Shown piece by piece: positions 1 through 64,000 of a stretch of DNA of 64,000 nt. The stretch lies in contig JAFVSN010000017.1 of the NCBI GenBank assembly GCA_017503735.1, positions 89,211-153,210 on the forward strand, written 5' to 3'. Source of the DNA: Lachnospiraceae bacterium. Its GTDB lineage: Bacteria > Bacillota > Clostridia > Lachnospirales > Lachnospiraceae. The notes under the pieces were generated by a model. It was not told where the DNA came from. It did no database searches and saw only the letters and a list, made by a program, of their open reading frames with translations. How positions within the stretch are numbered: position 1 is the stretch's first letter; each line of letters opens with the position of its first letter. The position numbers and the translations under genes were made by a program.

Positions 1-722
1 ATTACAACCGAAATGCCCGGCAAGGAGTCGCTGTTTTCCTTTAATGTAGAAATCAATGTGTCCGAAATTCCGGTAGCCAGTGTAATCTGGGAATACTTCG
101 GCCACAAGGTAAAAATCGCATACCGAACCGACATAATCTGAAGCGCATCTTCCACAGAATACTCTTCGGAAATTCCATACATAGATCCGAATTTTAAATT
201 ACCGAACCGAAGCAGAGAGAACAACTCTTCCGCTGTCATTTGACTTTCTTCTTCCGTCAAATCCGCAATGGATTGTTTTCCCAATGCATTCTTAATAAAA
301 CGCTGTCTTGCGGTTCCGTCTACCGTATATTCCAAAATGCCGGATTCCCCTTTTGCAATATAGAACTCCGGTTCCAATGCTACATTTTCCCGTTTTAATA
401 TCTGAATCAGTTGATATAGCATTGCATTCTTTTTATCATTCGTATTCAGCAAAGGACTGTCTTCCAAAATCACGGAATAAGAAAGTTCGTTGTAAGCCAA
501 AACTCTTCCGTTCTTGTCAAAAATCATTCCTCTTGTACTATCTGTCTGACGTTCCCTGACAGACTTATATTCTTCCGCCGCCGACACTTGTTCTATATCT
601 AAAATCTGTATCCGGTACAGCTGAAACACCATAATACCGGCAAGAACAAAATAAAACAATGCAATCGGTATTAAACGGGAAGAGAACCATTCTTTTAATT
701 TTGTGAAAATTACATAGAACAA
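1..722 (-). CDS. mrdA: Penicillin-binding protein 2, N-terminal part (cut by window edge)
   Basis: This is the start of an elongation-specific class B transpeptidase that crosslinks peptidoglycan with the MreBCD/RodA machinery. About 240 codons are visible. A short cytoplasmic stretch is followed by one membrane segment near residues 18-36 and then the start of the dimerisation domain, with the motif TRGMIFDKNGRVLA that is typical of PBP2 and a later DSLPGISVV segment. The catalytic domain lies outside the window. The start is TTG at 722, placed 8 bases after an AGGAGG that lies inside the end of mreD, so the two genes are probably translationally coupled. The mreB-mreC-mreD-PBP2 order is the standard rod-shape operon. 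The family assignment is firm; the exact paralogue cannot be fixed without the rest. Confidence 0.85.
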   Translation of the reverse strand, partial: MFYVIFTKLKEWFSSRLIPIALFYFVLAGIMVFQLYRIQILDIEQVSAAEEYKSVRERQTDSTRGMIFDKNGRVLAYNELSYSVILEDSPLLNTNDKKNAMLYQLIQILKRENVALEPEFYIAKGESGILEYTVDGTARQRFIKNALGKQSIADLTEEESQMTAEELFSLLRFGNLKFGSMYGISEEYSVEDALQIMSVRYAIFTLWPKYSQITLATGISDTLISTLKENSDSLPGISVV

Positions 723-725
723 CTT

Positions 726-1232
726 CTACTCCTCCTTCTCAACCCTGCGTAGCAGAAAACGATGTAATAAGTGAAACAACGGATATAGAAGTGCCGCCGC
801 AAATACCGTATATACCATTCGAGGGAGAATCAGATGAAGGAAGTAGTATCCGAACTCCGTTCTGCTCCGAAGTAAAAAATGAGCAACATAGTATACAAAA
901 GAGTAAAGAAATTCACCTACCAAAATCATCAACATCGGCAAGGTATAATCCCGCTCTTCATAAATTTTTTGCGAATATCCCGCAAGATAACCGATGCATA
1001 AGTATAAAAGCGCGCAAAAGCCCATCAGTTCTTCGAAATAAGCATCCGTAAGTAACCCTGCAAACAAACCTGTCATCATCCCCGGGATACGACCTCTTGT
1101 ATAAGCTACCGTAATTACGAGAATCAATAACAAATCAGGAACCACACCGGCAAGAGAAATCGCAGGCATTACCGCACTTTGTAATAAAAAACATACTATA
1201 AGCTGGATAAAAACAATAATAATACGAATCAA
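726..1232 (-). CDS. mreD: Rod shape-determining protein MreD
   Basis: MreD is the integral membrane component of the elongasome and links MreC and MreB to lateral wall synthesis. The 168-residue product is hydrophobic throughout, with about five membrane segments and short loops, and ends in a basic tail (LLRRVEKEE). Length and topology fit the family, whose sequence is otherwise poorly conserved. The gene starts 27 bases after mreC and ends 3 bases before the TTG start of the PBP2 gene, consistent with one mreBCD-mrdA transcript. Confidence 0.9.
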   Translation of the reverse strand: MIRIIIVFIQLIVCFLLQSAVMPAISLAGVVPDLLLILVITVAYTRGRIPGMMTGLFAGLLTDAYFEELMGFCALLYLCIGYLAGYSQKIYEERDYTLPMLMILVGEFLYSFVYYVAHFLLRSRTEFGYYFLHLILPRMVYTVFAAALLYPLFHLLHRFLLRRVEKEE

Positions 1233-1259
1233 TCTCTCGTTCCTTTCCGGTAAGTTCTA

Positions 1260-2132
1260 TCAATCAAAATCATAAGCTTCTTTCAACTCGGTAATAATCA
1301 GCACTTCATCCAGACGTTCAAAATCAACAGCCGGAATCAAAGTGGCGTTTTTTGTCATATTACTGGAATCCACCTCGATATCTTGAATATATCCGATTAA
1401 AATCCCCTGCAAATACTTATCACTGATATGAGACGTGACGATTTCGGAATTCTCCTTGATTTTTGCATCCAAGGAAATCATTTCCACACGAATCACATCT
1501 TGTTCTTTCATCATTTTTAAGTCTCCGGATACGATGCATGTATCCTGTGTTTCGATAGACATTCCGCTGACATTACAGTTGTCATCAATAATGGACCGGA
1601 TTCTGGACCAATTCTTTCCGGTTTCGGAAACAATCCCCACAAGTCCGTTCCCCGCAAGAACATTCATGCCTACGGAGATTCCGTCCTGGCTCCCTTTGTC
1701 TACAACAAAATTATAAAACCAGTTATTGGTATCGCTGGCTATAATCCTTGCGGCAACCTTGTCATAGTCTGTATACTTCGCATCCAATTCGTACAAACGC
1801 CGCAATCCGTCCAGCTCATATTTATCCTGTGTCAATTGTTGGTTTGTACTTGTAAGATCTTCTATTTGCGACTTTAACTTTTCGTTTTCCGCACGAAGCT
1901 TTTTTACATCACGAAACGCTTGTAACCGGTCGGAAATGGATTTTCCGACACTGTTGATTCCTCTCTGCATCGGAGAAATCACATTCCCCACCGCAGTTTT
2001 TACGCCGGAAAAACGTTCCGGAAAACGATACGAAACAAACATAAGTACAACACAGAGAATGATGCAGAATATCCATAAATATTTCGGATGAAATTCAAAT
2101 TCAATCCGCCTTCTACGTCTGCGACGTTTCAT
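1260..2132 (-). CDS. mreC: Rod shape-determining protein MreC
   Basis: MreC is a bitopic membrane protein that organises the wall elongation complex outside the membrane. The 290-residue product begins with a very basic cytoplasmic tail (RRRRRRR at residues 3-9) and has one membrane segment at about 18-36, a coiled coil at about 70-115 and a beta-rich extracytoplasmic domain with conserved-looking GMNVLAGNGLVGIV and DTCIVSGDL segments. Length is normal. It lies 6 bases after mreB and belongs to the same operon. Confidence 0.93.
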   Translation of the reverse strand: MKRRRRRRRIEFEFHPKYLWIFCIILCVVLMFVSYRFPERFSGVKTAVGNVISPMQRGINSVGKSISDRLQAFRDVKKLRAENEKLKSQIEDLTSTNQQLTQDKYELDGLRRLYELDAKYTDYDKVAARIIASDTNNWFYNFVVDKGSQDGISVGMNVLAGNGLVGIVSETGKNWSRIRSIIDDNCNVSGMSIETQDTCIVSGDLKMMKEQDVIRVEMISLDAKIKENSEIVTSHISDKYLQGILIGYIQDIEVDSSNMTKNATLIPAVDFERLDEVLIITELKEAYDFD

Positions 2133-2138
2133 TCACTA

Positions 2139-3170
2139 TCAACCTCCGTTTGCCATCTTGTCCAAGGTAAGTCTTAAATCGCTGTATTTTCCGTTCTCAA
2201 GAATTTTTCCTAAACCAATAACAACCGTATTGGCAGAATTCTCACAAATGTGAATCTCCAGTTCCGTTTCCTGAGCAAACAGCTTGTCCAAATCCTTAAT
2301 ATTGGCGGAACCGCCGGTCAGATAGATACCGGTGTCCAAAATATCGGAGGCAATTTCCGGTGGCGTCTTTTCCAAAATCATCTTCACGGCATCTACAATG
2401 GAATGTAACTGCTCTTCAATCGACTCATATACAAATGCGGAGTCAATCTCAGCCTCCGTCGGAAGACCGGTCATAACATCTCTTCCGTATACACGAAGCG
2501 TTTTCACTTCCTTCGGCGGAAGTGCACAGGAAAGCTCTTTCTTAATCAATTCGGCCGTTTTACTGCCGATAATCAGGTTGTAACGTTTCTTTACACTGTT
2601 AATGATAGTTTCGTCCAAACGATTTCCGCCGATATTTACTTTTTTACTGTTTACAATACCACCCAATGCCATAACCGCAATTTCTGTAGTTTCCGCGCCG
2701 ATATCCACCACCATAATTCCGTTTGCGGTCATAACTTCAAGACCTGCTCCGATCGCATTTGCCACCGGTTTATGAACCGCACGCACTTTATCTTTTTTCG
2801 GCTTCGCGGAGGAACTCCAAAGAAGGTCATAAAACGCTCTGCATTCCACTTCACTGATATCACTCGGAATCGCAACGATAAATTCCGCTCCCGCAAACTT
2901 CCCATGCTTGTCCGAAAGTACGGCAAATGCGGAGTTAAGAAGTGCCAACATATTCGCAAAATCCGCAACCACACCATACTTTACCGGAAACGTCACTTCA
3001 AAATTATCCGGAGTTCTTCCGTACATTTCAAATGCCTCGTCTCCGATTGCTTTTACAGCTCCGTCGCAGATAGCAACCACATTCTTTTCATCGAAAATGA
3101 CGCCTTCGTTTTTCTTGTAAATCTTAATCATACTGGTACCAAAATCTATTGCAAAAACCTTTGATGACAA
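2139..3170 (-). CDS. mreB: Actin-like rod shape protein MreB
   Basis: MreB forms membrane-bound filaments that guide lateral peptidoglycan synthesis. The 343-residue product has the actin-type phosphate-1 motif (AIDFGTSMIKIY near the N-terminus), the phosphate-2 motif (MVVDIGAETTEIAV near residue 155) and the adenosine motif (ITGGSANI-type, here LTGGSANIKDLD near 285). The initiation codon is TTG at 3170, preceded by AAGGGAG. A good sigma-A promoter lies 43-71 bases upstream. It heads the mreB-mreC-mreD-PBP2 unit. The TTG starts at both mreB and the PBP2 gene may keep expression of the pair low; that is inference. Confidence 0.95.
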   Translation of the reverse strand: MSSKVFAIDFGTSMIKIYKKNEGVIFDEKNVVAICDGAVKAIGDEAFEMYGRTPDNFEVTFPVKYGVVADFANMLALLNSAFAVLSDKHGKFAGAEFIVAIPSDISEVECRAFYDLLWSSSAKPKKDKVRAVHKPVANAIGAGLEVMTANGIMVVDIGAETTEIAVMALGGIVNSKKVNIGGNRLDETIINSVKKRYNLIIGSKTAELIKKELSCALPPKEVKTLRVYGRDVMTGLPTEAEIDSAFVYESIEEQLHSIVDAVKMILEKTPPEIASDILDTGIYLTGGSANIKDLDKLFAQETELEIHICENSANTVVIGLGKILENGKYSDLRLTLDKMANGG

Positions 3171-3212
3171 TTTTCAAATCTCCCTTCGCATAGTATTTCT
3201 ATATTCTATCAT

Positions 3213-3241
3213 AGTGTACCACTTTTTCCTATATATTTCAA
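3213..3241 (-). promoter_or_regulatory. Sigma-A promoter of the mre operon
   Basis: On the minus strand TTGAAA (-35, 3236-3241) is separated by 17 bases from TACACT (-10, 3213-3218). It lies about 45 bases upstream of the mreB TTG codon and just after radC's downstream partner ends its own regulatory space, so it should drive mreBCD and the PBP2 gene. Confidence 0.6.
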
Positions 3242-3271
3242 TAATTTATTTGTCCTATATTTTGACAAAAG

Positions 3272-3970
3272 TCACTCAAAAAATCCCTTTTCCTTCATAC
3301 TGAGGTAACAATTGTCACCGATTACAATGTGGTCGCGCAGAAAAATCCCAACAACTTCACAAGCAGCCGCAAGACGTCTGGTAACCGCAATATCCGCTTC
3401 ACTGGGAACGGGCAATCCGCTGGGATGATTGTGAAGCACCACCAGAAATACCGCCTCGTAACGAAGCGCAACACAAAGTACCTCCCGCGGCTCCAGAACC
3501 GCCATGTTAACCGTCCCTTTTGAGATGACTTCATCGGCAATTTTCCGCCCTTTTGTATCTAACATTAACAAAATAATTTCTTCGGTCCGGCAATGGCGTA
3601 ACCGTTCCATATATACTTTTGCAATGCTTTCCGGTGTACGAAACATTTCTTTATCCTTCTGTTTTGAAGTATGCAGCCGTTTTGCCAGCTCCGCCACACA
3701 GCAAAGCTGCACCGCTTTTACCTTACCGATGCCTTTTATTTTCTGAAGTTCCTGCATGGAATAGTAATAAAGGGCAGAAAGCCCTTTCTTTGCTCCCGGA
3801 CGGTCCAAGACGCGAATCGCCAGATCTACCGCCCTCTCTTTTTTTGTGCCGGAGCGGATAATAACCGCCAAAAGTTCTGCATCCGACAAAACCTCTGGAC
3901 CGAAACGCTCACATTTTTCATAAGGACGTTCCGACTCCGGAAGCTGCTTTTGTGTTAAAAAATGATTCAT
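3272..3970 (-). CDS. radC: RadC family JAB-domain protein
   Basis: RadC (UPF0758) proteins have an N-terminal helix-hairpin-helix region and a C-terminal JAB1/MPN-like metalloprotease fold; the molecular role is still unsettled. Here the hairpin-helix motif is IKGIGKVKAVQL near residue 80, and the metal site motif is LHNHPSGLPVPSEAD near residues 179-193, with both histidines, the serine and the aspartate in place. The 232-residue length is normal. It sits between DUF4321 and mreB, a common arrangement in clostridia. Confidence 0.92.
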   Translation of the reverse strand: MNHFLTQKQLPESERPYEKCERFGPEVLSDAELLAVIIRSGTKKERAVDLAIRVLDRPGAKKGLSALYYYSMQELQKIKGIGKVKAVQLCCVAELAKRLHTSKQKDKEMFRTPESIAKVYMERLRHCRTEEIILLMLDTKGRKIADEVISKGTVNMAVLEPREVLCVALRYEAVFLVVLHNHPSGLPVPSEADIAVTRRLAAACEVVGIFLRDHIVIGDNCYLSMKEKGFFE

Positions 3971-4000
3971 AGGCTTTTCCTGTGCGGAAAGAAACCGGAA

Positions 4001-4261
4001 TTATAATCTTCTGTAAATGAGAAACGCAATTACAACACCGATAATGCTGGCAATGGAAATCTTAATGGTCAGACCGAAGGTAAGAACAATCACACCGAGA
4101 TTCAACACAAAAGCCCCACCGTTCGTTCCGATGCCGAAGGTCATACCGTAATCGAGCCAGGATAGCCACGAAATATCCTTGGTTAACAAGCCAAGAAAAC
4201 TACCGATTACCACACCGCATAACATTAAAAGTAATAAAACCCAAGGTCTTCCGGTTTTCAT
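4001..4261 (-). CDS. DUF4321 small membrane protein
   Basis: This 86-residue protein has two or three membrane segments (WVLLLLMLCGVVIGSFLGLL near the N-terminus and a second hydrophobic half) separated by a short loop. It matches the DUF4321 type that commonly lies next to radC and mreB in clostridia. Function is unknown. I chose the internal ATG at 4261 because AGAGGG lies at proper spacing before it; the upstream in-frame ATG at 4351 would add about 30 residues lacking a ribosome binding site. Confidence 0.75.
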   Translation of the reverse strand: MKTGRPWVLLLLMLCGVVIGSFLGLLTKDISWLSWLDYGMTFGIGTNGGAFVLNLGVIVLTFGLTIKISIASIIGVVIAFLIYRRL

Positions 4262-4377
4262 AAAAATCCCTCTTTTCTGTAAATTCTCCCTATATTTAGT
4301 ATAGCACAAATCGAATATTTGTTCAATCTTTTTTTGTACTTTTTCCTTCAAGGAAAAACATTATATTATTTTCTTTT

Positions 4378-4416
4378 CAAAAAAAGGCAATGCTCCTTTT
4401 CCAAGCACTGCCTTTA
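4378..4416 (-). terminator. Intrinsic terminator after the methionine gamma-lyase-like gene
   Basis: On the minus strand an AAAGGCA-T-GCT stem pairs with AGC-T-TGCCTTT across a purine-rich loop and runs into seven or more T residues. It lies just past the stop codon at 4429 and should separate that gene from DUF4321-radC. Confidence 0.75.
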
Positions 4417-4428
4417 ACCTCTTATCGT

Positions 4429-5730
4429 TTACTTTTCTTCGCTTTTCTGCAAAATCAAGCCTTTCTCATACAACTTCTGCACAGAATTCATAATACCGAA
4501 TTTCGCATGATACCAGGTAAGACCGCCCTGAAAATACACATTATACGGTTCTGCTACAGGACCATCCGCAGAAAGTTCAATAGAAGCCCCCTGGATAAAA
4601 GCACCTGCCGCCATGATTACATCGTCATGATATCCCGGCATTGCCCAAGGTTCCGGTACCACATAGCTGTCTACCGGCGCAGCCTCCTGAATTCCGTGAC
4701 AGAACGCAAGCATCGCCTCACGGCTTTCCAAGGTCACCGCCTGTATAATATCAAAACGCTCTTCCTTTCCTCTCGGAACACACTTAAAACCAAGCTTTTC
4801 ATAGATATTTGCCGCATAAATTGCTCCTTTCAGTGCTCCCGCAACCACCGTAGGTGCCATGAAAAGCCCTTGGAAAAAGGAACGATTCAGTCCAAGACTT
4901 GCACCCACTTCTTTCCCGAGCCCCGGTGCCGTCAGACGATACGCACAATTATCTACATACTCCTTCTTACCCACAATATATCCACCGATCGGTGCCAGTC
5001 CGCCTCCCGGATTCTTAATAAGAGAACCTACACAAAGGTCCGCTCCCACATCCGTCGGCTCAATCACCTCTACAAACTCACCGTAGCAGTTATCCACCAT
5101 ACAGATTACATCCGGCTTAATCATCTTGATATAGGAAATCAGCACGCCGATACGTCCTGCAGACAAAGTCGGTCTCGTCTGATAGCCTTTGGATCGCTGG
5201 ATTGCAATGAGCTTTGTCTTTTCGTTAATGGCTTCTTTAATCTTGTCAAAATCAAAATTACCGTTGGGCAGTAAATCAACCTGCTTATATGTAATACCGA
5301 ATTCAGCTAAAGACCCCTTTGTCTCACGAATACCGATGACACCCTCTAAAGTATCATAAGGCTTGCCCGTCGGAGAAAGGATCTCATCTCCCGGACGAAG
5401 ATTTGCAGACAGTGCAACCGTCAGCGCATGGGTGCCGGACACAAGATTCGGACGCACCAATGCACTTTCCGTGTGAAATACATCGGCATACACATCTTCC
5501 AAAGTATCTCTTCCGATATCATCATAACCATAACCTGTAGAATCGTTAAAATGAGCATCCGAAACCTTATTCTTCCGCATAGCCGCCAATACCTTTAACT
5601 GGTTATACTCCGCTACCTCATCAATCGCCTGAAAACGCTCCTTTAAAGACTCTTCTACTTCATTGCACAAATCAAATACCTTATCATCGATTTTGCAGTC
5701 CTTGTACATCAGTCTCAAATAATCATTCAT
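4429..5730 (-). CDS. PLP-dependent methionine gamma-lyase family protein (YnbB-like)
   Basis: The 433-residue product belongs to the fold-type I PLP enzymes annotated as methionine gamma-lyase or 'aluminium resistance' proteins (Met_gamma_lyase family). These are related to cystathionine beta/gamma-lyases; the true substrate in Bacillota is not settled. Visible motifs are SGTHALTVAL for cofactor binding near residue 97, MVDNCYGEF for the cofactor aspartate near 216 and SLIKNPGGGLAP near 237-248, where the lysine should carry PLP. Such genes usually follow miaA directly; here about 5 kb of accessory genes intervene. A palindrome at 5806-5824 lies upstream and a terminator follows. Confidence 0.85.
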   Translation of the reverse strand: MNDYLRLMYKDCKIDDKVFDLCNEVEESLKERFQAIDEVAEYNQLKVLAAMRKNKVSDAHFNDSTGYGYDDIGRDTLEDVYADVFHTESALVRPNLVSGTHALTVALSANLRPGDEILSPTGKPYDTLEGVIGIRETKGSLAEFGITYKQVDLLPNGNFDFDKIKEAINEKTKLIAIQRSKGYQTRPTLSAGRIGVLISYIKMIKPDVICMVDNCYGEFVEVIEPTDVGADLCVGSLIKNPGGGLAPIGGYIVGKKEYVDNCAYRLTAPGLGKEVGASLGLNRSFFQGLFMAPTVVAGALKGAIYAANIYEKLGFKCVPRGKEERFDIIQAVTLESREAMLAFCHGIQEAAPVDSYVVPEPWAMPGYHDDVIMAAGAFIQGASIELSADGPVAEPYNVYFQGGLTWYHAKFGIMNSVQKLYEKGLILQKSEEK

Positions 5731-5805
5731 GGTAATGTCTCCTGTTTGTAATAAATTTTTAAGTATATTTCCTCTAATAATTCTCCCTTAGAAATTCTTT
5801 ATGTT

Positions 5806-5824
5806 TACATAATTAATTTATGTA
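5806..5824. promoter_or_regulatory. Palindrome TACATAA-N5-TTATGTA, possible operator
   Basis: Perfect 7-base arms separated by 5 bases lie 76-94 bases upstream of the methionine gamma-lyase-like gene. A second site with the same arms (ACATAA-N5-TTATGT) lies upstream of the hydrolase gene at 10068. The shared geometry suggests one regulator, which I cannot identify. Confidence 0.4.
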
Positions 5825-5862
5825 CATTTAATATGTGAGTACAAGATAAACACATATGTTGG

Positions 5863-6282
5863 TTATACTATCCCTTTTTGTCTCGCTACCTCTATCAACT
5901 TCGGCTGAATCTCAGGATAGGTCCAGTTTTCCGGTAACTCTTCCGCAAAAATAATCTTCTCAATCTCGCTATGAAGCTTCTCTTCAAAGGACGTCACCTC
6001 GGCATAGTATAACATTCCGAAGGTTTCTTGTCCACCGTCTTTTTTTACAGAATATATACAAACCGGTATTATTCCATATTCCAAAGCTCCGGTTTCCTCG
6101 TAAAGTTCCCTTCTCGCAGTCTCTTCAATGGACTCTCCTGCTTCTCTATGACCGCCCGGAACCTCATAGGTGGTCCGCTCTCTATGCTTGCAAAACACCC
6201 ATTTTCCGGCACTTTTGGTGATGATGACCGCAAATTTCAATAAGGAGTCATTGATGGTATCATAAAATTTTACCTGTGTCAT
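5863..6282 (-). CDS. Nudix hydrolase
   Basis: The 139-residue protein has a complete Nudix box starting at about residue 44: GHREAGESIEETARRELYEE, followed by TGAL, with the glycine, the REXXEE metal-binding core and the trailing glycine. It should cleave a nucleoside diphosphate linked to another group; the substrate cannot be read from sequence. It contains little beyond the Nudix domain. It lies in a run of small enzymes, 62 bases after an acetyltransferase gene. Confidence 0.88.
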   Translation of the reverse strand: MTQVKFYDTINDSLLKFAVIITKSAGKWVFCKHRERTTYEVPGGHREAGESIEETARRELYEETGALEYGIIPVCIYSVKKDGGQETFGMLYYAEVTSFEEKLHSEIEKIIFAEELPENWTYPEIQPKLIEVARQKGIV

Positions 6283-6344
6283 TTTTTCCTCTTTACTATT
6301 TATTTTCTTTTGAATTCATGAAAGAATTTCAGCGCTATATATCT

Positions 6345-6836
6345 TTACAGTTCATGATAATACGGACAAATATCTTCATACTGTCCGTCCTTCATCCGAA
6401 AGCCCTTCGGAATCACTCCTAACGGCACAAACCCGAGACGTTCATATAAATGTCTTGCATGTACATTAGATGCTACCACCGCATTAAACTGCATAACGCC
6501 GAAGCCGTGGGCTTTTGCCTGTTTCAGACTATCTGCTACCAACGTTTCACCGATATGCAAACCTCTATAGGAGGATAAAATCGCATAACTGGCATTTCCG
6601 ATATGTCCGCATCGCCCGATATTGTTAGGATGCAGAATATAAAGCCCCAACACTTGTCCGGTCTCGGTGTCTTCCGCTACACCATTATAGGTCTGTGCTC
6701 CGAAGAACGTTGCTCCCGTTGCTTCGTCAAGAAATTCTTCCTGCGGAAAGGCAATGCCTTCGTCCACTACTTCATTCCAAATTCGAATCATAGCAGGTAA
6801 ATCTTTGGTTTGATATTCTCTTACTGTAACCTTCAT
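6345..6836 (-). CDS. GNAT family N-acetyltransferase
   Basis: The 163-residue product is a single GNAT domain. It begins with the usual VTVREYQTKDLPAMIRIW pattern, has an acetyl-CoA pyrophosphate-binding segment SSYRGLHIGETLVADSL near residues 89-105, and ends with ARHLYERLGFVPLGV. The acceptor is unknown. It resembles phosphinothricin-type acetyltransferases in overall pattern, but I would not assign that activity. It follows the flavoprotein gene by 48 bases. Confidence 0.85.
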   Translation of the reverse strand: MKVTVREYQTKDLPAMIRIWNEVVDEGIAFPQEEFLDEATGATFFGAQTYNGVAEDTETGQVLGLYILHPNNIGRCGHIGNASYAILSSYRGLHIGETLVADSLKQAKAHGFGVMQFNAVVASNVHARHLYERLGFVPLGVIPKGFRMKDGQYEDICPYYHEL

Positions 6837-6884
6837 AAATGCTCTACCTTCTTAAAATGTTATCACGTTGCATTCTCGGATGCT

Positions 6885-7436
6885 TTACTCCGTCCCAAAA
6901 AAACTCACAATCTCCTCTACACCCCTAACAGCCTGCGCATCCTCTATGGCCGGAATCCGGTCCGTATTATGGGAACAAACAAGAGGATAAATTTCCTTAC
7001 AATTCATGTTCTTTAACAGTACTTTCGCAGTTTCGTAGGCCTTATCCGGCTTTCCGTCGCCGCCCCCCACCAAAAGCACGGCACCTTTCTTCGGGGTCAG
7101 TCCGCTGTTTTCCTTACGGAAGAACCTCCTACAAAAATAGGTCTGTAAACGGCTTCCCACACTAAGCATCGGCCCCGTAAGCTCCGAAAAATACACCGGG
7201 GATGCAATCAACACATTGTCACAATCCTTGAGATATTCATAAACCTCCTGCATCTCATCTTGTATGGCACAACCGGACTTTTCCTTGCAATATCTGCAAT
7301 CCAGACACGGGGAAATATTGGCACGATAGGCATCTACTATCTTATATTCCCCCGGTAGTTGCTCAATCATATACCTCAATAAACTTGCGGTATCTCCGTT
7401 TCTTCGGGGAGATCCATTGAAAATTAGGGTTTTCAT
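6885..7436 (-). CDS. Flavodoxin-fold NAD(P)H-dependent FMN reductase family protein
   Basis: The product begins LIFNGSPRRNGDTASLLRYM, the FMN phosphate loop of the NADPH-dependent FMN reductase/iron-sulphur flavoprotein families. A cysteine cluster PCLDCRYCKEKSGC follows near residues 43-56, as in iron-sulphur flavoproteins and related multimeric flavodoxins, and SPVYFSELTGPM contacts flavin. The electron donor and acceptor are unknown. I used the ATG at 7436; an in-frame ATG nine bases upstream is possible, although its spacing from AAGGAG is very short. It follows the monooxygenase-like gene by 26 bases and is probably cotranscribed with it. Confidence 0.85.
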   Translation of the reverse strand: MKTLIFNGSPRRNGDTASLLRYMIEQLPGEYKIVDAYRANISPCLDCRYCKEKSGCAIQDEMQEVYEYLKDCDNVLIASPVYFSELTGPMLSVGSRLQTYFCRRFFRKENSGLTPKKGAVLLVGGGDGKPDKAYETAKVLLKNMNCKEIYPLVCSHNTDRIPAIEDAQAVRGVEEIVSFFGTE

Positions 7437-7462
7437 GGTTCGCATCGCTCCTTTTCACTGAT

Positions 7463-7756
7463 TCACCGCTCCTCAACATACCGTTCTACCCGAAGACGGA
7501 GCTTGTACTTGTCCCTCAATTCCGCAATCTGCTTCATCATCTCCGACTTGTGGTGAATATCCAATGCCTCCTGATTCTTCCACCGGTCAATTAAAAGCAC
7601 CGTTTCCGCATCCTCCATGGAAAAGAAATACTCGTAACGCTCATTTCCTTCCTCTGCACGAACCGCATCCACGATTCCCCGGGTGGTCATCTCTTCCGCA
7701 AATTTTCGGGCGTTGCCGTCTTTACCGGAGTAGTATAAATTTACAATGATACTCAT
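7463..7756 (-). CDS. Antibiotic biosynthesis monooxygenase (ABM) domain protein
   Basis: This 97-residue protein is a single ABM-type ferredoxin-like barrel, with an N-terminal IIVNLYYSGKDGNARKF strand-helix, a central EYFFSMEDAETVLLIDRW strand pair and a final helix EMMKQIAELR. Such proteins act as small cofactor-light monooxygenases or as quinone or signal-molecule oxidases. Pairing with the flavoprotein downstream suggests a shared redox task. Confidence 0.8.
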   Translation of the reverse strand: MSIIVNLYYSGKDGNARKFAEEMTTRGIVDAVRAEEGNERYEYFFSMEDAETVLLIDRWKNQEALDIHHKSEMMKQIAELRDKYKLRLRVERYVEER

Positions 7757-7793
7757 ACGACGTTCCTTTCAGCATTATACTTTTCTTCATCTT

Positions 7794-9128
7794 CTAATTT
7801 CCCTCACCTTTCAAATACTCCTTCACCTTCCATATCAAATATAACGGAACACTATATGTCTTTGTATTCTCCACTTCATGATCCCCTACATTTTTCATAG
7901 AAAACTTAAATCCCAACTTTGGATGATACTTTTTACAAAATTGCAAATAACTTTTAGCTCTGGTGCGTACCTCAGCTTTTGCTTCCACCGGAATTATCTT
8001 ATCCTCGTACTCAAACAGGAAATCCAGCTCCGCAGTATTACCGGAACGCCAAAAATACGGATGTATTCCAAGTTTTATTAATTCATTCAATACAAAATTC
8101 TCTGTAAAAGCACCTTTGAAATTCCGATAAAGTTCGGAATCTTCTAAAATAGTTCGGTAAGAAACCCCGGACTTTCTACGTAGCAAACCTACATCAGACA
8201 AATATACCTTAAAAAACGTAGCATCTGCGCAAAAGGAAAGCGGTAATTCCGGATTTGACACAAGTTCCAAACGATACACCAAACCCGCATCTACTAACCA
8301 CTCTAATGCATCCTCCAATTCATTGGAACGCTTGCCTTCCTTTACATGAGAGAAAACAAACTTGTTATTGTCCTTTGCGAGCTGTTTCGGTATAGAATCC
8401 CATATCCAACCAAGTTTCGGAATATCTGTTTTCGGAGCATGTTTTGCAAAATCACTGCTATAGTCCTGTAAAATATTATCCTGTAATTTTTCAACCTTCT
8501 CAAAATTGTGAGTTTCCACCCACTTTGCAACTACCTCCGGCATCCCACCTACAATATAATAATATCTCAATGCTTTCTCTAAACTATTGGTATACAGCTC
8601 CGGCAATTCCTTGTCAATTCCATACTTCTGTACTCCTGTATAAAGCGTTTTTCCTCCATCCGCACGCAAGAATTCCGAAAAAGACAAAGGATACATTTGC
8701 AATCGATCCACCTTACCTACCGGAAACGATATATTATCCCTCTTTACGGAGACGCCGAGTAATGAGCCTGCACAAACAATATGGAGATCCCGCATATTCT
8801 CACAAAAATATTTTAAGGATGTAATTGCATTTGGGCAAGCTTGTATTTCATCAAAAACAACCAATGTTTTCCCCGGTACAATTTCCTTACCACGAATTAC
8901 ATTCCCTAACTCATCTAAAATCCGGCTCACATCAAAATCATAATCAAATACGGAAATCAGGTTTTTATTTCCTTCAAAATAAAAGTAGGCAACATCCTCA
9001 AAATATTGTTCTCCGAATTTCTTACAAACATAAGTCTTTCCACACTGTCTCACTCCTGTTAACAGTAACGGTTTTCGATCGGATGCCTCCTTCCATTCCA
9101 CCAATTGTTTCATAATATCTCGTTCCAT
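7794..9128 (-). CDS. AAA_14/DUF4143 ATPase
   Basis: The 444-residue product has an N-terminal P-loop domain (LLLTGVRQCGKTYVCKKF near residues 25-42, Walker B LVVFDEIQACP) and a C-terminal DUF4143 domain ending in a PD-(D/E)XK-like segment (NTAELDFLFEYEDKIIPVEA). These proteins are abundant and mobile in anaerobic Bacillota and Bacteroidota and their function is unknown. The start is ATG at 9128, eight bases after GGAGG; the upstream in-frame GTG overlaps the ribosome binding site. It has its own promoter and a tandem repeat upstream, unlike its neighbours, which suggests a transferred single-gene unit. Confidence 0.88.
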   Translation of the reverse strand: MERDIMKQLVEWKEASDRKPLLLTGVRQCGKTYVCKKFGEQYFEDVAYFYFEGNKNLISVFDYDFDVSRILDELGNVIRGKEIVPGKTLVVFDEIQACPNAITSLKYFCENMRDLHIVCAGSLLGVSVKRDNISFPVGKVDRLQMYPLSFSEFLRADGGKTLYTGVQKYGIDKELPELYTNSLEKALRYYYIVGGMPEVVAKWVETHNFEKVEKLQDNILQDYSSDFAKHAPKTDIPKLGWIWDSIPKQLAKDNNKFVFSHVKEGKRSNELEDALEWLVDAGLVYRLELVSNPELPLSFCADATFFKVYLSDVGLLRRKSGVSYRTILEDSELYRNFKGAFTENFVLNELIKLGIHPYFWRSGNTAELDFLFEYEDKIIPVEAKAEVRTRAKSYLQFCKKYHPKLGFKFSMKNVGDHEVENTKTYSVPLYLIWKVKEYLKGEGN

Positions 9129-9164
9129 ACAAAGCACCTCCGTTCTGTATAAGATTTCATGTAT

Positions 9165-9194
9165 AGTATATCATAGAAAAGAAGAAAAACGCAA
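9165..9194 (-). promoter_or_regulatory. Likely sigma-A promoter of the DUF4143 ATPase gene
   Basis: On the minus strand TTGCGT (9189-9194) is followed after 18 bases by TATACT (9165-9170). The -10 box is good and the -35 is weak. The -35 repeats the GCGTTTTTC/GAAAAACGC words of the adjacent tandem repeat. Confidence 0.45.
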
Positions 9195-9202
9195 TCAATA
9201 TT

Positions 9203-9256
9203 TTGCGTTTTTCATAGGAACTTTTGTATTTTTCTTGCGTTTTTCATAGGAACTTT
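9203..9256. repeat. Two direct repeats of about 22 bp, period 32 bp
   Basis: The sequence TTGCGTTTTTCATAGGAACT occurs at 9203 and again at 9235, each followed by TT. The two copies sit immediately upstream of the ATPase promoter. They may be binding sites for the encoded protein or for another regulator; their role is not known to me. Confidence 0.8.
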
Positions 9257-9270
9257 GCAATTATACACTG

Positions 9271-10068
9271 CTACTTCTGCAAAAACTCATAAATTCTCTT
9301 GTTAAAATCCTTTGCTTCTTCGTATGCTGCGTGGCCCAAATTTTCATACATGTAGTACTCGCACCGCAACTTTTCCGCAAGCTCTACCGATGCTTCTCCG
9401 GTCACAATCTTATCTTGTTTTCCGCCAAGCACAAAAACCGGACACTTTATTTTATCCAATTCATCATAGGTATTACAAGTCAGACAAGCTTTTGCAAGAA
9501 TAATAAACCGTTCAAAATTCTTCGGTCTGCTCTTTTTTGCAACCATCGGAATCACACATTTATATTTCCGCACATAATCATCCGAATACATTTTTATAAG
9601 CATATCGGAAATAAAACCGTCATAATCGTTTTGTTCTGTCATCCGGATCCAATCTGCAATTACCTGCTTTACCGTATCATTATTTTTAGAAAGAGTCACT
9701 CCCAACACTAATTTATGTACCAGTTCCGGATGGTCAATGGCAAGATACTGGGCAATCATCCCTCCCTGGGACACACCGAATACATCAGCATCGGTAAGGC
9801 CAAGTAGTCTCATTGCTTCCGCTACATCCGCCGCTATGTCCCGTACCGTATACCCTTCCGGAATCTCTTCCTTGCGGTCAAATACATAAACGTTATACTC
9901 CTTTGCAAACAACTTATACATATATGCCAATCCGGTTGCAGCTCCTTTTACTCCCCGTACATTCAATCCCGGAATAATAATCAAAGGCTTCGTTCCGATT
10001 CCGAAGGTCACATAATCCATTGTAGTTGTCCCCAATTGAAGTGTACAATTCTTTGCTTGATGAAACAT
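9271..10068 (-). CDS. Alpha/beta hydrolase
   Basis: The 265-residue product has the alpha/beta hydrolase pattern: an oxyanion region LIIIPGLNVRG near residue 30, the nucleophile elbow GVSQGGMIAQY near residue 99, a late acid segment PVFVLGGKQDKIV and the catalytic histidine in ENLGHAAYEE near 250. The substrate is unknown. A palindrome matching the one upstream of the methionine gamma-lyase-like gene lies 36-52 bases ahead of the start. Confidence 0.87.
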   Translation of the reverse strand: MFHQAKNCTLQLGTTTMDYVTFGIGTKPLIIIPGLNVRGVKGAATGLAYMYKLFAKEYNVYVFDRKEEIPEGYTVRDIAADVAEAMRLLGLTDADVFGVSQGGMIAQYLAIDHPELVHKLVLGVTLSKNNDTVKQVIADWIRMTEQNDYDGFISDMLIKMYSDDYVRKYKCVIPMVAKKSRPKNFERFIILAKACLTCNTYDELDKIKCPVFVLGGKQDKIVTGEASVELAEKLRCEYYMYENLGHAAYEEAKDFNKRIYEFLQK

Positions 10069-10103
10069 GCCGTGTCCTCCGTTCCAAAATCATGCCAAAG
10101 TTT

Positions 10104-10120
10104 ACATAACTATTTTATGT
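10104..10120. promoter_or_regulatory. Palindrome ACATAA-N5-TTATGT, possible operator
   Basis: Perfect 6-base arms with a 5-base spacer, the same arms and spacing as the site at 5806-5824, directly upstream of the hydrolase gene. Confidence 0.4.
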
Positions 10121-10140
10121 CATCTTTTTGTTTATAACAG

Positions 10141-10611
10141 CTATAACACTTTCTCCATTCCAACCTTCTGTGGCACCAAACCACACTTCTCATAAAACTT
10201 CATGGCACTTTCATTACAGGACCATACATTCAAGGTCACGTTATAACATCCGGACGCCTTTGCGAAGTTAAGTACATACTCATACAGAGCCGTTCCGATG
10301 TGCATGCCACGTTTTTCCTCATCCACACACAAATCATCGATATAAAGCGTCTTAATATCTGTCAAAATGTTGTTATTTACATGCTGCTGAAATACACAAA
10401 ACGCATAGCCCAGTACTTCTTCCTTCTCGTCTACAGCCACAAACACCGGCTTAATGTCATCCGCAAGAATCTCCATAAGCTCCGCATCCGTGTACTTCTT
10501 CGCATTCGGCTTAAAAATATCCGGTCTGCCGTTATGGTGCACCATTAATACCTGATGCAATAGCTTGTTAATCCCATTCATGTCCTTGTTTTCTGCACGT
10601 CTGATTGTCAT
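10141..10611 (-). CDS. GNAT family N-acetyltransferase
   Basis: The 156-residue protein is a single GNAT domain: TIRRAENKDMNGINKLL at the N-terminus, the CoA-binding region CVDEEKRGMHIGTALYEYV near residues 103-121, and the C-terminal CNESAMKFYEKCGLVPQKV. The acceptor is unknown. The start at 10611 is preceded by AGAAGG at good spacing; the upstream in-frame ATG lacks one. It follows miaA by 90 bases. Confidence 0.85.
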   Translation of the reverse strand: MTIRRAENKDMNGINKLLHQVLMVHHNGRPDIFKPNAKKYTDAELMEILADDIKPVFVAVDEKEEVLGYAFCVFQQHVNNNILTDIKTLYIDDLCVDEEKRGMHIGTALYEYVLNFAKASGCYNVTLNVWSCNESAMKFYEKCGLVPQKVGMEKVL

Positions 10612-10701
10612 ATTTGAACCTTCTTTCTGTTTCATTCATTACTCTGCCATCTTTGCTACCATCATTTCAGAAATTCCAAAACAAACTTCACATGTAATAG
10701 T

Positions 10702-11649
10702 TTACTTAATAATCCCGCGTACTCTCGCTTCCGCCAGCATCGCGGTGAGTATCGCATCCTCATTTTCATACTCACCCTTGTCAAACCAAAGCACTTCCCG
10801 TTCCCGCTTAAACCAGGTAAGTTGGCGCTTTGCAAAATGTCTCGTATCCCGCTTTAAGATGTAAATCGCTTCCTCCAAGGTGCATTCTCCCTTTAAGTAA
10901 GCCACGATTTCTTTATAGCCGAGCCCCTGCATGGATACGGATTCCGGTCTACAGCCCTCTTCTAAAAGACTTTTTACCTCTTCCAAAAGCCCTTCCTCAA
11001 GCATCATATCTATCCGCTTTTCAATCCGGTCATACAACACCGCCCGGTCCTGGGTCAGTACAAAATAAGCACTGTTATAAGCTGATTTCTTCCCGTGTTG
11101 TTCTTCATTGTGTTCGGATATTTTGGTTCCGGTCTGCGCATAAAACTCCAAGGCACGGATGACACGCTTCACATTGTTGGCATGAATCGCCTCTGCCGAT
11201 GCCGGATCTACCTGGGCAAGTCTCGCATGCAACGCTTCCGCACCATGTTCCTCGGCAAACGCTGCCAACTCCTCACGGTAAGATGTATCTTCCTCCGTCT
11301 CGGTAAAATCAATGTCGTACAGTACCGCCTGGATGTAGAACCCGGTGCCCCCCACCAGAATCGGCACATGCCCCCGTTCCGTTATCTCACGAATCAGCCG
11401 CTTCGCCTCTGTGGCAAACCGCACCACATTATAATCCTCCGTGGGATCACAAATATCAATCAAATGATGCGTCACACCGCCCATTTCCTCTTTCTTAATC
11501 TTTGCTGTACCGATGTCCATCCGCCGGTACACCTGCATGGAATCCGCCGAAATAATCTCGCCGTTTACCGCCTTTGCAAGTTTGATGGACAGATTTGTTT
11601 TTCCTACCGCCGTAGGTCCTGTCAATATGAGTAATGGAAGTTTCGCCAT
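10702..11649 (-). CDS. miaA: tRNA dimethylallyltransferase MiaA
   Basis: MiaA transfers a dimethylallyl group to the N6 of adenine 37 in tRNAs that read codons starting with U. The 315-residue product starts with the P-loop LTGPTAVGKTNLSIKLA, followed by ISADSMQVYRRMDIGTAK and the HHLID motif, all diagnostic. A catalytic-site segment VGGTGFYIQAVLYD is also present. I chose ATG 11649 with AAGGAG six bases before it. In many Bacillota miaA follows mutL directly and precedes the YnbB-like gene; here accessory genes separate it from both. Confidence 0.95.
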   Translation of the reverse strand: MAKLPLLILTGPTAVGKTNLSIKLAKAVNGEIISADSMQVYRRMDIGTAKIKKEEMGGVTHHLIDICDPTEDYNVVRFATEAKRLIREITERGHVPILVGGTGFYIQAVLYDIDFTETEEDTSYREELAAFAEEHGAEALHARLAQVDPASAEAIHANNVKRVIRALEFYAQTGTKISEHNEEQHGKKSAYNSAYFVLTQDRAVLYDRIEKRIDMMLEEGLLEEVKSLLEEGCRPESVSMQGLGYKEIVAYLKGECTLEEAIYILKRDTRHFAKRQLTWFKREREVLWFDKGEYENEDAILTAMLAEARVRGIIK

Positions 11650-11662
11650 ACATTTCTCCTTC

Positions 11663-12571
11663 TTAGCAATTCCTAACAACCCAATCTATGATATCCCCAA
11701 ACCGCTCCTCTGTCAGGGCATGTCCGCCCGGATACCGCTTGTGTTCCAGATTCTCCGGTACTCCAAGATCATCATACCGTCCTACAGCCTTTTTCACGAT
11801 TTCCGGCGCATCCATGGAATACTTGTCCTCGTTAGAAGACACCAGAAAAAGCTTTCGCGGAGCCGTAAGCTTTACCAAATCATCAATATCGTATTTCCCA
11901 TGAAAATTCGGAATCACACTGGCCAGTTCGATTCCGGTTCCGTGCTTCATACGATATTCATAAGTGCAGGCACTTCCGCTGGCACAGGCAAAGGAAATTC
12001 TTTCGTCCAATGCCGTTAAAAACAACACTGTATTTCCTCCGTAAGAATGTCCCAAAGTACCGATTCTTTCAGTATCTACAAAGGTTAACCCCGCCAGTAA
12101 CGAAATCCCGTTCATAGCATCCGTCATTACCTTTTTCATCAATATCTCTCCGGTTATCACCCGATACGTCATTTCATGAAAATGCTGCCAAAAATCAAAA
12201 CCTTCCACGGTAGGGTCCGGTCTGCGTTCTTCAAAACAGATAGAGTCGGGAGCCAGCACCACAAAGCCTTTCCTTGCAAGCACCGGACCAAAGGCCTGCA
12301 ACGGATTTCCAGACAAACCGCATACCTCACTTTTTCCTAAATGATGCTCTCGGTTATGCTGGTGATTGATTAAAATTGCAGGATTGTTGTCCAAATGATC
12401 CGGCAAAAGCAAATACGCACTGACCTTATCCTCGTCGGATACATAGGAAATCAATTGTCTTGTATAGCCCTCTTCCTTCACGGAATCCAGCACTTCGTAT
12501 GTAACATCGGATGTTTCCCAAGATAGGGAAAGCCCGATCAATTCTGCAATTTCTTTTCTTAAGTTTGTCAT
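11663..12571 (-). CDS. Alpha/beta hydrolase (dienelactone hydrolase/acetyl esterase-like)
   Basis: The 302-residue protein has an alpha/beta hydrolase fold with the nucleophile elbow TLGHSYGGNTVLFL near residue 168, an acid region LVSSNEDKYSMD and a late histidine in YPGGHALTEE near 285. The conserved LINHQHNREHHLGKSEV segment is near residue 67. It resembles the large acyl-peptide/dienelactone hydrolase branch and is probably cytoplasmic, since there is no signal peptide. It ends 13 bases before miaA. Confidence 0.8.
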   Translation of the reverse strand: MTNLRKEIAELIGLSLSWETSDVTYEVLDSVKEEGYTRQLISYVSDEDKVSAYLLLPDHLDNNPAILINHQHNREHHLGKSEVCGLSGNPLQAFGPVLARKGFVVLAPDSICFEERRPDPTVEGFDFWQHFHEMTYRVITGEILMKKVMTDAMNGISLLAGLTFVDTERIGTLGHSYGGNTVLFLTALDERISFACASGSACTYEYRMKHGTGIELASVIPNFHGKYDIDDLVKLTAPRKLFLVSSNEDKYSMDAPEIVKKAVGRYDDLGVPENLEHKRYPGGHALTEERFGDIIDWVVRNC

Positions 12572-12615
12572 AAGCTCACCTCACTTTCCAAATTGGTATA
12601 CGAAAAGACTTATAG

Positions 12616-13191
12616 CTACGCTTTGATACAACTTACAAAATCCGCAAGCACCTTATTTCTCTCCTTTGCAGTCTCAAAACAAGGCACAGCATACTTTTGG
12701 CACTGCTCCTTCATCCACTTACTGATTGCTACAATCTCCGCACAATCCTTACGATTTTCCTCATCCGACTTATAGTAAGTGTAATCTTTCGGTGTGTCAT
12801 ACTGCTTTAACAGTTCAAAACGTTCCTCTGCTGTCACATCCGACGTAATAAAATAATATATCTCACAAACAGCTGGGTCAATATGCATCCGATAATCTTC
12901 CGGCAGAAGCTGGAACACATCAATCACCATCCCATAATCGCACTCGTCGTATTCCCCACTGTCCATCATTGCCCTTAGGAAAGGTGCTATTTTAGCACTG
13001 ATGTTTTGTACATTTTCTATTACATCTCCATCTGCTCCTGTATCAATCCCCACCTGCGGAAATGCCTTTTCAAAGCCCGCAATAATGGAATCCATACTGA
13101 TATGTTGATAGCTGAACATCTTTGCAATCATTTGTGAAACCGTACTTTTCCCGGCTCTCGGAACACCGGCAATAATAATGTGTTTTGTCAT
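12616..13191 (-). CDS. P-loop nucleotide kinase-like protein
   Basis: The 191-residue product has an N-terminal Walker A motif IAGVPRAGKSTVSQMIAKMF and an overall pattern like adenylate/shikimate kinase-type enzymes, with a possible lid region near residues 118-150. No substrate can be assigned. It starts 4 bases after the upstream acetyltransferase gene, so the two are cotranscribed. Confidence 0.75.
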   Translation of the reverse strand: MTKHIIIAGVPRAGKSTVSQMIAKMFSYQHISMDSIIAGFEKAFPQVGIDTGADGDVIENVQNISAKIAPFLRAMMDSGEYDECDYGMVIDVFQLLPEDYRMHIDPAVCEIYYFITSDVTAEERFELLKQYDTPKDYTYYKSDEENRKDCAEIVAISKWMKEQCQKYAVPCFETAKERNKVLADFVSCIKA

Positions 13192-13195
13192 GTTA

Positions 13196-13762
13196 TTATC
13201 CTCTTTGTAACGTCAACCAGTCATCTTTTATCATCGCATAAAACACCAAGTCGAACAGTCCCTGATTATTCCTTCCTGCCTGTCGTAAAAAGCCTTCCTT
13301 TTGCATTCCAACCTTTTCCATCACGCGTCCGGAATTCGGATTGTTACTGTCAAATCCTGCCTCAATTCGGTTTGCTTGTACTTCTTCAAACATGTATTTC
13401 ATAACTACCTGCAATGCTTCCGGTACAATCCCTTGCCCCCACCATTTACTTCCGATACAATAGGTCACTTCCACAGCTTCAATACGATTTTTCACAGTCG
13501 GTGTTGCAATGGTCCCGATAACCTCATCGTTCTCCTTTAACACGATTGCCCAACAATATCGTTCCGGACTTTCATAACGTTCCTCCCATTCCGAAAGGAG
13601 TTTTTTCGTATCCTCAACCGTCCTATCTAAAGGCCATGTTAAAAAGCGGTTTACCTCCGGGTCAGAGGTCACATTCTGAAAAAAATACGGTGCATCCTCT
13701 ACCGTAAAACGTCGAAGAAGTAACCGTTCTGTTTCAAATGTCTTTGTTCCTTGATGCTTCAC
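13196..13762 (-). CDS. RimJ/RimL-type GNAT acetyltransferase
   Basis: The 188-residue product matches the RimJ/RimL branch: FETERLLLRRFTVEDAPYFF at the N-terminus, an AIVLKENDEVIGTI strand pair, YCIGSKWWGQGIVPEALQVV for acetyl-CoA binding near residues 92-111 and NPNSGRVMEKVGMQKEGFL near the end. This branch contains protein N-terminal and antibiotic acetyltransferases; the target is not readable. The start codon is GTG at 13762, eight bases after AAAGGAG. Confidence 0.87.
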   Translation of the reverse strand: MKHQGTKTFETERLLLRRFTVEDAPYFFQNVTSDPEVNRFLTWPLDRTVEDTKKLLSEWEERYESPERYCWAIVLKENDEVIGTIATPTVKNRIEAVEVTYCIGSKWWGQGIVPEALQVVMKYMFEEVQANRIEAGFDSNNPNSGRVMEKVGMQKEGFLRQAGRNNQGLFDLVFYAMIKDDWLTLQRG

Positions 13763-13803
13763 GACCTTAACTCCTTTCCAACTTAAAATTACATTTCCCT
13801 ATC

Positions 13804-14190
13804 TTACTTGTTCTCCAACGACACCAAATACCCTGCTTTTTCTTCTGCAACTCTGTCGCCGACGGAAAACTTCTCCGAAAGGATTCTTTTTTCATTCATC
13901 CGGTATTCTTTTTCTTCCCCGTTTTTATCTACTGTATAAACAAACTTATCCGTCGAATCCGGCACGTCCACAATCCGACTGATTTCCATCATATTTTCGG
14001 ATAATCTCTTGTCCTTTGCCGCTCCCAGTGCTATGCCGACACCCATTCCTGTAGATATACCAATCGGCAAACCGAGAGCCAAATTATCAAATAAAAGCAT
14101 TCCGAAGTTTACCCCCAGCAACATTCCCACACACATTCCAAGCGACATATATAATGTCATATACTTTGTTACTTTCTTCTTATCGTCCAT
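13804..14190 (-). CDS. Small membrane protein of unknown function
   Basis: The 128-residue protein has two glycine- and methionine-rich membrane segments (YMSLGMCVGMLLGVNFGMLLF and the following GLPIGISTGMGVGIALG region). A charged cytoplasmic C-terminal half carries a short beta-like EKFSVGDRVAEEKAGYLVSL module. I do not recognise a family with certainty. ATG 14190 is chosen because AAGGGG precedes it at proper spacing. Confidence 0.65.
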   Translation of the reverse strand: MDDKKKVTKYMTLYMSLGMCVGMLLGVNFGMLLFDNLALGLPIGISTGMGVGIALGAAKDKRLSENMMEISRIVDVPDSTDKFVYTVDKNGEEKEYRMNEKRILSEKFSVGDRVAEEKAGYLVSLENK

Positions 14191-14231
14191 TTTTATCCCC
14201 TTTCCACATAAAAACAACCCTCTCAAACTTT

Positions 14232-14654
14232 TTATTCTTTTGCTCGCCACATGGACATACCGCTTCCGGAAAAATCATTTGGACGCTGCTTAAACCCGAA
14301 CTTCTCGTAAAATCCTTCTTTCCCTTTCGCTGCGCCCAGAATAAACATAATTTCATCTCCCGGCTCGGCAGCCTCCATGACTTTATCCTTTAGTCTGGTT
14401 ACAATCTCTGTACCGATGCCCATCCCCTGATACTCCGGATGGATAATCACATCACCGAGATATGCGGTATAGCCAAAGTCAAAGAGCATCCTTCCCATGC
14501 CTACAATCCGTTCACCATTCCTAGCCGCCACCACAAAGGCTGTATGGGCAAGACCACGCTCTGCCTGTCCCGGAGTCAAAGGCTTCCAGTCTACACTAAG
14601 GCGTAATTCGTTGTATTCCTCGCCGGTCATTGTATCGGTGTACCTGATTTCCAT
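14232..14654 (-). CDS. GNAT family N-acetyltransferase
   Basis: The 140-residue product is a compact GNAT domain with VIIHPEYQGMGIGTEIVTRL for CoA binding near residues 70-89 and the C-terminal KEGFYEKFGFKQRPND. The second of two close ATG codons is used (14654) because the GGGGG ribosome binding site is eight bases upstream of it. The target is unknown. It lies 21 bases after the Nudix-methyltransferase gene. Confidence 0.85.
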   Translation of the reverse strand: MEIRYTDTMTGEEYNELRLSVDWKPLTPGQAERGLAHTAFVVAARNGERIVGMGRMLFDFGYTAYLGDVIIHPEYQGMGIGTEIVTRLKDKVMEAAEPGDEIMFILGAAKGKEGFYEKFGFKQRPNDFSGSGMSMWRAKE

Positions 14655-14675
14655 GTACATTTCCCCCATCGTTTT

Positions 14676-15953
14676 TTACTTTTTCCTCAGCACAAATGCC
14701 GTTTCCTTCGTCCCCACCGGGATTCCGAACCGCACCGACGCTTCCCCAAGCTCATTATCCTTCTCGGTGAAGATGCGGTTTTGTACCACTTCCTCCGAAA
14801 CAATCTCAAAGCCCGCCGCTACAAAACGGTCGTGCCAGCTCATCCTCTCTTCGGTAAAACAGGTCCACGGCTTCTGTCCCCACCGTTCAAACACCTGCAA
14901 TATTGCCGGTATATCCATCCATTCGCTTTCTACTGCATACAGATATCCTCCCGGTGCAAGGCAGCGGTACACTTCCTTTACTGCCGCATCATACCCTGCT
15001 TCCCCGCCTCTTGTAGAGGACAGACCGATATAACCGGTAAAAGCCGGCACAGAGTTATCCTTAAACGGCATATCCAGTACCGAAACCACAGCAAACCCGA
15101 TGCCATAGCCAAAATGCTTCCGGTCCAAATAGTCTTTCCAATGTTCTAACACCATGGCACTTGCATCTGTGGCGGTACAATGAAAGGCCGGATCCAGTTG
15201 CTTTACCGACGGAATCAGCCCCATGCCCGGTCCACAGGCGAGGTCAATGATCTCTTTCCCGTTGGCTACGATGGTCTCTATTAGTTTCTTCGTTGCCGGA
15301 TTTTCAAAAAGCTTACCTTTCTTCCAATTGCTCGCCAAACGGCCGTTGTTCCATTCAGCCACATCCTCCTCGTCAAAGAAGTCTCCGTGGTCGTGGGAGT
15401 CAAAATAGTAAATGCCGCCCTTAATTTCTGTCGGATTCTTCAAAAGCTTCTTTTCAAAAATCAACATTTCTAATATAATACTTTCCCGTTCATTCCAAAT
15501 CCCGCCGTTTTCCGGTCCGTGATTCTCATAACGATTCTTTCTTCGAGCTTCTTCCGGTGTTACAAAAGTAAGTTCAAATCCTTCCTCGCCCTCTTGTAAA
15601 TTTCGGTTGCCCATTTCCTCCCGAGCCCTGCATTTAAAGTAAAAATTTTCCTGTTCAAACACAGTCTTGGGAAATTTGGTGCTTTTATTCAGGCGCAGTG
15701 CTCCGCCGTACTCTGTAATACTCTCCTGAAGAACAATCAGCCCTGTTTCTTCCTCTACCTCACGAAGCAAGGCTTCCTCATAAGTTTCCCCTTTCTCAAT
15801 ACCTCCGCCCGGAAAACCGTAATAATCCCCTTCTGCTTCATATATTAAACCAAGCTTGCCGTCTTTTTCAATAATTCCACGCACCGTCGGACGCAAATCA
15901 TGTCGCCAGGTCTCGTCATAATCATGCAAATCTAAGGTAAATAAGCGTCTCAT
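14676..15953 (-). CDS. Nudix hydrolase fused to a SAM-dependent methyltransferase-like domain
   Basis: The 425-residue product joins two domains. Residues about 15-140 form a Nudix domain with a complete box (GGGIEKGETYEEALLREVEE, then ETGL). Residues about 180-425 form a class I methyltransferase-like domain with motif I IIDLACGPGMGLIPSV near residue 240 and a later VYRCLAPGGYLYAVESEW strand. Each domain is intact, and no frameshift or stop separates them. The combination suggests clean-up and modification of a related small molecule, but the substrate is unknown. The start overlaps the stop of the upstream HD gene as ATGA. Confidence 0.82.
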   Translation of the reverse strand: MRRLFTLDLHDYDETWRHDLRPTVRGIIEKDGKLGLIYEAEGDYYGFPGGGIEKGETYEEALLREVEEETGLIVLQESITEYGGALRLNKSTKFPKTVFEQENFYFKCRAREEMGNRNLQEGEEGFELTFVTPEEARRKNRYENHGPENGGIWNERESIILEMLIFEKKLLKNPTEIKGGIYYFDSHDHGDFFDEEDVAEWNNGRLASNWKKGKLFENPATKKLIETIVANGKEIIDLACGPGMGLIPSVKQLDPAFHCTATDASAMVLEHWKDYLDRKHFGYGIGFAVVSVLDMPFKDNSVPAFTGYIGLSSTRGGEAGYDAAVKEVYRCLAPGGYLYAVESEWMDIPAILQVFERWGQKPWTCFTEERMSWHDRFVAAGFEIVSEEVVQNRIFTEKDNELGEASVRFGIPVGTKETAFVLRKK

Positions 15954-16585
15954 AGGTTTCCTCCGTACAAATCCACCGTCAGCGACTCCACAAACCGATT
16001 CGTTAACTCCTTCTTTTCCTCCCAAATCCGACGTGCCTTCTCCGTCCGCATGGGATTATTTTGCATTTGCTTCCATGAAAACTTCTTTATATGCTCCAAT
16101 ATGGATTCAAAACTTACCTCTTCCTTTGTTGCCTGAATCCATGCATCCATTACAATACCGTGAGCTCCCGTATCGTCAAATAAATCTGCCTCCATCAAAA
16201 GCACCAGTTCCAGCGGAGAATCCTCACTGTGAAGTGCTTCCTTATCGGAATGTCTGGCAATCAGGTCACAGATAAAGTCCGCTTTTTCTACCGGATACCC
16301 AACAGACTTCAGATACTCGCGGCACAATACCGCACCGTCTTCCGCGTGGTGATGCATGTCCTCTTTGTTTAAGGAATACCCGATATCATGGAATATGGTC
16401 GCTATCTGTAATGCTTCCATATCAATTTTATCCACATAATCCTCTGCCAGAATCATCATCCAACGATAGACCCGTTCCGTATGTTCAAAACGGCTGTATT
16501 TGATTCTGTTCTTAGACACACCGCCGTGATGGTCATAAGCAGCAAGTTCATCTTTTACATACGCAAATAATTCATCATAATTCAT
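15950..16585 (-). CDS. HD-domain phosphohydrolase
   Basis: The 211-residue protein has the metal-binding HD signature: histidine in RFEHTERVYRWM near residue 34, the HD doublet in ATIFHDIGYS near 65, HHHAEDGAVL near 77 and a later aspartate in LMEADLFDD. Such single-domain proteins hydrolyse nucleotides or other phosphoesters. ATG 16585 is used because GGGGGG precedes it. It overlaps the next gene by four bases, so the pair is translationally coupled. Confidence 0.85.
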   Translation of the reverse strand: MNYDELFAYVKDELAAYDHHGGVSKNRIKYSRFEHTERVYRWMMILAEDYVDKIDMEALQIATIFHDIGYSLNKEDMHHHAEDGAVLCREYLKSVGYPVEKADFICDLIARHSDKEALHSEDSPLELVLLMEADLFDDTGAHGIVMDAWIQATKEEVSFESILEHIKKFSWKQMQNNPMRTEKARRIWEEKKELTNRFVESLTVDLYGGNL

Positions 16586-16606
16586 ATCTTCGCCCCCCAT
16601 CTTACA

Positions 16607-17305
16607 TCATACTTCATCTTTCTTAGGGCACAAAAATCCCGCAAACTCAAACTGATACAACAGCACGGAATTTCCGAACATATCAATTTCTTCTCCCACG
16701 GCTTCTCCCGCAAGAATCTGCTTTGCCCCGGCAATGAGCTTCGGAATAATCTCCGGTTTCACCGATACAGAACTATGGGAAGCGTACACTTCATCAAACC
16801 GTCCCTCATAAGCAGAAAGCTTCTCAAGACTGGCAATATAGTGAGACAGATTCCGATGTTCTCCGAACATAAAAATTCGTCCGTCCTGAATGGAATCCCC
16901 TCCGATAAGCACCCGGTTCTTCACATCTAAAATACCGATACTTCCCGGTGTATGTCCCGGCAAATCAATAATTTCAAGAGGTCTGTCGCCTAAATCAAGA
17001 GTGTCTCCTTGCTGTACCGGAATAATTTTTCCGGTCTTTCCGCGAAAACGATAATTTGCCTCCTCCGACCGATGCATATAAAACTCTGCAAACGCCTCAT
17101 TTCCCGCAATATGATCCCCGTCTGCGTGGGTATTCAGTAGCTTCACCGGAAGGTCCGTAATGCTTTCCGCAATTTCCTTTGCATTCGGGGTATTCATTCC
17201 GCTGTCGATGAGAAGTGCTTCCTTCGTTCCGGTCAACAAAAACATACGAACCATACTGTCCTCAATACGCCAAGTGTTCTCGTTCATTTGGATAATTTCA
17301 CTCAT
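16607..17305 (-). CDS. Metallo-beta-lactamase fold hydrolase
   Basis: The 232-residue protein carries the MBL metal motif LLNTHADGDHIAGNEAF near residues 57-73, DLPGHTPGSIGIL near 113 and LIGGDSIQDGRIF near 133, with all expected histidines and aspartates. It belongs to the small cytoplasmic glyoxalase II-like branch; the substrate is unknown. The start at 17305 has GGAGGT six bases upstream. It follows mutL by 45 bases and may be transcribed with it. Confidence 0.87.
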   Translation of the reverse strand: MSEIIQMNENTWRIEDSMVRMFLLTGTKEALLIDSGMNTPNAKEIAESITDLPVKLLNTHADGDHIAGNEAFAEFYMHRSEEANYRFRGKTGKIIPVQQGDTLDLGDRPLEIIDLPGHTPGSIGILDVKNRVLIGGDSIQDGRIFMFGEHRNLSHYIASLEKLSAYEGRFDEVYASHSSVSVKPEIIPKLIAGAKQILAGEAVGEEIDMFGNSVLLYQFEFAGFLCPKKDEV

Positions 17306-17350
17306 CTGTAAACCTCCAATCGTCATCTTTCCTGATACAACTTGATTTCC

Positions 17351-19477
17351 TTACACAATCCGCTTAAACTTCTTCTCAATTTCCTGCTTTGTCATGGAAA
17401 TCGTGGTCGGTCTTCCGTGCGGACAATGATACGGATTATCTAAGGTAAGCAGCAAATCAATCATTGCCTTTGCTTCCGTTTCCGACAACACCATATTTCC
17501 TTTTACCGCCGCCTTACAGGACATGGAAGCCACCTTTTCCACCAAAACTTCCGGGCTTCCGTGAAGCTTTTCCGCCACCAGTTCATCCAAAAGCTGCATG
17601 AAAAGCTCGCCCCCGGTCAACCCGCATAAATCCGCCGGAACACCGGTGACCTTATAATCCCGTCCGCCAAAGTGTTCAAACTCAAAGCCCAAACGTCGCA
17701 ACACCTCCGCCTGCGCCTGCAATACCTCTTCCTCACGAAGAGAAAGGCTTGCTATATACGGCGGCGCAATCTGCTGGGTCAGCATTTCCTTTTCCCTGAT
17801 ACGTTTCATGGTCTGTTCAAACAAAATCTTCTCATGAGCCGCATGCTGGTCAATCATAAATAACTGACCATCCATTTCGATGAGCCAGTAGGTAGCAAAC
17901 AACTGGCCGACAATACGGTATTCCTTCTTGTTATCATCACTGAGTAGATTCGGAAGCTCCATCTGTTCCTGAACATAAACCGTAGATTCTTTTACTTTTG
18001 CCGGTTGTGCTTTTTCTTCCGATAGTATCTGTTCCGGAACATTCGGTTCTTGCACAACCGTTTCTGACTTTTTCTCTTCACGTACCGGCTCCCGGAATGA
18101 CAATAAATCCTCCACAAAACTTCCTATATTTGCACTATCTACTTTTGTAGAATCGCTGACTGCGTTGTCGTTTTTCTTAATCTCATACGGTACTTCCTCT
18201 TCTTTAAGCACGGTTGCCCTCACAGGAATTGTAGCGGCCTTTTTAACCGATTCATCCTCTTTTCCGTCCGAACTTTCCCTAGTTCCAACTGTTGATTTTG
18301 CCGGATTTTCTGTCGATTTTACCACGTTTCCCGTAAAACCTACTAAGCTTCCGCCATTCGGCTTCGCCACCGTCTGCTGTGCCATTCTTGCGATTTCAAA
18401 CTGTTCCGGTCTTGTATCTCTTTTCGGCAATTCTACTTTTGTAGACTTCTCTTCTTTTCCGAATCCCACCTGCGGAATCATGTTTTTCCCGGCTAATGCA
18501 TCCCTCACCGCATGGTACACGGCGTAATATACCGCCTCGCTGTCGGAGAACCGTACTTCTAACTTTGTCGGATGCACGTTTACATCAATCATGGCTGTAT
18601 CCATGGAAATATGTAACGCCGTAAACGGGTACTTATGTTGCATCATATAGGAACGGTACCCTTCTTCAATGGCCTTGCTGACCACACTGCTCTTAATATA
18701 TCGTCCGTTAATAAAATAGTTCTCGTAATTACGATTGCCTCTGGATACCACCGGCTTTCCGATAAATCCTCTGACCGAAATTCCGGCACTTTCTTCGATA
18801 TGGTTCACCTCTAACAGATTTACGGTAATCTCCCGTCCGTAAATCTGGTAAATCACCTCTTTTAAATTCCCGTTTCCGGAGGTCTGAAGCACGATTTTTC
18901 CGTTATTAATAAACTTGTAAGCAATCTCCGGTCGGGAAAGTGCCATACGTTGCATCAGTTCGGAACAAAGCCCGGCTTCCGACATAGCGGATTTTAAAAA
19001 CTTCCGCCGAGCCGGTACATTGTAAAACAAATTCCGGATAAGGAACGTGGTGCCATCCGGACAACCGGCCTCTTCCATAGCCTGTTCTATCCCGCCGTCA
19101 ATCAAATATCTGGTCCCCACAAAGGCGTCCTTGGTCTTAGTAATCAGCTCCACCTGAGCCACTGCGGAAATACTGGAAAGAGCCTCACCGCGAAAGCCCA
19201 GACTTCCTGCGGTCAACAAATCCTCCACGGTACGGATTTTACTGGTGGAATGGCGCAAAAACGCGGTTTTCACATCATCCGACGCAATACCGGACCCGTT
19301 ATCCGTAATACGAATCAGTCCGCTTCCGCCTTCCTTTAACTCCACCGTAATCATATTCGCACCGGCGTCAATGGCGTTCTCTGTCAACTCCTTCACCACA
19401 GAAGCCGGACGCTCCACCACTTCACCCGCCGCAATCTTATCAATGGTATTTTTATCCAGTAAAGCAATCTTACCCAT
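17351..19477 (-). CDS. mutL: DNA mismatch repair protein MutL
   Basis: MutL couples mismatch recognition by MutS to strand incision. The 708-residue product has the GHKL ATPase motifs (ENAIDAGA, ITDNGSGIAS, GFRGEALSSI) in the first 110 residues. A long variable linker spans about 330-510, and a C-terminal domain carries the endonuclease motif MIDQHAAHEKILFEQ near 555, as in organisms without MutH. The CPHGRPT motif near the C-terminus completes the metal site. It lies 15 bases after mutS. Confidence 0.96.
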   Translation of the reverse strand: MGKIALLDKNTIDKIAAGEVVERPASVVKELTENAIDAGANMITVELKEGGSGLIRITDNGSGIASDDVKTAFLRHSTSKIRTVEDLLTAGSLGFRGEALSSISAVAQVELITKTKDAFVGTRYLIDGGIEQAMEEAGCPDGTTFLIRNLFYNVPARRKFLKSAMSEAGLCSELMQRMALSRPEIAYKFINNGKIVLQTSGNGNLKEVIYQIYGREITVNLLEVNHIEESAGISVRGFIGKPVVSRGNRNYENYFINGRYIKSSVVSKAIEEGYRSYMMQHKYPFTALHISMDTAMIDVNVHPTKLEVRFSDSEAVYYAVYHAVRDALAGKNMIPQVGFGKEEKSTKVELPKRDTRPEQFEIARMAQQTVAKPNGGSLVGFTGNVVKSTENPAKSTVGTRESSDGKEDESVKKAATIPVRATVLKEEEVPYEIKKNDNAVSDSTKVDSANIGSFVEDLLSFREPVREEKKSETVVQEPNVPEQILSEEKAQPAKVKESTVYVQEQMELPNLLSDDNKKEYRIVGQLFATYWLIEMDGQLFMIDQHAAHEKILFEQTMKRIREKEMLTQQIAPPYIASLSLREEEVLQAQAEVLRRLGFEFEHFGGRDYKVTGVPADLCGLTGGELFMQLLDELVAEKLHGSPEVLVEKVASMSCKAAVKGNMVLSETEAKAMIDLLLTLDNPYHCPHGRPTTISMTKQEIEKKFKRIV

Positions 19478-19492
19478 GTGTTGCTCCTTCCT

Positions 19493-22192
19493 TTACTTTC
19501 CTTTCGCCTGCTCCTGCAGTTTATAAAGCATATTCAGCGCATCAATCGGTGTCATTATAGACAAATTAAGTTCCCGTAAAGTCTGTGTAATGCCCGCATC
19601 CTCGGATTCTTCCGTGCCGAACATGGTCATCTGTCCGTTTAAAGAATCTTTGTCGGATTTCACCGATTTTGTCTTGCCAAAAGACTTATTACCATCGGTG
19701 TCACCGACTTTTCCTCCCTGTTTTACCTCTATCTGAGCCGCATTCTTCGTAATATCCCGTTCTGCCAATTCATCCGCAATCTCTCTTGCGCGGGCCAGTA
19801 CGGCACTTGGAACACCCGCAAGCTTTGCCACCTGAATACCGTAGCTCTTGTCCGCACCGCCCGGAATGATTTTACGCAGGAATACGATGTCCTCGCCCTG
19901 TTCCTTTACCGCAATGCAATAATTATGTACGGACGGAAGCTTTCCTTCCAACTCCGTCAATTCGTGGTAATGGGTGGCAAATAAGGCTTTGGCGCCGATT
20001 AACTTCGGGTCAGCAATATGTTCCACCACTGCCCATGCAATACTAAGCCCGTCAAAGGTACTGGTACCTCTGCCGATTTCATCTAATATCAAAAGACTAT
20101 TCTTTGTGGCATTCCGTAAAATATTTGCCACCTCAGTCATTTCCACCATGAAGGTACTCTGTCCCGAAGCCAAATCATCGGAAGCTCCCACACGGGTAAA
20201 AATACGGTCGCATATGCCGATTTTAGCACTCTTAGCCGGTACAAAGCTACCAAGCTGTGCCATCAGCACAATAAGGGCCGTCTGGCGCATATAGGTGGAT
20301 TTTCCCGCCATATTCGGACCGGTAATAATGGAAATACGCTTGTCATGATTGTCAAGGTAAGTGTCGTTTTCCACAAACATATCATTCGGTATCATCTGCT
20401 CTACCACCGGATGTCTGCCGCCTACGATATGCAATACGCCCTCTTTGTTGATTTCCGGGCGTACAAAGCGGTTCTTTTCCGCCACCGTAGCCAAAGAGGC
20501 AAACATATCCAGCCAAGCCACCGCCTTTGCAGTCTGTTTAATACGGACCACTTCTGCGGCAACCGCTTCACGAATCTCGGAAAACAGAGAATATTCCAAA
20601 GAAAACAGCTTATCCTCCGCTCCTAAAATATCCTCTTCTAACTTCTTTAATTCTTCCGTGGTGTAACGCTCCGCATTGGTCAGGGTCTGTTTTCTGATCC
20701 ACGTCTGCGGAACCAAATTCTGATAGGAGTTGGTCACTTCAAAATAGTAGCCGAATACACGGTTAAACTTAATCTTTAAATTCTTAATGCCGGTAGCCTC
20801 CCGCTCCCGTTCCTCCACCTCGGCAAGCCAGCCCTTTCCCTCGGTCTTTGCCAGGCGCAAACGGTCCACTTCCTCGTTATATCCGCTCTTAATAATGCTG
20901 CCTTCCTTTACGGTTAACGGCGCATCCGGATCAATGGACGCTTCAATGAGGGCACTCAAATCCGATAAAGTATCCAGTTCTTCATCAATTTTCTTTAATA
21001 ACGGTGCTTCCAAATCCGTCAGCAACGTCTTAATGGGCGGAAGCATGGAAAGGGACGTCTGGAATGCCAACATATCCCGCGGGTTGGCGGAACGATAGGT
21101 AACACGGCTTAAAAGGCGTTCCAAATCGTACACCGCATTCAGGTATTCTCTTAATTCCGCTCTTGTAATCCCGTTTTCCTTTAATTCTTCCACTGCGGAA
21201 AGCCGGTCGTTAATCTCTTCTTTTTCCAGTAACGGCTGTTCGATACAACTACGAAGAAGTCTTGCTCCCATAGCTGTCTTCGTTTTATCCAACACCCAAA
21301 GCAGAGATCCTCTCTTTTGCTTTTCGCGAAGCGTCTCTGTCAGTTCCAGATTGCGTCTGGTACTGCTGTCCAAAATCATATATTTCCCGGTGACATAGGT
21401 CTGTATCTGGGTAATGTGCTCCATGGAAGTCTTTTGGGTCTCTTTTAAATACTGCATTACCGCACCGGCCGCAATGCCGCCCAGCGGAAAATCCATAAGC
21501 CCCAGTCCCGCAAGGGTTCCTACCTTAAAGTGATTCATAAGAGAACGTTCACAGGCACCACCGTCAAAGAAACGTTCCTCCAAAGTCTCCACGGCCATAT
21601 GATATCGGTTCTTAAACTCTTCCAAATCTACACCGCTCATGGCAAAGGATGCATTACAGATAAGCTCTGACGGAGCAAACTTCGTCAACTCATCCGCCGC
21701 CTTACGCGCCTCGTCCACTTCCGTCACATAATAATCGCCGGTCGTTACATCCACCGCGGAAATACCAAAGGAATCCCCACTGTAATAAATGCCCATCAGG
21801 TAATTGTTCTTTCCTTCGTCCAAATTCTGAAGGTTCGTATTGGTTCCCGGCGTTACCACCCGGACAACTTCACGTTTTACCATGCCCTTCGCTAACTTCG
21901 GGTCTTCCACCTGTTCGCAAATAGCCACACGGTAACCCTTTCCCACCAGGCGATTCAGATAGGTTTCCGCCGCATGAAACGGAACACCGCACATAGGCGC
22001 ACGTTCCGGAAGACCGCAACTTTTTCCCGTCAGGGTCAGTTCCAATTCTCTGGATACCGTCACCGCATCCTCAAAAAACATCTCATAAAAATCGCCCAGT
22101 CTGTAAAACAAAATACAATCGCCGTAAGCATCCTTTGTATCCAGGTAATGCTGCATCATCGGCGTTAGTTTTTCATAAGTAGCCTTATCCAT
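19493..22192 (-). CDS. mutS: DNA mismatch repair protein MutS
   Basis: MutS binds mismatches and small loops and signals with ATP. The 899-residue product has the mismatch-wedge motif GDFYEMFFEDA near residue 32, the Walker A motif GPNMAGKSTYMRQ near 620, a Walker B ILDEIGRGTSTFDG and the C-terminal helix-turn-helix region. A charged linker near 800-860 is variable in the family. The start overlaps the rnhA stop by one base (TAATG), so translation is probably coupled. Confidence 0.96.
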   Translation of the reverse strand: MDKATYEKLTPMMQHYLDTKDAYGDCILFYRLGDFYEMFFEDAVTVSRELELTLTGKSCGLPERAPMCGVPFHAAETYLNRLVGKGYRVAICEQVEDPKLAKGMVKREVVRVVTPGTNTNLQNLDEGKNNYLMGIYYSGDSFGISAVDVTTGDYYVTEVDEARKAADELTKFAPSELICNASFAMSGVDLEEFKNRYHMAVETLEERFFDGGACERSLMNHFKVGTLAGLGLMDFPLGGIAAGAVMQYLKETQKTSMEHITQIQTYVTGKYMILDSSTRRNLELTETLREKQKRGSLLWVLDKTKTAMGARLLRSCIEQPLLEKEEINDRLSAVEELKENGITRAELREYLNAVYDLERLLSRVTYRSANPRDMLAFQTSLSMLPPIKTLLTDLEAPLLKKIDEELDTLSDLSALIEASIDPDAPLTVKEGSIIKSGYNEEVDRLRLAKTEGKGWLAEVEEREREATGIKNLKIKFNRVFGYYFEVTNSYQNLVPQTWIRKQTLTNAERYTTEELKKLEEDILGAEDKLFSLEYSLFSEIREAVAAEVVRIKQTAKAVAWLDMFASLATVAEKNRFVRPEINKEGVLHIVGGRHPVVEQMIPNDMFVENDTYLDNHDKRISIITGPNMAGKSTYMRQTALIVLMAQLGSFVPAKSAKIGICDRIFTRVGASDDLASGQSTFMVEMTEVANILRNATKNSLLILDEIGRGTSTFDGLSIAWAVVEHIADPKLIGAKALFATHYHELTELEGKLPSVHNYCIAVKEQGEDIVFLRKIIPGGADKSYGIQVAKLAGVPSAVLARAREIADELAERDITKNAAQIEVKQGGKVGDTDGNKSFGKTKSVKSDKDSLNGQMTMFGTEESEDAGITQTLRELNLSIMTPIDALNMLYKLQEQAKGK

Positions 22193-22671
22193 TACGCTTC
22201 CTCCAATCCTTCATCCACCATCAGATTTTCCCCGTCGGCAGCGGTGGTGGCAAGCACATCACACCGCTCGTTCTGTGGATGTCCCGCGTGTCCCTTTACC
22301 CAGAAAAACTGTACCGTATGAGGTTTCATTGCCGCAAGTAAACGCATCCACAAATCCACGTTTTTCACCGGCTCGTTTTTGCCGCGCTTCCACCCTTTTT
22401 TTATCCAACCTTCTAACCAATGTTCGGTAAAGGCCTTCACAAGATACTGGGAATCGGAGTACACATCCACTTCACAAGGTTTTATTAAATTTTCAAACCC
22501 GATAATCGCCGCCATCAGCTCCATCCGGTTGTTGGTAGTACGGACATATCCACCGGAATATTCCCTGATATGCTCTTCTCCGTTCACAATGCAGGAAAGC
22601 ACCGTTCCGTATCCTCCCGGTCCGTCCGGGTTTCCTCTTGCCGCTCCGTCTGTATACATGGTAACCTTCAT
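22192..22671 (-). CDS. rnhA: Ribonuclease HI
   Basis: RNase HI cuts the RNA of RNA-DNA hybrids. The 159-residue protein has the four active-site acids in their usual contexts: MYTDGAARGNPDGPGGYG, NNRMELMAAI, DVYSDSQYLVKAF and NERCDVLATT. A WVKGHAGHPQNE loop carries the conserved histidine. It overlaps mutS by one base. Confidence 0.94.
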   Translation of the reverse strand: MKVTMYTDGAARGNPDGPGGYGTVLSCIVNGEEHIREYSGGYVRTTNNRMELMAAIIGFENLIKPCEVDVYSDSQYLVKAFTEHWLEGWIKKGWKRGKNEPVKNVDLWMRLLAAMKPHTVQFFWVKGHAGHPQNERCDVLATTAADGENLMVDEGLEEA

Positions 22672-22730
22672 AGCTTACTCCTTTCAACCGTCCCAAACTA
22701 TCACGCACAGGAACGCATATACCGATTGCC

Positions 22731-24413
22731 TTAGTTCCACTCACCGGTCATCAAAAAATGTTCTGCCGCATATTCCGCCCGTTCTATCACTTCCTGCGGA
22801 TAGCCTAACATCCTAAGAAGCTTTATGGCATTCCGGGAGGTTGCCCGTCCCTCATGCAACAAATAATCAAACTCCACTTTGTCATCCGTCACCGTTTCTT
22901 CAAAGTGATAGTTATCACATTCCTGTTCCAATAAATACGTCAGTTCAATATCATGGGTGGCCGCAAAGCATATGGTACGACCGCTTCTTGCAATCCCGGA
23001 AAGTACCTCACGTGAAGCAGCGATACGCTCCACCGTATTGGTCCCCCGAAGCACTTCATCCACAAAGCAAAGGGTACAAACCTGTGCCTTGGCCGCTTCA
23101 AATATCCGTTTTAAAGATTTGATTTCCACAATAAAATAACTTTCATTCCCCTGCATATTATCCCGCAACGCCATAGACGATAATACTTGGAAATAGGATG
23201 CCCGATAAGACTTTGCCGGAACCGTATGCACGGTCTGTGCCAATATCGCACCGATAGCAACCGACTTTAAGAACGTAGATTTACCGGAGGCGTTGGACCC
23301 GGTTAAGAGCACACTTTTATCGGTCCGGATGGAATTTGTTACCGGAGCTTCCAAAAGAGGATGATACAGTTCTTCTGCCTCGTAAACCGGAGTTTCCGAT
23401 CCCATTCCGGCAAGAAGTTCCGGAACACAATACCCGCCCGCTCCCAAAAGAGCGCGGAAAGACGCCACACTACAAAGAGCATCCAAATAACCGACCACCT
23501 CATATAGTTCGTTCAGTTCCTTCACATGCTTATCATAAATCTTCAGCATTCCGTTAAACTTAATCAAATCAATATGGAACAACATGCGGAAATAAGATAC
23601 CACCATGTCCATCATATCCCCGGTAGGTTTTCGACTGCCGATAATCCAAAAATTCCGTTTAAAAGCCGCAAAATGCTTATTTAACTCCTTCATTCTGGCA
23701 ACATAACCGGACAACTCCGGTACCGAAAGCTTTGCCACATCCTCCGTCGCATACAATAAACGAATCAGGTACGTGACGGAACTCAAATAAGCATCCAGTT
23801 CCCCCTTACGTTTCATATAGGACACCAGATTATAGGAAATCACTACCACCGTGGCAATAACACCCACCGACGGTTTCAGAAAGGCAAACGCCACCGCACC
23901 GAACAGCAAAACAATTGCCAGAATGTGAGGCAGATTGGACTCTCGCTTAATATTCTTAATATAGTTCATGCATTCGTACACGGAATACTTTCTGTGTTTC
24001 CCGATTTGGTACAAGGCTTCCTGTACATCGATCCGCTTTTCTTCATTCCTTTCAAAAAAGGAAATCAGACGCTCCCGTTCCTTCATTTCCTCAGGGTCAA
24101 ACTGAGGCTGACGTAACATGGCGTATAAATATTCTTCTCCCATGGCACTGACGGTACGATTCATAACCATAAATAACTCATCCAGTTCCAAATCATTCCA
24201 TGTAATATCGTCTACATCACAGGTATCCCGTTTTACCGCCTGATAAAAACTTTGCAACGCTTTTAATTTTTCCTGGGTATATTCTTCCTCGGAAACGGTT
24301 CCAAAGTCTTCTCTAAGAATCCTTCTTACTTTTTGCTTATATTTTCTTTTATCATAAATTCCTTTTCCCGCAAGTAATATTACAACCGCCATCCCAATTA
24401 CTAGATATTCCAT
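22731..24413 (-). CDS. Membrane-associated MutS-like ATPase
   Basis: The 560-residue product has an N-terminal membrane segment (residues about 3-17), two more hydrophobic segments near 168-200, and a C-terminal MutS-family ATPase domain with LLTGSNASGKSTFLKS (Walker A), CFVDEVLRGTNTVERI (Walker B/signature) and FAATHDIELTYLLEQ (H-loop). There is no mismatch-binding N-terminal domain. Proteins of this type occur in many clostridia with unknown role; a part in classic mismatch repair is unlikely because of the membrane segments. A consensus promoter precedes it, and rnhA, mutS and mutL follow. Confidence 0.82.
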   Translation of the reverse strand: MEYLVIGMAVVILLAGKGIYDKRKYKQKVRRILREDFGTVSEEEYTQEKLKALQSFYQAVKRDTCDVDDITWNDLELDELFMVMNRTVSAMGEEYLYAMLRQPQFDPEEMKERERLISFFERNEEKRIDVQEALYQIGKHRKYSVYECMNYIKNIKRESNLPHILAIVLLFGAVAFAFLKPSVGVIATVVVISYNLVSYMKRKGELDAYLSSVTYLIRLLYATEDVAKLSVPELSGYVARMKELNKHFAAFKRNFWIIGSRKPTGDMMDMVVSYFRMLFHIDLIKFNGMLKIYDKHVKELNELYEVVGYLDALCSVASFRALLGAGGYCVPELLAGMGSETPVYEAEELYHPLLEAPVTNSIRTDKSVLLTGSNASGKSTFLKSVAIGAILAQTVHTVPAKSYRASYFQVLSSMALRDNMQGNESYFIVEIKSLKRIFEAAKAQVCTLCFVDEVLRGTNTVERIAASREVLSGIARSGRTICFAATHDIELTYLLEQECDNYHFEETVTDDKVEFDYLLHEGRATSRNAIKLLRMLGYPQEVIERAEYAAEHFLMTGEWN

Positions 24414-24450
24414 AAATTACCTCTCTTTAAGATAGAATTATACAAGATAA

Positions 24451-24479
24451 AGTATAGTCGTAGAGAGAAAAAATGTCAA
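24451..24479 (-). promoter_or_regulatory. Sigma-A promoter upstream of the mutS-like/rnhA/mutS/mutL genes
   Basis: On the minus strand TTGACA (24474-24479) and TATACT (24451-24456) are separated by exactly 17 bases. The -35 box starts at the end of the T tract of the preceding terminator. A second TATAAT at 24437-24442 could serve as an alternative -10. Confidence 0.7.
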
Positions 24480-24522
24480 GAAAAAAGCAGAAACTCCCAC
24501 TTCTGTATGCGGGAGTTTCTGC
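24478..24522 (-). terminator. Intrinsic terminator closing the 29-kb operon
   Basis: A perfect 12-bp stem GCAGAAACTCCC/GGGAGTTTCTGC with a 12-base loop (24487-24522) is followed on the minus strand by TTTTTTCTT. It lies 25 bases beyond the EAL gene and ends the ATPase/surface-protein operon. Confidence 0.92.
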
Positions 24523-24546
24523 AACATATAAGGAAAAAAATGAAGA

Positions 24547-26805
24547 TTAGATAGATATCTTGTTCTCAGCGGACCTTGCACCATATGCATACTCTTCGTA
24601 CTCATATTCCGGCAGCGGTTCCGCAAATACAAAGCCCTGCATCATATCACAACCGAGATTCTTTAACAGCTGTGCCTGACTCTTATCATTTACACCTTCC
24701 CCGACCACGTTAATTCCAAGTTTCTTGGAGGTTTCCATTACCGTGTTGATAATGGACTGTCCGCGCTCGGTCTTTTCATTTTCTAATAAGAACTGACGAT
24801 CAATCTTTAATTCATCTACTTTAATCTGATATAAGGTATTCATGGAAGTTGCCGACCTTCCGAAATCGTCCATGGCAATCAAAAAACCTTCTTTTTTCAG
24901 GGAATCGATTACTTCCTGGGTCAATTCCAGGTTTCCTGCAACGGATTCTTCCGCAAACTCAAGCATAATCAGGTTTTCCGGAACTCCGTGTTTGTGTACG
25001 ATTTCTTTTACACGCTTTACAAAGTTTTCATCGTAAAGGTTCTGCATGGAAATATTAATGGATAACGGCATCGGCTTAATCCCTTTCCGGATCCATTTAC
25101 GCAAACGGTTACAAAGGTCATCCAAAATGTACATATCCAGTTCCATAATAAACCCGTTTCTTTCAAACAGGGAGATGAAACGTCCCGGATACAATAAGCC
25201 TTTTTCCGGATGCATCCAACGAACCAAAGCTTCCGCACCGGTCTGCCTTCCGTTTGTAAGAGAAAACTTCGGTTGTAAATATACCAAAAATTCCTTTTCT
25301 TCCAAAGCCGCGTACATGTGCTCCTCAAATTCCCTACTCTCGGTTTTGGAATTTTCCATGGTACTTTTGTACATCTCATACGGAGCTTTAAAACTGGACT
25401 GAGCCGCTACCAAAGCCGTATTTGCACAACGAATCATTTCGTCCACGGTAATATCGGTGCCGTTCATACAATAAACGCCCACCTTTAAATCAAAAGAAAA
25501 CTTTGCATAATTTCGTTCCCATCCGTTATCATCCCCGATTTTATCCACAAGATACAAAATACGTTCCTTTAATTCCTCTTCACTCTGATACTTCAAAAGA
25601 AGAATGAAAAACATCGTATTATAACGGCAGAATGCCTCATCGGAATGAACAAATTTACTGATAACCGAAGACATAAAGGATAAGGTTTTATTGGTTTCTT
25701 CGTTACCGAAGGTTTCCTTAAAATAGTCAAACTTATCCAGCGTGACTTCAAGAAACGCATACTTGGAATTCGGGTCTTTTTCAAAGGCACGATTCATTCG
25801 ATTCGCAAAGCCCTTGAAGTTATAAGACTTTGTAATATGGTCTACATTTGCCATACGCTCTAAGGCATAACGTTTCTGTGCTTGGAACATGAGAAGGATT
25901 ATCAAAAACACAAATGCCGCCAATGCCACAAATACCGGAACATAATCAGAAACTCCGTTGTAGTGATCCGATAAAAACGGAAGAATCTCTTCTTTTTCAA
26001 TAATTGTAGCAACACCCCAGTCATTTACCTTACGGATTCCTTTGTAAGAAACGATATGTACTGTTCCGTCTTTATCCGTTACAAATTCCGTGTTACCCTT
26101 TCCCTGTTTGATGACCTGTTCCATGTTCAAATAACTATCCCCTTTTTTGTCCCACAGGGATAAGATTGAGGAATCAGAAAAAGCACCGGACAAAGAAAGG
26201 ACTGTAGTTGCACTCTGATTGATTAATAAAACATCTTCTTTTCCCCGAAACTCTGAAGTTGATAAGGAAGAATGCAACACATCCGGAGCCCATCCTGCAC
26301 GAAGTACCGCCACAACTTCCGTCTTCGAATCGGAAGAAACGACAACCGGAACATGAAAAACTGCCGTCGGAGTTTCCCCCTCCGAAAATGCTGTATACGC
26401 AATTACCGTATCTCCTAACATTGCACGGACATAGTACTTACATTCTTCCACGGAAAAGCTTCCGCCCATGGAATCATACGCAATTCCTTCCGTATCGCAA
26501 ACAGCAGCTTTTGAAAAGCCGTATCCTTCCATGGCAGAAACAACCTTCTGAATGCATTCCAGCGAAAATAACTCCTCCACAGACTGCGATGCCATAAATG
26601 CTGCTGCGGCATTCATTGCGGACACGCCGTCTTCCAGACGTGTCTGCAATCCATCCGTTGCCAATACATTGGAACGTTCCACCATGGATAATGCCTGATG
26701 GTCTAACATTTCGGTTTTTGACTTGTTTGAATCTTTTACAAAGAAAAGAACTCCGCCCAAAACCAAAACACCTAATAGAATTGTAATAAAACTAGTCTTC
26801 TTCAT
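24547..26805 (-). CDS. Membrane c-di-GMP phosphodiesterase: Cache-like sensor, degenerate GGDEF, EAL
   Basis: The 752-residue product has a membrane segment at about 7-23, an extracytoplasmic sensor of about 260 residues that resembles a Cache domain, a second membrane segment near 295-315, a GGDEF domain near 325-485 and an EAL domain near 500-740. The GGDEF active loop reads CRYNTMFFILLLK, so it should not make c-di-GMP. The EAL domain keeps AEALVRW, INISMQNL, LEFAEES, AMDDFGRSATS, ELKIDRQF, VVGEGV and the MQGFVFAEPL segment, which fits an active phosphodiesterase. The ATG at 26805 overlaps the end of the 3753-residue gene by 14 bases, tying it to that operon. Confidence 0.88.
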   Translation of the reverse strand: MKKTSFITILLGVLVLGGVLFFVKDSNKSKTEMLDHQALSMVERSNVLATDGLQTRLEDGVSAMNAAAAFMASQSVEELFSLECIQKVVSAMEGYGFSKAAVCDTEGIAYDSMGGSFSVEECKYYVRAMLGDTVIAYTAFSEGETPTAVFHVPVVVSSDSKTEVVAVLRAGWAPDVLHSSLSTSEFRGKEDVLLINQSATTVLSLSGAFSDSSILSLWDKKGDSYLNMEQVIKQGKGNTEFVTDKDGTVHIVSYKGIRKVNDWGVATIIEKEEILPFLSDHYNGVSDYVPVFVALAAFVFLIILLMFQAQKRYALERMANVDHITKSYNFKGFANRMNRAFEKDPNSKYAFLEVTLDKFDYFKETFGNEETNKTLSFMSSVISKFVHSDEAFCRYNTMFFILLLKYQSEEELKERILYLVDKIGDDNGWERNYAKFSFDLKVGVYCMNGTDITVDEMIRCANTALVAAQSSFKAPYEMYKSTMENSKTESREFEEHMYAALEEKEFLVYLQPKFSLTNGRQTGAEALVRWMHPEKGLLYPGRFISLFERNGFIMELDMYILDDLCNRLRKWIRKGIKPMPLSINISMQNLYDENFVKRVKEIVHKHGVPENLIMLEFAEESVAGNLELTQEVIDSLKKEGFLIAMDDFGRSATSMNTLYQIKVDELKIDRQFLLENEKTERGQSIINTVMETSKKLGINVVGEGVNDKSQAQLLKNLGCDMMQGFVFAEPLPEYEYEEYAYGARSAENKISI

Positions 26806-29800
26806 TTGCCTTACCACCGTTCTGATGTTTGTAAATTAAAATACCCAACAAAATTGCTACTCCGGCAATCGTAAGGAACATTAATACCATACCGTTCCGA
26901 TCGTCATCATCCATTTGACTTACATCATTCATATAAGGGATATAACGATCAATCATATGACCGGAAAGTTTCACTTTCTCATTCATTGACGTCAGGGACG
27001 TGTCAGCCACCGCCAAAAGTTCTGCTTCATCAAATAGCACATATTCATTCAATTCGGAATCAAAGAACGGAACATACTTCTTTTCTTCGGAACCGCCTCC
27101 GTATACCGAGCCGTTTCCTCTTACTTCCGAATATTGATTCTGGAAAGCTTCCTCCGCTCCCGTAACAGAACCGCCACCGGTACTTCCTGTCGGTCCCGGA
27201 ATTCCGTCGATTCCCGCTGTTCCGTTCTTATCGGTCTGTAATGCGTCTCCGGACACATCCGATGAAGAACTATCCGACACTTCTGTTTTACCGTTTTGAA
27301 CTCCGGTTTCTGCTCCCGGAGTATTTGTTACTGCCGGGGTTACACCTGTCTGCTCTGTTCCTGATGTTTGACCGCCTCCGGAAGACGACACTCCGTCTCC
27401 GGAATCTACATTCGTTCCGTCTCCCGTATGACTTCCCGACTGTGTTGCGTCTCCGGAAACTTCATTGGTTCCGTCACCGGTAACGCCACCCTCTGTCTTT
27501 GTATCTCCGGAAGTGCTTCCGCTACCGCCGCCTAATGCATCTCCGTTTGCATCACTTCCGTTTTCCGGTACGGAAGTATTGCCGGTAAGACTGCCGGAGG
27601 TTCCGTTTGCTGCACTGGTTCCGTTTACCGGAGACCAACCGGACGCAATCAATCCGCTCTCAAAGGCCTGAATCTCTTTATAACTGTCGGATGCATTTGT
27701 AATCAATGACGAACCCGTTGCGGAATTCCCGCCCTGTGCATTTCCGGTTCCTTCTCTTAAGATTCGGAACAAAGTCTCACCGGAAAGATAATCAAAGCCC
27801 ATCACTCCGCCATCCTTATAACGCACAAGAACAATTGAAGCATCCGTATCCAGATTGTTTGTCATCTGGGCAATCTTGTTATTTACAAACTCCTTTGGAA
27901 AACAAAATGTCTCACCGGTTAATTCCGCAATACTGCCGCCATGCTCCAGTATTGCCGTCAATTCACCCAAACCGACTCCGGTTTCCAAAATCACTGCATC
28001 GGCTTCTTTCGATAACGCACTGTCAATAGCAAACAAAGTATTATCCTTTACATACAGCCTCTTATTATTTCGTTCCATTCCCGCAGATACTGTAAATCCA
28101 TGATATAATTCAATCTTATATCCGTCATAGGTAAACTGTGCCAACGGAACAACTGTTTCAGCCACACCGTTTCCTTTTGCTTTTCCCATGAGATTTCCGG
28201 TTGTCACATCATACAACATACCGTCTACAGTCAAAGCCTTTCCTTTATATAGGTTAACAAAATTACCTGAAATCGTTGCACGACTTCCTTCCACACCGTT
28301 TCCTGTAATATAGAAATACTCATCCCCGGAAACCGTAATATTTCTTGATACATCTACCGCATTGATACGATACTCGCATTCCTCTTCTCCGTCAGTTACG
28401 GTTACAAGCAGTGTTGTCTTGTAATCGTATTGCAACGTAACCACACGACCGGAAACCGTTCCTTCCGCTATGGTTTTTCCGTTTGCGGCTACCACATAAG
28501 AAGCTGCCGGATTTACGGAAGAAAACTCAAGATTCAACTTATCCGCATCCACACAATATGCAGTCATGGTCGGCAATTCTACTTCCTGTACCACCGGTCT
28601 TCGCATCATCATCAGGGAACGTCCCGAAACAAATCCCGGAATCGGAACACCACCCTTATACGTCTTGTAATTATAGGTCTTTACACCGTTTGCATCAACC
28701 GCAAAACCTTCCTGGTATCTGACCAAAGAATTACCGGCCTCATTGTCTCCGTAATAAAGACGATACGTCACGTACGGCATAAATCCGTTTGTCAAACCGT
28801 CAAATTTCCAATAGGTCGGTGTGGTGGTAAAGCCCACTTGAACACCTCCGGACTTCTTTGACCAAAAATCTATGTTCTTTAAATCCGATGTGGATACCAC
28901 CGACACATTATCCGCATGTTTCTGCTGTTCCGGAGTCAAACCGGTTGCGCCGTCCGCTTCGGTTCCGTTATAGTATTGTTCCGCGGTCTGTTCTCTTTGT
29001 GCGGTTCCGTATACCAATTTTGCATCCTTATATACCACACTTTCAAGGAATACACCGGTCGGATTCGAAATACGGTTTGCAATGAGCTGAATGTGCGGAT
29101 TTACAATATCCGAAGTTACACATACCGTACCGGTCATCATAAGGTCACGGTTATCTCCGTACACATCCTGATAACACCGTCCGATGATACCGCCTACATA
29201 ATCATTGGCGGATACGGTTCCCGCGAAGTAACAGCTGTATACCCTCGGAGTCTCAGAAAGCGCATAAGTCGCAGTCTTATTGATGCAGCCGATAATACCG
29301 CCGGCATTGGTACCCTCATCGGTAATGTCTACCTTGGACGGAGCTACCGCAGATACGGTTGCATTGGAGTAATTATTGGAACTGGTATATCGTTTTGCAA
29401 TACCGATGATACCGCCCACATTCTTCGCACCGGTTACGGTACTTTCCGTACATGCATTACTAAATACTCTTGCGGTACGGCTCCATGTATCATATCCGAT
29501 GTTTACATGGTGTCCTACAATACCGCCCACTTCTTCTGCGGTAATACTTCCGATAGTACAATTTGTTACTACATTATTTTCAAACAACTGCCCCATACCG
29601 GAAATACCGCCGATTTGGGCATCCTGATCAATTTTGTTTGCCGACGGCGTACCGGAATACTTATTCCACATCTGGTAACGCCAATCTATCCCCTTATTGG
29701 AGGTTAGGAGAAGTATATCCAAATATGTCTGTGCATTCTCCAGAGTCCTTCGCTCAAAATCCCCGAGAGAAGCATCGGAAAGCTTTTCTTCCACCGCATT

Positions 29801-32800
29801 CTTTCTCGCCGTTACCGCAGCCTGATACAAATCATTGGTGGTTGCGGAATCGGTCCGTGCCCACGCAGAGGATACAGTACTGTCTACCACATGGGTTGCC
29901 AATGCATTTCCGTAACCCACAATACCACCCACACGATAGTTTCCGTAAATATCCGAGTTCTTCACCGTAACATTACGGGAAGCACCACCGATACCTGCCA
30001 CACCACCCACATGGTAGTCACCCATCACAAACACATTATCCACCACAGACGGTGAAGCATCCGTACTGTTCACAAGATATCCCTGACCGATCACACCGCC
30101 CACTCTGACGCGTCCAATCATGAATCCGTCCTTTACAATGATATTATTCATGGTTCTTCCGTAGGTCGTCGCTGCGGCATAACCGGCCACGCCACCGGCA
30201 TCCACATTTGCAAAGATAGCAAAATCCGTAAGGGTAATTCCGGTCAGCTTTGTGGCACCATTCATATACCCCACAATTCCGCCGGTATAATAACGGTCAC
30301 CGGATAAAATGGAAATATTCTTTGCCTCTATGTTGTTAAAGCTTGCCGTACTGTTGGAATAGCCTACAAATGCCGATGTGGTGTTGGTGCTGGTTACGCC
30401 GGTTGCATCTGCCTGTACATAAACACCATCAATTTTTACATTGCTTGCCGCACCGGAAAGCATACTAATCAAAGCTACATTATTAGTATAACCGCCACCG
30501 TGTCTTCCTGCCGTATACTCATCTCTGTAAGAACTGTCAATAACAATATCCGTAAACCGCACGTTGCTGACATTGCCTGCCGCATGACCGATAATACCAA
30601 AGTTTCTTGTCTTGGTTCTGTCAAGCTTCTCTAACTCAATATTCTCAAACTTAATATTACTGATACGTCCGTAAGCTGTATCGATAAGCGGGTAATTAGT
30701 TGCCCGGTTAATCCCGGTAATCTTTACCCAGTTTGTTTCTTCCACGAAACCGCCAAGCACCCGGTTTACAATGACATTTTCCTGATAATCGCTCTGTCCC
30801 GTAAAGTCGAGATTACCGTTGATACGAATATTGTACCCCTTCTGTCCGTGCTGAACCATCTTAGAGTTCCAGTCATCCGCATTATTAATATCAAGGAACA
30901 ATGCCGGAATCAAGGAATCCAGATTCAAGGATATCTGCAAATCTTCCGTTTCGTTTACCTTACCGTCAATCCCGGTAATATAGTAACGATCCACATAGCC
31001 CTGTGCCAAAACCTCGTAAGCAATTACGGATTCGGTGGTACCGTTCTTTGTAATCTGCGGTCCGGAGGATATAGACACATTACTGTCAAATCGTAACGCT
31101 TCCACATTATAGTTCTCCGGATGAGACACCGTTACCTTTACTTCAAACAATTCCGCATTACTCGGATTTGCAGCAGCGGTTATTTTGGTAATTTGCACAT
31201 CGGTTTCTTCAAAGGTATGGAACTTCTGATACGGAAGCACTCCCGTACCGTCTGCGGTACGCAACCAAGGAAGCTGCTCATTTTCCGCATAGGTGGTAGT
31301 ACCGATCACCGCACCGGCTCCGTCCGTTACCTCATAAGTCAGGGCAAAGCTCTCCCCGATATCCAAATTCCGATATACACCGTCTACCTTAATACCGTTG
31401 GTATAAAACTCCGGATTACAAAGCATTTCTCTGGTGAGATATACATACGGATCTTTCTTGTTTCTGGTATCGGTGTCATCTCTGTCTTCATTATTCAGAC
31501 GACCGTTTACATAGGACGCTTCCTTAAAGGTGTACAAACCGTCCTTCACAAGATTTGTCGTTGCAGTCTGAAATCCGATATATCGGCTGACATAATTAAA
31601 CTCTTCATTTCTCATGAAAATATTGCCAAGGAATAACGCATTTACCTTTTCCGCTTGATTTGCCGGTTGGGAATATGCAACCAAACCACCCATAAGATCC
31701 GAAACGGAAGAAATATCCGCATCAATGTATACATTTTGTAACACATAACCATCCGAATAGGTTTGATTAATAATACTTCCCGCCACACCGCCGGTGTACT
31801 GGAAGAAACTATCTATCACAGTATCCGCAACATATAAATTCTCCAGCGTACATCCTGACGTCACACGACCGACAATACCTCCGATACCACCTACATCGGA
31901 AGCATCCCGAGCTGTAATATGCAATCCATCCACATAGCTGTTGGTTATGGAAATAATAACATCTCCGGAACCGATACCGGCAATACCGCCGATATACTGG
32001 GTATTTCCGTTGTTTTTACTTGTGGTGGTGATGGTTGCGTCATGCACCGAACAATTCACAATGGTATTTCGTCCGGCATGCATCATCCCCACCAGACCGC
32101 CGGAAACTTCCGTACCGGTGATGGTAACCCCTAATACATGAACGTTTTCAACCACACTGTCTTTTCCGATGGTACGAATCACTGCCCGTCGTAAACTTAC
32201 CGGCTTTTCCGGATCCAAGGCAGAAATATCCACATTTTTTACGGTTAAGTTCTTAACGGTTCCTCCGTACAAGGATTCAAAAAGTCCCCCGTACTGACGC
32301 AAATCCAGATTGGAAATGGTTTTTCCGTTTCCGTCAAAGGTTCCCGTGAAATTATAAGCATAGGTTGCCCAGTTTGACGCAGCATGCGCCACCGGTGCCT
32401 TTCCGTTTCCGATATAGATTGCTTCCATCGGATAATATGCAAAGTCGATATCGTTGTACAAACGATAATTCTGACTTCTGTCATCGTTGATTTTTATCCA
32501 ATCGGAAATATTGGAAATGGCATGATAAAACTCAAACCCGATTTTCTTATATTCGTATTCGGAATAATACCGGCTATAGGAAATCAAATCCCTTGCGGAA
32601 CCCATTTCAAATCCCTTAATATTATACTCCGAAAAACACTTCTCCGGCTTGGAAACCCTAATTCTTACATGCCAGAAATCTTCTGCATCATACTGATTTA
32701 ATATTTCTACATTTTCCGAAGCAAAATGTTCAATGGAAACAAACTGTACCGGTGTTTTTCCCGGATTATACAAAGTAAGTTCGCCGATTGCATAATCCAT

Positions 32801-35800
32801 GCCCTGCTCAACCACTTCCGTATAAAGAATTTCCGGTCTGTCAAAGTCGGATAATTCCGGTAACAGAAGCCACGGCTGCTCCGGCATACCGGCCGCCATG
32901 TTCACATGCGGGTAAAAGCCCTGGCGCACCGGATTGGTATCCATTTCTCCCGCCTTTGTGGTAGCGGATGCATCATTTAATAATTCGTCATACCATTCCG
33001 TATCATGTAAGGCCGCCTTCTCAAGCAGGATATCAGCCAAAGTTGTTTTGTCATAGCTTTCTCCGGAATACAAATACATATTTTTTTCTTCCGGAATTCC
33101 GCCGGATGATGCATTAGTATATAACGGAGAAACACTATTTTTTATAATATAACCGTCACCGTAGGATTCCTTGTAATATACACTTCCCGAAGAGAAACAG
33201 TTTCGTACCATTCCGCGGTTAGAACCTACAAAAAACGTCATACTGTCACTGGTGCGGTACGGCATGGAAGAATAAATATCCATCACGGTAAAGCAGTTTT
33301 CAATGGTGCCGCCCACACGGTTAACGGAAGCAATTGCACCGATATAATTTGCCTGACTCTGCTGTGTGGCATCCATATATTCCTTCGGTACATACTTAAT
33401 CGGATTTCCGTATACATAACCGTTCCGGATAATTCCCCAGTTAATATAGGTAACCGCACCCGCGTACTGTCCCACATACCAGTCATCTTTAAAGTGAACC
33501 ACAAAATTCTCAATGACGCCGCTGTGACGATTATGGGTTGCAATACCATATCGGTTTTGGTATGTAATCGTTGCATTAGAGGAATTCTTTTCATATACCA
33601 CATTACGGATGGTTCCGTAATTGTTATACGTAAGAACTGCTGTTGTATATCCCACAAAGCTGTCCGCATGGGTCACTACCACATTCTCCACCACACCGTT
33701 GGTACCGATATTATAAATCGGTGCGTACTGATGGTTGGTAATTATCTTATATCCCTGGAAATCCAGATGTCCTTCAAAGAACACGCCGGAAGTAAGACCG
33801 GTCTGTGCCCAATGCCAGGTGCCGAAATCAATATCATTTAATGCCACATAGGACGCTTTGGTATCCCAGCAGATAAGAGAAAACTCTTCTCTGTTGCGGA
33901 TTCCGTGTACCACATTTTTAGACTCAAAGGTAATACGATCCAACGTAATCTCATATCCGTCTACAATGGCTGTCAGAACCATCTCATAAACATGACCTTT
34001 TGCCGCATTTCGATCCACTTCGTAGAAGAAGTCTGTAATACACTGCTTATCGTCCGCCGTATAGGAAATTGCTTCCAGATACTGCGGAGCCTGTCCGTCC
34101 TCATGTAAAATATCATACAGATACACCGCTTTTTCCGGCACACCGTTTAAGCTTGTATATACATGCTCCTGCATATCGTCAAGAATTCCGTCTTTGTATA
34201 CCTTAATCCGGTAAGCTGCCATACTGCCAAGCTGTCCTCTGACGTCATTGATGTCAACAGATATATTGGCATATAAATTCTCTTCCGAGGATACTTCCTC
34301 AATATTGCGGAAAATCACACCGGAAAAGGCACCGATCCATGCATAATTAGACTTATCCGTACCCACATATTCCACATACACGGTCTGCTCCCCTGTAAGA
34401 GGTGCCGCTCCGTCCTTAAACTTCGCCGCATCCAGCCATTTTATTGCATAGTTATTGAAGGTTTTTCCTTTTCCGTCTAAGGTGGTCTCTGCCACCGGTA
34501 CCGCAGACGCATTTACGGTAGGGTCCTCCGTATATAGCTTAATCGCAAGCGGGTATCCTCCGGAGGAATGGCTGTAACCTACCGACATGGAATTATATTC
34601 TCCCGTTCCGAAGTCGATAGTGGCTTTATAAACCACGCTCCAGGTATTTTGCGGCGGATTATACCGCTTGAACGGAACAGCGGTGGTTCCATTCGTTGTG
34701 TAAGAAACCTTATTAATATCACTTGTACTTGTGATATACTTCCCTGTCGGTGACTTTTTCACCGCATACGGTGTAAATAAATTTTGGGTTCCCTTTGCCC
34801 CTGTTAATACTTCCAATTCACTATGATTTTTCACCTTGTAGGTATTCATGCCGATAAAATTGAGGTTACCAAGTACAGCCTCTCCTGTTTCTAACACAAG
34901 AAGCTCCTTTGTCTTTACATACGGTTCATAGTAAAGTTCATAATTGGTACTGTAATCCGCACTGTCCGGAACGTCGTTATATCTGGTCACAAAGAAACGG
35001 AAGGTATACTTTTGGAAGCGATTTAACGGTTCAATCACAATCTCCTTTACCTTGTTACCATCTGCTACCTCTCCTGCCGTAAAATTCTTACGGAATACCG
35101 GATAACCGTTTTCATCATATACTTGTACAGACAACGGGTATTCTAACACAGCTCCGTCCTCATCCACTACCGATAAATCGAACAAACGAATACGATTTCC
35201 GGTTACATAAGCCGAACCGATACGTACAAACGGAGTCTTCTTTAAGGTTTTAAAGGAATTCGGGGAAAAATTGGTACGAATTTCACGAACCACTCCATAT
35301 TCTTCATTCCCCACATGCACCTTCGGAGTCATCTGAATCCGATATTCGGACATACTATCCAGACCGGATAACATAAAGCGGATGCCCGGTCCATGAATCC
35401 CGTCTAATTGATATTCATATAAGGTTGTACTTCCGTTTTCTTTTGTAAACAGGATATCGGAAGACACCGGCGGTTCCGAATCATCCGGAACACCTTCCCC
35501 GTCTTCTCCCAATCCTTCATCCGCATCCAGAATTCCGGTATCTGTAGAATCTCCGGATACAGTTCCATCCTCCGAACCGTCACCCGTTTCCGGCTGTTCC
35601 TCCGGTAACGTGTCCGTTCCTCCGTCGTTTGCGGAATCATCTTCCTTTGCTACATACTGCACCACAATTCCTTCGGAAGAAGTACCGGTTACAGTACCGT
35701 TTTCATTCCGCAATACCTTCACAAAACCGATATCATACTCATCTATCAAAGCAGCCAGCTTCTGATTCGTACGCTCATTGTTTAATTGTACGGAAACCGT

Positions 35801-38053
35801 TGCCGTCTCCGCAGTAATCGGGTCTATGGTTATATTATAAAATGCCTGTCCCAAAGAAGTGATAGACGCTGTCACCACCTTTGTTTTTCCGATTTCCTGA
35901 TTGATCTGCATACCGTGATTATCCGACAAATCATAATCGGAGTACACTTCGACGGTATAAACCTCAAAGTCAATCAATTCATCAAAACGGATGGTCGTTG
36001 ATTTTTCCGGCAAAAGATGAGCATCCTTCTTTGCCTCATAGACTCCGTTCCGGTAAATCGCGGTTTCTACAACACTGCCGTTACTGTTTCGCACAAGGAA
36101 GTACATATTTTCCGTAGCTGCATTCTCTTCATTGGTAATATCTATCGAAAGCTCGATATCCTTTACTTCGTTCTTTATTACCTTAATCTTTGCCGTCGGT
36201 GCCTTTTTCGATGTGGAAATCCGCCCGGAATAAGTTCCCTCCATCCGGAACGCCTCTCCGTATTTATCCGTAACAACAAAGGTATACGTATACTCCCGAT
36301 CCGATAATAAACGCTCCGGAGTCGTATAATCCACCGCTTCCTGTTCCTTTAACTTTCCTAAGCCCTTTTGGTCTAACTTAAAACTCTCCTCGGACTTCTT
36401 TGCCGAAAAGTTCATTTCTACCTTGGCAATATGTTGTACCATATCAAGATAGAATTTGTTACTTGCGTTATAATTGTCAATCTGTATGCTGACCAGTTCC
36501 GCTTTATTCGTATATAAATAAGCACCGTTTGACCAGTTTAAAGAAATCGGAGGAAGCGAATCGGTACCCAGCGTGGTTATCACATCACCGGCTCTTAAAA
36601 CTTCACTTTGCTTGTTTCCTCTGACATCCACATAATTCAAAGTAACAACAACTTTATAGGTAGTGCCCGGACGCAATCCGGAAATCCGGATATCATTGGA
36701 AGACCCTCCGTAAGCTTTTCTTGTCACAAGCTTTCCTGTTGCAGGGTCAAACACTTCAAAAGTAATTCCGCTCTTATGTAAAAACTGCGGATTCTTTACC
36801 TCTAAGGAATTATGGGTTATGGAATACACCAATGCAGAAAAAGAACCGTTCAGTTCTGCCGTCGGTTTTACCCAAATCATTGCCTCCGGGTCGGAAGGTT
36901 TCGCCGGTTTCGGCGGTGCCGGTGCGGCCGGTGCGGCCGGTGCGGCCGGCTCTGCCGGTGCGGCCGTCGGTGCCGGTTCTCCTCCCACAACCGTTCCTGC
37001 GGAACCACCCGGTGCGGCCGGTGCGGCCGTCGGTGCCGGAATCGGTGTCATCGTAGGCTTCGGAGTCGCCGTTATTCTCTCTCTGTCTGTCGGTACTTTT
37101 GTCGGCTTTGTTTGCGGAGTCGGCGTTGCGCCTCCCGGTAATATCGGTGTCGGCTTCGGGGTTAATTCTCCTGCGATGCCCTCTCCCGTTCCCGGCTCAT
37201 CCGCGCCGTCTTCCGAAACTCCCGGTGTCGGCGGTGTCTTCGTTACATGGGCCGTCGGTGTTAAAGTAGGTTTCGGATTCACCTTTGCGGTCGGTGTCGG
37301 CGGAGGCGTAAGAGTTGTCACAACAACATCTTCAAACAAAACTTCCTTCTCGTATAATCCCAGACGTTCCAATAAGTCATAATAGGTATATTCCGTTCCG
37401 TCAATCTGAACCTTACTGTCTATATTCAGACCGGAAATCCTTCCAAAAGAAAAGTTGCCCTTTCCGTCCGGTGTATAATATCTGATTTCATTCTCAAAAA
37501 AGGATAACACGGTATTGCCTATTAATAGCGTTCCCGGCAAATCGGATGTCTTTACCGAAAAATCCATTGTATTCATATAAAGACCATTCGACAGTTGTAG
37601 AAAAAGAAAATCCTCCCGATATGCACGCTCCATATCCTGATTAAAACTGATGCCGTTACTGATATATAATCCCGGATAAGTGGACACATACTCAAAATCC
37701 TCTGTAACCGCAATCACGGAATCCGTCAGACAAAACACTGCCGACTGATTGTTTACGAAAAACGGATATGCCGCTTGAAGCGGTACCTTATTTTCCCCAA
37801 GATACAGCTTCCCTTTGCGTTCATAAATCGTATCCGATGCAGAAAATGTTTCTCCGGAAAGTGTCAGATCCGTTTCATCCTCTATCTTGTCTCCGGTAAG
37901 ATTTCGGAGCATTTCATCAACCGTTACCGCTACTCCGTCACTCTCCACAATGAGATATTCCGTATATTCTTTTTTTAATAAAACCGTAGCAGAAACAACC
38001 GTTGCAATCGCAACCGCCGCAACACTGATTATGGCTATCAAACGCTTTTTCAT
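26792..38053 (-). CDS. Giant 3753-residue surface protein with membrane segments at both ends
   Basis: Domains in order (approximate residues): an N-terminal membrane segment 5-27; a beta-rich module 30-245 related to the other envelope proteins here (it shares LYMNTMDFSV with the 451-residue protein); a Pro/Thr/Ala/Gly linker 245-395; fibronectin type III-like modules 395-1050 with an acidic linker near 805-870; a carbohydrate-binding-like region about 1055-1250; and three long GLUG-type beta-helix regions between about 1380 and 3040 (repeated GGIVG and GGLVG motifs, each opened by a DFGTW- or DFAYY-like start). Further beta modules follow to 3450, then a Gly/Ser/Thr/Asp linker 3450-3645 and a final membrane helix near 3722-3743 with a short charged tail. 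No LPXTG motif is visible. Function is unknown; an extended adhesive or force-bearing fibre is my inference. Confidence 0.8.
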   Translation of the reverse strand: MKKRLIAIISVAAVAIATVVSATVLLKKEYTEYLIVESDGVAVTVDEMLRNLTGDKIEDETDLTLSGETFSASDTIYERKGKLYLGENKVPLQAAYPFFVNNQSAVFCLTDSVIAVTEDFEYVSTYPGLYISNGISFNQDMERAYREDFLFLQLSNGLYMNTMDFSVKTSDLPGTLLIGNTVLSFFENEIRYYTPDGKGNFSFGRISGLNIDSKVQIDGTEYTYYDLLERLGLYEKEVLFEDVVVTTLTPPPTPTAKVNPKPTLTPTAHVTKTPPTPGVSEDGADEPGTGEGIAGELTPKPTPILPGGATPTPQTKPTKVPTDRERITATPKPTMTPIPAPTAAPAAPGGSAGTVVGGEPAPTAAPAEPAAPAAPAAPAPPKPAKPSDPEAMIWVKPTAELNGSFSALVYSITHNSLEVKNPQFLHKSGITFEVFDPATGKLVTRKAYGGSSNDIRISGLRPGTTYKVVVTLNYVDVRGNKQSEVLRAGDVITTLGTDSLPPISLNWSNGAYLYTNKAELVSIQIDNYNASNKFYLDMVQHIAKVEMNFSAKKSEESFKLDQKGLGKLKEQEAVDYTTPERLLSDREYTYTFVVTDKYGEAFRMEGTYSGRISTSKKAPTAKIKVIKNEVKDIELSIDITNEENAATENMYFLVRNSNGSVVETAIYRNGVYEAKKDAHLLPEKSTTIRFDELIDFEVYTVEVYSDYDLSDNHGMQINQEIGKTKVVTASITSLGQAFYNITIDPITAETATVSVQLNNERTNQKLAALIDEYDIGFVKVLRNENGTVTGTSSEGIVVQYVAKEDDSANDGGTDTLPEEQPETGDGSEDGTVSGDSTDTGILDADEGLGEDGEGVPDDSEPPVSSDILFTKENGSTTLYEYQLDGIHGPGIRFMLSGLDSMSEYRIQMTPKVHVGNEEYGVVREIRTNFSPNSFKTLKKTPFVRIGSAYVTGNRIRLFDLSVVDEDGAVLEYPLSVQVYDENGYPVFRKNFTAGEVADGNKVKEIVIEPLNRFQKYTFRFFVTRYNDVPDSADYSTNYELYYEPYVKTKELLVLETGEAVLGNLNFIGMNTYKVKNHSELEVLTGAKGTQNLFTPYAVKKSPTGKYITSTSDINKVSYTTNGTTAVPFKRYNPPQNTWSVVYKATIDFGTGEYNSMSVGYSHSSGGYPLAIKLYTEDPTVNASAVPVAETTLDGKGKTFNNYAIKWLDAAKFKDGAAPLTGEQTVYVEYVGTDKSNYAWIGAFSGVIFRNIEEVSSEENLYANISVDINDVRGQLGSMAAYRIKVYKDGILDDMQEHVYTSLNGVPEKAVYLYDILHEDGQAPQYLEAISYTADDKQCITDFFYEVDRNAAKGHVYEMVLTAIVDGYEITLDRITFESKNVVHGIRNREEFSLICWDTKASYVALNDIDFGTWHWAQTGLTSGVFFEGHLDFQGYKIITNHQYAPIYNIGTNGVVENVVVTHADSFVGYTTAVLTYNNYGTIRNVVYEKNSSNATITYQNRYGIATHNRHSGVIENFVVHFKDDWYVGQYAGAVTYINWGIIRNGYVYGNPIKYVPKEYMDATQQSQANYIGAIASVNRVGGTIENCFTVMDIYSSMPYRTSDSMTFFVGSNRGMVRNCFSSGSVYYKESYGDGYIIKNSVSPLYTNASSGGIPEEKNMYLYSGESYDKTTLADILLEKAALHDTEWYDELLNDASATTKAGEMDTNPVRQGFYPHVNMAAGMPEQPWLLLPELSDFDRPEILYTEVVEQGMDYAIGELTLYNPGKTPVQFVSIEHFASENVEILNQYDAEDFWHVRIRVSKPEKCFSEYNIKGFEMGSARDLISYSRYYSEYEYKKIGFEFYHAISNISDWIKINDDRSQNYRLYNDIDFAYYPMEAIYIGNGKAPVAHAASNWATYAYNFTGTFDGNGKTISNLDLRQYGGLFESLYGGTVKNLTVKNVDISALDPEKPVSLRRAVIRTIGKDSVVENVHVLGVTITGTEVSGGLVGMMHAGRNTIVNCSVHDATITTTSKNNGNTQYIGGIAGIGSGDVIISITNSYVDGLHITARDASDVGGIGGIVGRVTSGCTLENLYVADTVIDSFFQYTGGVAGSIINQTYSDGYVLQNVYIDADISSVSDLMGGLVAYSQPANQAEKVNALFLGNIFMRNEEFNYVSRYIGFQTATTNLVKDGLYTFKEASYVNGRLNNEDRDDTDTRNKKDPYVYLTREMLCNPEFYTNGIKVDGVYRNLDIGESFALTYEVTDGAGAVIGTTTYAENEQLPWLRTADGTGVLPYQKFHTFEETDVQITKITAAANPSNAELFEVKVTVSHPENYNVEALRFDSNVSISSGPQITKNGTTESVIAYEVLAQGYVDRYYITGIDGKVNETEDLQISLNLDSLIPALFLDINNADDWNSKMVQHGQKGYNIRINGNLDFTGQSDYQENVIVNRVLGGFVEETNWVKITGINRATNYPLIDTAYGRISNIKFENIELEKLDRTKTRNFGIIGHAAGNVSNVRFTDIVIDSSYRDEYTAGRHGGGYTNNVALISMLSGAASNVKIDGVYVQADATGVTSTNTTSAFVGYSNSTASFNNIEAKNISILSGDRYYTGGIVGYMNGATKLTGITLTDFAIFANVDAGGVAGYAAATTYGRTMNNIIVKDGFMIGRVRVGGVIGQGYLVNSTDASPSVVDNVFVMGDYHVGGVAGIGGASRNVTVKNSDIYGNYRVGGIVGYGNALATHVVDSTVSSAWARTDSATTNDLYQAAVTARKNAVEEKLSDASLGDFERRTLENAQTYLDILLLTSNKGIDWRYQMWNKYSGTPSANKIDQDAQIGGISGMGQLFENNVVTNCTIGSITAEEVGGIVGHHVNIGYDTWSRTARVFSNACTESTVTGAKNVGGIIGIAKRYTSSNNYSNATVSAVAPSKVDITDEGTNAGGIIGCINKTATYALSETPRVYSCYFAGTVSANDYVGGIIGRCYQDVYGDNRDLMMTGTVCVTSDIVNPHIQLIANRISNPTGVFLESVVYKDAKLVYGTAQREQTAEQYYNGTEADGATGLTPEQQKHADNVSVVSTSDLKNIDFWSKKSGGVQVGFTTTPTYWKFDGLTNGFMPYVTYRLYYGDNEAGNSLVRYQEGFAVDANGVKTYNYKTYKGGVPIPGFVSGRSLMMMRRPVVQEVELPTMTAYCVDADKLNLEFSSVNPAASYVVAANGKTIAEGTVSGRVVTLQYDYKTTLLVTVTDGEEECEYRINAVDVSRNITVSGDEYFYITGNGVEGSRATISGNFVNLYKGKALTVDGMLYDVTTGNLMGKAKGNGVAETVVPLAQFTYDGYKIELYHGFTVSAGMERNNKRLYVKDNTLFAIDSALSKEADAVILETGVGLGELTAILEHGGSIAELTGETFCFPKEFVNNKIAQMTNNLDTDASIVLVRYKDGGVMGFDYLSGETLFRILREGTGNAQGGNSATGSSLITNASDSYKEIQAFESGLIASGWSPVNGTSAANGTSGSLTGNTSVPENGSDANGDALGGGSGSTSGDTKTEGGVTGDGTNEVSGDATQSGSHTGDGTNVDSGDGVSSSGGGQTSGTEQTGVTPAVTNTPGAETGVQNGKTEVSDSSSSDVSGDALQTDKNGTAGIDGIPGPTGSTGGGSVTGAEEAFQNQYSEVRGNGSVYGGGSEEKKYVPFFDSELNEYVLFDEAELLAVADTSLTSMNEKVKLSGHMIDRYIPYMNDVSQMDDDDRNGMVLMFLTIAGVAILLGILIYKHQNGGKANEED

Positions 38054-38079
38054 GGCATTTCTCCTTTCTTACTTTTTCC

Positions 38080-39435
38080 CTATTGTACATATGGAAACAC
38101 GGAAGGATTCTTTTGTAATAAATCAAGAGTTCCGTCTTTCCTCCGGATTATTCTGTCATACAAATCTATTACATCCCCGTTTGCAAGCTCCAGTTCCGCA
38201 TCCTTTCCGTTCGTTGCAAACGTGAAATATTCTTCACTGTCATATTGATAAAAACAAAGTTCCATCGTATCCGTTATATAGATACAAGACAACGGAGATA
38301 TCGTAAGTTCAATCCCGCTCATTCGTAAGATTGCTTCATTTAACAATAAATAATGTTCCTGTCCGTCATGTAACAATATTTCCTGATAAGAAACAATTAC
38401 ATCATCATAACCCGCATAAACCGCTTCCTCCGAGAGCCTTACCGTTCCCATGGCAGGTAAACAATAGAAGGTATGTTGATTCAGCCGCATTACCATGTAA
38501 TCTCTCGGTAAAAACACCCGTGGGCTTCCCACTTCATACAATGGACAATCCGGTAACAAAAAAGCTTTCTCCTCATTTTCCAGATACAATCCGTCCTTTG
38601 TCTCAAACAGCAGGGACGGTCCGTTAATCTCATACCGGTTTCCTAAAAAATAGTAATAATAATCTCCTTCCAACAAAATACCGTTTTTCTGCAGTTCCGG
38701 CCGGTCGGTTTCATATGCATCTATTAAAAATCTAAGCAAATTAAAATAGCTTACTTTTTGTGTTCCGACTCCAATCATAGTCTGTCCGGTAACCACAATC
38801 GTTCTACGATTCAGTACTCCGTCAGAAAACTCAAACACAACAATCTTGTCTTCATAAAACTTAATAAGAGAATTCACGGAAATTTCCGTTGCTTCGTACT
38901 CCTCAACGGAAAAAGGCATGGTATTCATATAGATTCCGTCAAAAAAATCAACTAAAAACACATCTTTTTTTAAAACACGGGTGTTATCCTTTAAAAATAC
39001 GGCTCCGTATGTCACCCAGGCACCTTCCGCTTTTTCAACGGAAAAATCAGAACAGATATATCTATGGTCGGAAACGGTATCGGGAAAATAAAGTGTAGCC
39101 CCGTTTTTCTGATATACCGGAAACTGCATAGAAACAACTTTATCTTCTTTCCCTACATAATATACACCGTCTGTCCTTTGATACAAGCCAAATTGATTTC
39201 TTCCGTAAACCAGCCGTATTTCATTGTCCGCTTGCTCAAACAGCTCCTGTAATGACACGATTTCTTCCGAAAAGAAATAGCAGTCCCCTACCAATTCTTC
39301 CACCAAAACCGGTCCTTTTTCTTTTTCTTTCCCCAAAAAAGACGTAAGCAAACAACAGCCCATTGTAATCATCAGGCAAAACGCTGTAATTGCAAGCAAT
39401 ATTAGATTATGTCTGCTTATCATCTTTCTTAACAT
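38080..39435 (-). CDS. Single-pass envelope protein (451 residues) with duplicated shared module
   Basis: I do not recognise a named family. A membrane segment spans residues about 10-33, and the rest is extracytoplasmic and beta-rich. The ectodomain has two related halves: VSMQFPVYQKNGATLYF near residues 101-117 lines up with AFLLPDCPLYEVGSPRVFL near 290-308. The segment DGIYMNTMPFSV near 166-177 matches NGLYMNTMDFSV in the 3753-residue protein, and the following 50 residues also align. It lies between the polytopic protein and the giant protein with 12 and 26 base gaps. I infer an adaptor between the membrane complex and the surface fibre. Confidence 0.7.
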   Translation of the reverse strand: MLRKMISRHNLILLAITAFCLMITMGCCLLTSFLGKEKEKGPVLVEELVGDCYFFSEEIVSLQELFEQADNEIRLVYGRNQFGLYQRTDGVYYVGKEDKVVSMQFPVYQKNGATLYFPDTVSDHRYICSDFSVEKAEGAWVTYGAVFLKDNTRVLKKDVFLVDFFDGIYMNTMPFSVEEYEATEISVNSLIKFYEDKIVVFEFSDGVLNRRTIVVTGQTMIGVGTQKVSYFNLLRFLIDAYETDRPELQKNGILLEGDYYYYFLGNRYEINGPSLLFETKDGLYLENEEKAFLLPDCPLYEVGSPRVFLPRDYMVMRLNQHTFYCLPAMGTVRLSEEAVYAGYDDVIVSYQEILLHDGQEHYLLLNEAILRMSGIELTISPLSCIYITDTMELCFYQYDSEEYFTFATNGKDAELELANGDVIDLYDRIIRRKDGTLDLLQKNPSVFPYVQ

Positions 39436-39447
39436 AAAATCCCTCGT

Positions 39448-40665
39448 TTACTCCAAATCAGGAAGTAATGTCGGCTGCGAAAACAACATTTGCTCCTCAC
39501 CGTTTTCACGGTATAAAATGTCTGTACTCAGGTCAATCCGTTCATTGCCTTGCATTGTTGCAATACAAACGCCGTTTACTCCTTCGTACACGGAATAAAG
39601 TTCCTTTTCATAGTCAAAAATTTCAATGGTTTGATTAAACAGCACTTCTACCTTGGAAAAAGAAGAAAGCTCAATTCGCTCTCCCTCCCATTCCAACGTA
39701 GTTGTTTCCGGGAAATAATAAGTATCCAAACCGTCAAAGAAGAAAAAATTGTCCACCGTACTTATCCGTTCCCCATCCGTCACACGAAATCCTTCCGTTC
39801 CCTTTTCTAATTTACACATCGGGTTTATCCGGTTGGTCATTAGTAGTTTCGGACGAATAATAGAGCAATAATCCGTAAATATGATACTTCCGTCGGCTTT
39901 ATCATATACCGGTGTATTTTTCAGCATATAACTCGTTTCCCCATAAGAAACCATACAACCTTCTTCTGTCAGACTTAATTCACTTCCCGCTTCCACAAGA
40001 TGCTTTTCTCCGTCTAAAAATTGGATTCCGCCTTGTTTTAGCGAAATGCTGGTTACATGGGTCAGCATAAAATACGGTACAAGCAAAACCAAAAATAAAA
40101 ATGGTAGCATCACATAGGAAAAGGTCTTAATTTTTTTATCGTTTTCCGTTTTCAAACCGCCATCCTGTGCCACCGTATTAATTGTAACAAACAACTGACC
40201 GACTGCCCCGGCTAACAGAAAAACAGAAAAGCAGACAACCAAAACACTTATCCCGTTTTGCACCTGAATCTTGGCCATTTCCTTATGCATCAGATGTAAC
40301 AAATAACCGACTCCGAACAATCCCAGACTGTAAACGGCATCATAGAGGATAAAACCGGGACGTAATACCACGCACCAAAGCAAAAGCGCAAATAAAACAT
40401 AGACCAGACAATGGGTTAACTGAAGCGACTTACTCATCCAAATCAATGCAGCCGCATAAAACACACGAAGTAAACTTAGCGCGATAACCCAGGTGGTTCT
40501 TTTCCTTGCATTTAAAAACAATGCATACCAGCCGAGAAACGGATGCTCCAGCCGGAACAGTGTAAAGCCGACCAAGGTGATTGCCGTGATTAAAACAAGT
40601 CCAATGACCAGACACAATATGAAGTTATGAAAGCCTCCCAATATGCCCACAATGTCACTGAACAT
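39448..40665 (-). CDS. Polytopic membrane protein (405 residues) with shared extracytoplasmic module
   Basis: About six membrane segments are visible (residues about 14-37, 58-78, 84-104, 107-127, 138-161 and 183-204), followed by a 200-residue beta-rich C-terminal domain. Within that domain, CIATMQGNERIDLS (367-380) matches CIATVENGIQIDLAS in the 1977-residue protein, and the preceding 50 residues align as well. I see no resemblance to ATP synthase subunit a, although the gene lies next to the epsilon-like gene and is the only polytopic protein of the operon besides subunit c. It overlaps the epsilon-like gene by 11 bases and has AAGGAGG six bases before its ATG. It may be the membrane partner of the c ring. 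Confidence 0.72.
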   Translation of the reverse strand: MFSDIVGILGGFHNFILCLVIGLVLITAITLVGFTLFRLEHPFLGWYALFLNARKRTTWVIALSLLRVFYAAALIWMSKSLQLTHCLVYVLFALLLWCVVLRPGFILYDAVYSLGLFGVGYLLHLMHKEMAKIQVQNGISVLVVCFSVFLLAGAVGQLFVTINTVAQDGGLKTENDKKIKTFSYVMLPFLFLVLLVPYFMLTHVTSISLKQGGIQFLDGEKHLVEAGSELSLTEEGCMVSYGETSYMLKNTPVYDKADGSIIFTDYCSIIRPKLLMTNRINPMCKLEKGTEGFRVTDGERISTVDNFFFFDGLDTYYFPETTTLEWEGERIELSSFSKVEVLFNQTIEIFDYEKELYSVYEGVNGVCIATMQGNERIDLSTDILYRENGEEQMLFSQPTLLPDLE

Positions 40666-40948
40666 GGTTATCCTCCTTAATCAGTAATTTAAATACATTA
40701 TTTTTCACTACAAAGAACCCGGAAATCTGCTTTAAGGAAACAATACTGCCTTCAAAGCTATCTTCCCGTACCAGTTCCACATCGCCGTCTATTTCTCCTA
40801 CCGTCGGCATATAATCCGCCATGATAAGCAGATTAATCCCTTTTCCTTTCAGGCGGATCATTTTTACATCATGATACACCGTGAACCCGTTATTATAACT
40901 TATAATAATGGCCTCAATTCTCTTATCTGACTGCAATGCCTCTGCCAT
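40655..40948 (-). CDS. F1 epsilon-like subunit, N-terminal sandwich only
   Basis: The 97-residue protein aligns with the N-terminal beta-sandwich of F-ATPase epsilon: INLLIMADYMPTVGEI corresponds to the epsilon GILPGHAPLV region, and ISGFFVVKNNVFKLLI to the epsilon GGFLEVKNNKVTILA strand. The usual C-terminal helical hairpin (about 40-50 residues), which inhibits the enzyme in bacterial F1, is absent. In F1 this subunit joins gamma to the c ring. Its position after beta is the normal one. Confidence 0.78.
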   Translation of the reverse strand: MAEALQSDKRIEAIIISYNNGFTVYHDVKMIRLKGKGINLLIMADYMPTVGEIDGDVELVREDSFEGSIVSLKQISGFFVVKNNVFKLLIKEDNHVQ

Positions 40949-40960
40949 GTCTCATCTCTC

Positions 40961-43122
<2,162 letters not shown>

Positions 43123-43134
43123 AAGCTACCTCTC

Positions 43135-44457
43135 TTAATACTCCACAAGACCGTCAAACAAACGATACATCTCCTCCACGGAACGCGGTGCAAATTTATA
43201 TTGATTCAAATTACTGCGAATCTGCTTTCCGTTTGTCATCTTCTTTCTGAGTTCCGGACTCATTTCATCCATATTGGCAAGCTCATATACATCACAAGAT
43301 TCCAGATAGGACAATAGTTCACGACGAACCGCAGCTCCGATTCTCTTCATATCCTTTGTCTGCACCGCACCGCCCAGACGAGATACGGATAATCCGTAGT
43401 CGATTGCCGGCTTAAAGCCCTTTTCGAAATTTTTCTGTGACAACACAAGCTGACCGTCCGTAATGGAGATAATATTACTGGAAATATATTCCGTAATATC
43501 ACCGCCCTTTGTTTCCACAATCGGAAGCGCCGTAATGGAACCGCCGTTTTTATGCTGACAGCCTCGTTCCAATAAGCTTGCATGAATAAAGAAAATATCG
43601 GACGGATACGCATCACGTCCCGGAACCTTACCGGTAAGCAGGGAAATTTCACGGTAAACATCCGCATGCTTCTTCAAATCATCAAATACAACCAGTACAT
43701 CTTTTGCATCACGAAGCATAAAATGCTCTGCAATTGCCATACCGACAAACGGGGTATTACGAAGTACCGGCGGACATTCATCATTAAATGCTGCCAAAAT
43801 CAGCGTATATTCCATAGCTCCGCGACGAAGAAGCTCTGTATAAATTTCTTTTACTTCCTTTTTTGTCTTACCGATTGCCACATAAATGCAAAGCATACCG
43901 CTTCCCTTCTGATTTACAATGGCATCTAAGGCAATCTGGGTTTTACCGGTTTTTTTGTCGCCGATAATGAGCTGACGCTGACCGCGACCGATCGGATAAA
44001 TCATATCAATTCCCGTAATACCGGTTAAGAACGGACGATTCACGCTGGTTCGGTCCATAATCGGAATCGGTTTTGTCTCAATCTGTAACGGAATCAAATC
44101 ATCAAAATACTGACCGGTCATCAAATCCTTGCCGAACATATCCACAATACGACCAATGGAAGCTTCACAGAATTTTCCCGTAAATTCTTCGCCGGTCGGT
44201 GTCACAATATCTCCCACAAACACTTCTTCTGTTACTTTTACAAGTGCCACACCGATGGAATTACGATTAACGGCGCTGACATAGCCTTCTGCCTTATCAC
44301 CGATACGGACACGTTCGAAGAAACCGACGCCAAGCAACCCTTCCACTTCCAAAACGTAGTCGTTTACCTTGATTACTCTGCCGATTTCATATACATTCTC
44401 ATTATTTTGAATGGCATTTATTTTTTCTTCTACTATTTTATCAATCTGCTGACTCAT
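43135..44457 (-). CDS. F1-type ATPase alpha-like subunit, short C-terminus
   Basis: The 440-residue product is an F1 alpha homologue with the P-loop IGDKKTGKTQ at 165-174 (housekeeping alpha: GDRQTGKT), ISITDGQLVLS and the inter-subunit arginine in SVSRLGGAVQ (R360). The N-terminal beta-barrel is present. The protein stops shortly after APRSVEEMYRLF, so about 60 residues of the usual C-terminal domain are missing compared with a 500-residue alpha. The distinct alpha and beta proteins rule out a homohexameric secretion ATPase such as FliI. Confidence 0.93.
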   Translation of the reverse strand: MSQQIDKIVEEKINAIQNNENVYEIGRVIKVNDYVLEVEGLLGVGFFERVRIGDKAEGYVSAVNRNSIGVALVKVTEEVFVGDIVTPTGEEFTGKFCEASIGRIVDMFGKDLMTGQYFDDLIPLQIETKPIPIMDRTSVNRPFLTGITGIDMIYPIGRGQRQLIIGDKKTGKTQIALDAIVNQKGSGMLCIYVAIGKTKKEVKEIYTELLRRGAMEYTLILAAFNDECPPVLRNTPFVGMAIAEHFMLRDAKDVLVVFDDLKKHADVYREISLLTGKVPGRDAYPSDIFFIHASLLERGCQHKNGGSITALPIVETKGGDITEYISSNIISITDGQLVLSQKNFEKGFKPAIDYGLSVSRLGGAVQTKDMKRIGAAVRRELLSYLESCDVYELANMDEMSPELRKKMTNGKQIRSNLNQYKFAPRSVEEMYRLFDGLVEY

Positions 44458-44468
44458 CTTATCCTCCG

Positions 44469-45224
44469 TTACAGTGTTATTTCAGAACTGCGTAAGCCGT
44501 AATCATACAAACGGTTTCCCTGAACAATTTGAAATCCTTCACAAAGTTCTTCATCTTTACAGATAATTAACCGATCCGACTTGGCTTGTATTCCTAACGC
44601 ATCCGGTTCTCTGGAATACAAATACACCGTCTGATCCAGTTCTTTACTCTTTCCTTGCAAATAGGAATAAAACTCTGTCACGGAAAACACCGGACCGTTT
44701 TCTTCCGTATACCGTGTTAATACTTCCTGCTCCGTTTCGGAAAAGATCTCATTTAATACCGCTAATTGTTTTTCCGGTTGAAGACAGGAAATCCGAAAAA
44801 CACTGTCAAAGGAAAGTTTCTGTAAAATCCCGTCCACACATACTCCCAAAACAATATCCGAATCCGAAAACGCCGGGAGATTCCGCAGCGCCGATGCCGC
44901 ACTGTTCCGAAATGCACTCCGGATTTTCACATAATCCGCAAAGAAATCTTTCTTCTGGGTTTCTACATTCTTTGCAATAAACGGAATTGCCGGGTCTTTT
45001 GGAAGACCGAACTCTTCTTCTGATTTTACGGAATCCGTAATCTCTCGGGCATTCGTTTCCGCTTCCGAAGCTTCTTCCATATATTTATTGTAAACTTTTA
45101 TGTACCGAAATACTTCTTTTTTTAATTTCTGTAATACTCCGGATGATAACAGTACTACCGCAAAAATAACAACTGCACAGGAAATAACAGTAATGATGAC
45201 GGCTGCAATCATATTTGCACTCAT
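44469..45224 (-). CDS. Stator-like protein: N-terminal membrane helix, delta/E-like C-terminus
   Basis: The 251-residue product has a membrane helix at about residues 5-27, a charged helical stretch at about 32-70, and a C-terminal part that ends in CEGFQIVQGNRLYDYGLR. This resembles the end of F1 delta (GGFVVRVGDRVYDGSVR-type) and, more loosely, V-type subunit E. Its place between c and alpha is where b and delta genes normally lie. I read it as a single-chain replacement for b and delta, with a much shorter coiled coil than a normal b subunit. The delta part is by-eye homology only. Confidence 0.6.
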   Translation of the reverse strand: MSANMIAAVIITVISCAVVIFAVVLLSSGVLQKLKKEVFRYIKVYNKYMEEASEAETNAREITDSVKSEEEFGLPKDPAIPFIAKNVETQKKDFFADYVKIRSAFRNSAASALRNLPAFSDSDIVLGVCVDGILQKLSFDSVFRISCLQPEKQLAVLNEIFSETEQEVLTRYTEENGPVFSVTEFYSYLQGKSKELDQTVYLYSREPDALGIQAKSDRLIICKDEELCEGFQIVQGNRLYDYGLRSSEITL

Positions 45225-45241
45225 CGTTCATCCTCCTATCC

Positions 45242-47844
<2,603 letters not shown>

Positions 47845-47855
47845 ACTTTCCTCCT

Positions 47856-50800
47856 TTATCCTCTATAGTTGAATGTTGCTTCTTCCAGACTCTTACCGTC
47901 AGAACCAAGGAACTTTATATAAACGGAATACCATTCTCCGGTTTCGAATTTCGGTAACAATTCAATGTATTTTACCTCATCGGACTCCTGCTTCACAATA
48001 AAACTGTCCGTATAGGTCTTACTGTCACTATCGTTAAGCTTTGTAACGGAATAGATTACATTGGTAATCGGACATCCCACATCACCGAGACCAACGGAGT
48101 TGGAAAAATACAGGTTTGCTTTATTAGCACCGGCAGATAAGATATTCATATTACCGAGCGTATAGCTCTTATCTCCTAACGGTTGTGCCGTCACTAGCTT
48201 TACTCTGTGATTCGGATTTGAAGTGTCCAGTTCTTCTGCGGTACCTAAATTCAATAAATCTGTTACTGCATAAATTTCTAAAACAATAGAATCGCCTGCA
48301 AGTAAATTATTTGCGGTAATCGTATAAGTCGACGTGCTGCTGTAACTGTCTCTTAAGCCGTCAATCCCGTCAGCCGCAGTCAACACGGTTCCGTTGCCGT
48401 CTTTTACAACCACCTTATAGGTATTGTTATAAATTACCTTTTGTGCATCCGTAATAGCAATACGGAATTTAACCTTATCGTTACCCGGTGTTGCCACAAC
48501 ATTATAGAACGGCTCATTCGGTTCCGGAATATTTAAGGAAATCGGCACCGGGCTTCCGAGAGGAATTTCTTCATCTACCGTAGATACCGGTGTCATCAAA
48601 AGGAAATATTCGTCACTTCCGAATTCAAAATTCATCGGATCCCCCGTAACCGGGTCTGTCCACGTAACAAGTCCCGGTGAAAATTTAAAGTTTACCATGG
48701 TCGGTTCCGTAATCAGGGTGGTATTATCAATAATTCCCTTTTGTCTTAACTCCAAAGCCGTCATAATCGGCTCATACGTATCAATTCCGGTTCTTCTTAC
48801 AAAGTCATATTTTACCTGGAATCCGGAGGTGGTAGACGGAACAAACGATACCTCCAACGTCTTGGAAGTATAAGTATTTGCCCGCAATATCGCAGTATTA
48901 TTTACCGGTATAAGTACAACAGAATCCAAGGTTGCAAAGGTATAAAAACGATCTGTATTCGAGTACTTATAATCCAGCGGAAAATGCTTTGTTGCCCTTT
49001 CTAATGTATCATTCGGGTCCAAATAGTAAAAATGAATCGCATAGGTTTTTTCCGGTGATAAGCCTTCAATCTTAAACACATACTCCGTATGTTCGGCACT
49101 CAAAGTTGTTGCTCCCGGAGCTGCCGGATCCTCGAATGTATAAGATACCCCATTCTTTGAAGTTTCGCCGTTTGCCCCGATAATCGTCACTCTGGCACCG
49201 TTTTGTACTTCATATACTTCCAAATACATTTTATTATCACGAATCTGACCGTTGGTAAGTAAGTTTCCGTGTCCGGCCAGAGACCAGTATACGGTTGCGC
49301 TTTCCGGTTCGGCAACAATATTGTAGGAATTACCGAGCCACAAGTCCACGGTAGGCAATGCATTGGAAATATTCGTTTCAAATGTAGATGCAGTCACGCC
49401 TTCGGAAACAAGACAGGAAAGACTCTTTTCCTTAATCTGTTTCAAAGTAGTAACCACGCCCGGTCCGCTAAGCTCCGTACCTCTCATTCGCGGAAGAAAT
49501 ACTAAGTTGTTCTTATCTTCTCCGATATTATACTTCGGATCAATCACGGAAGTATAGTCAAAGATAACAGCATAGTATCCACTGTCCTGATAAGCTTTCG
49601 AAATGTCATTTTTCTTCGTTACGCTAAACAAAGAATTCCATGCAAGGGAATCCCCTAACGCAACATTTGTATGACCGGAATCCAATGTAATATATCGGGC
49701 ACCGGTACTGATACTTTCCGGAACCACCTGAATTGCAAGCGTCTCCGTTCCGGAACCTTCCGCTAATTTTAGTCCGCTTACCTTGGTATCGTATAAGGCA
49801 ACTACCTCACCCACAATCTGTTTTCCTACAAAATCGGAAATGCTACTGTAATTCAAGTATGCGGTTGCCGATTCTGTCGTAGCAACATCAAGCGGTAACA
49901 AAAATTCCTTTGCAGTTGAAGTATCATTCTTTTCCCACACTCTTACACGGACTGCCGTCAAACGTGTAACAGGTTCCGTTGATACGGTATTATTTTTTGC
50001 CTTTACCGTAAACTTCAATCGGTTGGTTGCATTATCATTTTCCAGCGTATAAACAAAATTATCAAAGCCCGCTTCATATTCGTACGCCTGTTTAATCACT
50101 TCGCGGACAGAACCTGTCTCTCCGGCATAACTGCGTACCGTAGCACTTACCAGAACATCCTTTTTATTATTGATGTTCGTAATGGTAATCGTGCCCTTTT
50201 CCGTTCCCATAGCGGAATAGTTAACTGTAGCATCATCAACCGTTCCTCCTACCACATCAAAGGTTGTGTCGAGTGCACCCGTATCCGGTGCCTTGACCCA
50301 ATAAATATAAGTCAGACTGCCTGCACCGTCGCTGCTGTATTGCAGGAATTTAAACTCCGGTGAAAGATACGGAACATCCACCGTTTTGGATTTCATTACC
50401 GGCTGACTCGGGTCGTATGCGTCCGGGAAATAATCCGAATGTTCCCCGATATATACACGACCGCTGAAATAGTAATGATGTCCTCTGGAAAGCTGCCCGG
50501 TATTGGATATGTCCTTAAATAAGAACACCGCCGACGGAACAGTCTTTGCCCCCGTAGTAGAGTCAATAGAAATCATATCCGCCTTCTTGGATTCAATATT
50601 CGTATAAAACTCTCCCGCATCCGTTACTCCGGCATTCTTACCCACTTCTAAGGCATAATAGTCGAATCTTGTGGCAAGTCCGGCGGAATTATCATATCTG
50701 GATGTAACCTTTATTCCAACCACCGCCGATGCCGGAAGATTCGGATTTACCAGCGAAGCACTTTGGCCTGCACCAATCAGACTTTCTCTGTTATTATGAA

Positions 50801-53789
50801 TTGTAATAATCTCAAATCCGTCATCCGCCCAACTTTCCTGCCATTCCGGCGGAACTGCTGCTTTTTGGAACACTTTCATACTGTTTGCCACGGTAAAACG
50901 GTTCCGATACTCCGTATAGTCCTGTACCGCAGCAATTTCTACCGTATATTGGTCCCCGTCAATCTGCGCCGGACTAAAATTAGCAAAATCCGCATCCGTC
51001 AACCGGATTTCCTGTGTTTCACCGTAAATATCACGTCCCAGGGTACTGTTTCTCTGGGAAGCGGAATTTAACCCGGACGCATCGTTTTCCGCACTTAAAA
51101 TCTTAGAGGCCACAAGAGTCGCCGTACTGTTTTCCACGGTCTTGTCTCCGCTATAAATGCGAACCTCGATTTTATCAATGGTACTTGCTTCGTAAGAAGA
51201 AGAGGTTGTATTATTTCCATCCGTTAACCGCATGGAAAATCCCACACTGGCCGTAGGAATCGATGCAAAGGTCGCTTGGAACGAAGCCGGATCCTTTGTC
51301 TGTGCAACAATGGTACCCAACTGGCTGTTAATATACGCTGAACCCGAACCGGAATTTTCCCCAAGGTCTGCATAGCCCCATACGGTGATAATATAATTAT
51401 CGGAGGCACGAAGTCCCGACCAGTCCACCGGAATCTCAAAGGTTCCGTTTCCGTCGGTTCCGGTAAAGGTATACTCACTGATATCATCCACTGCCATCTG
51501 ACCGATTTGACCGCTTCCGCTCTTATAATAAATCACAATCGGATGCTGTCCGTCTACACGAAGTCGAGTATTGTTTGTCTCAATCCGGATGGTTCCCACC
51601 AAACGGTCGTGTCTTGTAAATGCGGTATCTCCCGGAATGCTCGGGTCTGCCGTTGTCTTTGCCGTATACGATACAAGCGGGAATCCCACATTCATCATGG
51701 CAAACGGTGCGGAATAATCTTCGCCGGCAACTTCCACAACCTTTTCGTTGTCATAGAAAACCGCCACAACCCGTACACGATACGTGGTATTCTTCATTTG
51801 CGATGTCACGTCACAAGCCAACACATTGTTACCGGTAATCAACATGGATTTTTCCGGTCCGTTTGTGGTATTCACAGAACCGTCCGTATAACAAGGATAC
51901 AGTTCATAACGGAAGTACTGGACTCCGTTATCCTCATCCTTTAAGCCTTCCAACTGCATGTTAAATACAGCGTTCGCCTTGTCTACTACAACTCTCGGAA
52001 CCCCCAGCTCCGGTAATTGTTTTAACGTGCGATGCTCCTGAACATCAATCTTCTGAAAGGTCTTTACTCCGTCAAACACATCATTAAAGAACACCTGATA
52101 CAACGTATTGGATTTAATCTCTCCGTACTCATTCTTAAACTCAACCAAAGCGGTTCCGTCCGCATCGAAAGATGTAATCGGAACAGATTTGATGATACCG
52201 GTCTCATCCGCAAGCGCAAGACTTACACTCTGCACACCGGAATAACTACTCTTATATACATTGAATGCAAGACTGTCTTCCGTAATATAGTTTTTCACAA
52301 AGGTAAGACCGATTGCATTGGTGGTAAACACTCTCTTTAAAAAGGTTCTTTCATAGGTTCCGTTCTTTACGATATAGTTTGCATTTATCATAAGGCAATA
52401 CTCGGTATTGGCCGCAAGACCATCCACCACAACATCAAACGGAGAACCGTCGGAACTGCTCTTCTTTAACCGACGTACTTCTCTTCCGCTGGCATTGTCA
52501 AGAACCTTTACCGTAATATCTTCTACTCCCGGCATCATAACATTACCATCTGTAATAGAAACAATAAATTTCGCCTCGTTGGAAGAAAGCTCCATATTGC
52601 TTAACGTAAATACCGGAAGCTGGATTTCTTCCTTTTCTCCCCCCGGAACATCGGAACCGTCAATTACCTGATCCCCGCTTAAGCCGTCTTCACCCTGAAG
52701 TCCCTGTGCTCCCGCCATACCGGCTGCACCCGGACGTCCTTGTGCACCGGATGCTCCGCTTGCTCCGTTTGCCCCGGAATTTCCCGGTGTTCCCGGGGTT
52801 CCCGGTGTTCCCGGTGTTCCCTGATTTCCGTTAATTCCGTCTTCTCCGGCGAGTCCTTCCGCTCCCACAAGACCATCCATGCCGCTTACACCGTCCGCTC
52901 CCTGTGCCCCGGTCTTTCCTTTGGTTCCGTCTGTACCCTGCTCGCCGTTAATTCCGTCAGCGCCGTCAATGACTTCAAAGGTCGGAATATGAATCTGTAA
53001 CTGCTGTTCTTTTACCTTGTCTTCCCCTTTCACCGCTTTAATCGGTGCAAGAATATCGATATTGTCATCGGAACCGATTACCATCTGTTCCATGGACATC
53101 AGCACATTTTCTTTTGCAATTACCGTTCTGCTGGCAAGGTCAATCTGAATTCCGTTTTCTACCGTCGCAATACATTCCGAAGATACCGTACGATAGGCAC
53201 CGTTTTCGGAAAGAATTAACAAGATACCTTCGTTATAATATTTTAATTCTACAAATTCCGTAAATTCCAATTCCTGCTTGTCTGCCATCGTAATCACGAT
53301 TTCATCCGAAGCAAGCATATATTTATTTTCACCGATTTTCCAGAGAAAGTCCTTGAAATAAAGAGAATTTCCCTGAGTTTCCAACGCATAAGAGCCACCC
53401 TGGTTTTCCAACGTGGCTTTTGAAGAAAGATTATAATAATTTAACACACCGGTTTCACAATCGTTTAAATCAATCAATACGCCCTGGCTGAGTGCCGATA
53501 CGGAACCGTCATTAAAATGCAGGAAAGAATTGACATCCGTAACAACCTCCATATCGGAAGAATCACGAAAAGTCACCTTGTCCGGATAATGGTATTCCAT
53601 TTTATCGCCTTCTTCAAAGGTATACTTTGCAAAACCTCCTTCAAGGTCTTCTGTCCCGTCAATCATATACCCGCTTCCCCAGAATGCGGTTTTTGACTCA
53701 TTGCTCTTTACAATACCGTAAGTACCGGCTCCTCCCGCAAGCAAAAGAGACGCAATTACCATTACTAAGACGCTTTTTGACTTAAACAT
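47856..53789 (-). CDS. 1977-residue surface protein with collagen-like stalk
   Basis: This is the first gene of the operon. Residues about 5-27 are a membrane or signal segment. Residues 30-270 are a beta-rich module shared with its neighbours (CIATVENGIQIDLAS at 206-220 matches the 405-residue protein). Residues about 276-378 are Gly-X-Y collagen-like sequence (GTPGTPGTPG, GAQGRPGAAGMAGAQG), and the rest is a long series of fibronectin type III-like beta modules. There is no C-terminal anchor or LPXTG; the end is EEATFNYRG. The start has GTGGGG eight bases upstream. It is preceded by a promoter and by a c-di-GMP riboswitch. Function is unknown; a trimeric surface fibre is likely from the collagen segment. 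Confidence 0.8.
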   Translation of the reverse strand: MFKSKSVLVMVIASLLLAGGAGTYGIVKSNESKTAFWGSGYMIDGTEDLEGGFAKYTFEEGDKMEYHYPDKVTFRDSSDMEVVTDVNSFLHFNDGSVSALSQGVLIDLNDCETGVLNYYNLSSKATLENQGGSYALETQGNSLYFKDFLWKIGENKYMLASDEIVITMADKQELEFTEFVELKYYNEGILLILSENGAYRTVSSECIATVENGIQIDLASRTVIAKENVLMSMEQMVIGSDDNIDILAPIKAVKGEDKVKEQQLQIHIPTFEVIDGADGINGEQGTDGTKGKTGAQGADGVSGMDGLVGAEGLAGEDGINGNQGTPGTPGTPGTPGNSGANGASGASGAQGRPGAAGMAGAQGLQGEDGLSGDQVIDGSDVPGGEKEEIQLPVFTLSNMELSSNEAKFIVSITDGNVMMPGVEDITVKVLDNASGREVRRLKKSSSDGSPFDVVVDGLAANTEYCLMINANYIVKNGTYERTFLKRVFTTNAIGLTFVKNYITEDSLAFNVYKSSYSGVQSVSLALADETGIIKSVPITSFDADGTALVEFKNEYGEIKSNTLYQVFFNDVFDGVKTFQKIDVQEHRTLKQLPELGVPRVVVDKANAVFNMQLEGLKDEDNGVQYFRYELYPCYTDGSVNTTNGPEKSMLITGNNVLACDVTSQMKNTTYRVRVVAVFYDNEKVVEVAGEDYSAPFAMMNVGFPLVSYTAKTTADPSIPGDTAFTRHDRLVGTIRIETNNTRLRVDGQHPIVIYYKSGSGQIGQMAVDDISEYTFTGTDGNGTFEIPVDWSGLRASDNYIITVWGYADLGENSGSGSAYINSQLGTIVAQTKDPASFQATFASIPTASVGFSMRLTDGNNTTSSSYEASTIDKIEVRIYSGDKTVENSTATLVASKILSAENDASGLNSASQRNSTLGRDIYGETQEIRLTDADFANFSPAQIDGDQYTVEIAAVQDYTEYRNRFTVANSMKVFQKAAVPPEWQESWADDGFEIITIHNNRESLIGAGQSASLVNPNLPASAVVGIKVTSRYDNSAGLATRFDYYALEVGKNAGVTDAGEFYTNIESKKADMISIDSTTGAKTVPSAVFLFKDISNTGQLSRGHHYYFSGRVYIGEHSDYFPDAYDPSQPVMKSKTVDVPYLSPEFKFLQYSSDGAGSLTYIYWVKAPDTGALDTTFDVVGGTVDDATVNYSAMGTEKGTITITNINNKKDVLVSATVRSYAGETGSVREVIKQAYEYEAGFDNFVYTLENDNATNRLKFTVKAKNNTVSTEPVTRLTAVRVRVWEKNDTSTAKEFLLPLDVATTESATAYLNYSSISDFVGKQIVGEVVALYDTKVSGLKLAEGSGTETLAIQVVPESISTGARYITLDSGHTNVALGDSLAWNSLFSVTKKNDISKAYQDSGYYAVIFDYTSVIDPKYNIGEDKNNLVFLPRMRGTELSGPGVVTTLKQIKEKSLSCLVSEGVTASTFETNISNALPTVDLWLGNSYNIVAEPESATVYWSLAGHGNLLTNGQIRDNKMYLEVYEVQNGARVTIIGANGETSKNGVSYTFEDPAAPGATTLSAEHTEYVFKIEGLSPEKTYAIHFYYLDPNDTLERATKHFPLDYKYSNTDRFYTFATLDSVVLIPVNNTAILRANTYTSKTLEVSFVPSTTSGFQVKYDFVRRTGIDTYEPIMTALELRQKGIIDNTTLITEPTMVNFKFSPGLVTWTDPVTGDPMNFEFGSDEYFLLMTPVSTVDEEIPLGSPVPISLNIPEPNEPFYNVVATPGNDKVKFRIAITDAQKVIYNNTYKVVVKDGNGTVLTAADGIDGLRDSYSSTSTYTITANNLLAGDSIVLEIYAVTDLLNLGTAEELDTSNPNHRVKLVTAQPLGDKSYTLGNMNILSAGANKANLYFSNSVGLGDVGCPITNVIYSVTKLNDSDSKTYTDSFIVKQESDEVKYIELLPKFETGEWYSVYIKFLGSDGKSLEEATFNYRG
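52676..52965 (-). repeat. Collagen-like Gly-X-Y coding repeat
   Basis: About 33 Gly-X-Y triplets, with one block of four Gly-Thr-Pro/Gly-Asn-Ser type units and several Gly-Ala-X, interrupted rarely. This favours a triple helix and thus a trimer. Confidence 0.9.
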
Positions 53790-53892
53790 AAATCTTACCC
53801 CACTTTTCTTGTGTTTATTTTTTCGATATTATCGTTTGTTTTTGAAATTTCAGAACAAAAGGCACAAAAATCATTATAAAAATGCCAACTTT

Positions 53893-53921
53893 ATTATACC
53901 AAATCCATCTGTTTTTTTCAA
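53893..53921 (-). promoter_or_regulatory. Sigma-A promoter proximal to the 29-kb operon
   Basis: On the minus strand TTGAAA (53916-53921) and TATAAT (53893-53898) are separated by 17 bases. It would give a leader of about 95 bases ahead of the 1977-residue gene and would bypass the riboswitch. Confidence 0.7.
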
Positions 53922-53986
53922 TCAATCCTACAAACATTCTTGGATTTGTTACAAGAAAATTGCGGATAATTGAGAACAAAGAGTTC

Positions 53987-54140
53987 CGCTTTTGCATCGC
54001 ATCTATGCGACACCTTCTTCTGCAAAAGCGTGCGCAATCTACACTCCGTTTCGGTCCGTCCAGAGCCAAGGTCCCCCGGACCTTGTGGACCCGCAGCGGA
54101 GCGTTTTTTTGCGCAAAAGGTAATGCGCAATTTCCTTTCG
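53987..54140. other. Structured GC-rich intergenic segment
   Basis: This part of the 523-bp non-coding region holds a 10-bp stem CGCTTTTGCA/TGCAAAAGCG (53987-54030) with an inner TCGCA/TGCGA stem. It also holds a compound stem-loop 54044-54101 (CTCCG/CGGAG closing, inner AAGGTCC/GGACCTT) and several TGCGCA words. On the plus strand the compound stem is followed by GCGTTTTTTT, like an intrinsic terminator, although no plus-strand gene is present. It could be a small RNA on the plus strand, part of the operon leader or a repeat-type insert. I do not recognise a family. Confidence 0.45.
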
Positions 54141-54143
54141 CGC

Positions 54144-54176
54144 AAAAAAAATCCGGTTGCAGAAAAATGCAACCGG
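54144..54176 (-). terminator. Riboswitch-controlled intrinsic terminator
   Basis: On the minus strand a perfect 9-bp stem CCGGTTGCA/TGCAACCGG with a 6-base loop is followed by ATTTTTTTT. The 5' arm is also the 3' strand of the riboswitch P1 helix, so the two folds exclude each other. Confidence 0.92.
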
Positions 54177-54250
54177 ACAATCATAAACAGAATGTTCTGT
54201 TCTTAGACTCCATGTTTTGTGCCCCATCATTTCTGGTGGTTTACCCCGTA
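54164..54250 (-). promoter_or_regulatory. c-di-GMP-I (GEMM-I) riboswitch
   Basis: The minus-strand RNA has the GEMM-I features in order: GGGGTAAACC; a short hairpin capped by a GAAA tetraloop (54230-54233); GGGGCACAAAAC; a GTCTAAG and TATGA pair (54207-54181) that flank a 7-bp stem and form the 11-nucleotide tetraloop receptor; and CCGGTTGC closing P1. By my by-eye alignment to the Vc2 aptamer the ligand-contacting G20, A47 and C92 correspond to G, A and C at 54245, 54218 and 54169. G at position 20 fits c-di-GMP rather than the cGAMP-selective variant. P1 (GTAA-CC with GGTTGC) uses the 5' arm of the downstream terminator, which predicts an ON switch: ligand prevents termination. The downstream genes are the 29-kb operon. 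Confidence 0.85.
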
Positions 54251-54252
54251 AA

Positions 54253-54282
54253 ATTATATCACGACATACTGATGTCTGTCAA
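54253..54282 (-). promoter_or_regulatory. Sigma-A promoter of the riboswitch leader
   Basis: On the minus strand TTGACA (54277-54282) and TATAAT (54253-54258) have an 18-base spacer. Transcription should start near 54246, at the very beginning of the aptamer. Confidence 0.8.
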
Positions 54283-54307
54283 CCGATATCGACCGATTGA
54301 CAGACAT
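54272..54307. promoter_or_regulatory. 11-bp inverted repeat overlapping the -35 box
   Basis: ATGTCTGTCAA and TTGACAGACAT are perfect arms around 14 bases. The inner end of one arm is the -35 box of the riboswitch promoter. It lacks a T tract, so an operator is as likely as a terminator for the upstream NlpC/P60 gene. Confidence 0.5.
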
Positions 54308-54312
54308 TTTAT

Positions 54313-55389
54313 TTAATCATTGATAACACGCGCATACTTATAAACCGTACGATAGTTTACATTAGAAATCTCAACACCGCGACGAGCATGAATCACCTTA
54401 CCGTTTCCGATATAAATCGCCACATGATCCACAACACCGGTCTTCAAGTTATGATAGAACACCAAATCTCCGGCCTTAGCCTCAGAAGCCGATACTTTCT
54501 TGTAGGTTTTTGCCATATCTCTGGAAACACGCGGAGTGGAATATCCGTATTTCTTAAATACCTGCTGTACAAATCCTGAGCAGTCAACACCCTTCGTCAG
54601 ACTGTTTCCTCCCCAAACATACGGAGTGCCCAAAAACTGCATTGCGTAATCAAGAAGATTCGTACGAAGCTGAGAAACATTATCACCGTAACTGCTGCTC
54701 TCTATTGCTTCTTTATACTTGTATTCGATTGTAACAAATTCGGAGCTGACATAAGCCTCTACATCTTTCTCGGCATCACTGTTCCAAATAATCTGAACAA
54801 ACGTCTTTGCCTCCGGATCATTCTTACTGATAACTACTTCTTTTTTTACGGTAAAACTTTCGCCGCCACTAACCTTCGCAATCACATTGTCTACGGTTGT
54901 ATCCGGAGCCGAACGTACATTTAAGGTCCGAATCCCTCTGTTTACCGTTGCTGTTAATGTGCCGAGTTTTTCCGCAAGTTTTTCCGCCTCTTCTCCCATA
55001 ATCAGGTATTCCGTGGAACAATACCCTTTCACCGGACCGGACGAAATCTTTGCCCATCCGTTCTCCACAGATTCTACGATACAGTATGCATTTTTACCGA
55101 GCTTACCGATACGGGCATATTTCGTACCCGGACCCTTTCTGATATTTAACGCATTCGTAACATTTGCAAACGCAATTCCTTTCGGAACCTCCACCGTAGA
55201 AAACAACTCCGTGGAATCGGTTGCGTTCTCTTCTACCGCATTTCCGAAAAATTCATTAGAAATCAAAGAAAAACCGCCCAAAGCGTTTCCGCCTGTAATT
55301 ACGGCAGCCTCTGCTGTTATACCGGTTCCGCAAAGGGAAATCATTACGCCTAGTACCAAAGCAAGCGATACCCCATGTTTCACTTTCAT
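54313..55389 (-). CDS. Secreted SH3b-NlpC/P60 cell wall hydrolase
   Basis: The 358-residue protein has a signal peptide (cleavage probably after the TAEA region near residue 28), two SH3b domains (NALNIRKGPGTKYARIG near 80 and RTLNVRSAPDTTVDNVI near 155) and a C-terminal NlpC/P60 domain. The catalytic cysteine is in GVDCSGFVQQVF, and the histidines are in VVDHVAIYIGNG and VIHARRG. It should cut peptide stems in peptidoglycan. The start at 55389 follows GGAGGT by seven bases. A consensus promoter precedes it. It lies directly upstream of the riboswitch region, so it may help to open the wall for the surface proteins, but it has its own promoter. Confidence 0.92.
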   Translation of the reverse strand: MKVKHGVSLALVLGVMISLCGTGITAEAAVITGGNALGGFSLISNEFFGNAVEENATDSTELFSTVEVPKGIAFANVTNALNIRKGPGTKYARIGKLGKNAYCIVESVENGWAKISSGPVKGYCSTEYLIMGEEAEKLAEKLGTLTATVNRGIRTLNVRSAPDTTVDNVIAKVSGGESFTVKKEVVISKNDPEAKTFVQIIWNSDAEKDVEAYVSSEFVTIEYKYKEAIESSSYGDNVSQLRTNLLDYAMQFLGTPYVWGGNSLTKGVDCSGFVQQVFKKYGYSTPRVSRDMAKTYKKVSASEAKAGDLVFYHNLKTGVVDHVAIYIGNGKVIHARRGVEISNVNYRTVYKYARVIND

Positions 55390-55456
55390 CAAAAGTACCT
55401 CCAATAAGCAATCTCTATAGAAATGTTACATAATTATTAAATTTATTACATGCCTT

Positions 55457-55485
55457 ATTATAGCAAGATTGCTTGTTTTTGTCAA
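55457..55485 (-). promoter_or_regulatory. Consensus sigma-A promoter of the NlpC/P60 gene
   Basis: TTGACA (55480-55485) and TATAAT (55457-55462) on the minus strand with a 17-base spacer, an exact consensus in both boxes. It predicts strong constitutive expression with a leader of about 60 bases. Confidence 0.88.
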
Positions 55486-55519
55486 CATTGTAGTGAATTA
55501 TTTTTTTAAATATATGCAT

Positions 55520-55540
55520 TTTTAGCAAGTTTTGCTAAAA
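55520..55540. terminator. Hairpin after spoIVA, possible weak terminator
   Basis: TTTTAGCAA/TTGCTAAAA, a 9-bp AT-rich stem with a 3-base loop, lies just past the spoIVA stop. T residues occur within and after the stem, but the tract is not continuous. Confidence 0.4.
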
Positions 55541-55547
55541 TTATTTC

Positions 55548-57023
55548 TTAAATTATAAAACAGATGACCCCTCCGTTACTTTCGTTAATAATTTTTTCAA
55601 TCGACTCCTGTAGTTTCGTCTGACATTCTTCATTTATATTTCCGATTTTTGCGTTTACGCCTTCTTCCACCAATTTATCTATGGTCTTTCCGAATATGCT
55701 GGCGGTTCTGAGTCCGTTTTCCCCTTGTTCGCCCTCGCTTGTCATATAAGAAATCAGATCCCTTGCCTGCTCCTCACTTCCTACAATCGGTGCGATTTCC
55801 GTCACGATATCTGCCTGAATCATATGTACCGAAGGCGCTGTCGCCTTGATCTTCACACCGTACTTTCCTCCTTGTTTCATCAGTTCCGGTGTCGATATCC
55901 GAATCTGATTTGCCTCCGGAAGTACAACTCCGTATCCTTTTCCTTCTACTTCTTCACAAGCGATTGCGATTTTTTCATATTCGTTTCTACGTTTTGCCAT
56001 TTCTCCTAACACCTGATAAAAGCGACGTTCTCCGGTCACTTCACATCCGAGTAACTCACTCAGCATCTTAAAATAATATTCTTTTTTCGGCTCCATATGA
56101 TATTCTACGGTTCCGTTTTCCATTTGAATTTTAGTCGGAAGAATCTGCGCAAAATACGTTCCGCCTTGTGTCTCTTTTTGCAGTCTTACATCTCTCATTC
56201 TTCTGTTTTGCAGTAATATTTTTTTCGCATACTCTATCGCTTCTTGTTTTATCTCATGGGTTCGCTCCAGAAAATCTACCCACTTTGGCAGACGAAATGC
56301 AATTTCACTGACCGGAAATGCCGCTAAAAGTTCTTCCAATACATTCACCAATTCCGCTTTTCCGAGTTTGGTACAATCTGTCGGCAATACCGTGACATCG
56401 TATCGTTCCGAAAGGTCTTGTGCCAGTTGCAGGGTTTCCGCCGCCCTCGGTATTGCGGAGTTTAACAATACAATAAACGGTTTTCCGAGACGCTTCAGTT
56501 CATTTACAGTCCGTTCCTCCGGAATCTCATAATTTTCTCTTGTCAATTCTCCGAAACTACCGTCTGCCGTTACCAACACTCCCACCGTAGAATGTTCTTT
56601 AATTACTTTTCCCGTTCCGATTTCCGCAGCCTTCGTAAAAGGGATTTCTACCTCCGACCAAGGCGTTTTTATCATCCGTTCCTTTTCCCCTTCCATATGT
56701 CCTGCGGCACCGTCTACCATATATCCGACGCAATCAATCAGTCGAAGTTTTACATTGGTTCCGTCCGGAAATACAATCTTTGCCGCATCCTTCGGAATAA
56801 ATTTCGGTTCCGTTGTCATAATGGTACGACCCTGGGCCGATTGCGGTAATTCATCCACGGTTCTTGCTTTTTCTGCTTCTTCGGAAATGACCGGAAGTAC
56901 CATTTCATCCATAAAATGTTGAATAAATGTAGACTTTCCTGTTCTTACCGGTCCCACAACTCCTATGTAAATTTCTCCGCCGGTACGAAGCCTCATATCA
57001 TTGTATAAATCAAACGTTTCCAT
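55548..57023 (-). CDS. spoIVA: Stage IV sporulation protein A (spore coat ATPase)
   Basis: SpoIVA is the ATP-hydrolysing cytoskeletal protein that forms the basement layer of the spore coat around the forespore. The 491-residue product has the N-terminal P-loop YIGVVGPVRTGKSTFIQHFM and closely matches the known length of about 492. The far C-terminus ends in the hydrophobic GGVICFII that is needed for localisation. ATG 57023 has AAGGGGGA upstream. A sigma-E-like promoter is visible, as expected for a mother-cell gene. It marks the organism as an endospore former. Confidence 0.95.
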   Translation of the reverse strand: METFDLYNDMRLRTGGEIYIGVVGPVRTGKSTFIQHFMDEMVLPVISEEAEKARTVDELPQSAQGRTIMTTEPKFIPKDAAKIVFPDGTNVKLRLIDCVGYMVDGAAGHMEGEKERMIKTPWSEVEIPFTKAAEIGTGKVIKEHSTVGVLVTADGSFGELTRENYEIPEERTVNELKRLGKPFIVLLNSAIPRAAETLQLAQDLSERYDVTVLPTDCTKLGKAELVNVLEELLAAFPVSEIAFRLPKWVDFLERTHEIKQEAIEYAKKILLQNRRMRDVRLQKETQGGTYFAQILPTKIQMENGTVEYHMEPKKEYYFKMLSELLGCEVTGERRFYQVLGEMAKRRNEYEKIAIACEEVEGKGYGVVLPEANQIRISTPELMKQGGKYGVKIKATAPSVHMIQADIVTEIAPIVGSEEQARDLISYMTSEGEQGENGLRTASIFGKTIDKLVEEGVNAKIGNINEECQTKLQESIEKIINESNGGVICFII

Positions 57024-57070
57024 AAAAAAGTCCCCCTTGGCTCTGCTGTTACAATATATGCCAAGAGGGG
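57024..57070 (-). terminator. Terminator of the der-plsY-gpsA unit, overlapping the spoIVA control region
   Basis: On the minus strand CCCC-T-CTTGGC pairs with GCCAAGGGG across an 18-base loop and is followed by GACTTTTTT. The 3' arm contains the spoIVA ribosome binding site. Confidence 0.6.
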
Positions 57071-57082
57071 ATTCCTTTATTC
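57053..57082 (-). promoter_or_regulatory. Sigma-E-like promoter of spoIVA
   Basis: On the minus strand GAATAAA (57076-57082) precedes CATATATT (57053-57060), close to the mother-cell sigma-E pattern. The predicted start leaves a leader of about 23 bases that begins inside the loop of the gpsA terminator. Confidence 0.5.
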
Positions 57083-58099
57083 CCAATTAAGAGAACTATA
57101 TTCTGTTACTTTTTCACGAACAAGTAAATCCTTCAACGCTTCTTTTGCTTCCTTGTTTTCAAACAGAACCGCATTTACCTGTTCTACAATCGGCATCTCC
57201 ACACCGTACTTATTTGCAAGGGCCAAGGCTGCCTGTGCGGAATTCACACCTTCTACCACCTGTCCGACTTCCTTTTTTGCCTCTTCTAAGGTCTTGCCCT
57301 TGCCGAGAAGAACTCCTGCATTATGATTTCGGCTATGGTTACTGGTACAGGTAACAATCAAATCACCGATCCCGGAAAGTCCCGCAAAGGTCTCGTATCT
57401 GGCTCCCATGGCTTCACCCAATCTTGCGATTTCCACAATTCCACGGGTAATCAAAGCGGCTTTTGTATTATCACCGTAACCGAGACCGTCAATGGCCCCT
57501 GCCGCCAATGCGATTACATTTTTTAAGGAACCTCCGATCTCAATACCCAACACATCCGGACTTGTATATACCCGGAAGTATCTATTCATAAACATATCCT
57601 GAATGTACATTGCGGTCTCTTTCTCCGCCGCGCCTGCCACTACCGTGGTCGGAATATGACGGCTGACCTCCTCCGCATGGCTTGGACCGGATATTACACC
57701 AACCTTTGCCTGCGGAATTTCCTGAGAAATTACATCCGTCATGGTATATAATGTACCGTTTTCAATGCCTTTCGAAGCATTGACAATAACGGTTCCTTCT
57801 TTTATATGAGAAGAAAGTGCTTGAGACACTTCTCTGACAAAAGGAGAAATAACAGTATTTACAACCATATCCGGTTCATTTGTCACAGCCTCTGCCAAAT
57901 CATTGGTCAGCTTCACACTGTCCGGCAATACCGCACCCGGTAAATTTTTAATATGTTTGCGGTCCGCCGCCAACGCACCGGTCTCCGCTTCAAACTTTGA
58001 CCAAAGAGTTACTTCATGACCGTTATTCGCTAATAATATGGTAAGCGCAACACCCCAGGTGCCAGCTCCCAAAACCGTGACTTTCTTCATACCGTCCAC
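57077..58099 (-). CDS. gpsA: Glycerol-3-phosphate dehydrogenase [NAD(P)+]
   Basis: GpsA reduces dihydroxyacetone phosphate to sn-glycerol 3-phosphate, the backbone for phospholipids. The 340-residue protein has the Rossmann motif VLGAGTWGVALTILLANNGH, a substrate-site lysine in EIGGSLKNVIALAAGAIDGL and GDNTKAALITRG. The GTG at 58099 directly follows the plsY stop, with AAGGAGG eight bases before it; the ATG three codons later is an alternative. Adjacency to plsY, which uses its product, is functional. Confidence 0.95.
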   Translation of the reverse strand: MDGMKKVTVLGAGTWGVALTILLANNGHEVTLWSKFEAETGALAADRKHIKNLPGAVLPDSVKLTNDLAEAVTNEPDMVVNTVISPFVREVSQALSSHIKEGTVIVNASKGIENGTLYTMTDVISQEIPQAKVGVISGPSHAEEVSRHIPTTVVAGAAEKETAMYIQDMFMNRYFRVYTSPDVLGIEIGGSLKNVIALAAGAIDGLGYGDNTKAALITRGIVEIARLGEAMGARYETFAGLSGIGDLIVTCTSNHSRNHNAGVLLGKGKTLEEAKKEVGQVVEGVNSAQAALALANKYGVEMPIVEQVNAVLFENKEAKEALKDLLVREKVTEYSSLNWE

Positions 58100-58732
58100 C
58101 TATGAATCCTCCTTCGGAATCTTTACCTTTTGACCGATTTTATTTTCGGTCCCGTTGATCAGGCGCTTTATATTCTCTCTATGGGTGTAGAATGCCAATA
58201 CTGCAAAAACAATACTGAGCGCAAGCATATGCCAGTCTCCCGGACGGGTTACCGCCACCCAGATGACAAATAACACTTCCATCACAAGAGAGCCCAGCGA
58301 TACAAATCGGGTAATCGCAAGGATTACAAAAAATGTTCCCACACAAATCAAGAAAATCCGCCAGTCAAAGGTCAGAATCGTACCGACCAAAACCGCGATT
58401 CCCTTACCGCCCTTAAACTTTAAATAAAAAGGAAACGTATGCCCGAGTACCGCACCCAATGCGGTATACAAGCCAAACAAATCAGCCTCCGGTAACTCTT
58501 TAAAAAGCACAAACTTAATCAGTACTACCGGAATCGCACATTTAAATACATCACCGAGAAGGGTAATGAGTGCCGCTTTTTTCCCAAGAGTACGAAGCGC
58601 ATTGGTGGTTCCTACATTACCGCTTCCATAGTTTCTTATGTCTACCTTTTGAATCTTACCTACAATAAATCCCGTAGAAATACATCCGAATGCATATCCT
58701 AAGATCAAACAAATCGCAATACGCCAAATCAT
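58100..58732 (-). CDS. plsY: Acyl-phosphate:glycerol-3-phosphate acyltransferase PlsY
   Basis: PlsY is the integral membrane enzyme that makes lysophosphatidic acid from acyl phosphate and glycerol 3-phosphate. The 210-residue product shows the three conserved motifs: GSGNVGTTNALRTLG near residue 37, GHTFPFYLKFKGGKGIA near 97, and a later loop before the last helices. About five membrane segments are visible. It is followed immediately by gpsA. Confidence 0.94.
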   Translation of the reverse strand: MIWRIAICLILGYAFGCISTGFIVGKIQKVDIRNYGSGNVGTTNALRTLGKKAALITLLGDVFKCAIPVVLIKFVLFKELPEADLFGLYTALGAVLGHTFPFYLKFKGGKGIAVLVGTILTFDWRIFLICVGTFFVILAITRFVSLGSLVMEVLFVIWVAVTRPGDWHMLALSIVFAVLAFYTHRENIKRLINGTENKIGQKVKIPKEDS

Positions 58733-58768
58733 TTCCTTATCCTGCCATTTCTGCTTTTCTAATTCTGC

Positions 58769-60100
58769 TTATTTCGTGTTATCCTCACGTTCTCTGATAA
58801 TGAACTTCAAGGAAGTACCTACAAAACCAAAGGTATCACGAATCTTATTTTCAATATACCGCTGATAAGAATAATGCATCAGCTCCTTTGAATTTACAAA
58901 CAACACAAAGGTCGGCGGCCCCACCGCCACCTGAGTCATAAAGAAAATCTTAAGTCTCTTACCCTTATCGGACGGCGGTTGCTGTAAGGACGTCGCCTCC
59001 ATAAGAATTTCGTTGAGTACACCGGTCTGGATGCGCAAGGTTCTGCTCTGGATGACAAGATCAATCTTTTCAAAAATCTTAGTCATGCGCTGACCGGTCT
59101 TTGCGGAAATGAATATAATCTCTGCATACGGAATAAAGGACAAAATTTCACGGATTCGTTCCGTCTGACGATAAATCGTTTTGTCGTCCTTATCTTCTAC
59201 CGCATCCCACTTATTGACCGCAATAATAATACCTTTGCCTCTCTCATGAGCGATACCGGCAATCTTTGCATCCTGCTCGGTCACGCCTTCCGTTGCATCG
59301 ATTACCACAACTACAACATCCGCACGCTCTACCGCACTGACGGTACGCACGATACTGAAGCGTTCCAGTTCTTCTTTAATCTTATTCTTACGACGCAGTC
59401 CCGCCGTATCAATAAAAATATATTCCTTTTCCTCAAACTTTACCACCGTATCAATAGCATCACGGGTCGTTCCCGCAATATCCGATACAATCACGCGGTT
59501 CTCACCGGTTAACTTGTTGATGATGGAGGATTTCCCCACATTCGGCTTACCTACCACTGCAATTTTCGGAAGCTCTTCCTCCTCTTCTCCTTCCACCGGA
59601 GCCGGGAAGTATTCTACAATAGCATCCAACAATTCACCGAAGCCAAGTCTGGATGCACCGGATACCGGAAGCGGATCTCCGATTCCGAGATTATAAAACT
59701 CGTATACATCCGCCTGCATCTTCTCAAAATCATCCACCTTGTTGACGGTCAGTACTACCGGTTTTCCGGAACGTCTAAGCATATCCGCCACTTTAAAATC
59801 CGCATCCACAAGGCCCATGCGCACATCCGTTAAAAACACGATAACATCTGCCGTATCAATGGCAATCTGTGCCTGCTCACGCATATAGGTTAACATCTTA
59901 TCTTTGGTTTCCGGTTCGATACCGCCGGTATCAATCATAGTGAATTTATAATTCAACCATGTAACATCCGCATAAATGCGGTCACGGGTCACACCCGGAT
60001 AATCTTTTACAATCGAAATACGCTCTCCGGCAAGCGCATTAAACAACGTGGACTTACCTACATTCGGACGTCCCACGATAGCAACAATCGGATTACTCAT
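58769..60100 (-). CDS. der: Ribosome biogenesis GTPase Der
   Basis: Der (EngA) is a double GTPase needed for 50S subunit maturation. The 443-residue protein has two G domains: GRPNVGKSTLFNAL with DTGGIE and NKVDDF in the first 165 residues, and GKPNVGKSSIINKL with DTAGLRRK and NKWDAV in the second. A C-terminal KH-like domain includes GPPTFVLFVNSKELMHYSYQ. The der-plsY-gpsA-spoIVA order is typical for clostridia. Confidence 0.96.
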   Translation of the reverse strand: MSNPIVAIVGRPNVGKSTLFNALAGERISIVKDYPGVTRDRIYADVTWLNYKFTMIDTGGIEPETKDKMLTYMREQAQIAIDTADVIVFLTDVRMGLVDADFKVADMLRRSGKPVVLTVNKVDDFEKMQADVYEFYNLGIGDPLPVSGASRLGFGELLDAIVEYFPAPVEGEEEEELPKIAVVGKPNVGKSSIINKLTGENRVIVSDIAGTTRDAIDTVVKFEEKEYIFIDTAGLRRKNKIKEELERFSIVRTVSAVERADVVVVVIDATEGVTEQDAKIAGIAHERGKGIIIAVNKWDAVEDKDDKTIYRQTERIREILSFIPYAEIIFISAKTGQRMTKIFEKIDLVIQSRTLRIQTGVLNEILMEATSLQQPPSDKGKRLKIFFMTQVAVGPPTFVLFVNSKELMHYSYQRYIENKIRDTFGFVGTSLKFIIREREDNTK

Positions 60101-60132
60101 TTTAGGAATTTATCCTCTCTTTCACAAATCAA

Positions 60133-61446
60133 CTACTCAATTACAGCCTGTACAAAAGACTCTCCATCTGATTTTACAATACTCACGCGGGTTTGTAAAG
60201 CCTTTTCCACATCAGAAACCGTCAAATCATCCAAAAAGACATCCTCACCGCTTCGAAGCATAACCTCCGGAAGCAGCAAAATCTCACCCAATTCCTTGTC
60301 TTTTAACTGGGCAATAATATCTTGTCCCGTCACCAATCCTGCTACGGTAATACTGTTTCCGAAGAAATCGTTTCGAATCGCAACTACCTTTGCATCAACA
60401 TTCGGATACTTCTTTTGAATTTTTTCCACCTGCTGACGAATCACCGGCTCTGCCAAAGTACCGGTAATCAGAGTAAGCTTCCGTTCCCGTTCGTCTCCCT
60501 TATGATCCTTTAAGCACCAATCCACTTCCTCATTCATGGAGCGAACCATGCCAACGCCGTTTTCCAACTGCGGATACCCCTCATATTCTTCCTCCGACGG
60601 CAACGGCAATCCCGCCATCAAATACCACTCATCACTGGCATGAATCATACGGGTGCCGTAATGCTTTTGAATAATCTCCTGCCATTTCTTGATAATGCCG
60701 ATGACTTCCACCGCATCTTCCTTGGTAAAAGGCTCCACCTGCGTAAGCCCCTCACGGAACTTCGTCATACCCATGGGTACTACGGAAACGCTTTGCATCA
60801 ATGGTAAATAGGCTGTCAAATCATGAATGGTCCGTTCCAGTTCTTCTCCGTCGTTATAACCTTTACAAAGCACAATCTGACCGTTCATCTCCAGACCCGC
60901 ATCGTAAAACCTCTTGATTTTCTCCAAAGCATCTCCCGCAAAGCGGTTATTTAACATCTTGCAGCGAAGCTTCGGATTTGTCGTGTGTACGGAAATATTA
61001 ATGGGAGACAACTTATAAAACAAAATCCGTTCCATATCCTCTTCGGACAAATTGGTCAGCGTAATATAGTTTCCCTGTAAAAAGGATAGTCTTGCATCAT
61101 CATCCTTAAAATAAAGCGTATCACGCATTCCCGGCGGCATCTGGTCAATAAAGCAGAAAATACACTTATTCCGGCAGGAACGATACTCATCCATAAGACC
61201 GTCCTCAAACACCAACCCCAAATCTTCATAGGCATCCTTCTCGATTTCCAGCTCCCATTCTTCTCCGTCCTGCTTACGAATCAAAAGAACAAGCTCCTCA
61301 TCCTCGGACAAATACCGGTAATCGAACACATCTTTAATGGGCTGTTCGTTAATGGAAACCAGTACGTCGCCGGCTTCGATTTCAAGTTCCTCGGCAATAC
61401 TGCCTGGGAGGACTTCTTTAATGGTATGTTCTTGTAATTTCTTCAT
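60133..61446 (-). CDS. DUF512 protein with PDZ and radical SAM-like Fe-S domain
   Basis: The 437-residue protein has an N-terminal PDZ-like domain (VLPGSIAEELEIEAGDVLVS), a central domain with the cysteine motif CRNKCIFCFIDQMP near residue 92 that resembles a radical SAM cluster site, and a C-terminal DUF512 region ending in DDLTVSDVEKALQ. The family is widespread next to der in Bacillota; its biochemical role is not known to me. Length is normal. Confidence 0.85.
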   Translation of the reverse strand: MKKLQEHTIKEVLPGSIAEELEIEAGDVLVSINEQPIKDVFDYRYLSEDEELVLLIRKQDGEEWELEIEKDAYEDLGLVFEDGLMDEYRSCRNKCIFCFIDQMPPGMRDTLYFKDDDARLSFLQGNYITLTNLSEEDMERILFYKLSPINISVHTTNPKLRCKMLNNRFAGDALEKIKRFYDAGLEMNGQIVLCKGYNDGEELERTIHDLTAYLPLMQSVSVVPMGMTKFREGLTQVEPFTKEDAVEVIGIIKKWQEIIQKHYGTRMIHASDEWYLMAGLPLPSEEEYEGYPQLENGVGMVRSMNEEVDWCLKDHKGDERERKLTLITGTLAEPVIRQQVEKIQKKYPNVDAKVVAIRNDFFGNSITVAGLVTGQDIIAQLKDKELGEILLLPEVMLRSGEDVFLDDLTVSDVEKALQTRVSIVKSDGESFVQAVIE

Positions 61447-61562
61447 AGCATAAACCTCTTTTTCTGTGTCTTTCCGGCATCTCTTTCTATTTGCGGTTCA
61501 GGCACATCTATTCTGTATTTACTAATTATCTTTGCTTCACGCTCTTCTGTACTTCGCAAACT

Positions 61563-62411
61563 CTACTCCTCTGATAACATCAGGAATCCCACCAAACTGC
61601 CTCGGTCGTTTCCCTGTACTCTATGGGAATATAACACATCGGAATGGCATTTGGTACAAACGCCTCCGATAATAATGTTTTCCGGCTTTACTCCGGCTTG
61701 TTCCAAAATCATACGGTTTGCCTGCCACAAATCCAGCTGACAGGTTCCTTCCGTCTTCTGCTCGCCCGTCTGCGCAGTCGCCTCCGGAAACTCTCTCATA
61801 AACCGCTCCGCCACTTCACCGCCTACGTTATAGCAGTTCCCGCAAATGGAAACTCCGATATAAGCTTCCATATCCGACGGCTTGCTACCGAATTCTTTCT
61901 CCATGGCCTGTACCGTTTTCTCGGCAATCCTGCCGATGGTCCCACGCCAGCCTGCATGAGCCGTACCGATAGCCTTTACCACCGGATCATAAAAAAACAC
62001 CGGCACACAATCCGCCATAAATACAGTCAAAACCACCCCGGGTTCATTGGTAATCTGAGCATCCACCGAGGTATAGTCCCGCGGTTTTACAATACCCTTG
62101 CCACAGTCCGCCTTGGTTGCTCTTCGAACCACGGTCTCATGAACCTGCGCCGACAGTACCACCTGCTCTTTTGTAAACCCCATGGCAGTACAAATCCTGT
62201 CATAATTCTCAAGAACATGATCGTCCATATCTCCCCGTCCAAACCCAAGATTCATGGACGAAAAACACCCTTCGCTGACGCCGCCTACTCTTGTAGAACA
62301 ACCGTGTTTTACGCCTGAGTGCTCCGCCAGACGCTTAAAATATAAAAACGGTACTTCTGTACCCGATACTGCCATTTCCTTTGTAGTAAGTAACTGTAAT
62401 TTATGTTTCAT
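61563..62411 (-). CDS. pgeF: Peptidoglycan editing factor PgeF (laccase-domain family)
   Basis: The 282-residue protein belongs to the YfiH/PgeF family, which removes wrongly incorporated serine from UDP-MurNAc precursors in some bacteria and has a copper/zinc-binding laccase-like fold. Visible site residues are in GTAHAGWRGTIGRIAE, GVSICGNCYNVG and CTKCHSDVLYSHR. ATG 62411 is preferred because AGGA precedes it; the upstream in-frame ATG lacks a ribosome binding site. Confidence 0.9.
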   Translation of the reverse strand: MKHKLQLLTTKEMAVSGTEVPFLYFKRLAEHSGVKHGCSTRVGGVSEGCFSSMNLGFGRGDMDDHVLENYDRICTAMGFTKEQVVLSAQVHETVVRRATKADCGKGIVKPRDYTSVDAQITNEPGVVLTVFMADCVPVFFYDPVVKAIGTAHAGWRGTIGRIAEKTVQAMEKEFGSKPSDMEAYIGVSICGNCYNVGGEVAERFMREFPEATAQTGEQKTEGTCQLDLWQANRMILEQAGVKPENIIIGGVCTKCHSDVLYSHRVQGNDRGSLVGFLMLSEE

Positions 62412-62458
62412 ATTCTGATTCCTACTTACTTTCCTTCCATTCATTGCTCAAATATTTA

Positions 62459-62845
62459 TTACATCCAGAATGCATTCTCCGTAATCCTTATCTCATCCCC
62501 GGTCACCCCTGCCACATCAAACCGGCATGGTGTATCAAAAGGAATCCGGTTCTTATACATATAATATTGCGCCGCCGCAATGATTTTCTTCTGCTTTCTG
62601 AAATCTACCGCTTCCTCCGGTGCTCCGAACCGCTCATCGGCACGATATTTCACCTCTATAAATATCAGATAGCCGTCTTTTTTTGCAATTAAATCAATCT
62701 CGCCGTGCTTCGTATAAAAGTTCCGGGCAAGAATTTCGTATCCCTGTGTTTGCAGATACTCCTGTACCTTGGTTTCCTGCTCGGAGCCGACAAGACGGCG
62801 GTTCCAAACTTTGGAATAATTATTTATTACCTCGTTATTTCCCAT
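62459..62845 (-). CDS. YraN/UPF0102 nuclease-fold protein
   Basis: The 128-residue protein has the UPF0102 pattern LQTQGYEILARNFYTKHGEI, followed by DLIAKKDGYLIFIEVKYR, with the E, D and EXK residues of an endonuclease-like fold. The role is uncertain. It lies 47 bases before pgeF. Confidence 0.9.
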   Translation of the reverse strand: MGNNEVINNYSKVWNRRLVGSEQETKVQEYLQTQGYEILARNFYTKHGEIDLIAKKDGYLIFIEVKYRADERFGAPEEAVDFRKQKKIIAAAQYYMYKNRIPFDTPCRFDVAGVTGDEIRITENAFWM

Positions 62846-62881
62846 TCAGCTCTCCCTATTGTTCCCATTATTCAGTCACCC

Positions 62882-63043
62882 TTAAAACATCTTATTTTCA
62901 TAATCCTGAAGCTCATGAAAAATCATATCTACAATCACAAAATCATCTACAATTCGATACCTCTTTTTTTCAAACAGAAGATACTGAATGCATCGTTCAA
63001 AGTCCTCTTCCGCAGCTTTTGTAACTAATACCTTATAATCCAT
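62882..63043 (-). pseudogene. RelE/ParE-type toxin, probably internally deleted
   Basis: The 53-residue frame begins MDYKVLVTKAAEEDFERCI, a normal RelE N-terminus, and ends IVDMIFHELQDYENKMF, a normal RelE C-terminus. The middle 30-40 residues of a usual 90-residue toxin, including the strand with core basic residues, are missing after LLFEKK. It overlaps the antitoxin gene by 11 bases, as intact pairs do. I therefore read it as a remnant that can no longer cut mRNA; a functional miniature form cannot be excluded. Confidence 0.65.
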
Positions 63044-63326
63044 ATTTTGCCCTCATATTACCTGAAACTTCCTTTGCCTCCCTAACCAATCCTTGTTTTG
63101 CCTGTTCACGAGCCCTTTCTAATTTTTCTAACAATTCCTGTTCTGTCAATGCTTCATATGGATTTGCATTTACCCTCTTAATTTCAAACGGAAATCCATT
63201 CACAGCCAAAGCTTGTGTCAAAAACATTCGAATTGCAGTCGTTGTATCTGTTCCTAAATCCCGAAAAAGTTCATCCGACTTCACCTTCAAATCATCATCA
63301 ACTCTTACCTGAATTGTACTTGCCAT
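63033..63326 (-). CDS. RelB/DinJ family antitoxin
   Basis: The 97-residue protein starts with the ribbon-helix-helix domain STIQVRVDDDLKVKSDELF, followed by TDTTTAIRMFLTQALAVNGF, the DinJ/RelB pattern, and ends in a charged toxin-binding tail. ATG 63326 is eight bases after AGGAGG. Such antitoxins bind palindromes in their own promoter; a 36-bp palindrome lies 47 bases upstream. Confidence 0.88.
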   Translation of the reverse strand: MASTIQVRVDDDLKVKSDELFRDLGTDTTTAIRMFLTQALAVNGFPFEIKRVNANPYEALTEQELLEKLERAREQAKQGLVREAKEVSGNMRAKYGL

Positions 63327-63372
63327 TCCAGCCACCTCCTAAACTCTTCTGCTATAAGAATCGCAAACAACC

Positions 63373-63408
63373 AATGCTATTTCAATACATTTGCAATGAC
63401 ATAGCATT
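63373..63408. repeat. 36-bp palindromic repeat, copy 1 (upstream of antitoxin)
   Basis: AATGCTATTTCA and TGACATAGCATT flank a 12-base centre; one arm mismatch distinguishes it from copy 2 at 63744. On the minus strand the arm contains TTGAAA, in the position of a -35 box, and TTATAG follows as in copy 2. It is probably the toxin-antitoxin operator and may also act as a hairpin after the flhB-like gene. Confidence 0.75.
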
Positions 63409-63417
63409 AACATCATT

Positions 63418-63702
63418 TTACAAGGAATCCTTTACCTTCCCCTTAATCTTATCCACCTTATCAACGAACAACAGCACTTCTGCCACAACTTCATAAAGCT
63501 CCGGCGGAATGGCGTCCCCGATTTCAAGCTTGGCCAATGTCCCGGCCAGTTTATCATCCTTATGCAGAGGCACATTTTCTTCTACCGCACGTTCGATAAT
63601 CTTCTCTGCCACATACCCGCGGCCGGAGGCCACAATCTTCGGTGCCTCCTCGGAAGGCTCGTATTCCAGCGCAACCGCAATTTTGCTCTTTTGTTCTTCC
63701 AA
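63418..63702 (-). CDS. Orphan FlhB C-terminal domain-like protein
   Basis: The 94-residue protein aligns with the cytoplasmic C-terminal domain of the flagellar/type III export switch protein FlhB (IAVALEYEPSEEAPKIVASG, then GAIARKI-like VAEKIIERA and ENVPLHKDDKLAGTLAKLEIGDAIPPELYEVVAEVL). It lacks the membrane part and the NPTH autocleavage motif. Free-standing forms (FlhX/YlqH type) are known in Bacillota with uncertain role. The start is TTG at 63702, five bases after AAAGGAGGTG. No flagellar genes are in the window. Confidence 0.82.
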   Translation of the reverse strand: MEEQKSKIAVALEYEPSEEAPKIVASGRGYVAEKIIERAVEENVPLHKDDKLAGTLAKLEIGDAIPPELYEVVAEVLLFVDKVDKIKGKVKDSL

Positions 63703-63743
63703 ACAGACACCTCCTTTCACTATTATAAGCATAACAAATAAAC

Positions 63744-63779
63744 AATGCTATGTCAAAACATTTGTAATGACATAGCATT
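63744..63779. repeat. 36-bp palindromic repeat, copy 2 (upstream of flhB-like gene)
   Basis: AATGCTATGTCA and TGACATAGCATT form perfect 12-base arms around a 12-base centre. On the minus strand the repeat ends in TTGACATAGCATTG, and a TATAAT occurs 23 bases after TTGACA. The same layout surrounds copy 1. Confidence 0.8.
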
Positions 63780-63841
63780 TTCGTTTGTTATTCTCTTTTG
63801 AACATTGAAATGAAAATTTCAATAGTTAGATAAATTGGAAC

Positions 63842-64000
63842 TTACTTAATAGATAACTGTTTATCTCTTATCTTCATACATGCCTCAATATGCATAATCC
63901 AATGCCTTGAAAACGGCATCTGAATCAATCCTTTTACATCTTTTCCACACCAATAATCAATTAACCAATGTGCGTTTTCATCCATACTTACTACATTAAG
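63842..64000 (-). CDS. C-terminal end of an unidentified gene (cut by window edge)
   Basis: An open frame of 53 codons enters from the window edge and ends at TAA (63842-63844). It reads DENAHWLIDYWCGKDVKGLI and ends IRDKQLSIK. I do not recognise it. Codon choice is more AT-rich than in the housekeeping genes. A start at the internal ATG at 63985 lacks a clear ribosome binding site, so a partial gene is the better reading. Confidence 0.4.
   Translation of the reverse strand, partial: LNVVSMDENAHWLIDYWCGKDVKGLIQMPFSRHWIMHIEACMKIRDKQLSIK

Follow-up and report, generated by a model that had tools for sequence, protein, structure and literature searches.

An F1-like ATPase cassette without a recognisable ion path, encoded among giant surface proteins: a candidate mechanical rotary machine

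Between positions 24,547 and 53,789 of the window (the whole 64,000-nucleotide stretch of Lachnospiraceae DNA analysed here), twelve open reading frames on the minus strand, all in the same direction, encode an F1-like ATPase amid giant membrane-anchored surface proteins. An earlier note on this DNA had described twelve closely packed co-directed genes, and each lies where it had been placed. From giant 1 to the GGDEF-EAL gene the intergenic distances, taken from the coordinates, are 11, 32, 17, 11, 12, -4, 12, -11, 12, 26 and -26 bases (negative values are overlaps). The features are listed in the direction of transcription.

54,253-54,282, minus strand: promoter-like site, 12/12 match to consensus; a consensus match only
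53893..53921, minus strand: promoter-like site, TTGAAA-17-TATAAT with TG before the second hexamer, about 100 bases upstream of giant 1; a consensus match only
47856..53789, minus strand: giant 1, 1977 aa; N-terminal hydrophobic anchor, membrane-proximal domain, collagen-like region at about residues 276-375, long remainder
45520..47844, minus strand: 'Gly-rich' protein, 774 aa; N-terminal anchor, membrane-proximal domain, GGX-rich stretch, TPTPE repeats
45242..45487, minus strand: c subunit, 81 aa; Pfam ATP-synt_C 2.6e-8, Ala60 in place of the ion-binding carboxylate
44469..45224, minus strand: b-delta-like peripheral-stalk protein, 251 aa; N-terminal hydrophobic segment, delta-like C-terminus
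43135..44457, minus strand: alpha subunit, 440 aa (Pfam, NCBIfam); short C-terminus, N-terminal helix kept
42334..43122, minus strand: gamma subunit, 262 aa; Pfam 2.3e-23, 99.5% profile match to housekeeping gamma
40961..42337, minus strand: beta subunit, 458 aa, predicted catalytic (Pfam, NCBIfam)
40655..40948, minus strand: epsilon-like protein, 97 aa; named from operon position and a weak match to the housekeeping epsilon profile (5.4% over 76 columns)
39448..40665, minus strand: 405-aa fusion of a multi-TM part (TM4) and a TM-ectodomain part (TMd), which are separate genes in most relatives
38080..39435, minus strand: second ectodomain protein, 451 aa; named from operon position
26792..38053, minus strand: giant 2, 3753 aa; N-terminal anchor, membrane-proximal domain, GLUG-like repeats (by eye), C-terminal TM
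24547..26817, minus strand: GGDEF-EAL protein, 756 aa; Pfam EAL 5.1e-62, GGDEF 7.1e-16; lineage-specific member
24487..24522, minus strand: terminator-like site, 14-pair stem at the operon end
24485..54312, no strand: block missing from six same-genus genomes, approximate extent

The cassette order is giant 1, Gly-rich protein, c, b-delta, alpha, gamma, beta, epsilon-like protein, 4TM, TM-ectodomain and giant 2. The note's promoter-to-terminator unit is matched by the terminator-like site at the end (one found, 0.1 expected) and by promoter-like sites before it, known as consensus matches only (upstream of the operon, four on both strands of the stretch, 1.3 expected). Genomes of the window's genus either have or lack about 29.8 kb as one block, and such gain or loss of the whole is counted in favour of a dedicated machine. 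The last gene is not core to the cassette. It ends the operon in two of the five operons whose downstream side was read (the window and G004; not G028, G388 or G320), and its product, called an EAL protein in the note, does carry EAL and is properly GGDEF-EAL.

What kind of ATPase is this? Pfam and NCBIfam bear out the alpha, gamma, beta and c subunits that had been proposed. The NCBIfam cut-offs for atpA and atpD are not reached (397.5 of 484.45 bits and 452 of 462.85 bits). Scores also lie below the cut-offs for the N-type (alternate F1F0) ATPase (353.2 versus 750.5 bits, TIGR03324; 409.2 versus 752 bits, TIGR03305) and for FliI/YscN (beta 222 and alpha 172.5 versus 379.5 bits, TIGR01026), and both identities were rejected. 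In a concatenated tree, cassette alpha and beta form a clade separate from housekeeping F1Fo (100/100). The arginine finger and P-loop lysine are present in 70 of 70 cassette alphas, a count that left out alphas longer than 600 aa; the P-loop lysine, catalytic glutamate, catalytic arginine and Walker B aspartate are present in 76 of 76 betas. The N-terminal helix region of alpha is found in the four cassette alphas shown and is absent from three Type 3 and one Type 2 mycoplasma sequences.

The c subunit is where the cassette departs from the standard enzyme. The GxGxGxG ring glycines and the RNP rotor loop are kept in 72 of 72 cassette proteins, and the ion-binding carboxylate in none of the 72. 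A second count found an acid at the carboxylate column in 0/76 and anywhere in the second helix in 1/76 (L059, one position off); the glutamate is kept in all 17 housekeeping controls. A profile built from five cassette rows and one housekeeping row matched known c subunits in a search of solved structures. At three loci (L062, L064 and L066) the position where c would be expected holds no c gene. As for subunit a, the whole genome holds one PF00119 match, inside the housekeeping operon, and Pfam found none among the ten operon proteins scanned. TM4 was rejected as a hidden subunit a, with a profile similarity of just 5%. New here, to judge from sequence, is a cassette without subunit a whose c lacks the ion-binding carboxylate yet keeps the ring glycines and rotor loop. 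The loss of both supports a mechanical over an ion-pumping role.

Neither refuting outcome named in the note came up: the window's genome has a separate F1Fo operon, which carries the genome's only subunit a, and the surface genes stay next to the ATPase genes in relatives, as described below. The separate operon and the c count exclude the cassette as a housekeeping or duplicate ATP synthase. The same genome has a FliI-like gene in an apparent flagellar operon (named by eye). A search for other rotary ATPases covered 49 host genomes from the 80 loci described below; in 14 of these 49, which come without completeness values, the cassette supplies the sole strong alpha/beta-type matches. Those 14 genomes, and a gene order near that of the atp operon, would suit a divergent ion pump whose subunit a goes unrecognised in TM4 and whose ion binds to another residue. 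The near absence of acids from the second helix of c, the lack of similarity between TM4 and subunit a, and the F1Fo enzyme already present in the window's genome make such a pump exceedingly improbable.

Could the head instead not rotate at all and serve as a scaffold or ATP sensor, anchoring or gating the surface proteins? Turnover is here a prediction from sequence, a point in favour of this idea. The tested catalytic residues, including the alpha arginine finger, show no variation, and neither do the ring and loop motifs of c; such constancy would be difficult to account for if there were no turnover, and we consider the idea very improbable. The note's 'stator-like' protein proves to have a delta-like C-terminal domain (91.8% to housekeeping delta, E 7.5e-7); its b part reaches only 3% against housekeeping b. 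This protein has no Pfam match, and its profile found no fold among solved structures, where the matches (E 0.011 at best) were mostly to coiled coils of influenza haemagglutinin. The delta-like domain and the alpha N-terminal helix together argue for a stator. One mis-framed row (L015) in each of the epsilon and TM4 seed sets weakens both profiles.

The conserved neighbours of the ATPase genes encode proteins that start with a hydrophobic anchor and a membrane-proximal domain, and two of them reach thousands of residues. Giant 1 matches Pfam Collagen (6.8e-15), and among solved structures only its collagen-like stretch found a match; blastp gave long matches to G388 and G320 and a short one to G028. 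Giant 2 has blastp matches in G388, G320 and G028, no match among solved structures, and a weak Peptidase_M26_N match (1.1e-5, below cut-off). The name 'Gly-rich' fits 34 of the 57 homologues near c (10 or more GG). A Pfam HV_Gp350 match in the 774-aa protein falls on the TPTPE repeats and was not accepted as homology. The TM4-TMd fusion is found in the window's genus and also in L031-L038 and L040, and the 405-aa profile matched no solved structure at E up to 1. In L030 the counterpart of the 451-aa protein matches the TMd profile at just 18 bits; in the L031-L040 group, eight proteins in that position reach 99.9% with TMd and 99.0% with the N-terminus of giant 2.

Profile comparison, in which unrelated pairs were also run, indicates that the cassette ectodomains are related. 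The links are moderate for TMd with giant 2 (80%), giant 1 (69%) and the Gly-rich protein (50%) and for the 451-type protein with giant 1 (33%). In this comparison the TMd set probably includes the 451-type protein of L030 in place of TMd, and perhaps that of the window too, since the fusion had been labelled TM4. The links are low to absent for giant 2 with giant 1 or the Gly-rich protein (about 10% each) and for the Gly-rich with the 451-type protein (0.6%).

How widely do these genes stay together? The cassette recurs in 80 loci, often cut by contig ends and kept from 133 matches in about 85,000 genomes; three coincide with genomes also compared singly (L030=G004, L055=G028, L089=G320). Carriers include some gut and rumen bacteria. 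The surface genes remain beside the ATPase genes across families and two phyla, Bacillota and Actinomycetota (as named in the records), in keeping with the association proposed in the earlier note. A Gly-rich homologue detected by profile lies just upstream of c in all 58 testable loci, within 450 bases in 57. (In L074 it overlaps a c frame called too long.) For giant 1, 44 of the 58 testable loci have a detected profile homologue upstream of c, and in 14 none was detected. For giant 2, 54 of the 59 testable loci have a homologue of its N-terminus no more than 1.5 kb from TMd, and in five giant 2 is not beside TMd. These homology counts replace a loose one by size (any gene over 700 aa upstream of c, 56/58). 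TM4 was counted in 58 of the 80 loci and TMd in 70, both counts suffering from fused and cut genes. Carriage on mobile elements was rejected, gamma having no match in plasmid or phage records. A literature search, which took in few subscription papers and no preprints, found no description of the cassette, and the parts seen of PMC4154653 and PMC12306168 hold nothing on it.

We propose, with a probability of roughly 60%, that the cassette encodes a dedicated ATP-hydrolysing rotary machine that would be unable to move ions and would pass torque to a surface fibre complex. The b-delta stalk would hold F1 in place while ATP hydrolysis turned gamma, epsilon and the c-ring. TM4 and TMd would stand in for subunit a, either as the stator in the membrane or as the part that receives the torque, and the torque would reach a collar of related ectodomains bearing the giant fibres, which might be rotated, extended or tensioned outside the cell. 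The note had suggested ATP-driven rotation that assembles, moves or tensions an extracellular fibre complex. Its mechanical side gains from the missing subunit a and c carboxylate; rotation, coupling to the giants and purpose, whether assembly, movement or tension, we infer. Counted against this reading are the c genes missing from three loci, the low scores of TM4 against subunit a and of b-delta against b, the weak epsilon assignment, the loci in which a giant 1 homologue went undetected or giant 2 is not beside TMd, and the moderate-to-absent links between the two ectodomain subgroups.

The F1-like ATPase might instead drive export or assembly of the giants, as FliI-FliJ does in flagellar export, with the c-ring and TM4 as gate and the giants as cargo. 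FliI and YscN are F1 relatives, as the NCBIfam scores also indicate. The surface genes adjoin the ATPase in most loci, and translocation has been discussed for the mycoplasma enzymes (Beven 2012). The N-terminal hydrophobic segments of the giants, judged by eye, are ordinary ones that would suit Sec, and no export gate was matched by Pfam or NCBIfam among the ten operon proteins scanned. The cassette moreover retains gamma, a delta-like stalk and c, which FliI-type systems are not known to have. We regard export as unlikely.

Why would such a machine be kept? In the textbook picture, rotary ATPases trade ATP against ion gradients. With the ion path lost across the family and the catalytic head and c ring and loop motifs invariant, the selected output must be something other than ion gradients; most plausibly it would be mechanical work. 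A bolder claim, which we put forward tentatively and think somewhat less probable than its opposite, is that the cassette represents a new class of rotary ATPase whose c-ring transports no ions and serves as a pure mechanical rotor, spinning or winding a collar with giant fibres. If true, walled, mostly gut-dwelling bacteria have an ATP-driven rotary surface machine and keep it even in small genomes where an ion-coupled ATP synthase was not found. It would give walled cells an equivalent of the motors for mycoplasma gliding and MIB-MIP, though one in which a c subunit and part of a stalk can be recognised, and these make mechanical work by F1 across a membrane testable in isolates such as Kineothrix alysoides. 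There is also a warning: alpha and beta matches alone may mislabel a genome as having an ATP synthase.

The cassette shares with F1Fo its alpha, beta, gamma and c subunits, delta-like domain, operon-like order, catalytic residues, c-ring glycines and RNP loop. It differs in lacking subunit a and the c carboxylate, in apparently joining b and delta in one short protein, in the short C-terminus of alpha, and in adding TM4, ectodomain proteins and giants. FliI/FliJ and type III secretion likewise join an F1-related hexameric ATPase to an envelope machine, but the hexamer is a homohexamer not known to come with the gamma, c and delta set of the cassette.

The mycoplasma Type 3 'F1-like X0' ATPase (MIB-MIP) likewise has an additional F1-like head whose operon also encodes surface proteins, and in mycoplasma the surface function requires ATPase activity (PMC12994834). 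The Type 2 or G1-ATPase of Mycoplasma mobile has an F1-like head proposed for mechanical output at the surface (PMC11864180), as we read the cassette. Is the cassette then a member, or the direct ancestor, of this Type 2/3 family? Both combine an F1-like head without subunit a and surface proteins. Of three arrangements tested, the cassette with Type 3 was best (AU 0.80) and also appears in the concatenated tree, where a split uniting Type 2 with housekeeping enzymes has support of 88.8/97; the beta part of a paralogue tree groups cassette, Type 3 and Type 2 apart from housekeeping (92 and 84). Against this, Type 2 with Type 3 is not rejected (AU 0.24), and the alpha part of the paralogue tree places Type 2 and Type 3 (95) with housekeeping enzymes, not with the cassette (35). 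Rooting by FliI and by the alpha/beta duplication gives conflicting placements, probably from long branches. The X0 of Type 3, a 12-TM protein with 19-kDa and 87-kDa proteins, matches nothing in the cassette: P1, P2 and P5 of 11 Type 3 clusters match no operon profile above 3%, and the best non-gamma match is P4 with TMd (11%). Type 3 gamma is nearer to housekeeping gamma (97.6%) than to cassette gamma (75.6%). Neither Type 2 nor Type 3 has c, b/delta or the alpha H1 helix, whereas the cassette has c, a delta-like stalk and the alpha helix; Type 2 differs further in its beta N-terminal extension, its dimeric heads in chains and its want of a peripheral stalk gene. We consider membership of this family, or direct ancestry to it, improbable. 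The parallel with mycoplasma drawn in the earlier note stands as an analogy and not as homology of the Type 3 parts, and it is as analogues of the cassette that we view the Type 2 and Type 3 motors.

Twelve co-directed genes occupy 24,547-53,789 on the minus strand of the window, spaced by at most 32 bases or overlapping, which bears out the tightly packed array described in the earlier note. Promoter-like sites (consensus matches only) precede the first gene. The genes in transcription order, with the terminator-like site and the two flanking genes, are as follows.

Minus strand, gene 1: giant 1, 1977 residues
Minus strand, gene 2: Gly-rich protein, 774 residues
Minus strand, gene 3: c subunit, 81 residues
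Minus strand, gene 4: b-delta-like protein, 251 residues
Minus strand, gene 5: alpha, 440 residues
Minus strand, gene 6: gamma, 262 residues
Minus strand, gene 7: beta, 458 residues
Minus strand, gene 8: epsilon-like protein, 97 residues
Minus strand, gene 9: fusion of a multi-TM protein (TM4) and a TM-ectodomain protein (TMd), 405 residues
Minus strand, gene 10: second ectodomain protein (451-type), 451 residues
Minus strand, gene 11: giant 2, 3753 residues
Minus strand, gene 12, the last: GGDEF-EAL protein, 756 residues
24,522-24,487, minus strand: terminator-like site (consensus match only)
22,731-24,413: mutS-like flanking gene
55,548-57,086: flanking gene, probably spoIVA

Could this cassette encode the housekeeping ATP synthase? 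The genome has six PF00006 matches: the cassette alpha and beta, a second pair on contig 16, and one each on contigs 2 and 10. By eye, the contig 2 gene, which sits among genes reading as flagellar, is presumably FliI, and the contig 10 gene presumably Rho. The check for another atp operon proposed in the earlier note turned one up on contig 16, in the order a, c, b, delta, alpha, gamma, beta (the names b and delta are assigned by eye; beta lies at the contig end, and epsilon was not seen). A housekeeping role for the cassette is ruled out, since this separate operon carries the only match to PF00119 (subunit a) in the genome.

In the c subunit the ion-binding residue is missing. When the column of the ion-binding Glu is set by alignment with the c subunit of the genome's own housekeeping operon, that residue is replaced in all 76 cassette c subunits (Thr 33, Ala 31, Val 6, Ser 5, Met 1), and a second count, covering 71 scan loci and the window, gives 72 of 72. 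The same column is Glu in 17/17 housekeeping c subunits of reference operons, which served as a control. One cassette c (locus L059) has an Asp one position from the carboxylate column. The GxGxGxG motif of ring packing and the R-N-P motif of rotor contact are present in 72/72. None of the operon proteins scanned resembles subunit a; TM4 matches its profile at 5%. Judged from sequence, the cassette ATPase very probably cannot pump ions.

In the catalytic head, the P-loop Lys and Arg finger of alpha are present in 70/70 sequences, and the P-loop Lys, catalytic Glu, adjoining Arg and Walker B Asp of beta in 76/76. The alpha C-terminus falls about 60-70 residues short of that of housekeeping alpha. 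The 251-residue protein begins with a hydrophobic segment and ends in a domain that aligns with delta (91.8%, E 7.5e-7); its profile match to housekeeping b is 3%, where unrelated pairs give 0.06-3% and, in one case, 20%.

The 405-residue protein is present in 3 of 145 genomes searched, the window's own included. Of 392 genomes in the order, 8 gave a match to a gamma profile, three (own included) at 238-527 bits and five at 44 bits or less, which read as housekeeping gamma. Two peptide patterns, run against 84,980 species genomes, recovered at least 133 gamma relatives. The best 80 of these form our locus set, among which record titles, many of them naming gut, rumen or faecal samples, show Lachnospiraceae, Oscillospiraceae, Family XIII, other Clostridia, Bacilli, Erysipelotrichaceae/Solobacterium, Coriobacteriales, Bifidobacterium colobi LC6 and Kineothrix alysoides KNHs209. 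Since, by title, the cassette occurs in Actinomycetota (L096, B. colobi; L054, L061, L076 and L095, Coriobacteriales), horizontal transfer among gut bacteria is suggested.

Genes called in these best 80 loci were gamma 80, beta 78, alpha 77, b 75, epsilon-like 75, c 71, TMd 70 and TM4 58, counts affected by fused genes and by contig ends that cut many loci. Neighbours were scored only where at least 2.5 kb precedes c (58 loci) or follows TMd (59 loci). A profile homologue of the Gly-rich protein ends beside c in 58/58, within 450 bases in 57; in the remaining locus, L074, the c ORF is over-long and the two overlap. Farther upstream lies a profile homologue of giant 1 in 44/58, and some gene of more than 700 residues takes that place in 56/58. 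The giant 2 N-terminus has a homologue that begins within 1.5 kb downstream of TMd in 54/59, the exceptions being L059, L060, L082, L088 and L098. Conservation of the surface genes beside the ATPase genes, on which the earlier note had staked its reading, thus holds. Giant 2 aligns over long stretches with its counterparts in genomes G388, G320 and G028, and giant 1 with those in G388 and G320, the G028 match being short. These data show that the F1-like ATPase is conserved, widespread and distinct from the housekeeping enzyme, that its c subunit is ion-dead and that it is linked to giant surface proteins.

Several loci depart from this arrangement. Five of Bacilli type (L059, L060, L088, L098, L101) have an alpha ORF of 829-1090 residues versus about 440; the sequences read, those of L059, L088 and L098, end in a long tail that is acidic and rich in repeats. 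Giant 2 does not adjoin the ATPase genes in four of the five, L101 being the exception. Three Lachnospiraceae loci (L062:7036-7665, L064:7021-7620, L066) have no c gene ahead of b; in two, a gene that resembles a serine recombinase stands in its place, hinting at rearrangement or phase variation. G320 (L028:3-4163) encodes, after giant 2, a 1386-residue protein with a C-terminal hydrophobic segment where the window has GGDEF-EAL. In G388 the apparent end of a housekeeping operon (beta, epsilon; L026:1-858) shares a contig with the cassette (6789 onwards), some 6 kb upstream of it.

Both flanking genes are present in 10/10 genomes of the genus. They lie 1.36-1.51 kb apart in six (G001, G002, G003, G005, G008, G009), all without the 405-residue protein, versus 31.1 kb in the window; in G004, which has the operon, G006 and G007 each falls on a contig of its own. 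Sequence homologous to the window starts again at 54,306-54,338 in the six; on the other side it ends at 24,483-24,486 in five, the sixth (L184) having no match there. About 24,485-54,312 is therefore a block gained or lost as one, the GGDEF-EAL gene included.

We searched 49 host genomes, drawn from 50 of the 80 loci, for other rotary ATPases. F-type subunit a was found in 30 (more than one gene in G468, G470 and G496) and was absent from 19, five of which have a V/A-type I subunit. The other 14 each have two strong PF00006 matches (226-250 bits) that read by length and place as cassette alpha and beta, split over two contigs in G488. A third match occurs in eight, at 86-103 bits in five (read as Rho) and 19-20 in three; six have none. 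These 14 of 49 genomes (1.0-1.9 Mb; completeness not given) thus have the cassette as the only rotary ATPase found.

What might such an enzyme drive? By eye, giant 1, the Gly-rich protein, TMd, 451-type and giant 2 each begin with a hydrophobic segment, after which comes a domain of some 200 residues; in TMd this start falls inside the fusion, after TM4. In profile comparison 451-type pairs with both TMd (99.9%) and giant 2 (99.0%), and giant 1 pairs with the Gly-rich protein (90.8%); TMd has weaker links to giant 2 (80%), to giant 1 (69%) and to Gly-rich (50%). Low values join 451-type and giant 1 (33%), giant 1 or Gly-rich and giant 2 (about 10%) and Gly-rich and 451-type (0.6%); unrelated pairs with these sets reach at most 3%. 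From these similarities we infer that the anchors are probably related, the link between the two subgroups being only moderate, and that they might be arranged as a collar in the membrane region. The ATPase probably works with the giants. In the full mechanical model, to which we give a probability of roughly 0.6 on sequence grounds, it would rotate, torque would be transferred from its rotor and the output would be work at the cell surface.

The literature searched yielded no published account of the cassette. Among the closest known systems are the mycoplasma Type 2 (gliding) and Type 3 (MIB-MIP) F1-like ATPases, subjects of earlier work (Beven 2012, PMC3369863). PMC12994834 shows that MIB-MIP function needs ATPase activity, and the gliding motor is treated in PMC11864180. 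Four of the mycoplasma Type 3-like alpha genes (L160, L161, L162, L155) have, directly upstream, other ORFs in place of the canonical genes P1-P5, including in three of them one of 1239-1486 residues.

A concatenated alpha and beta tree of 29 cassette taxa (of 30, one being without a full beta), 10 Type 3, 1 Type 2 and 18 housekeeping taxa recovered three groups, cassette, Type 3 and housekeeping, each at 100/100. With thinned taxa and three arrangements, cassette with Type 3 was best (AU 0.80), Type 2 with Type 3 was not rejected (0.24) and cassette with Type 2 was rejected (0.025). In a paralogue tree that included FliI, betas of the cassette, Type 3 and Type 2 grouped apart from housekeeping (92 and 84); among alphas, Type 2 joined Type 3 (95), both closer to housekeeping with support of only 35. 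Profiles of Type 3 P1, P2 and P5 (11 clusters from 19 stretches read) matched no cassette protein. Type 3 gamma is nearer housekeeping gamma (97.6%) than cassette gamma (75.6%). The stalk-binding N-terminal helix is kept in the four cassette alphas displayed but is absent from three Type 3 and one Type 2 alphas, as passages of PMC12994834 and PMC11864180 also state for Types 2 and 3. We take the cassette and mycoplasma motors to be analogues that may share an origin.
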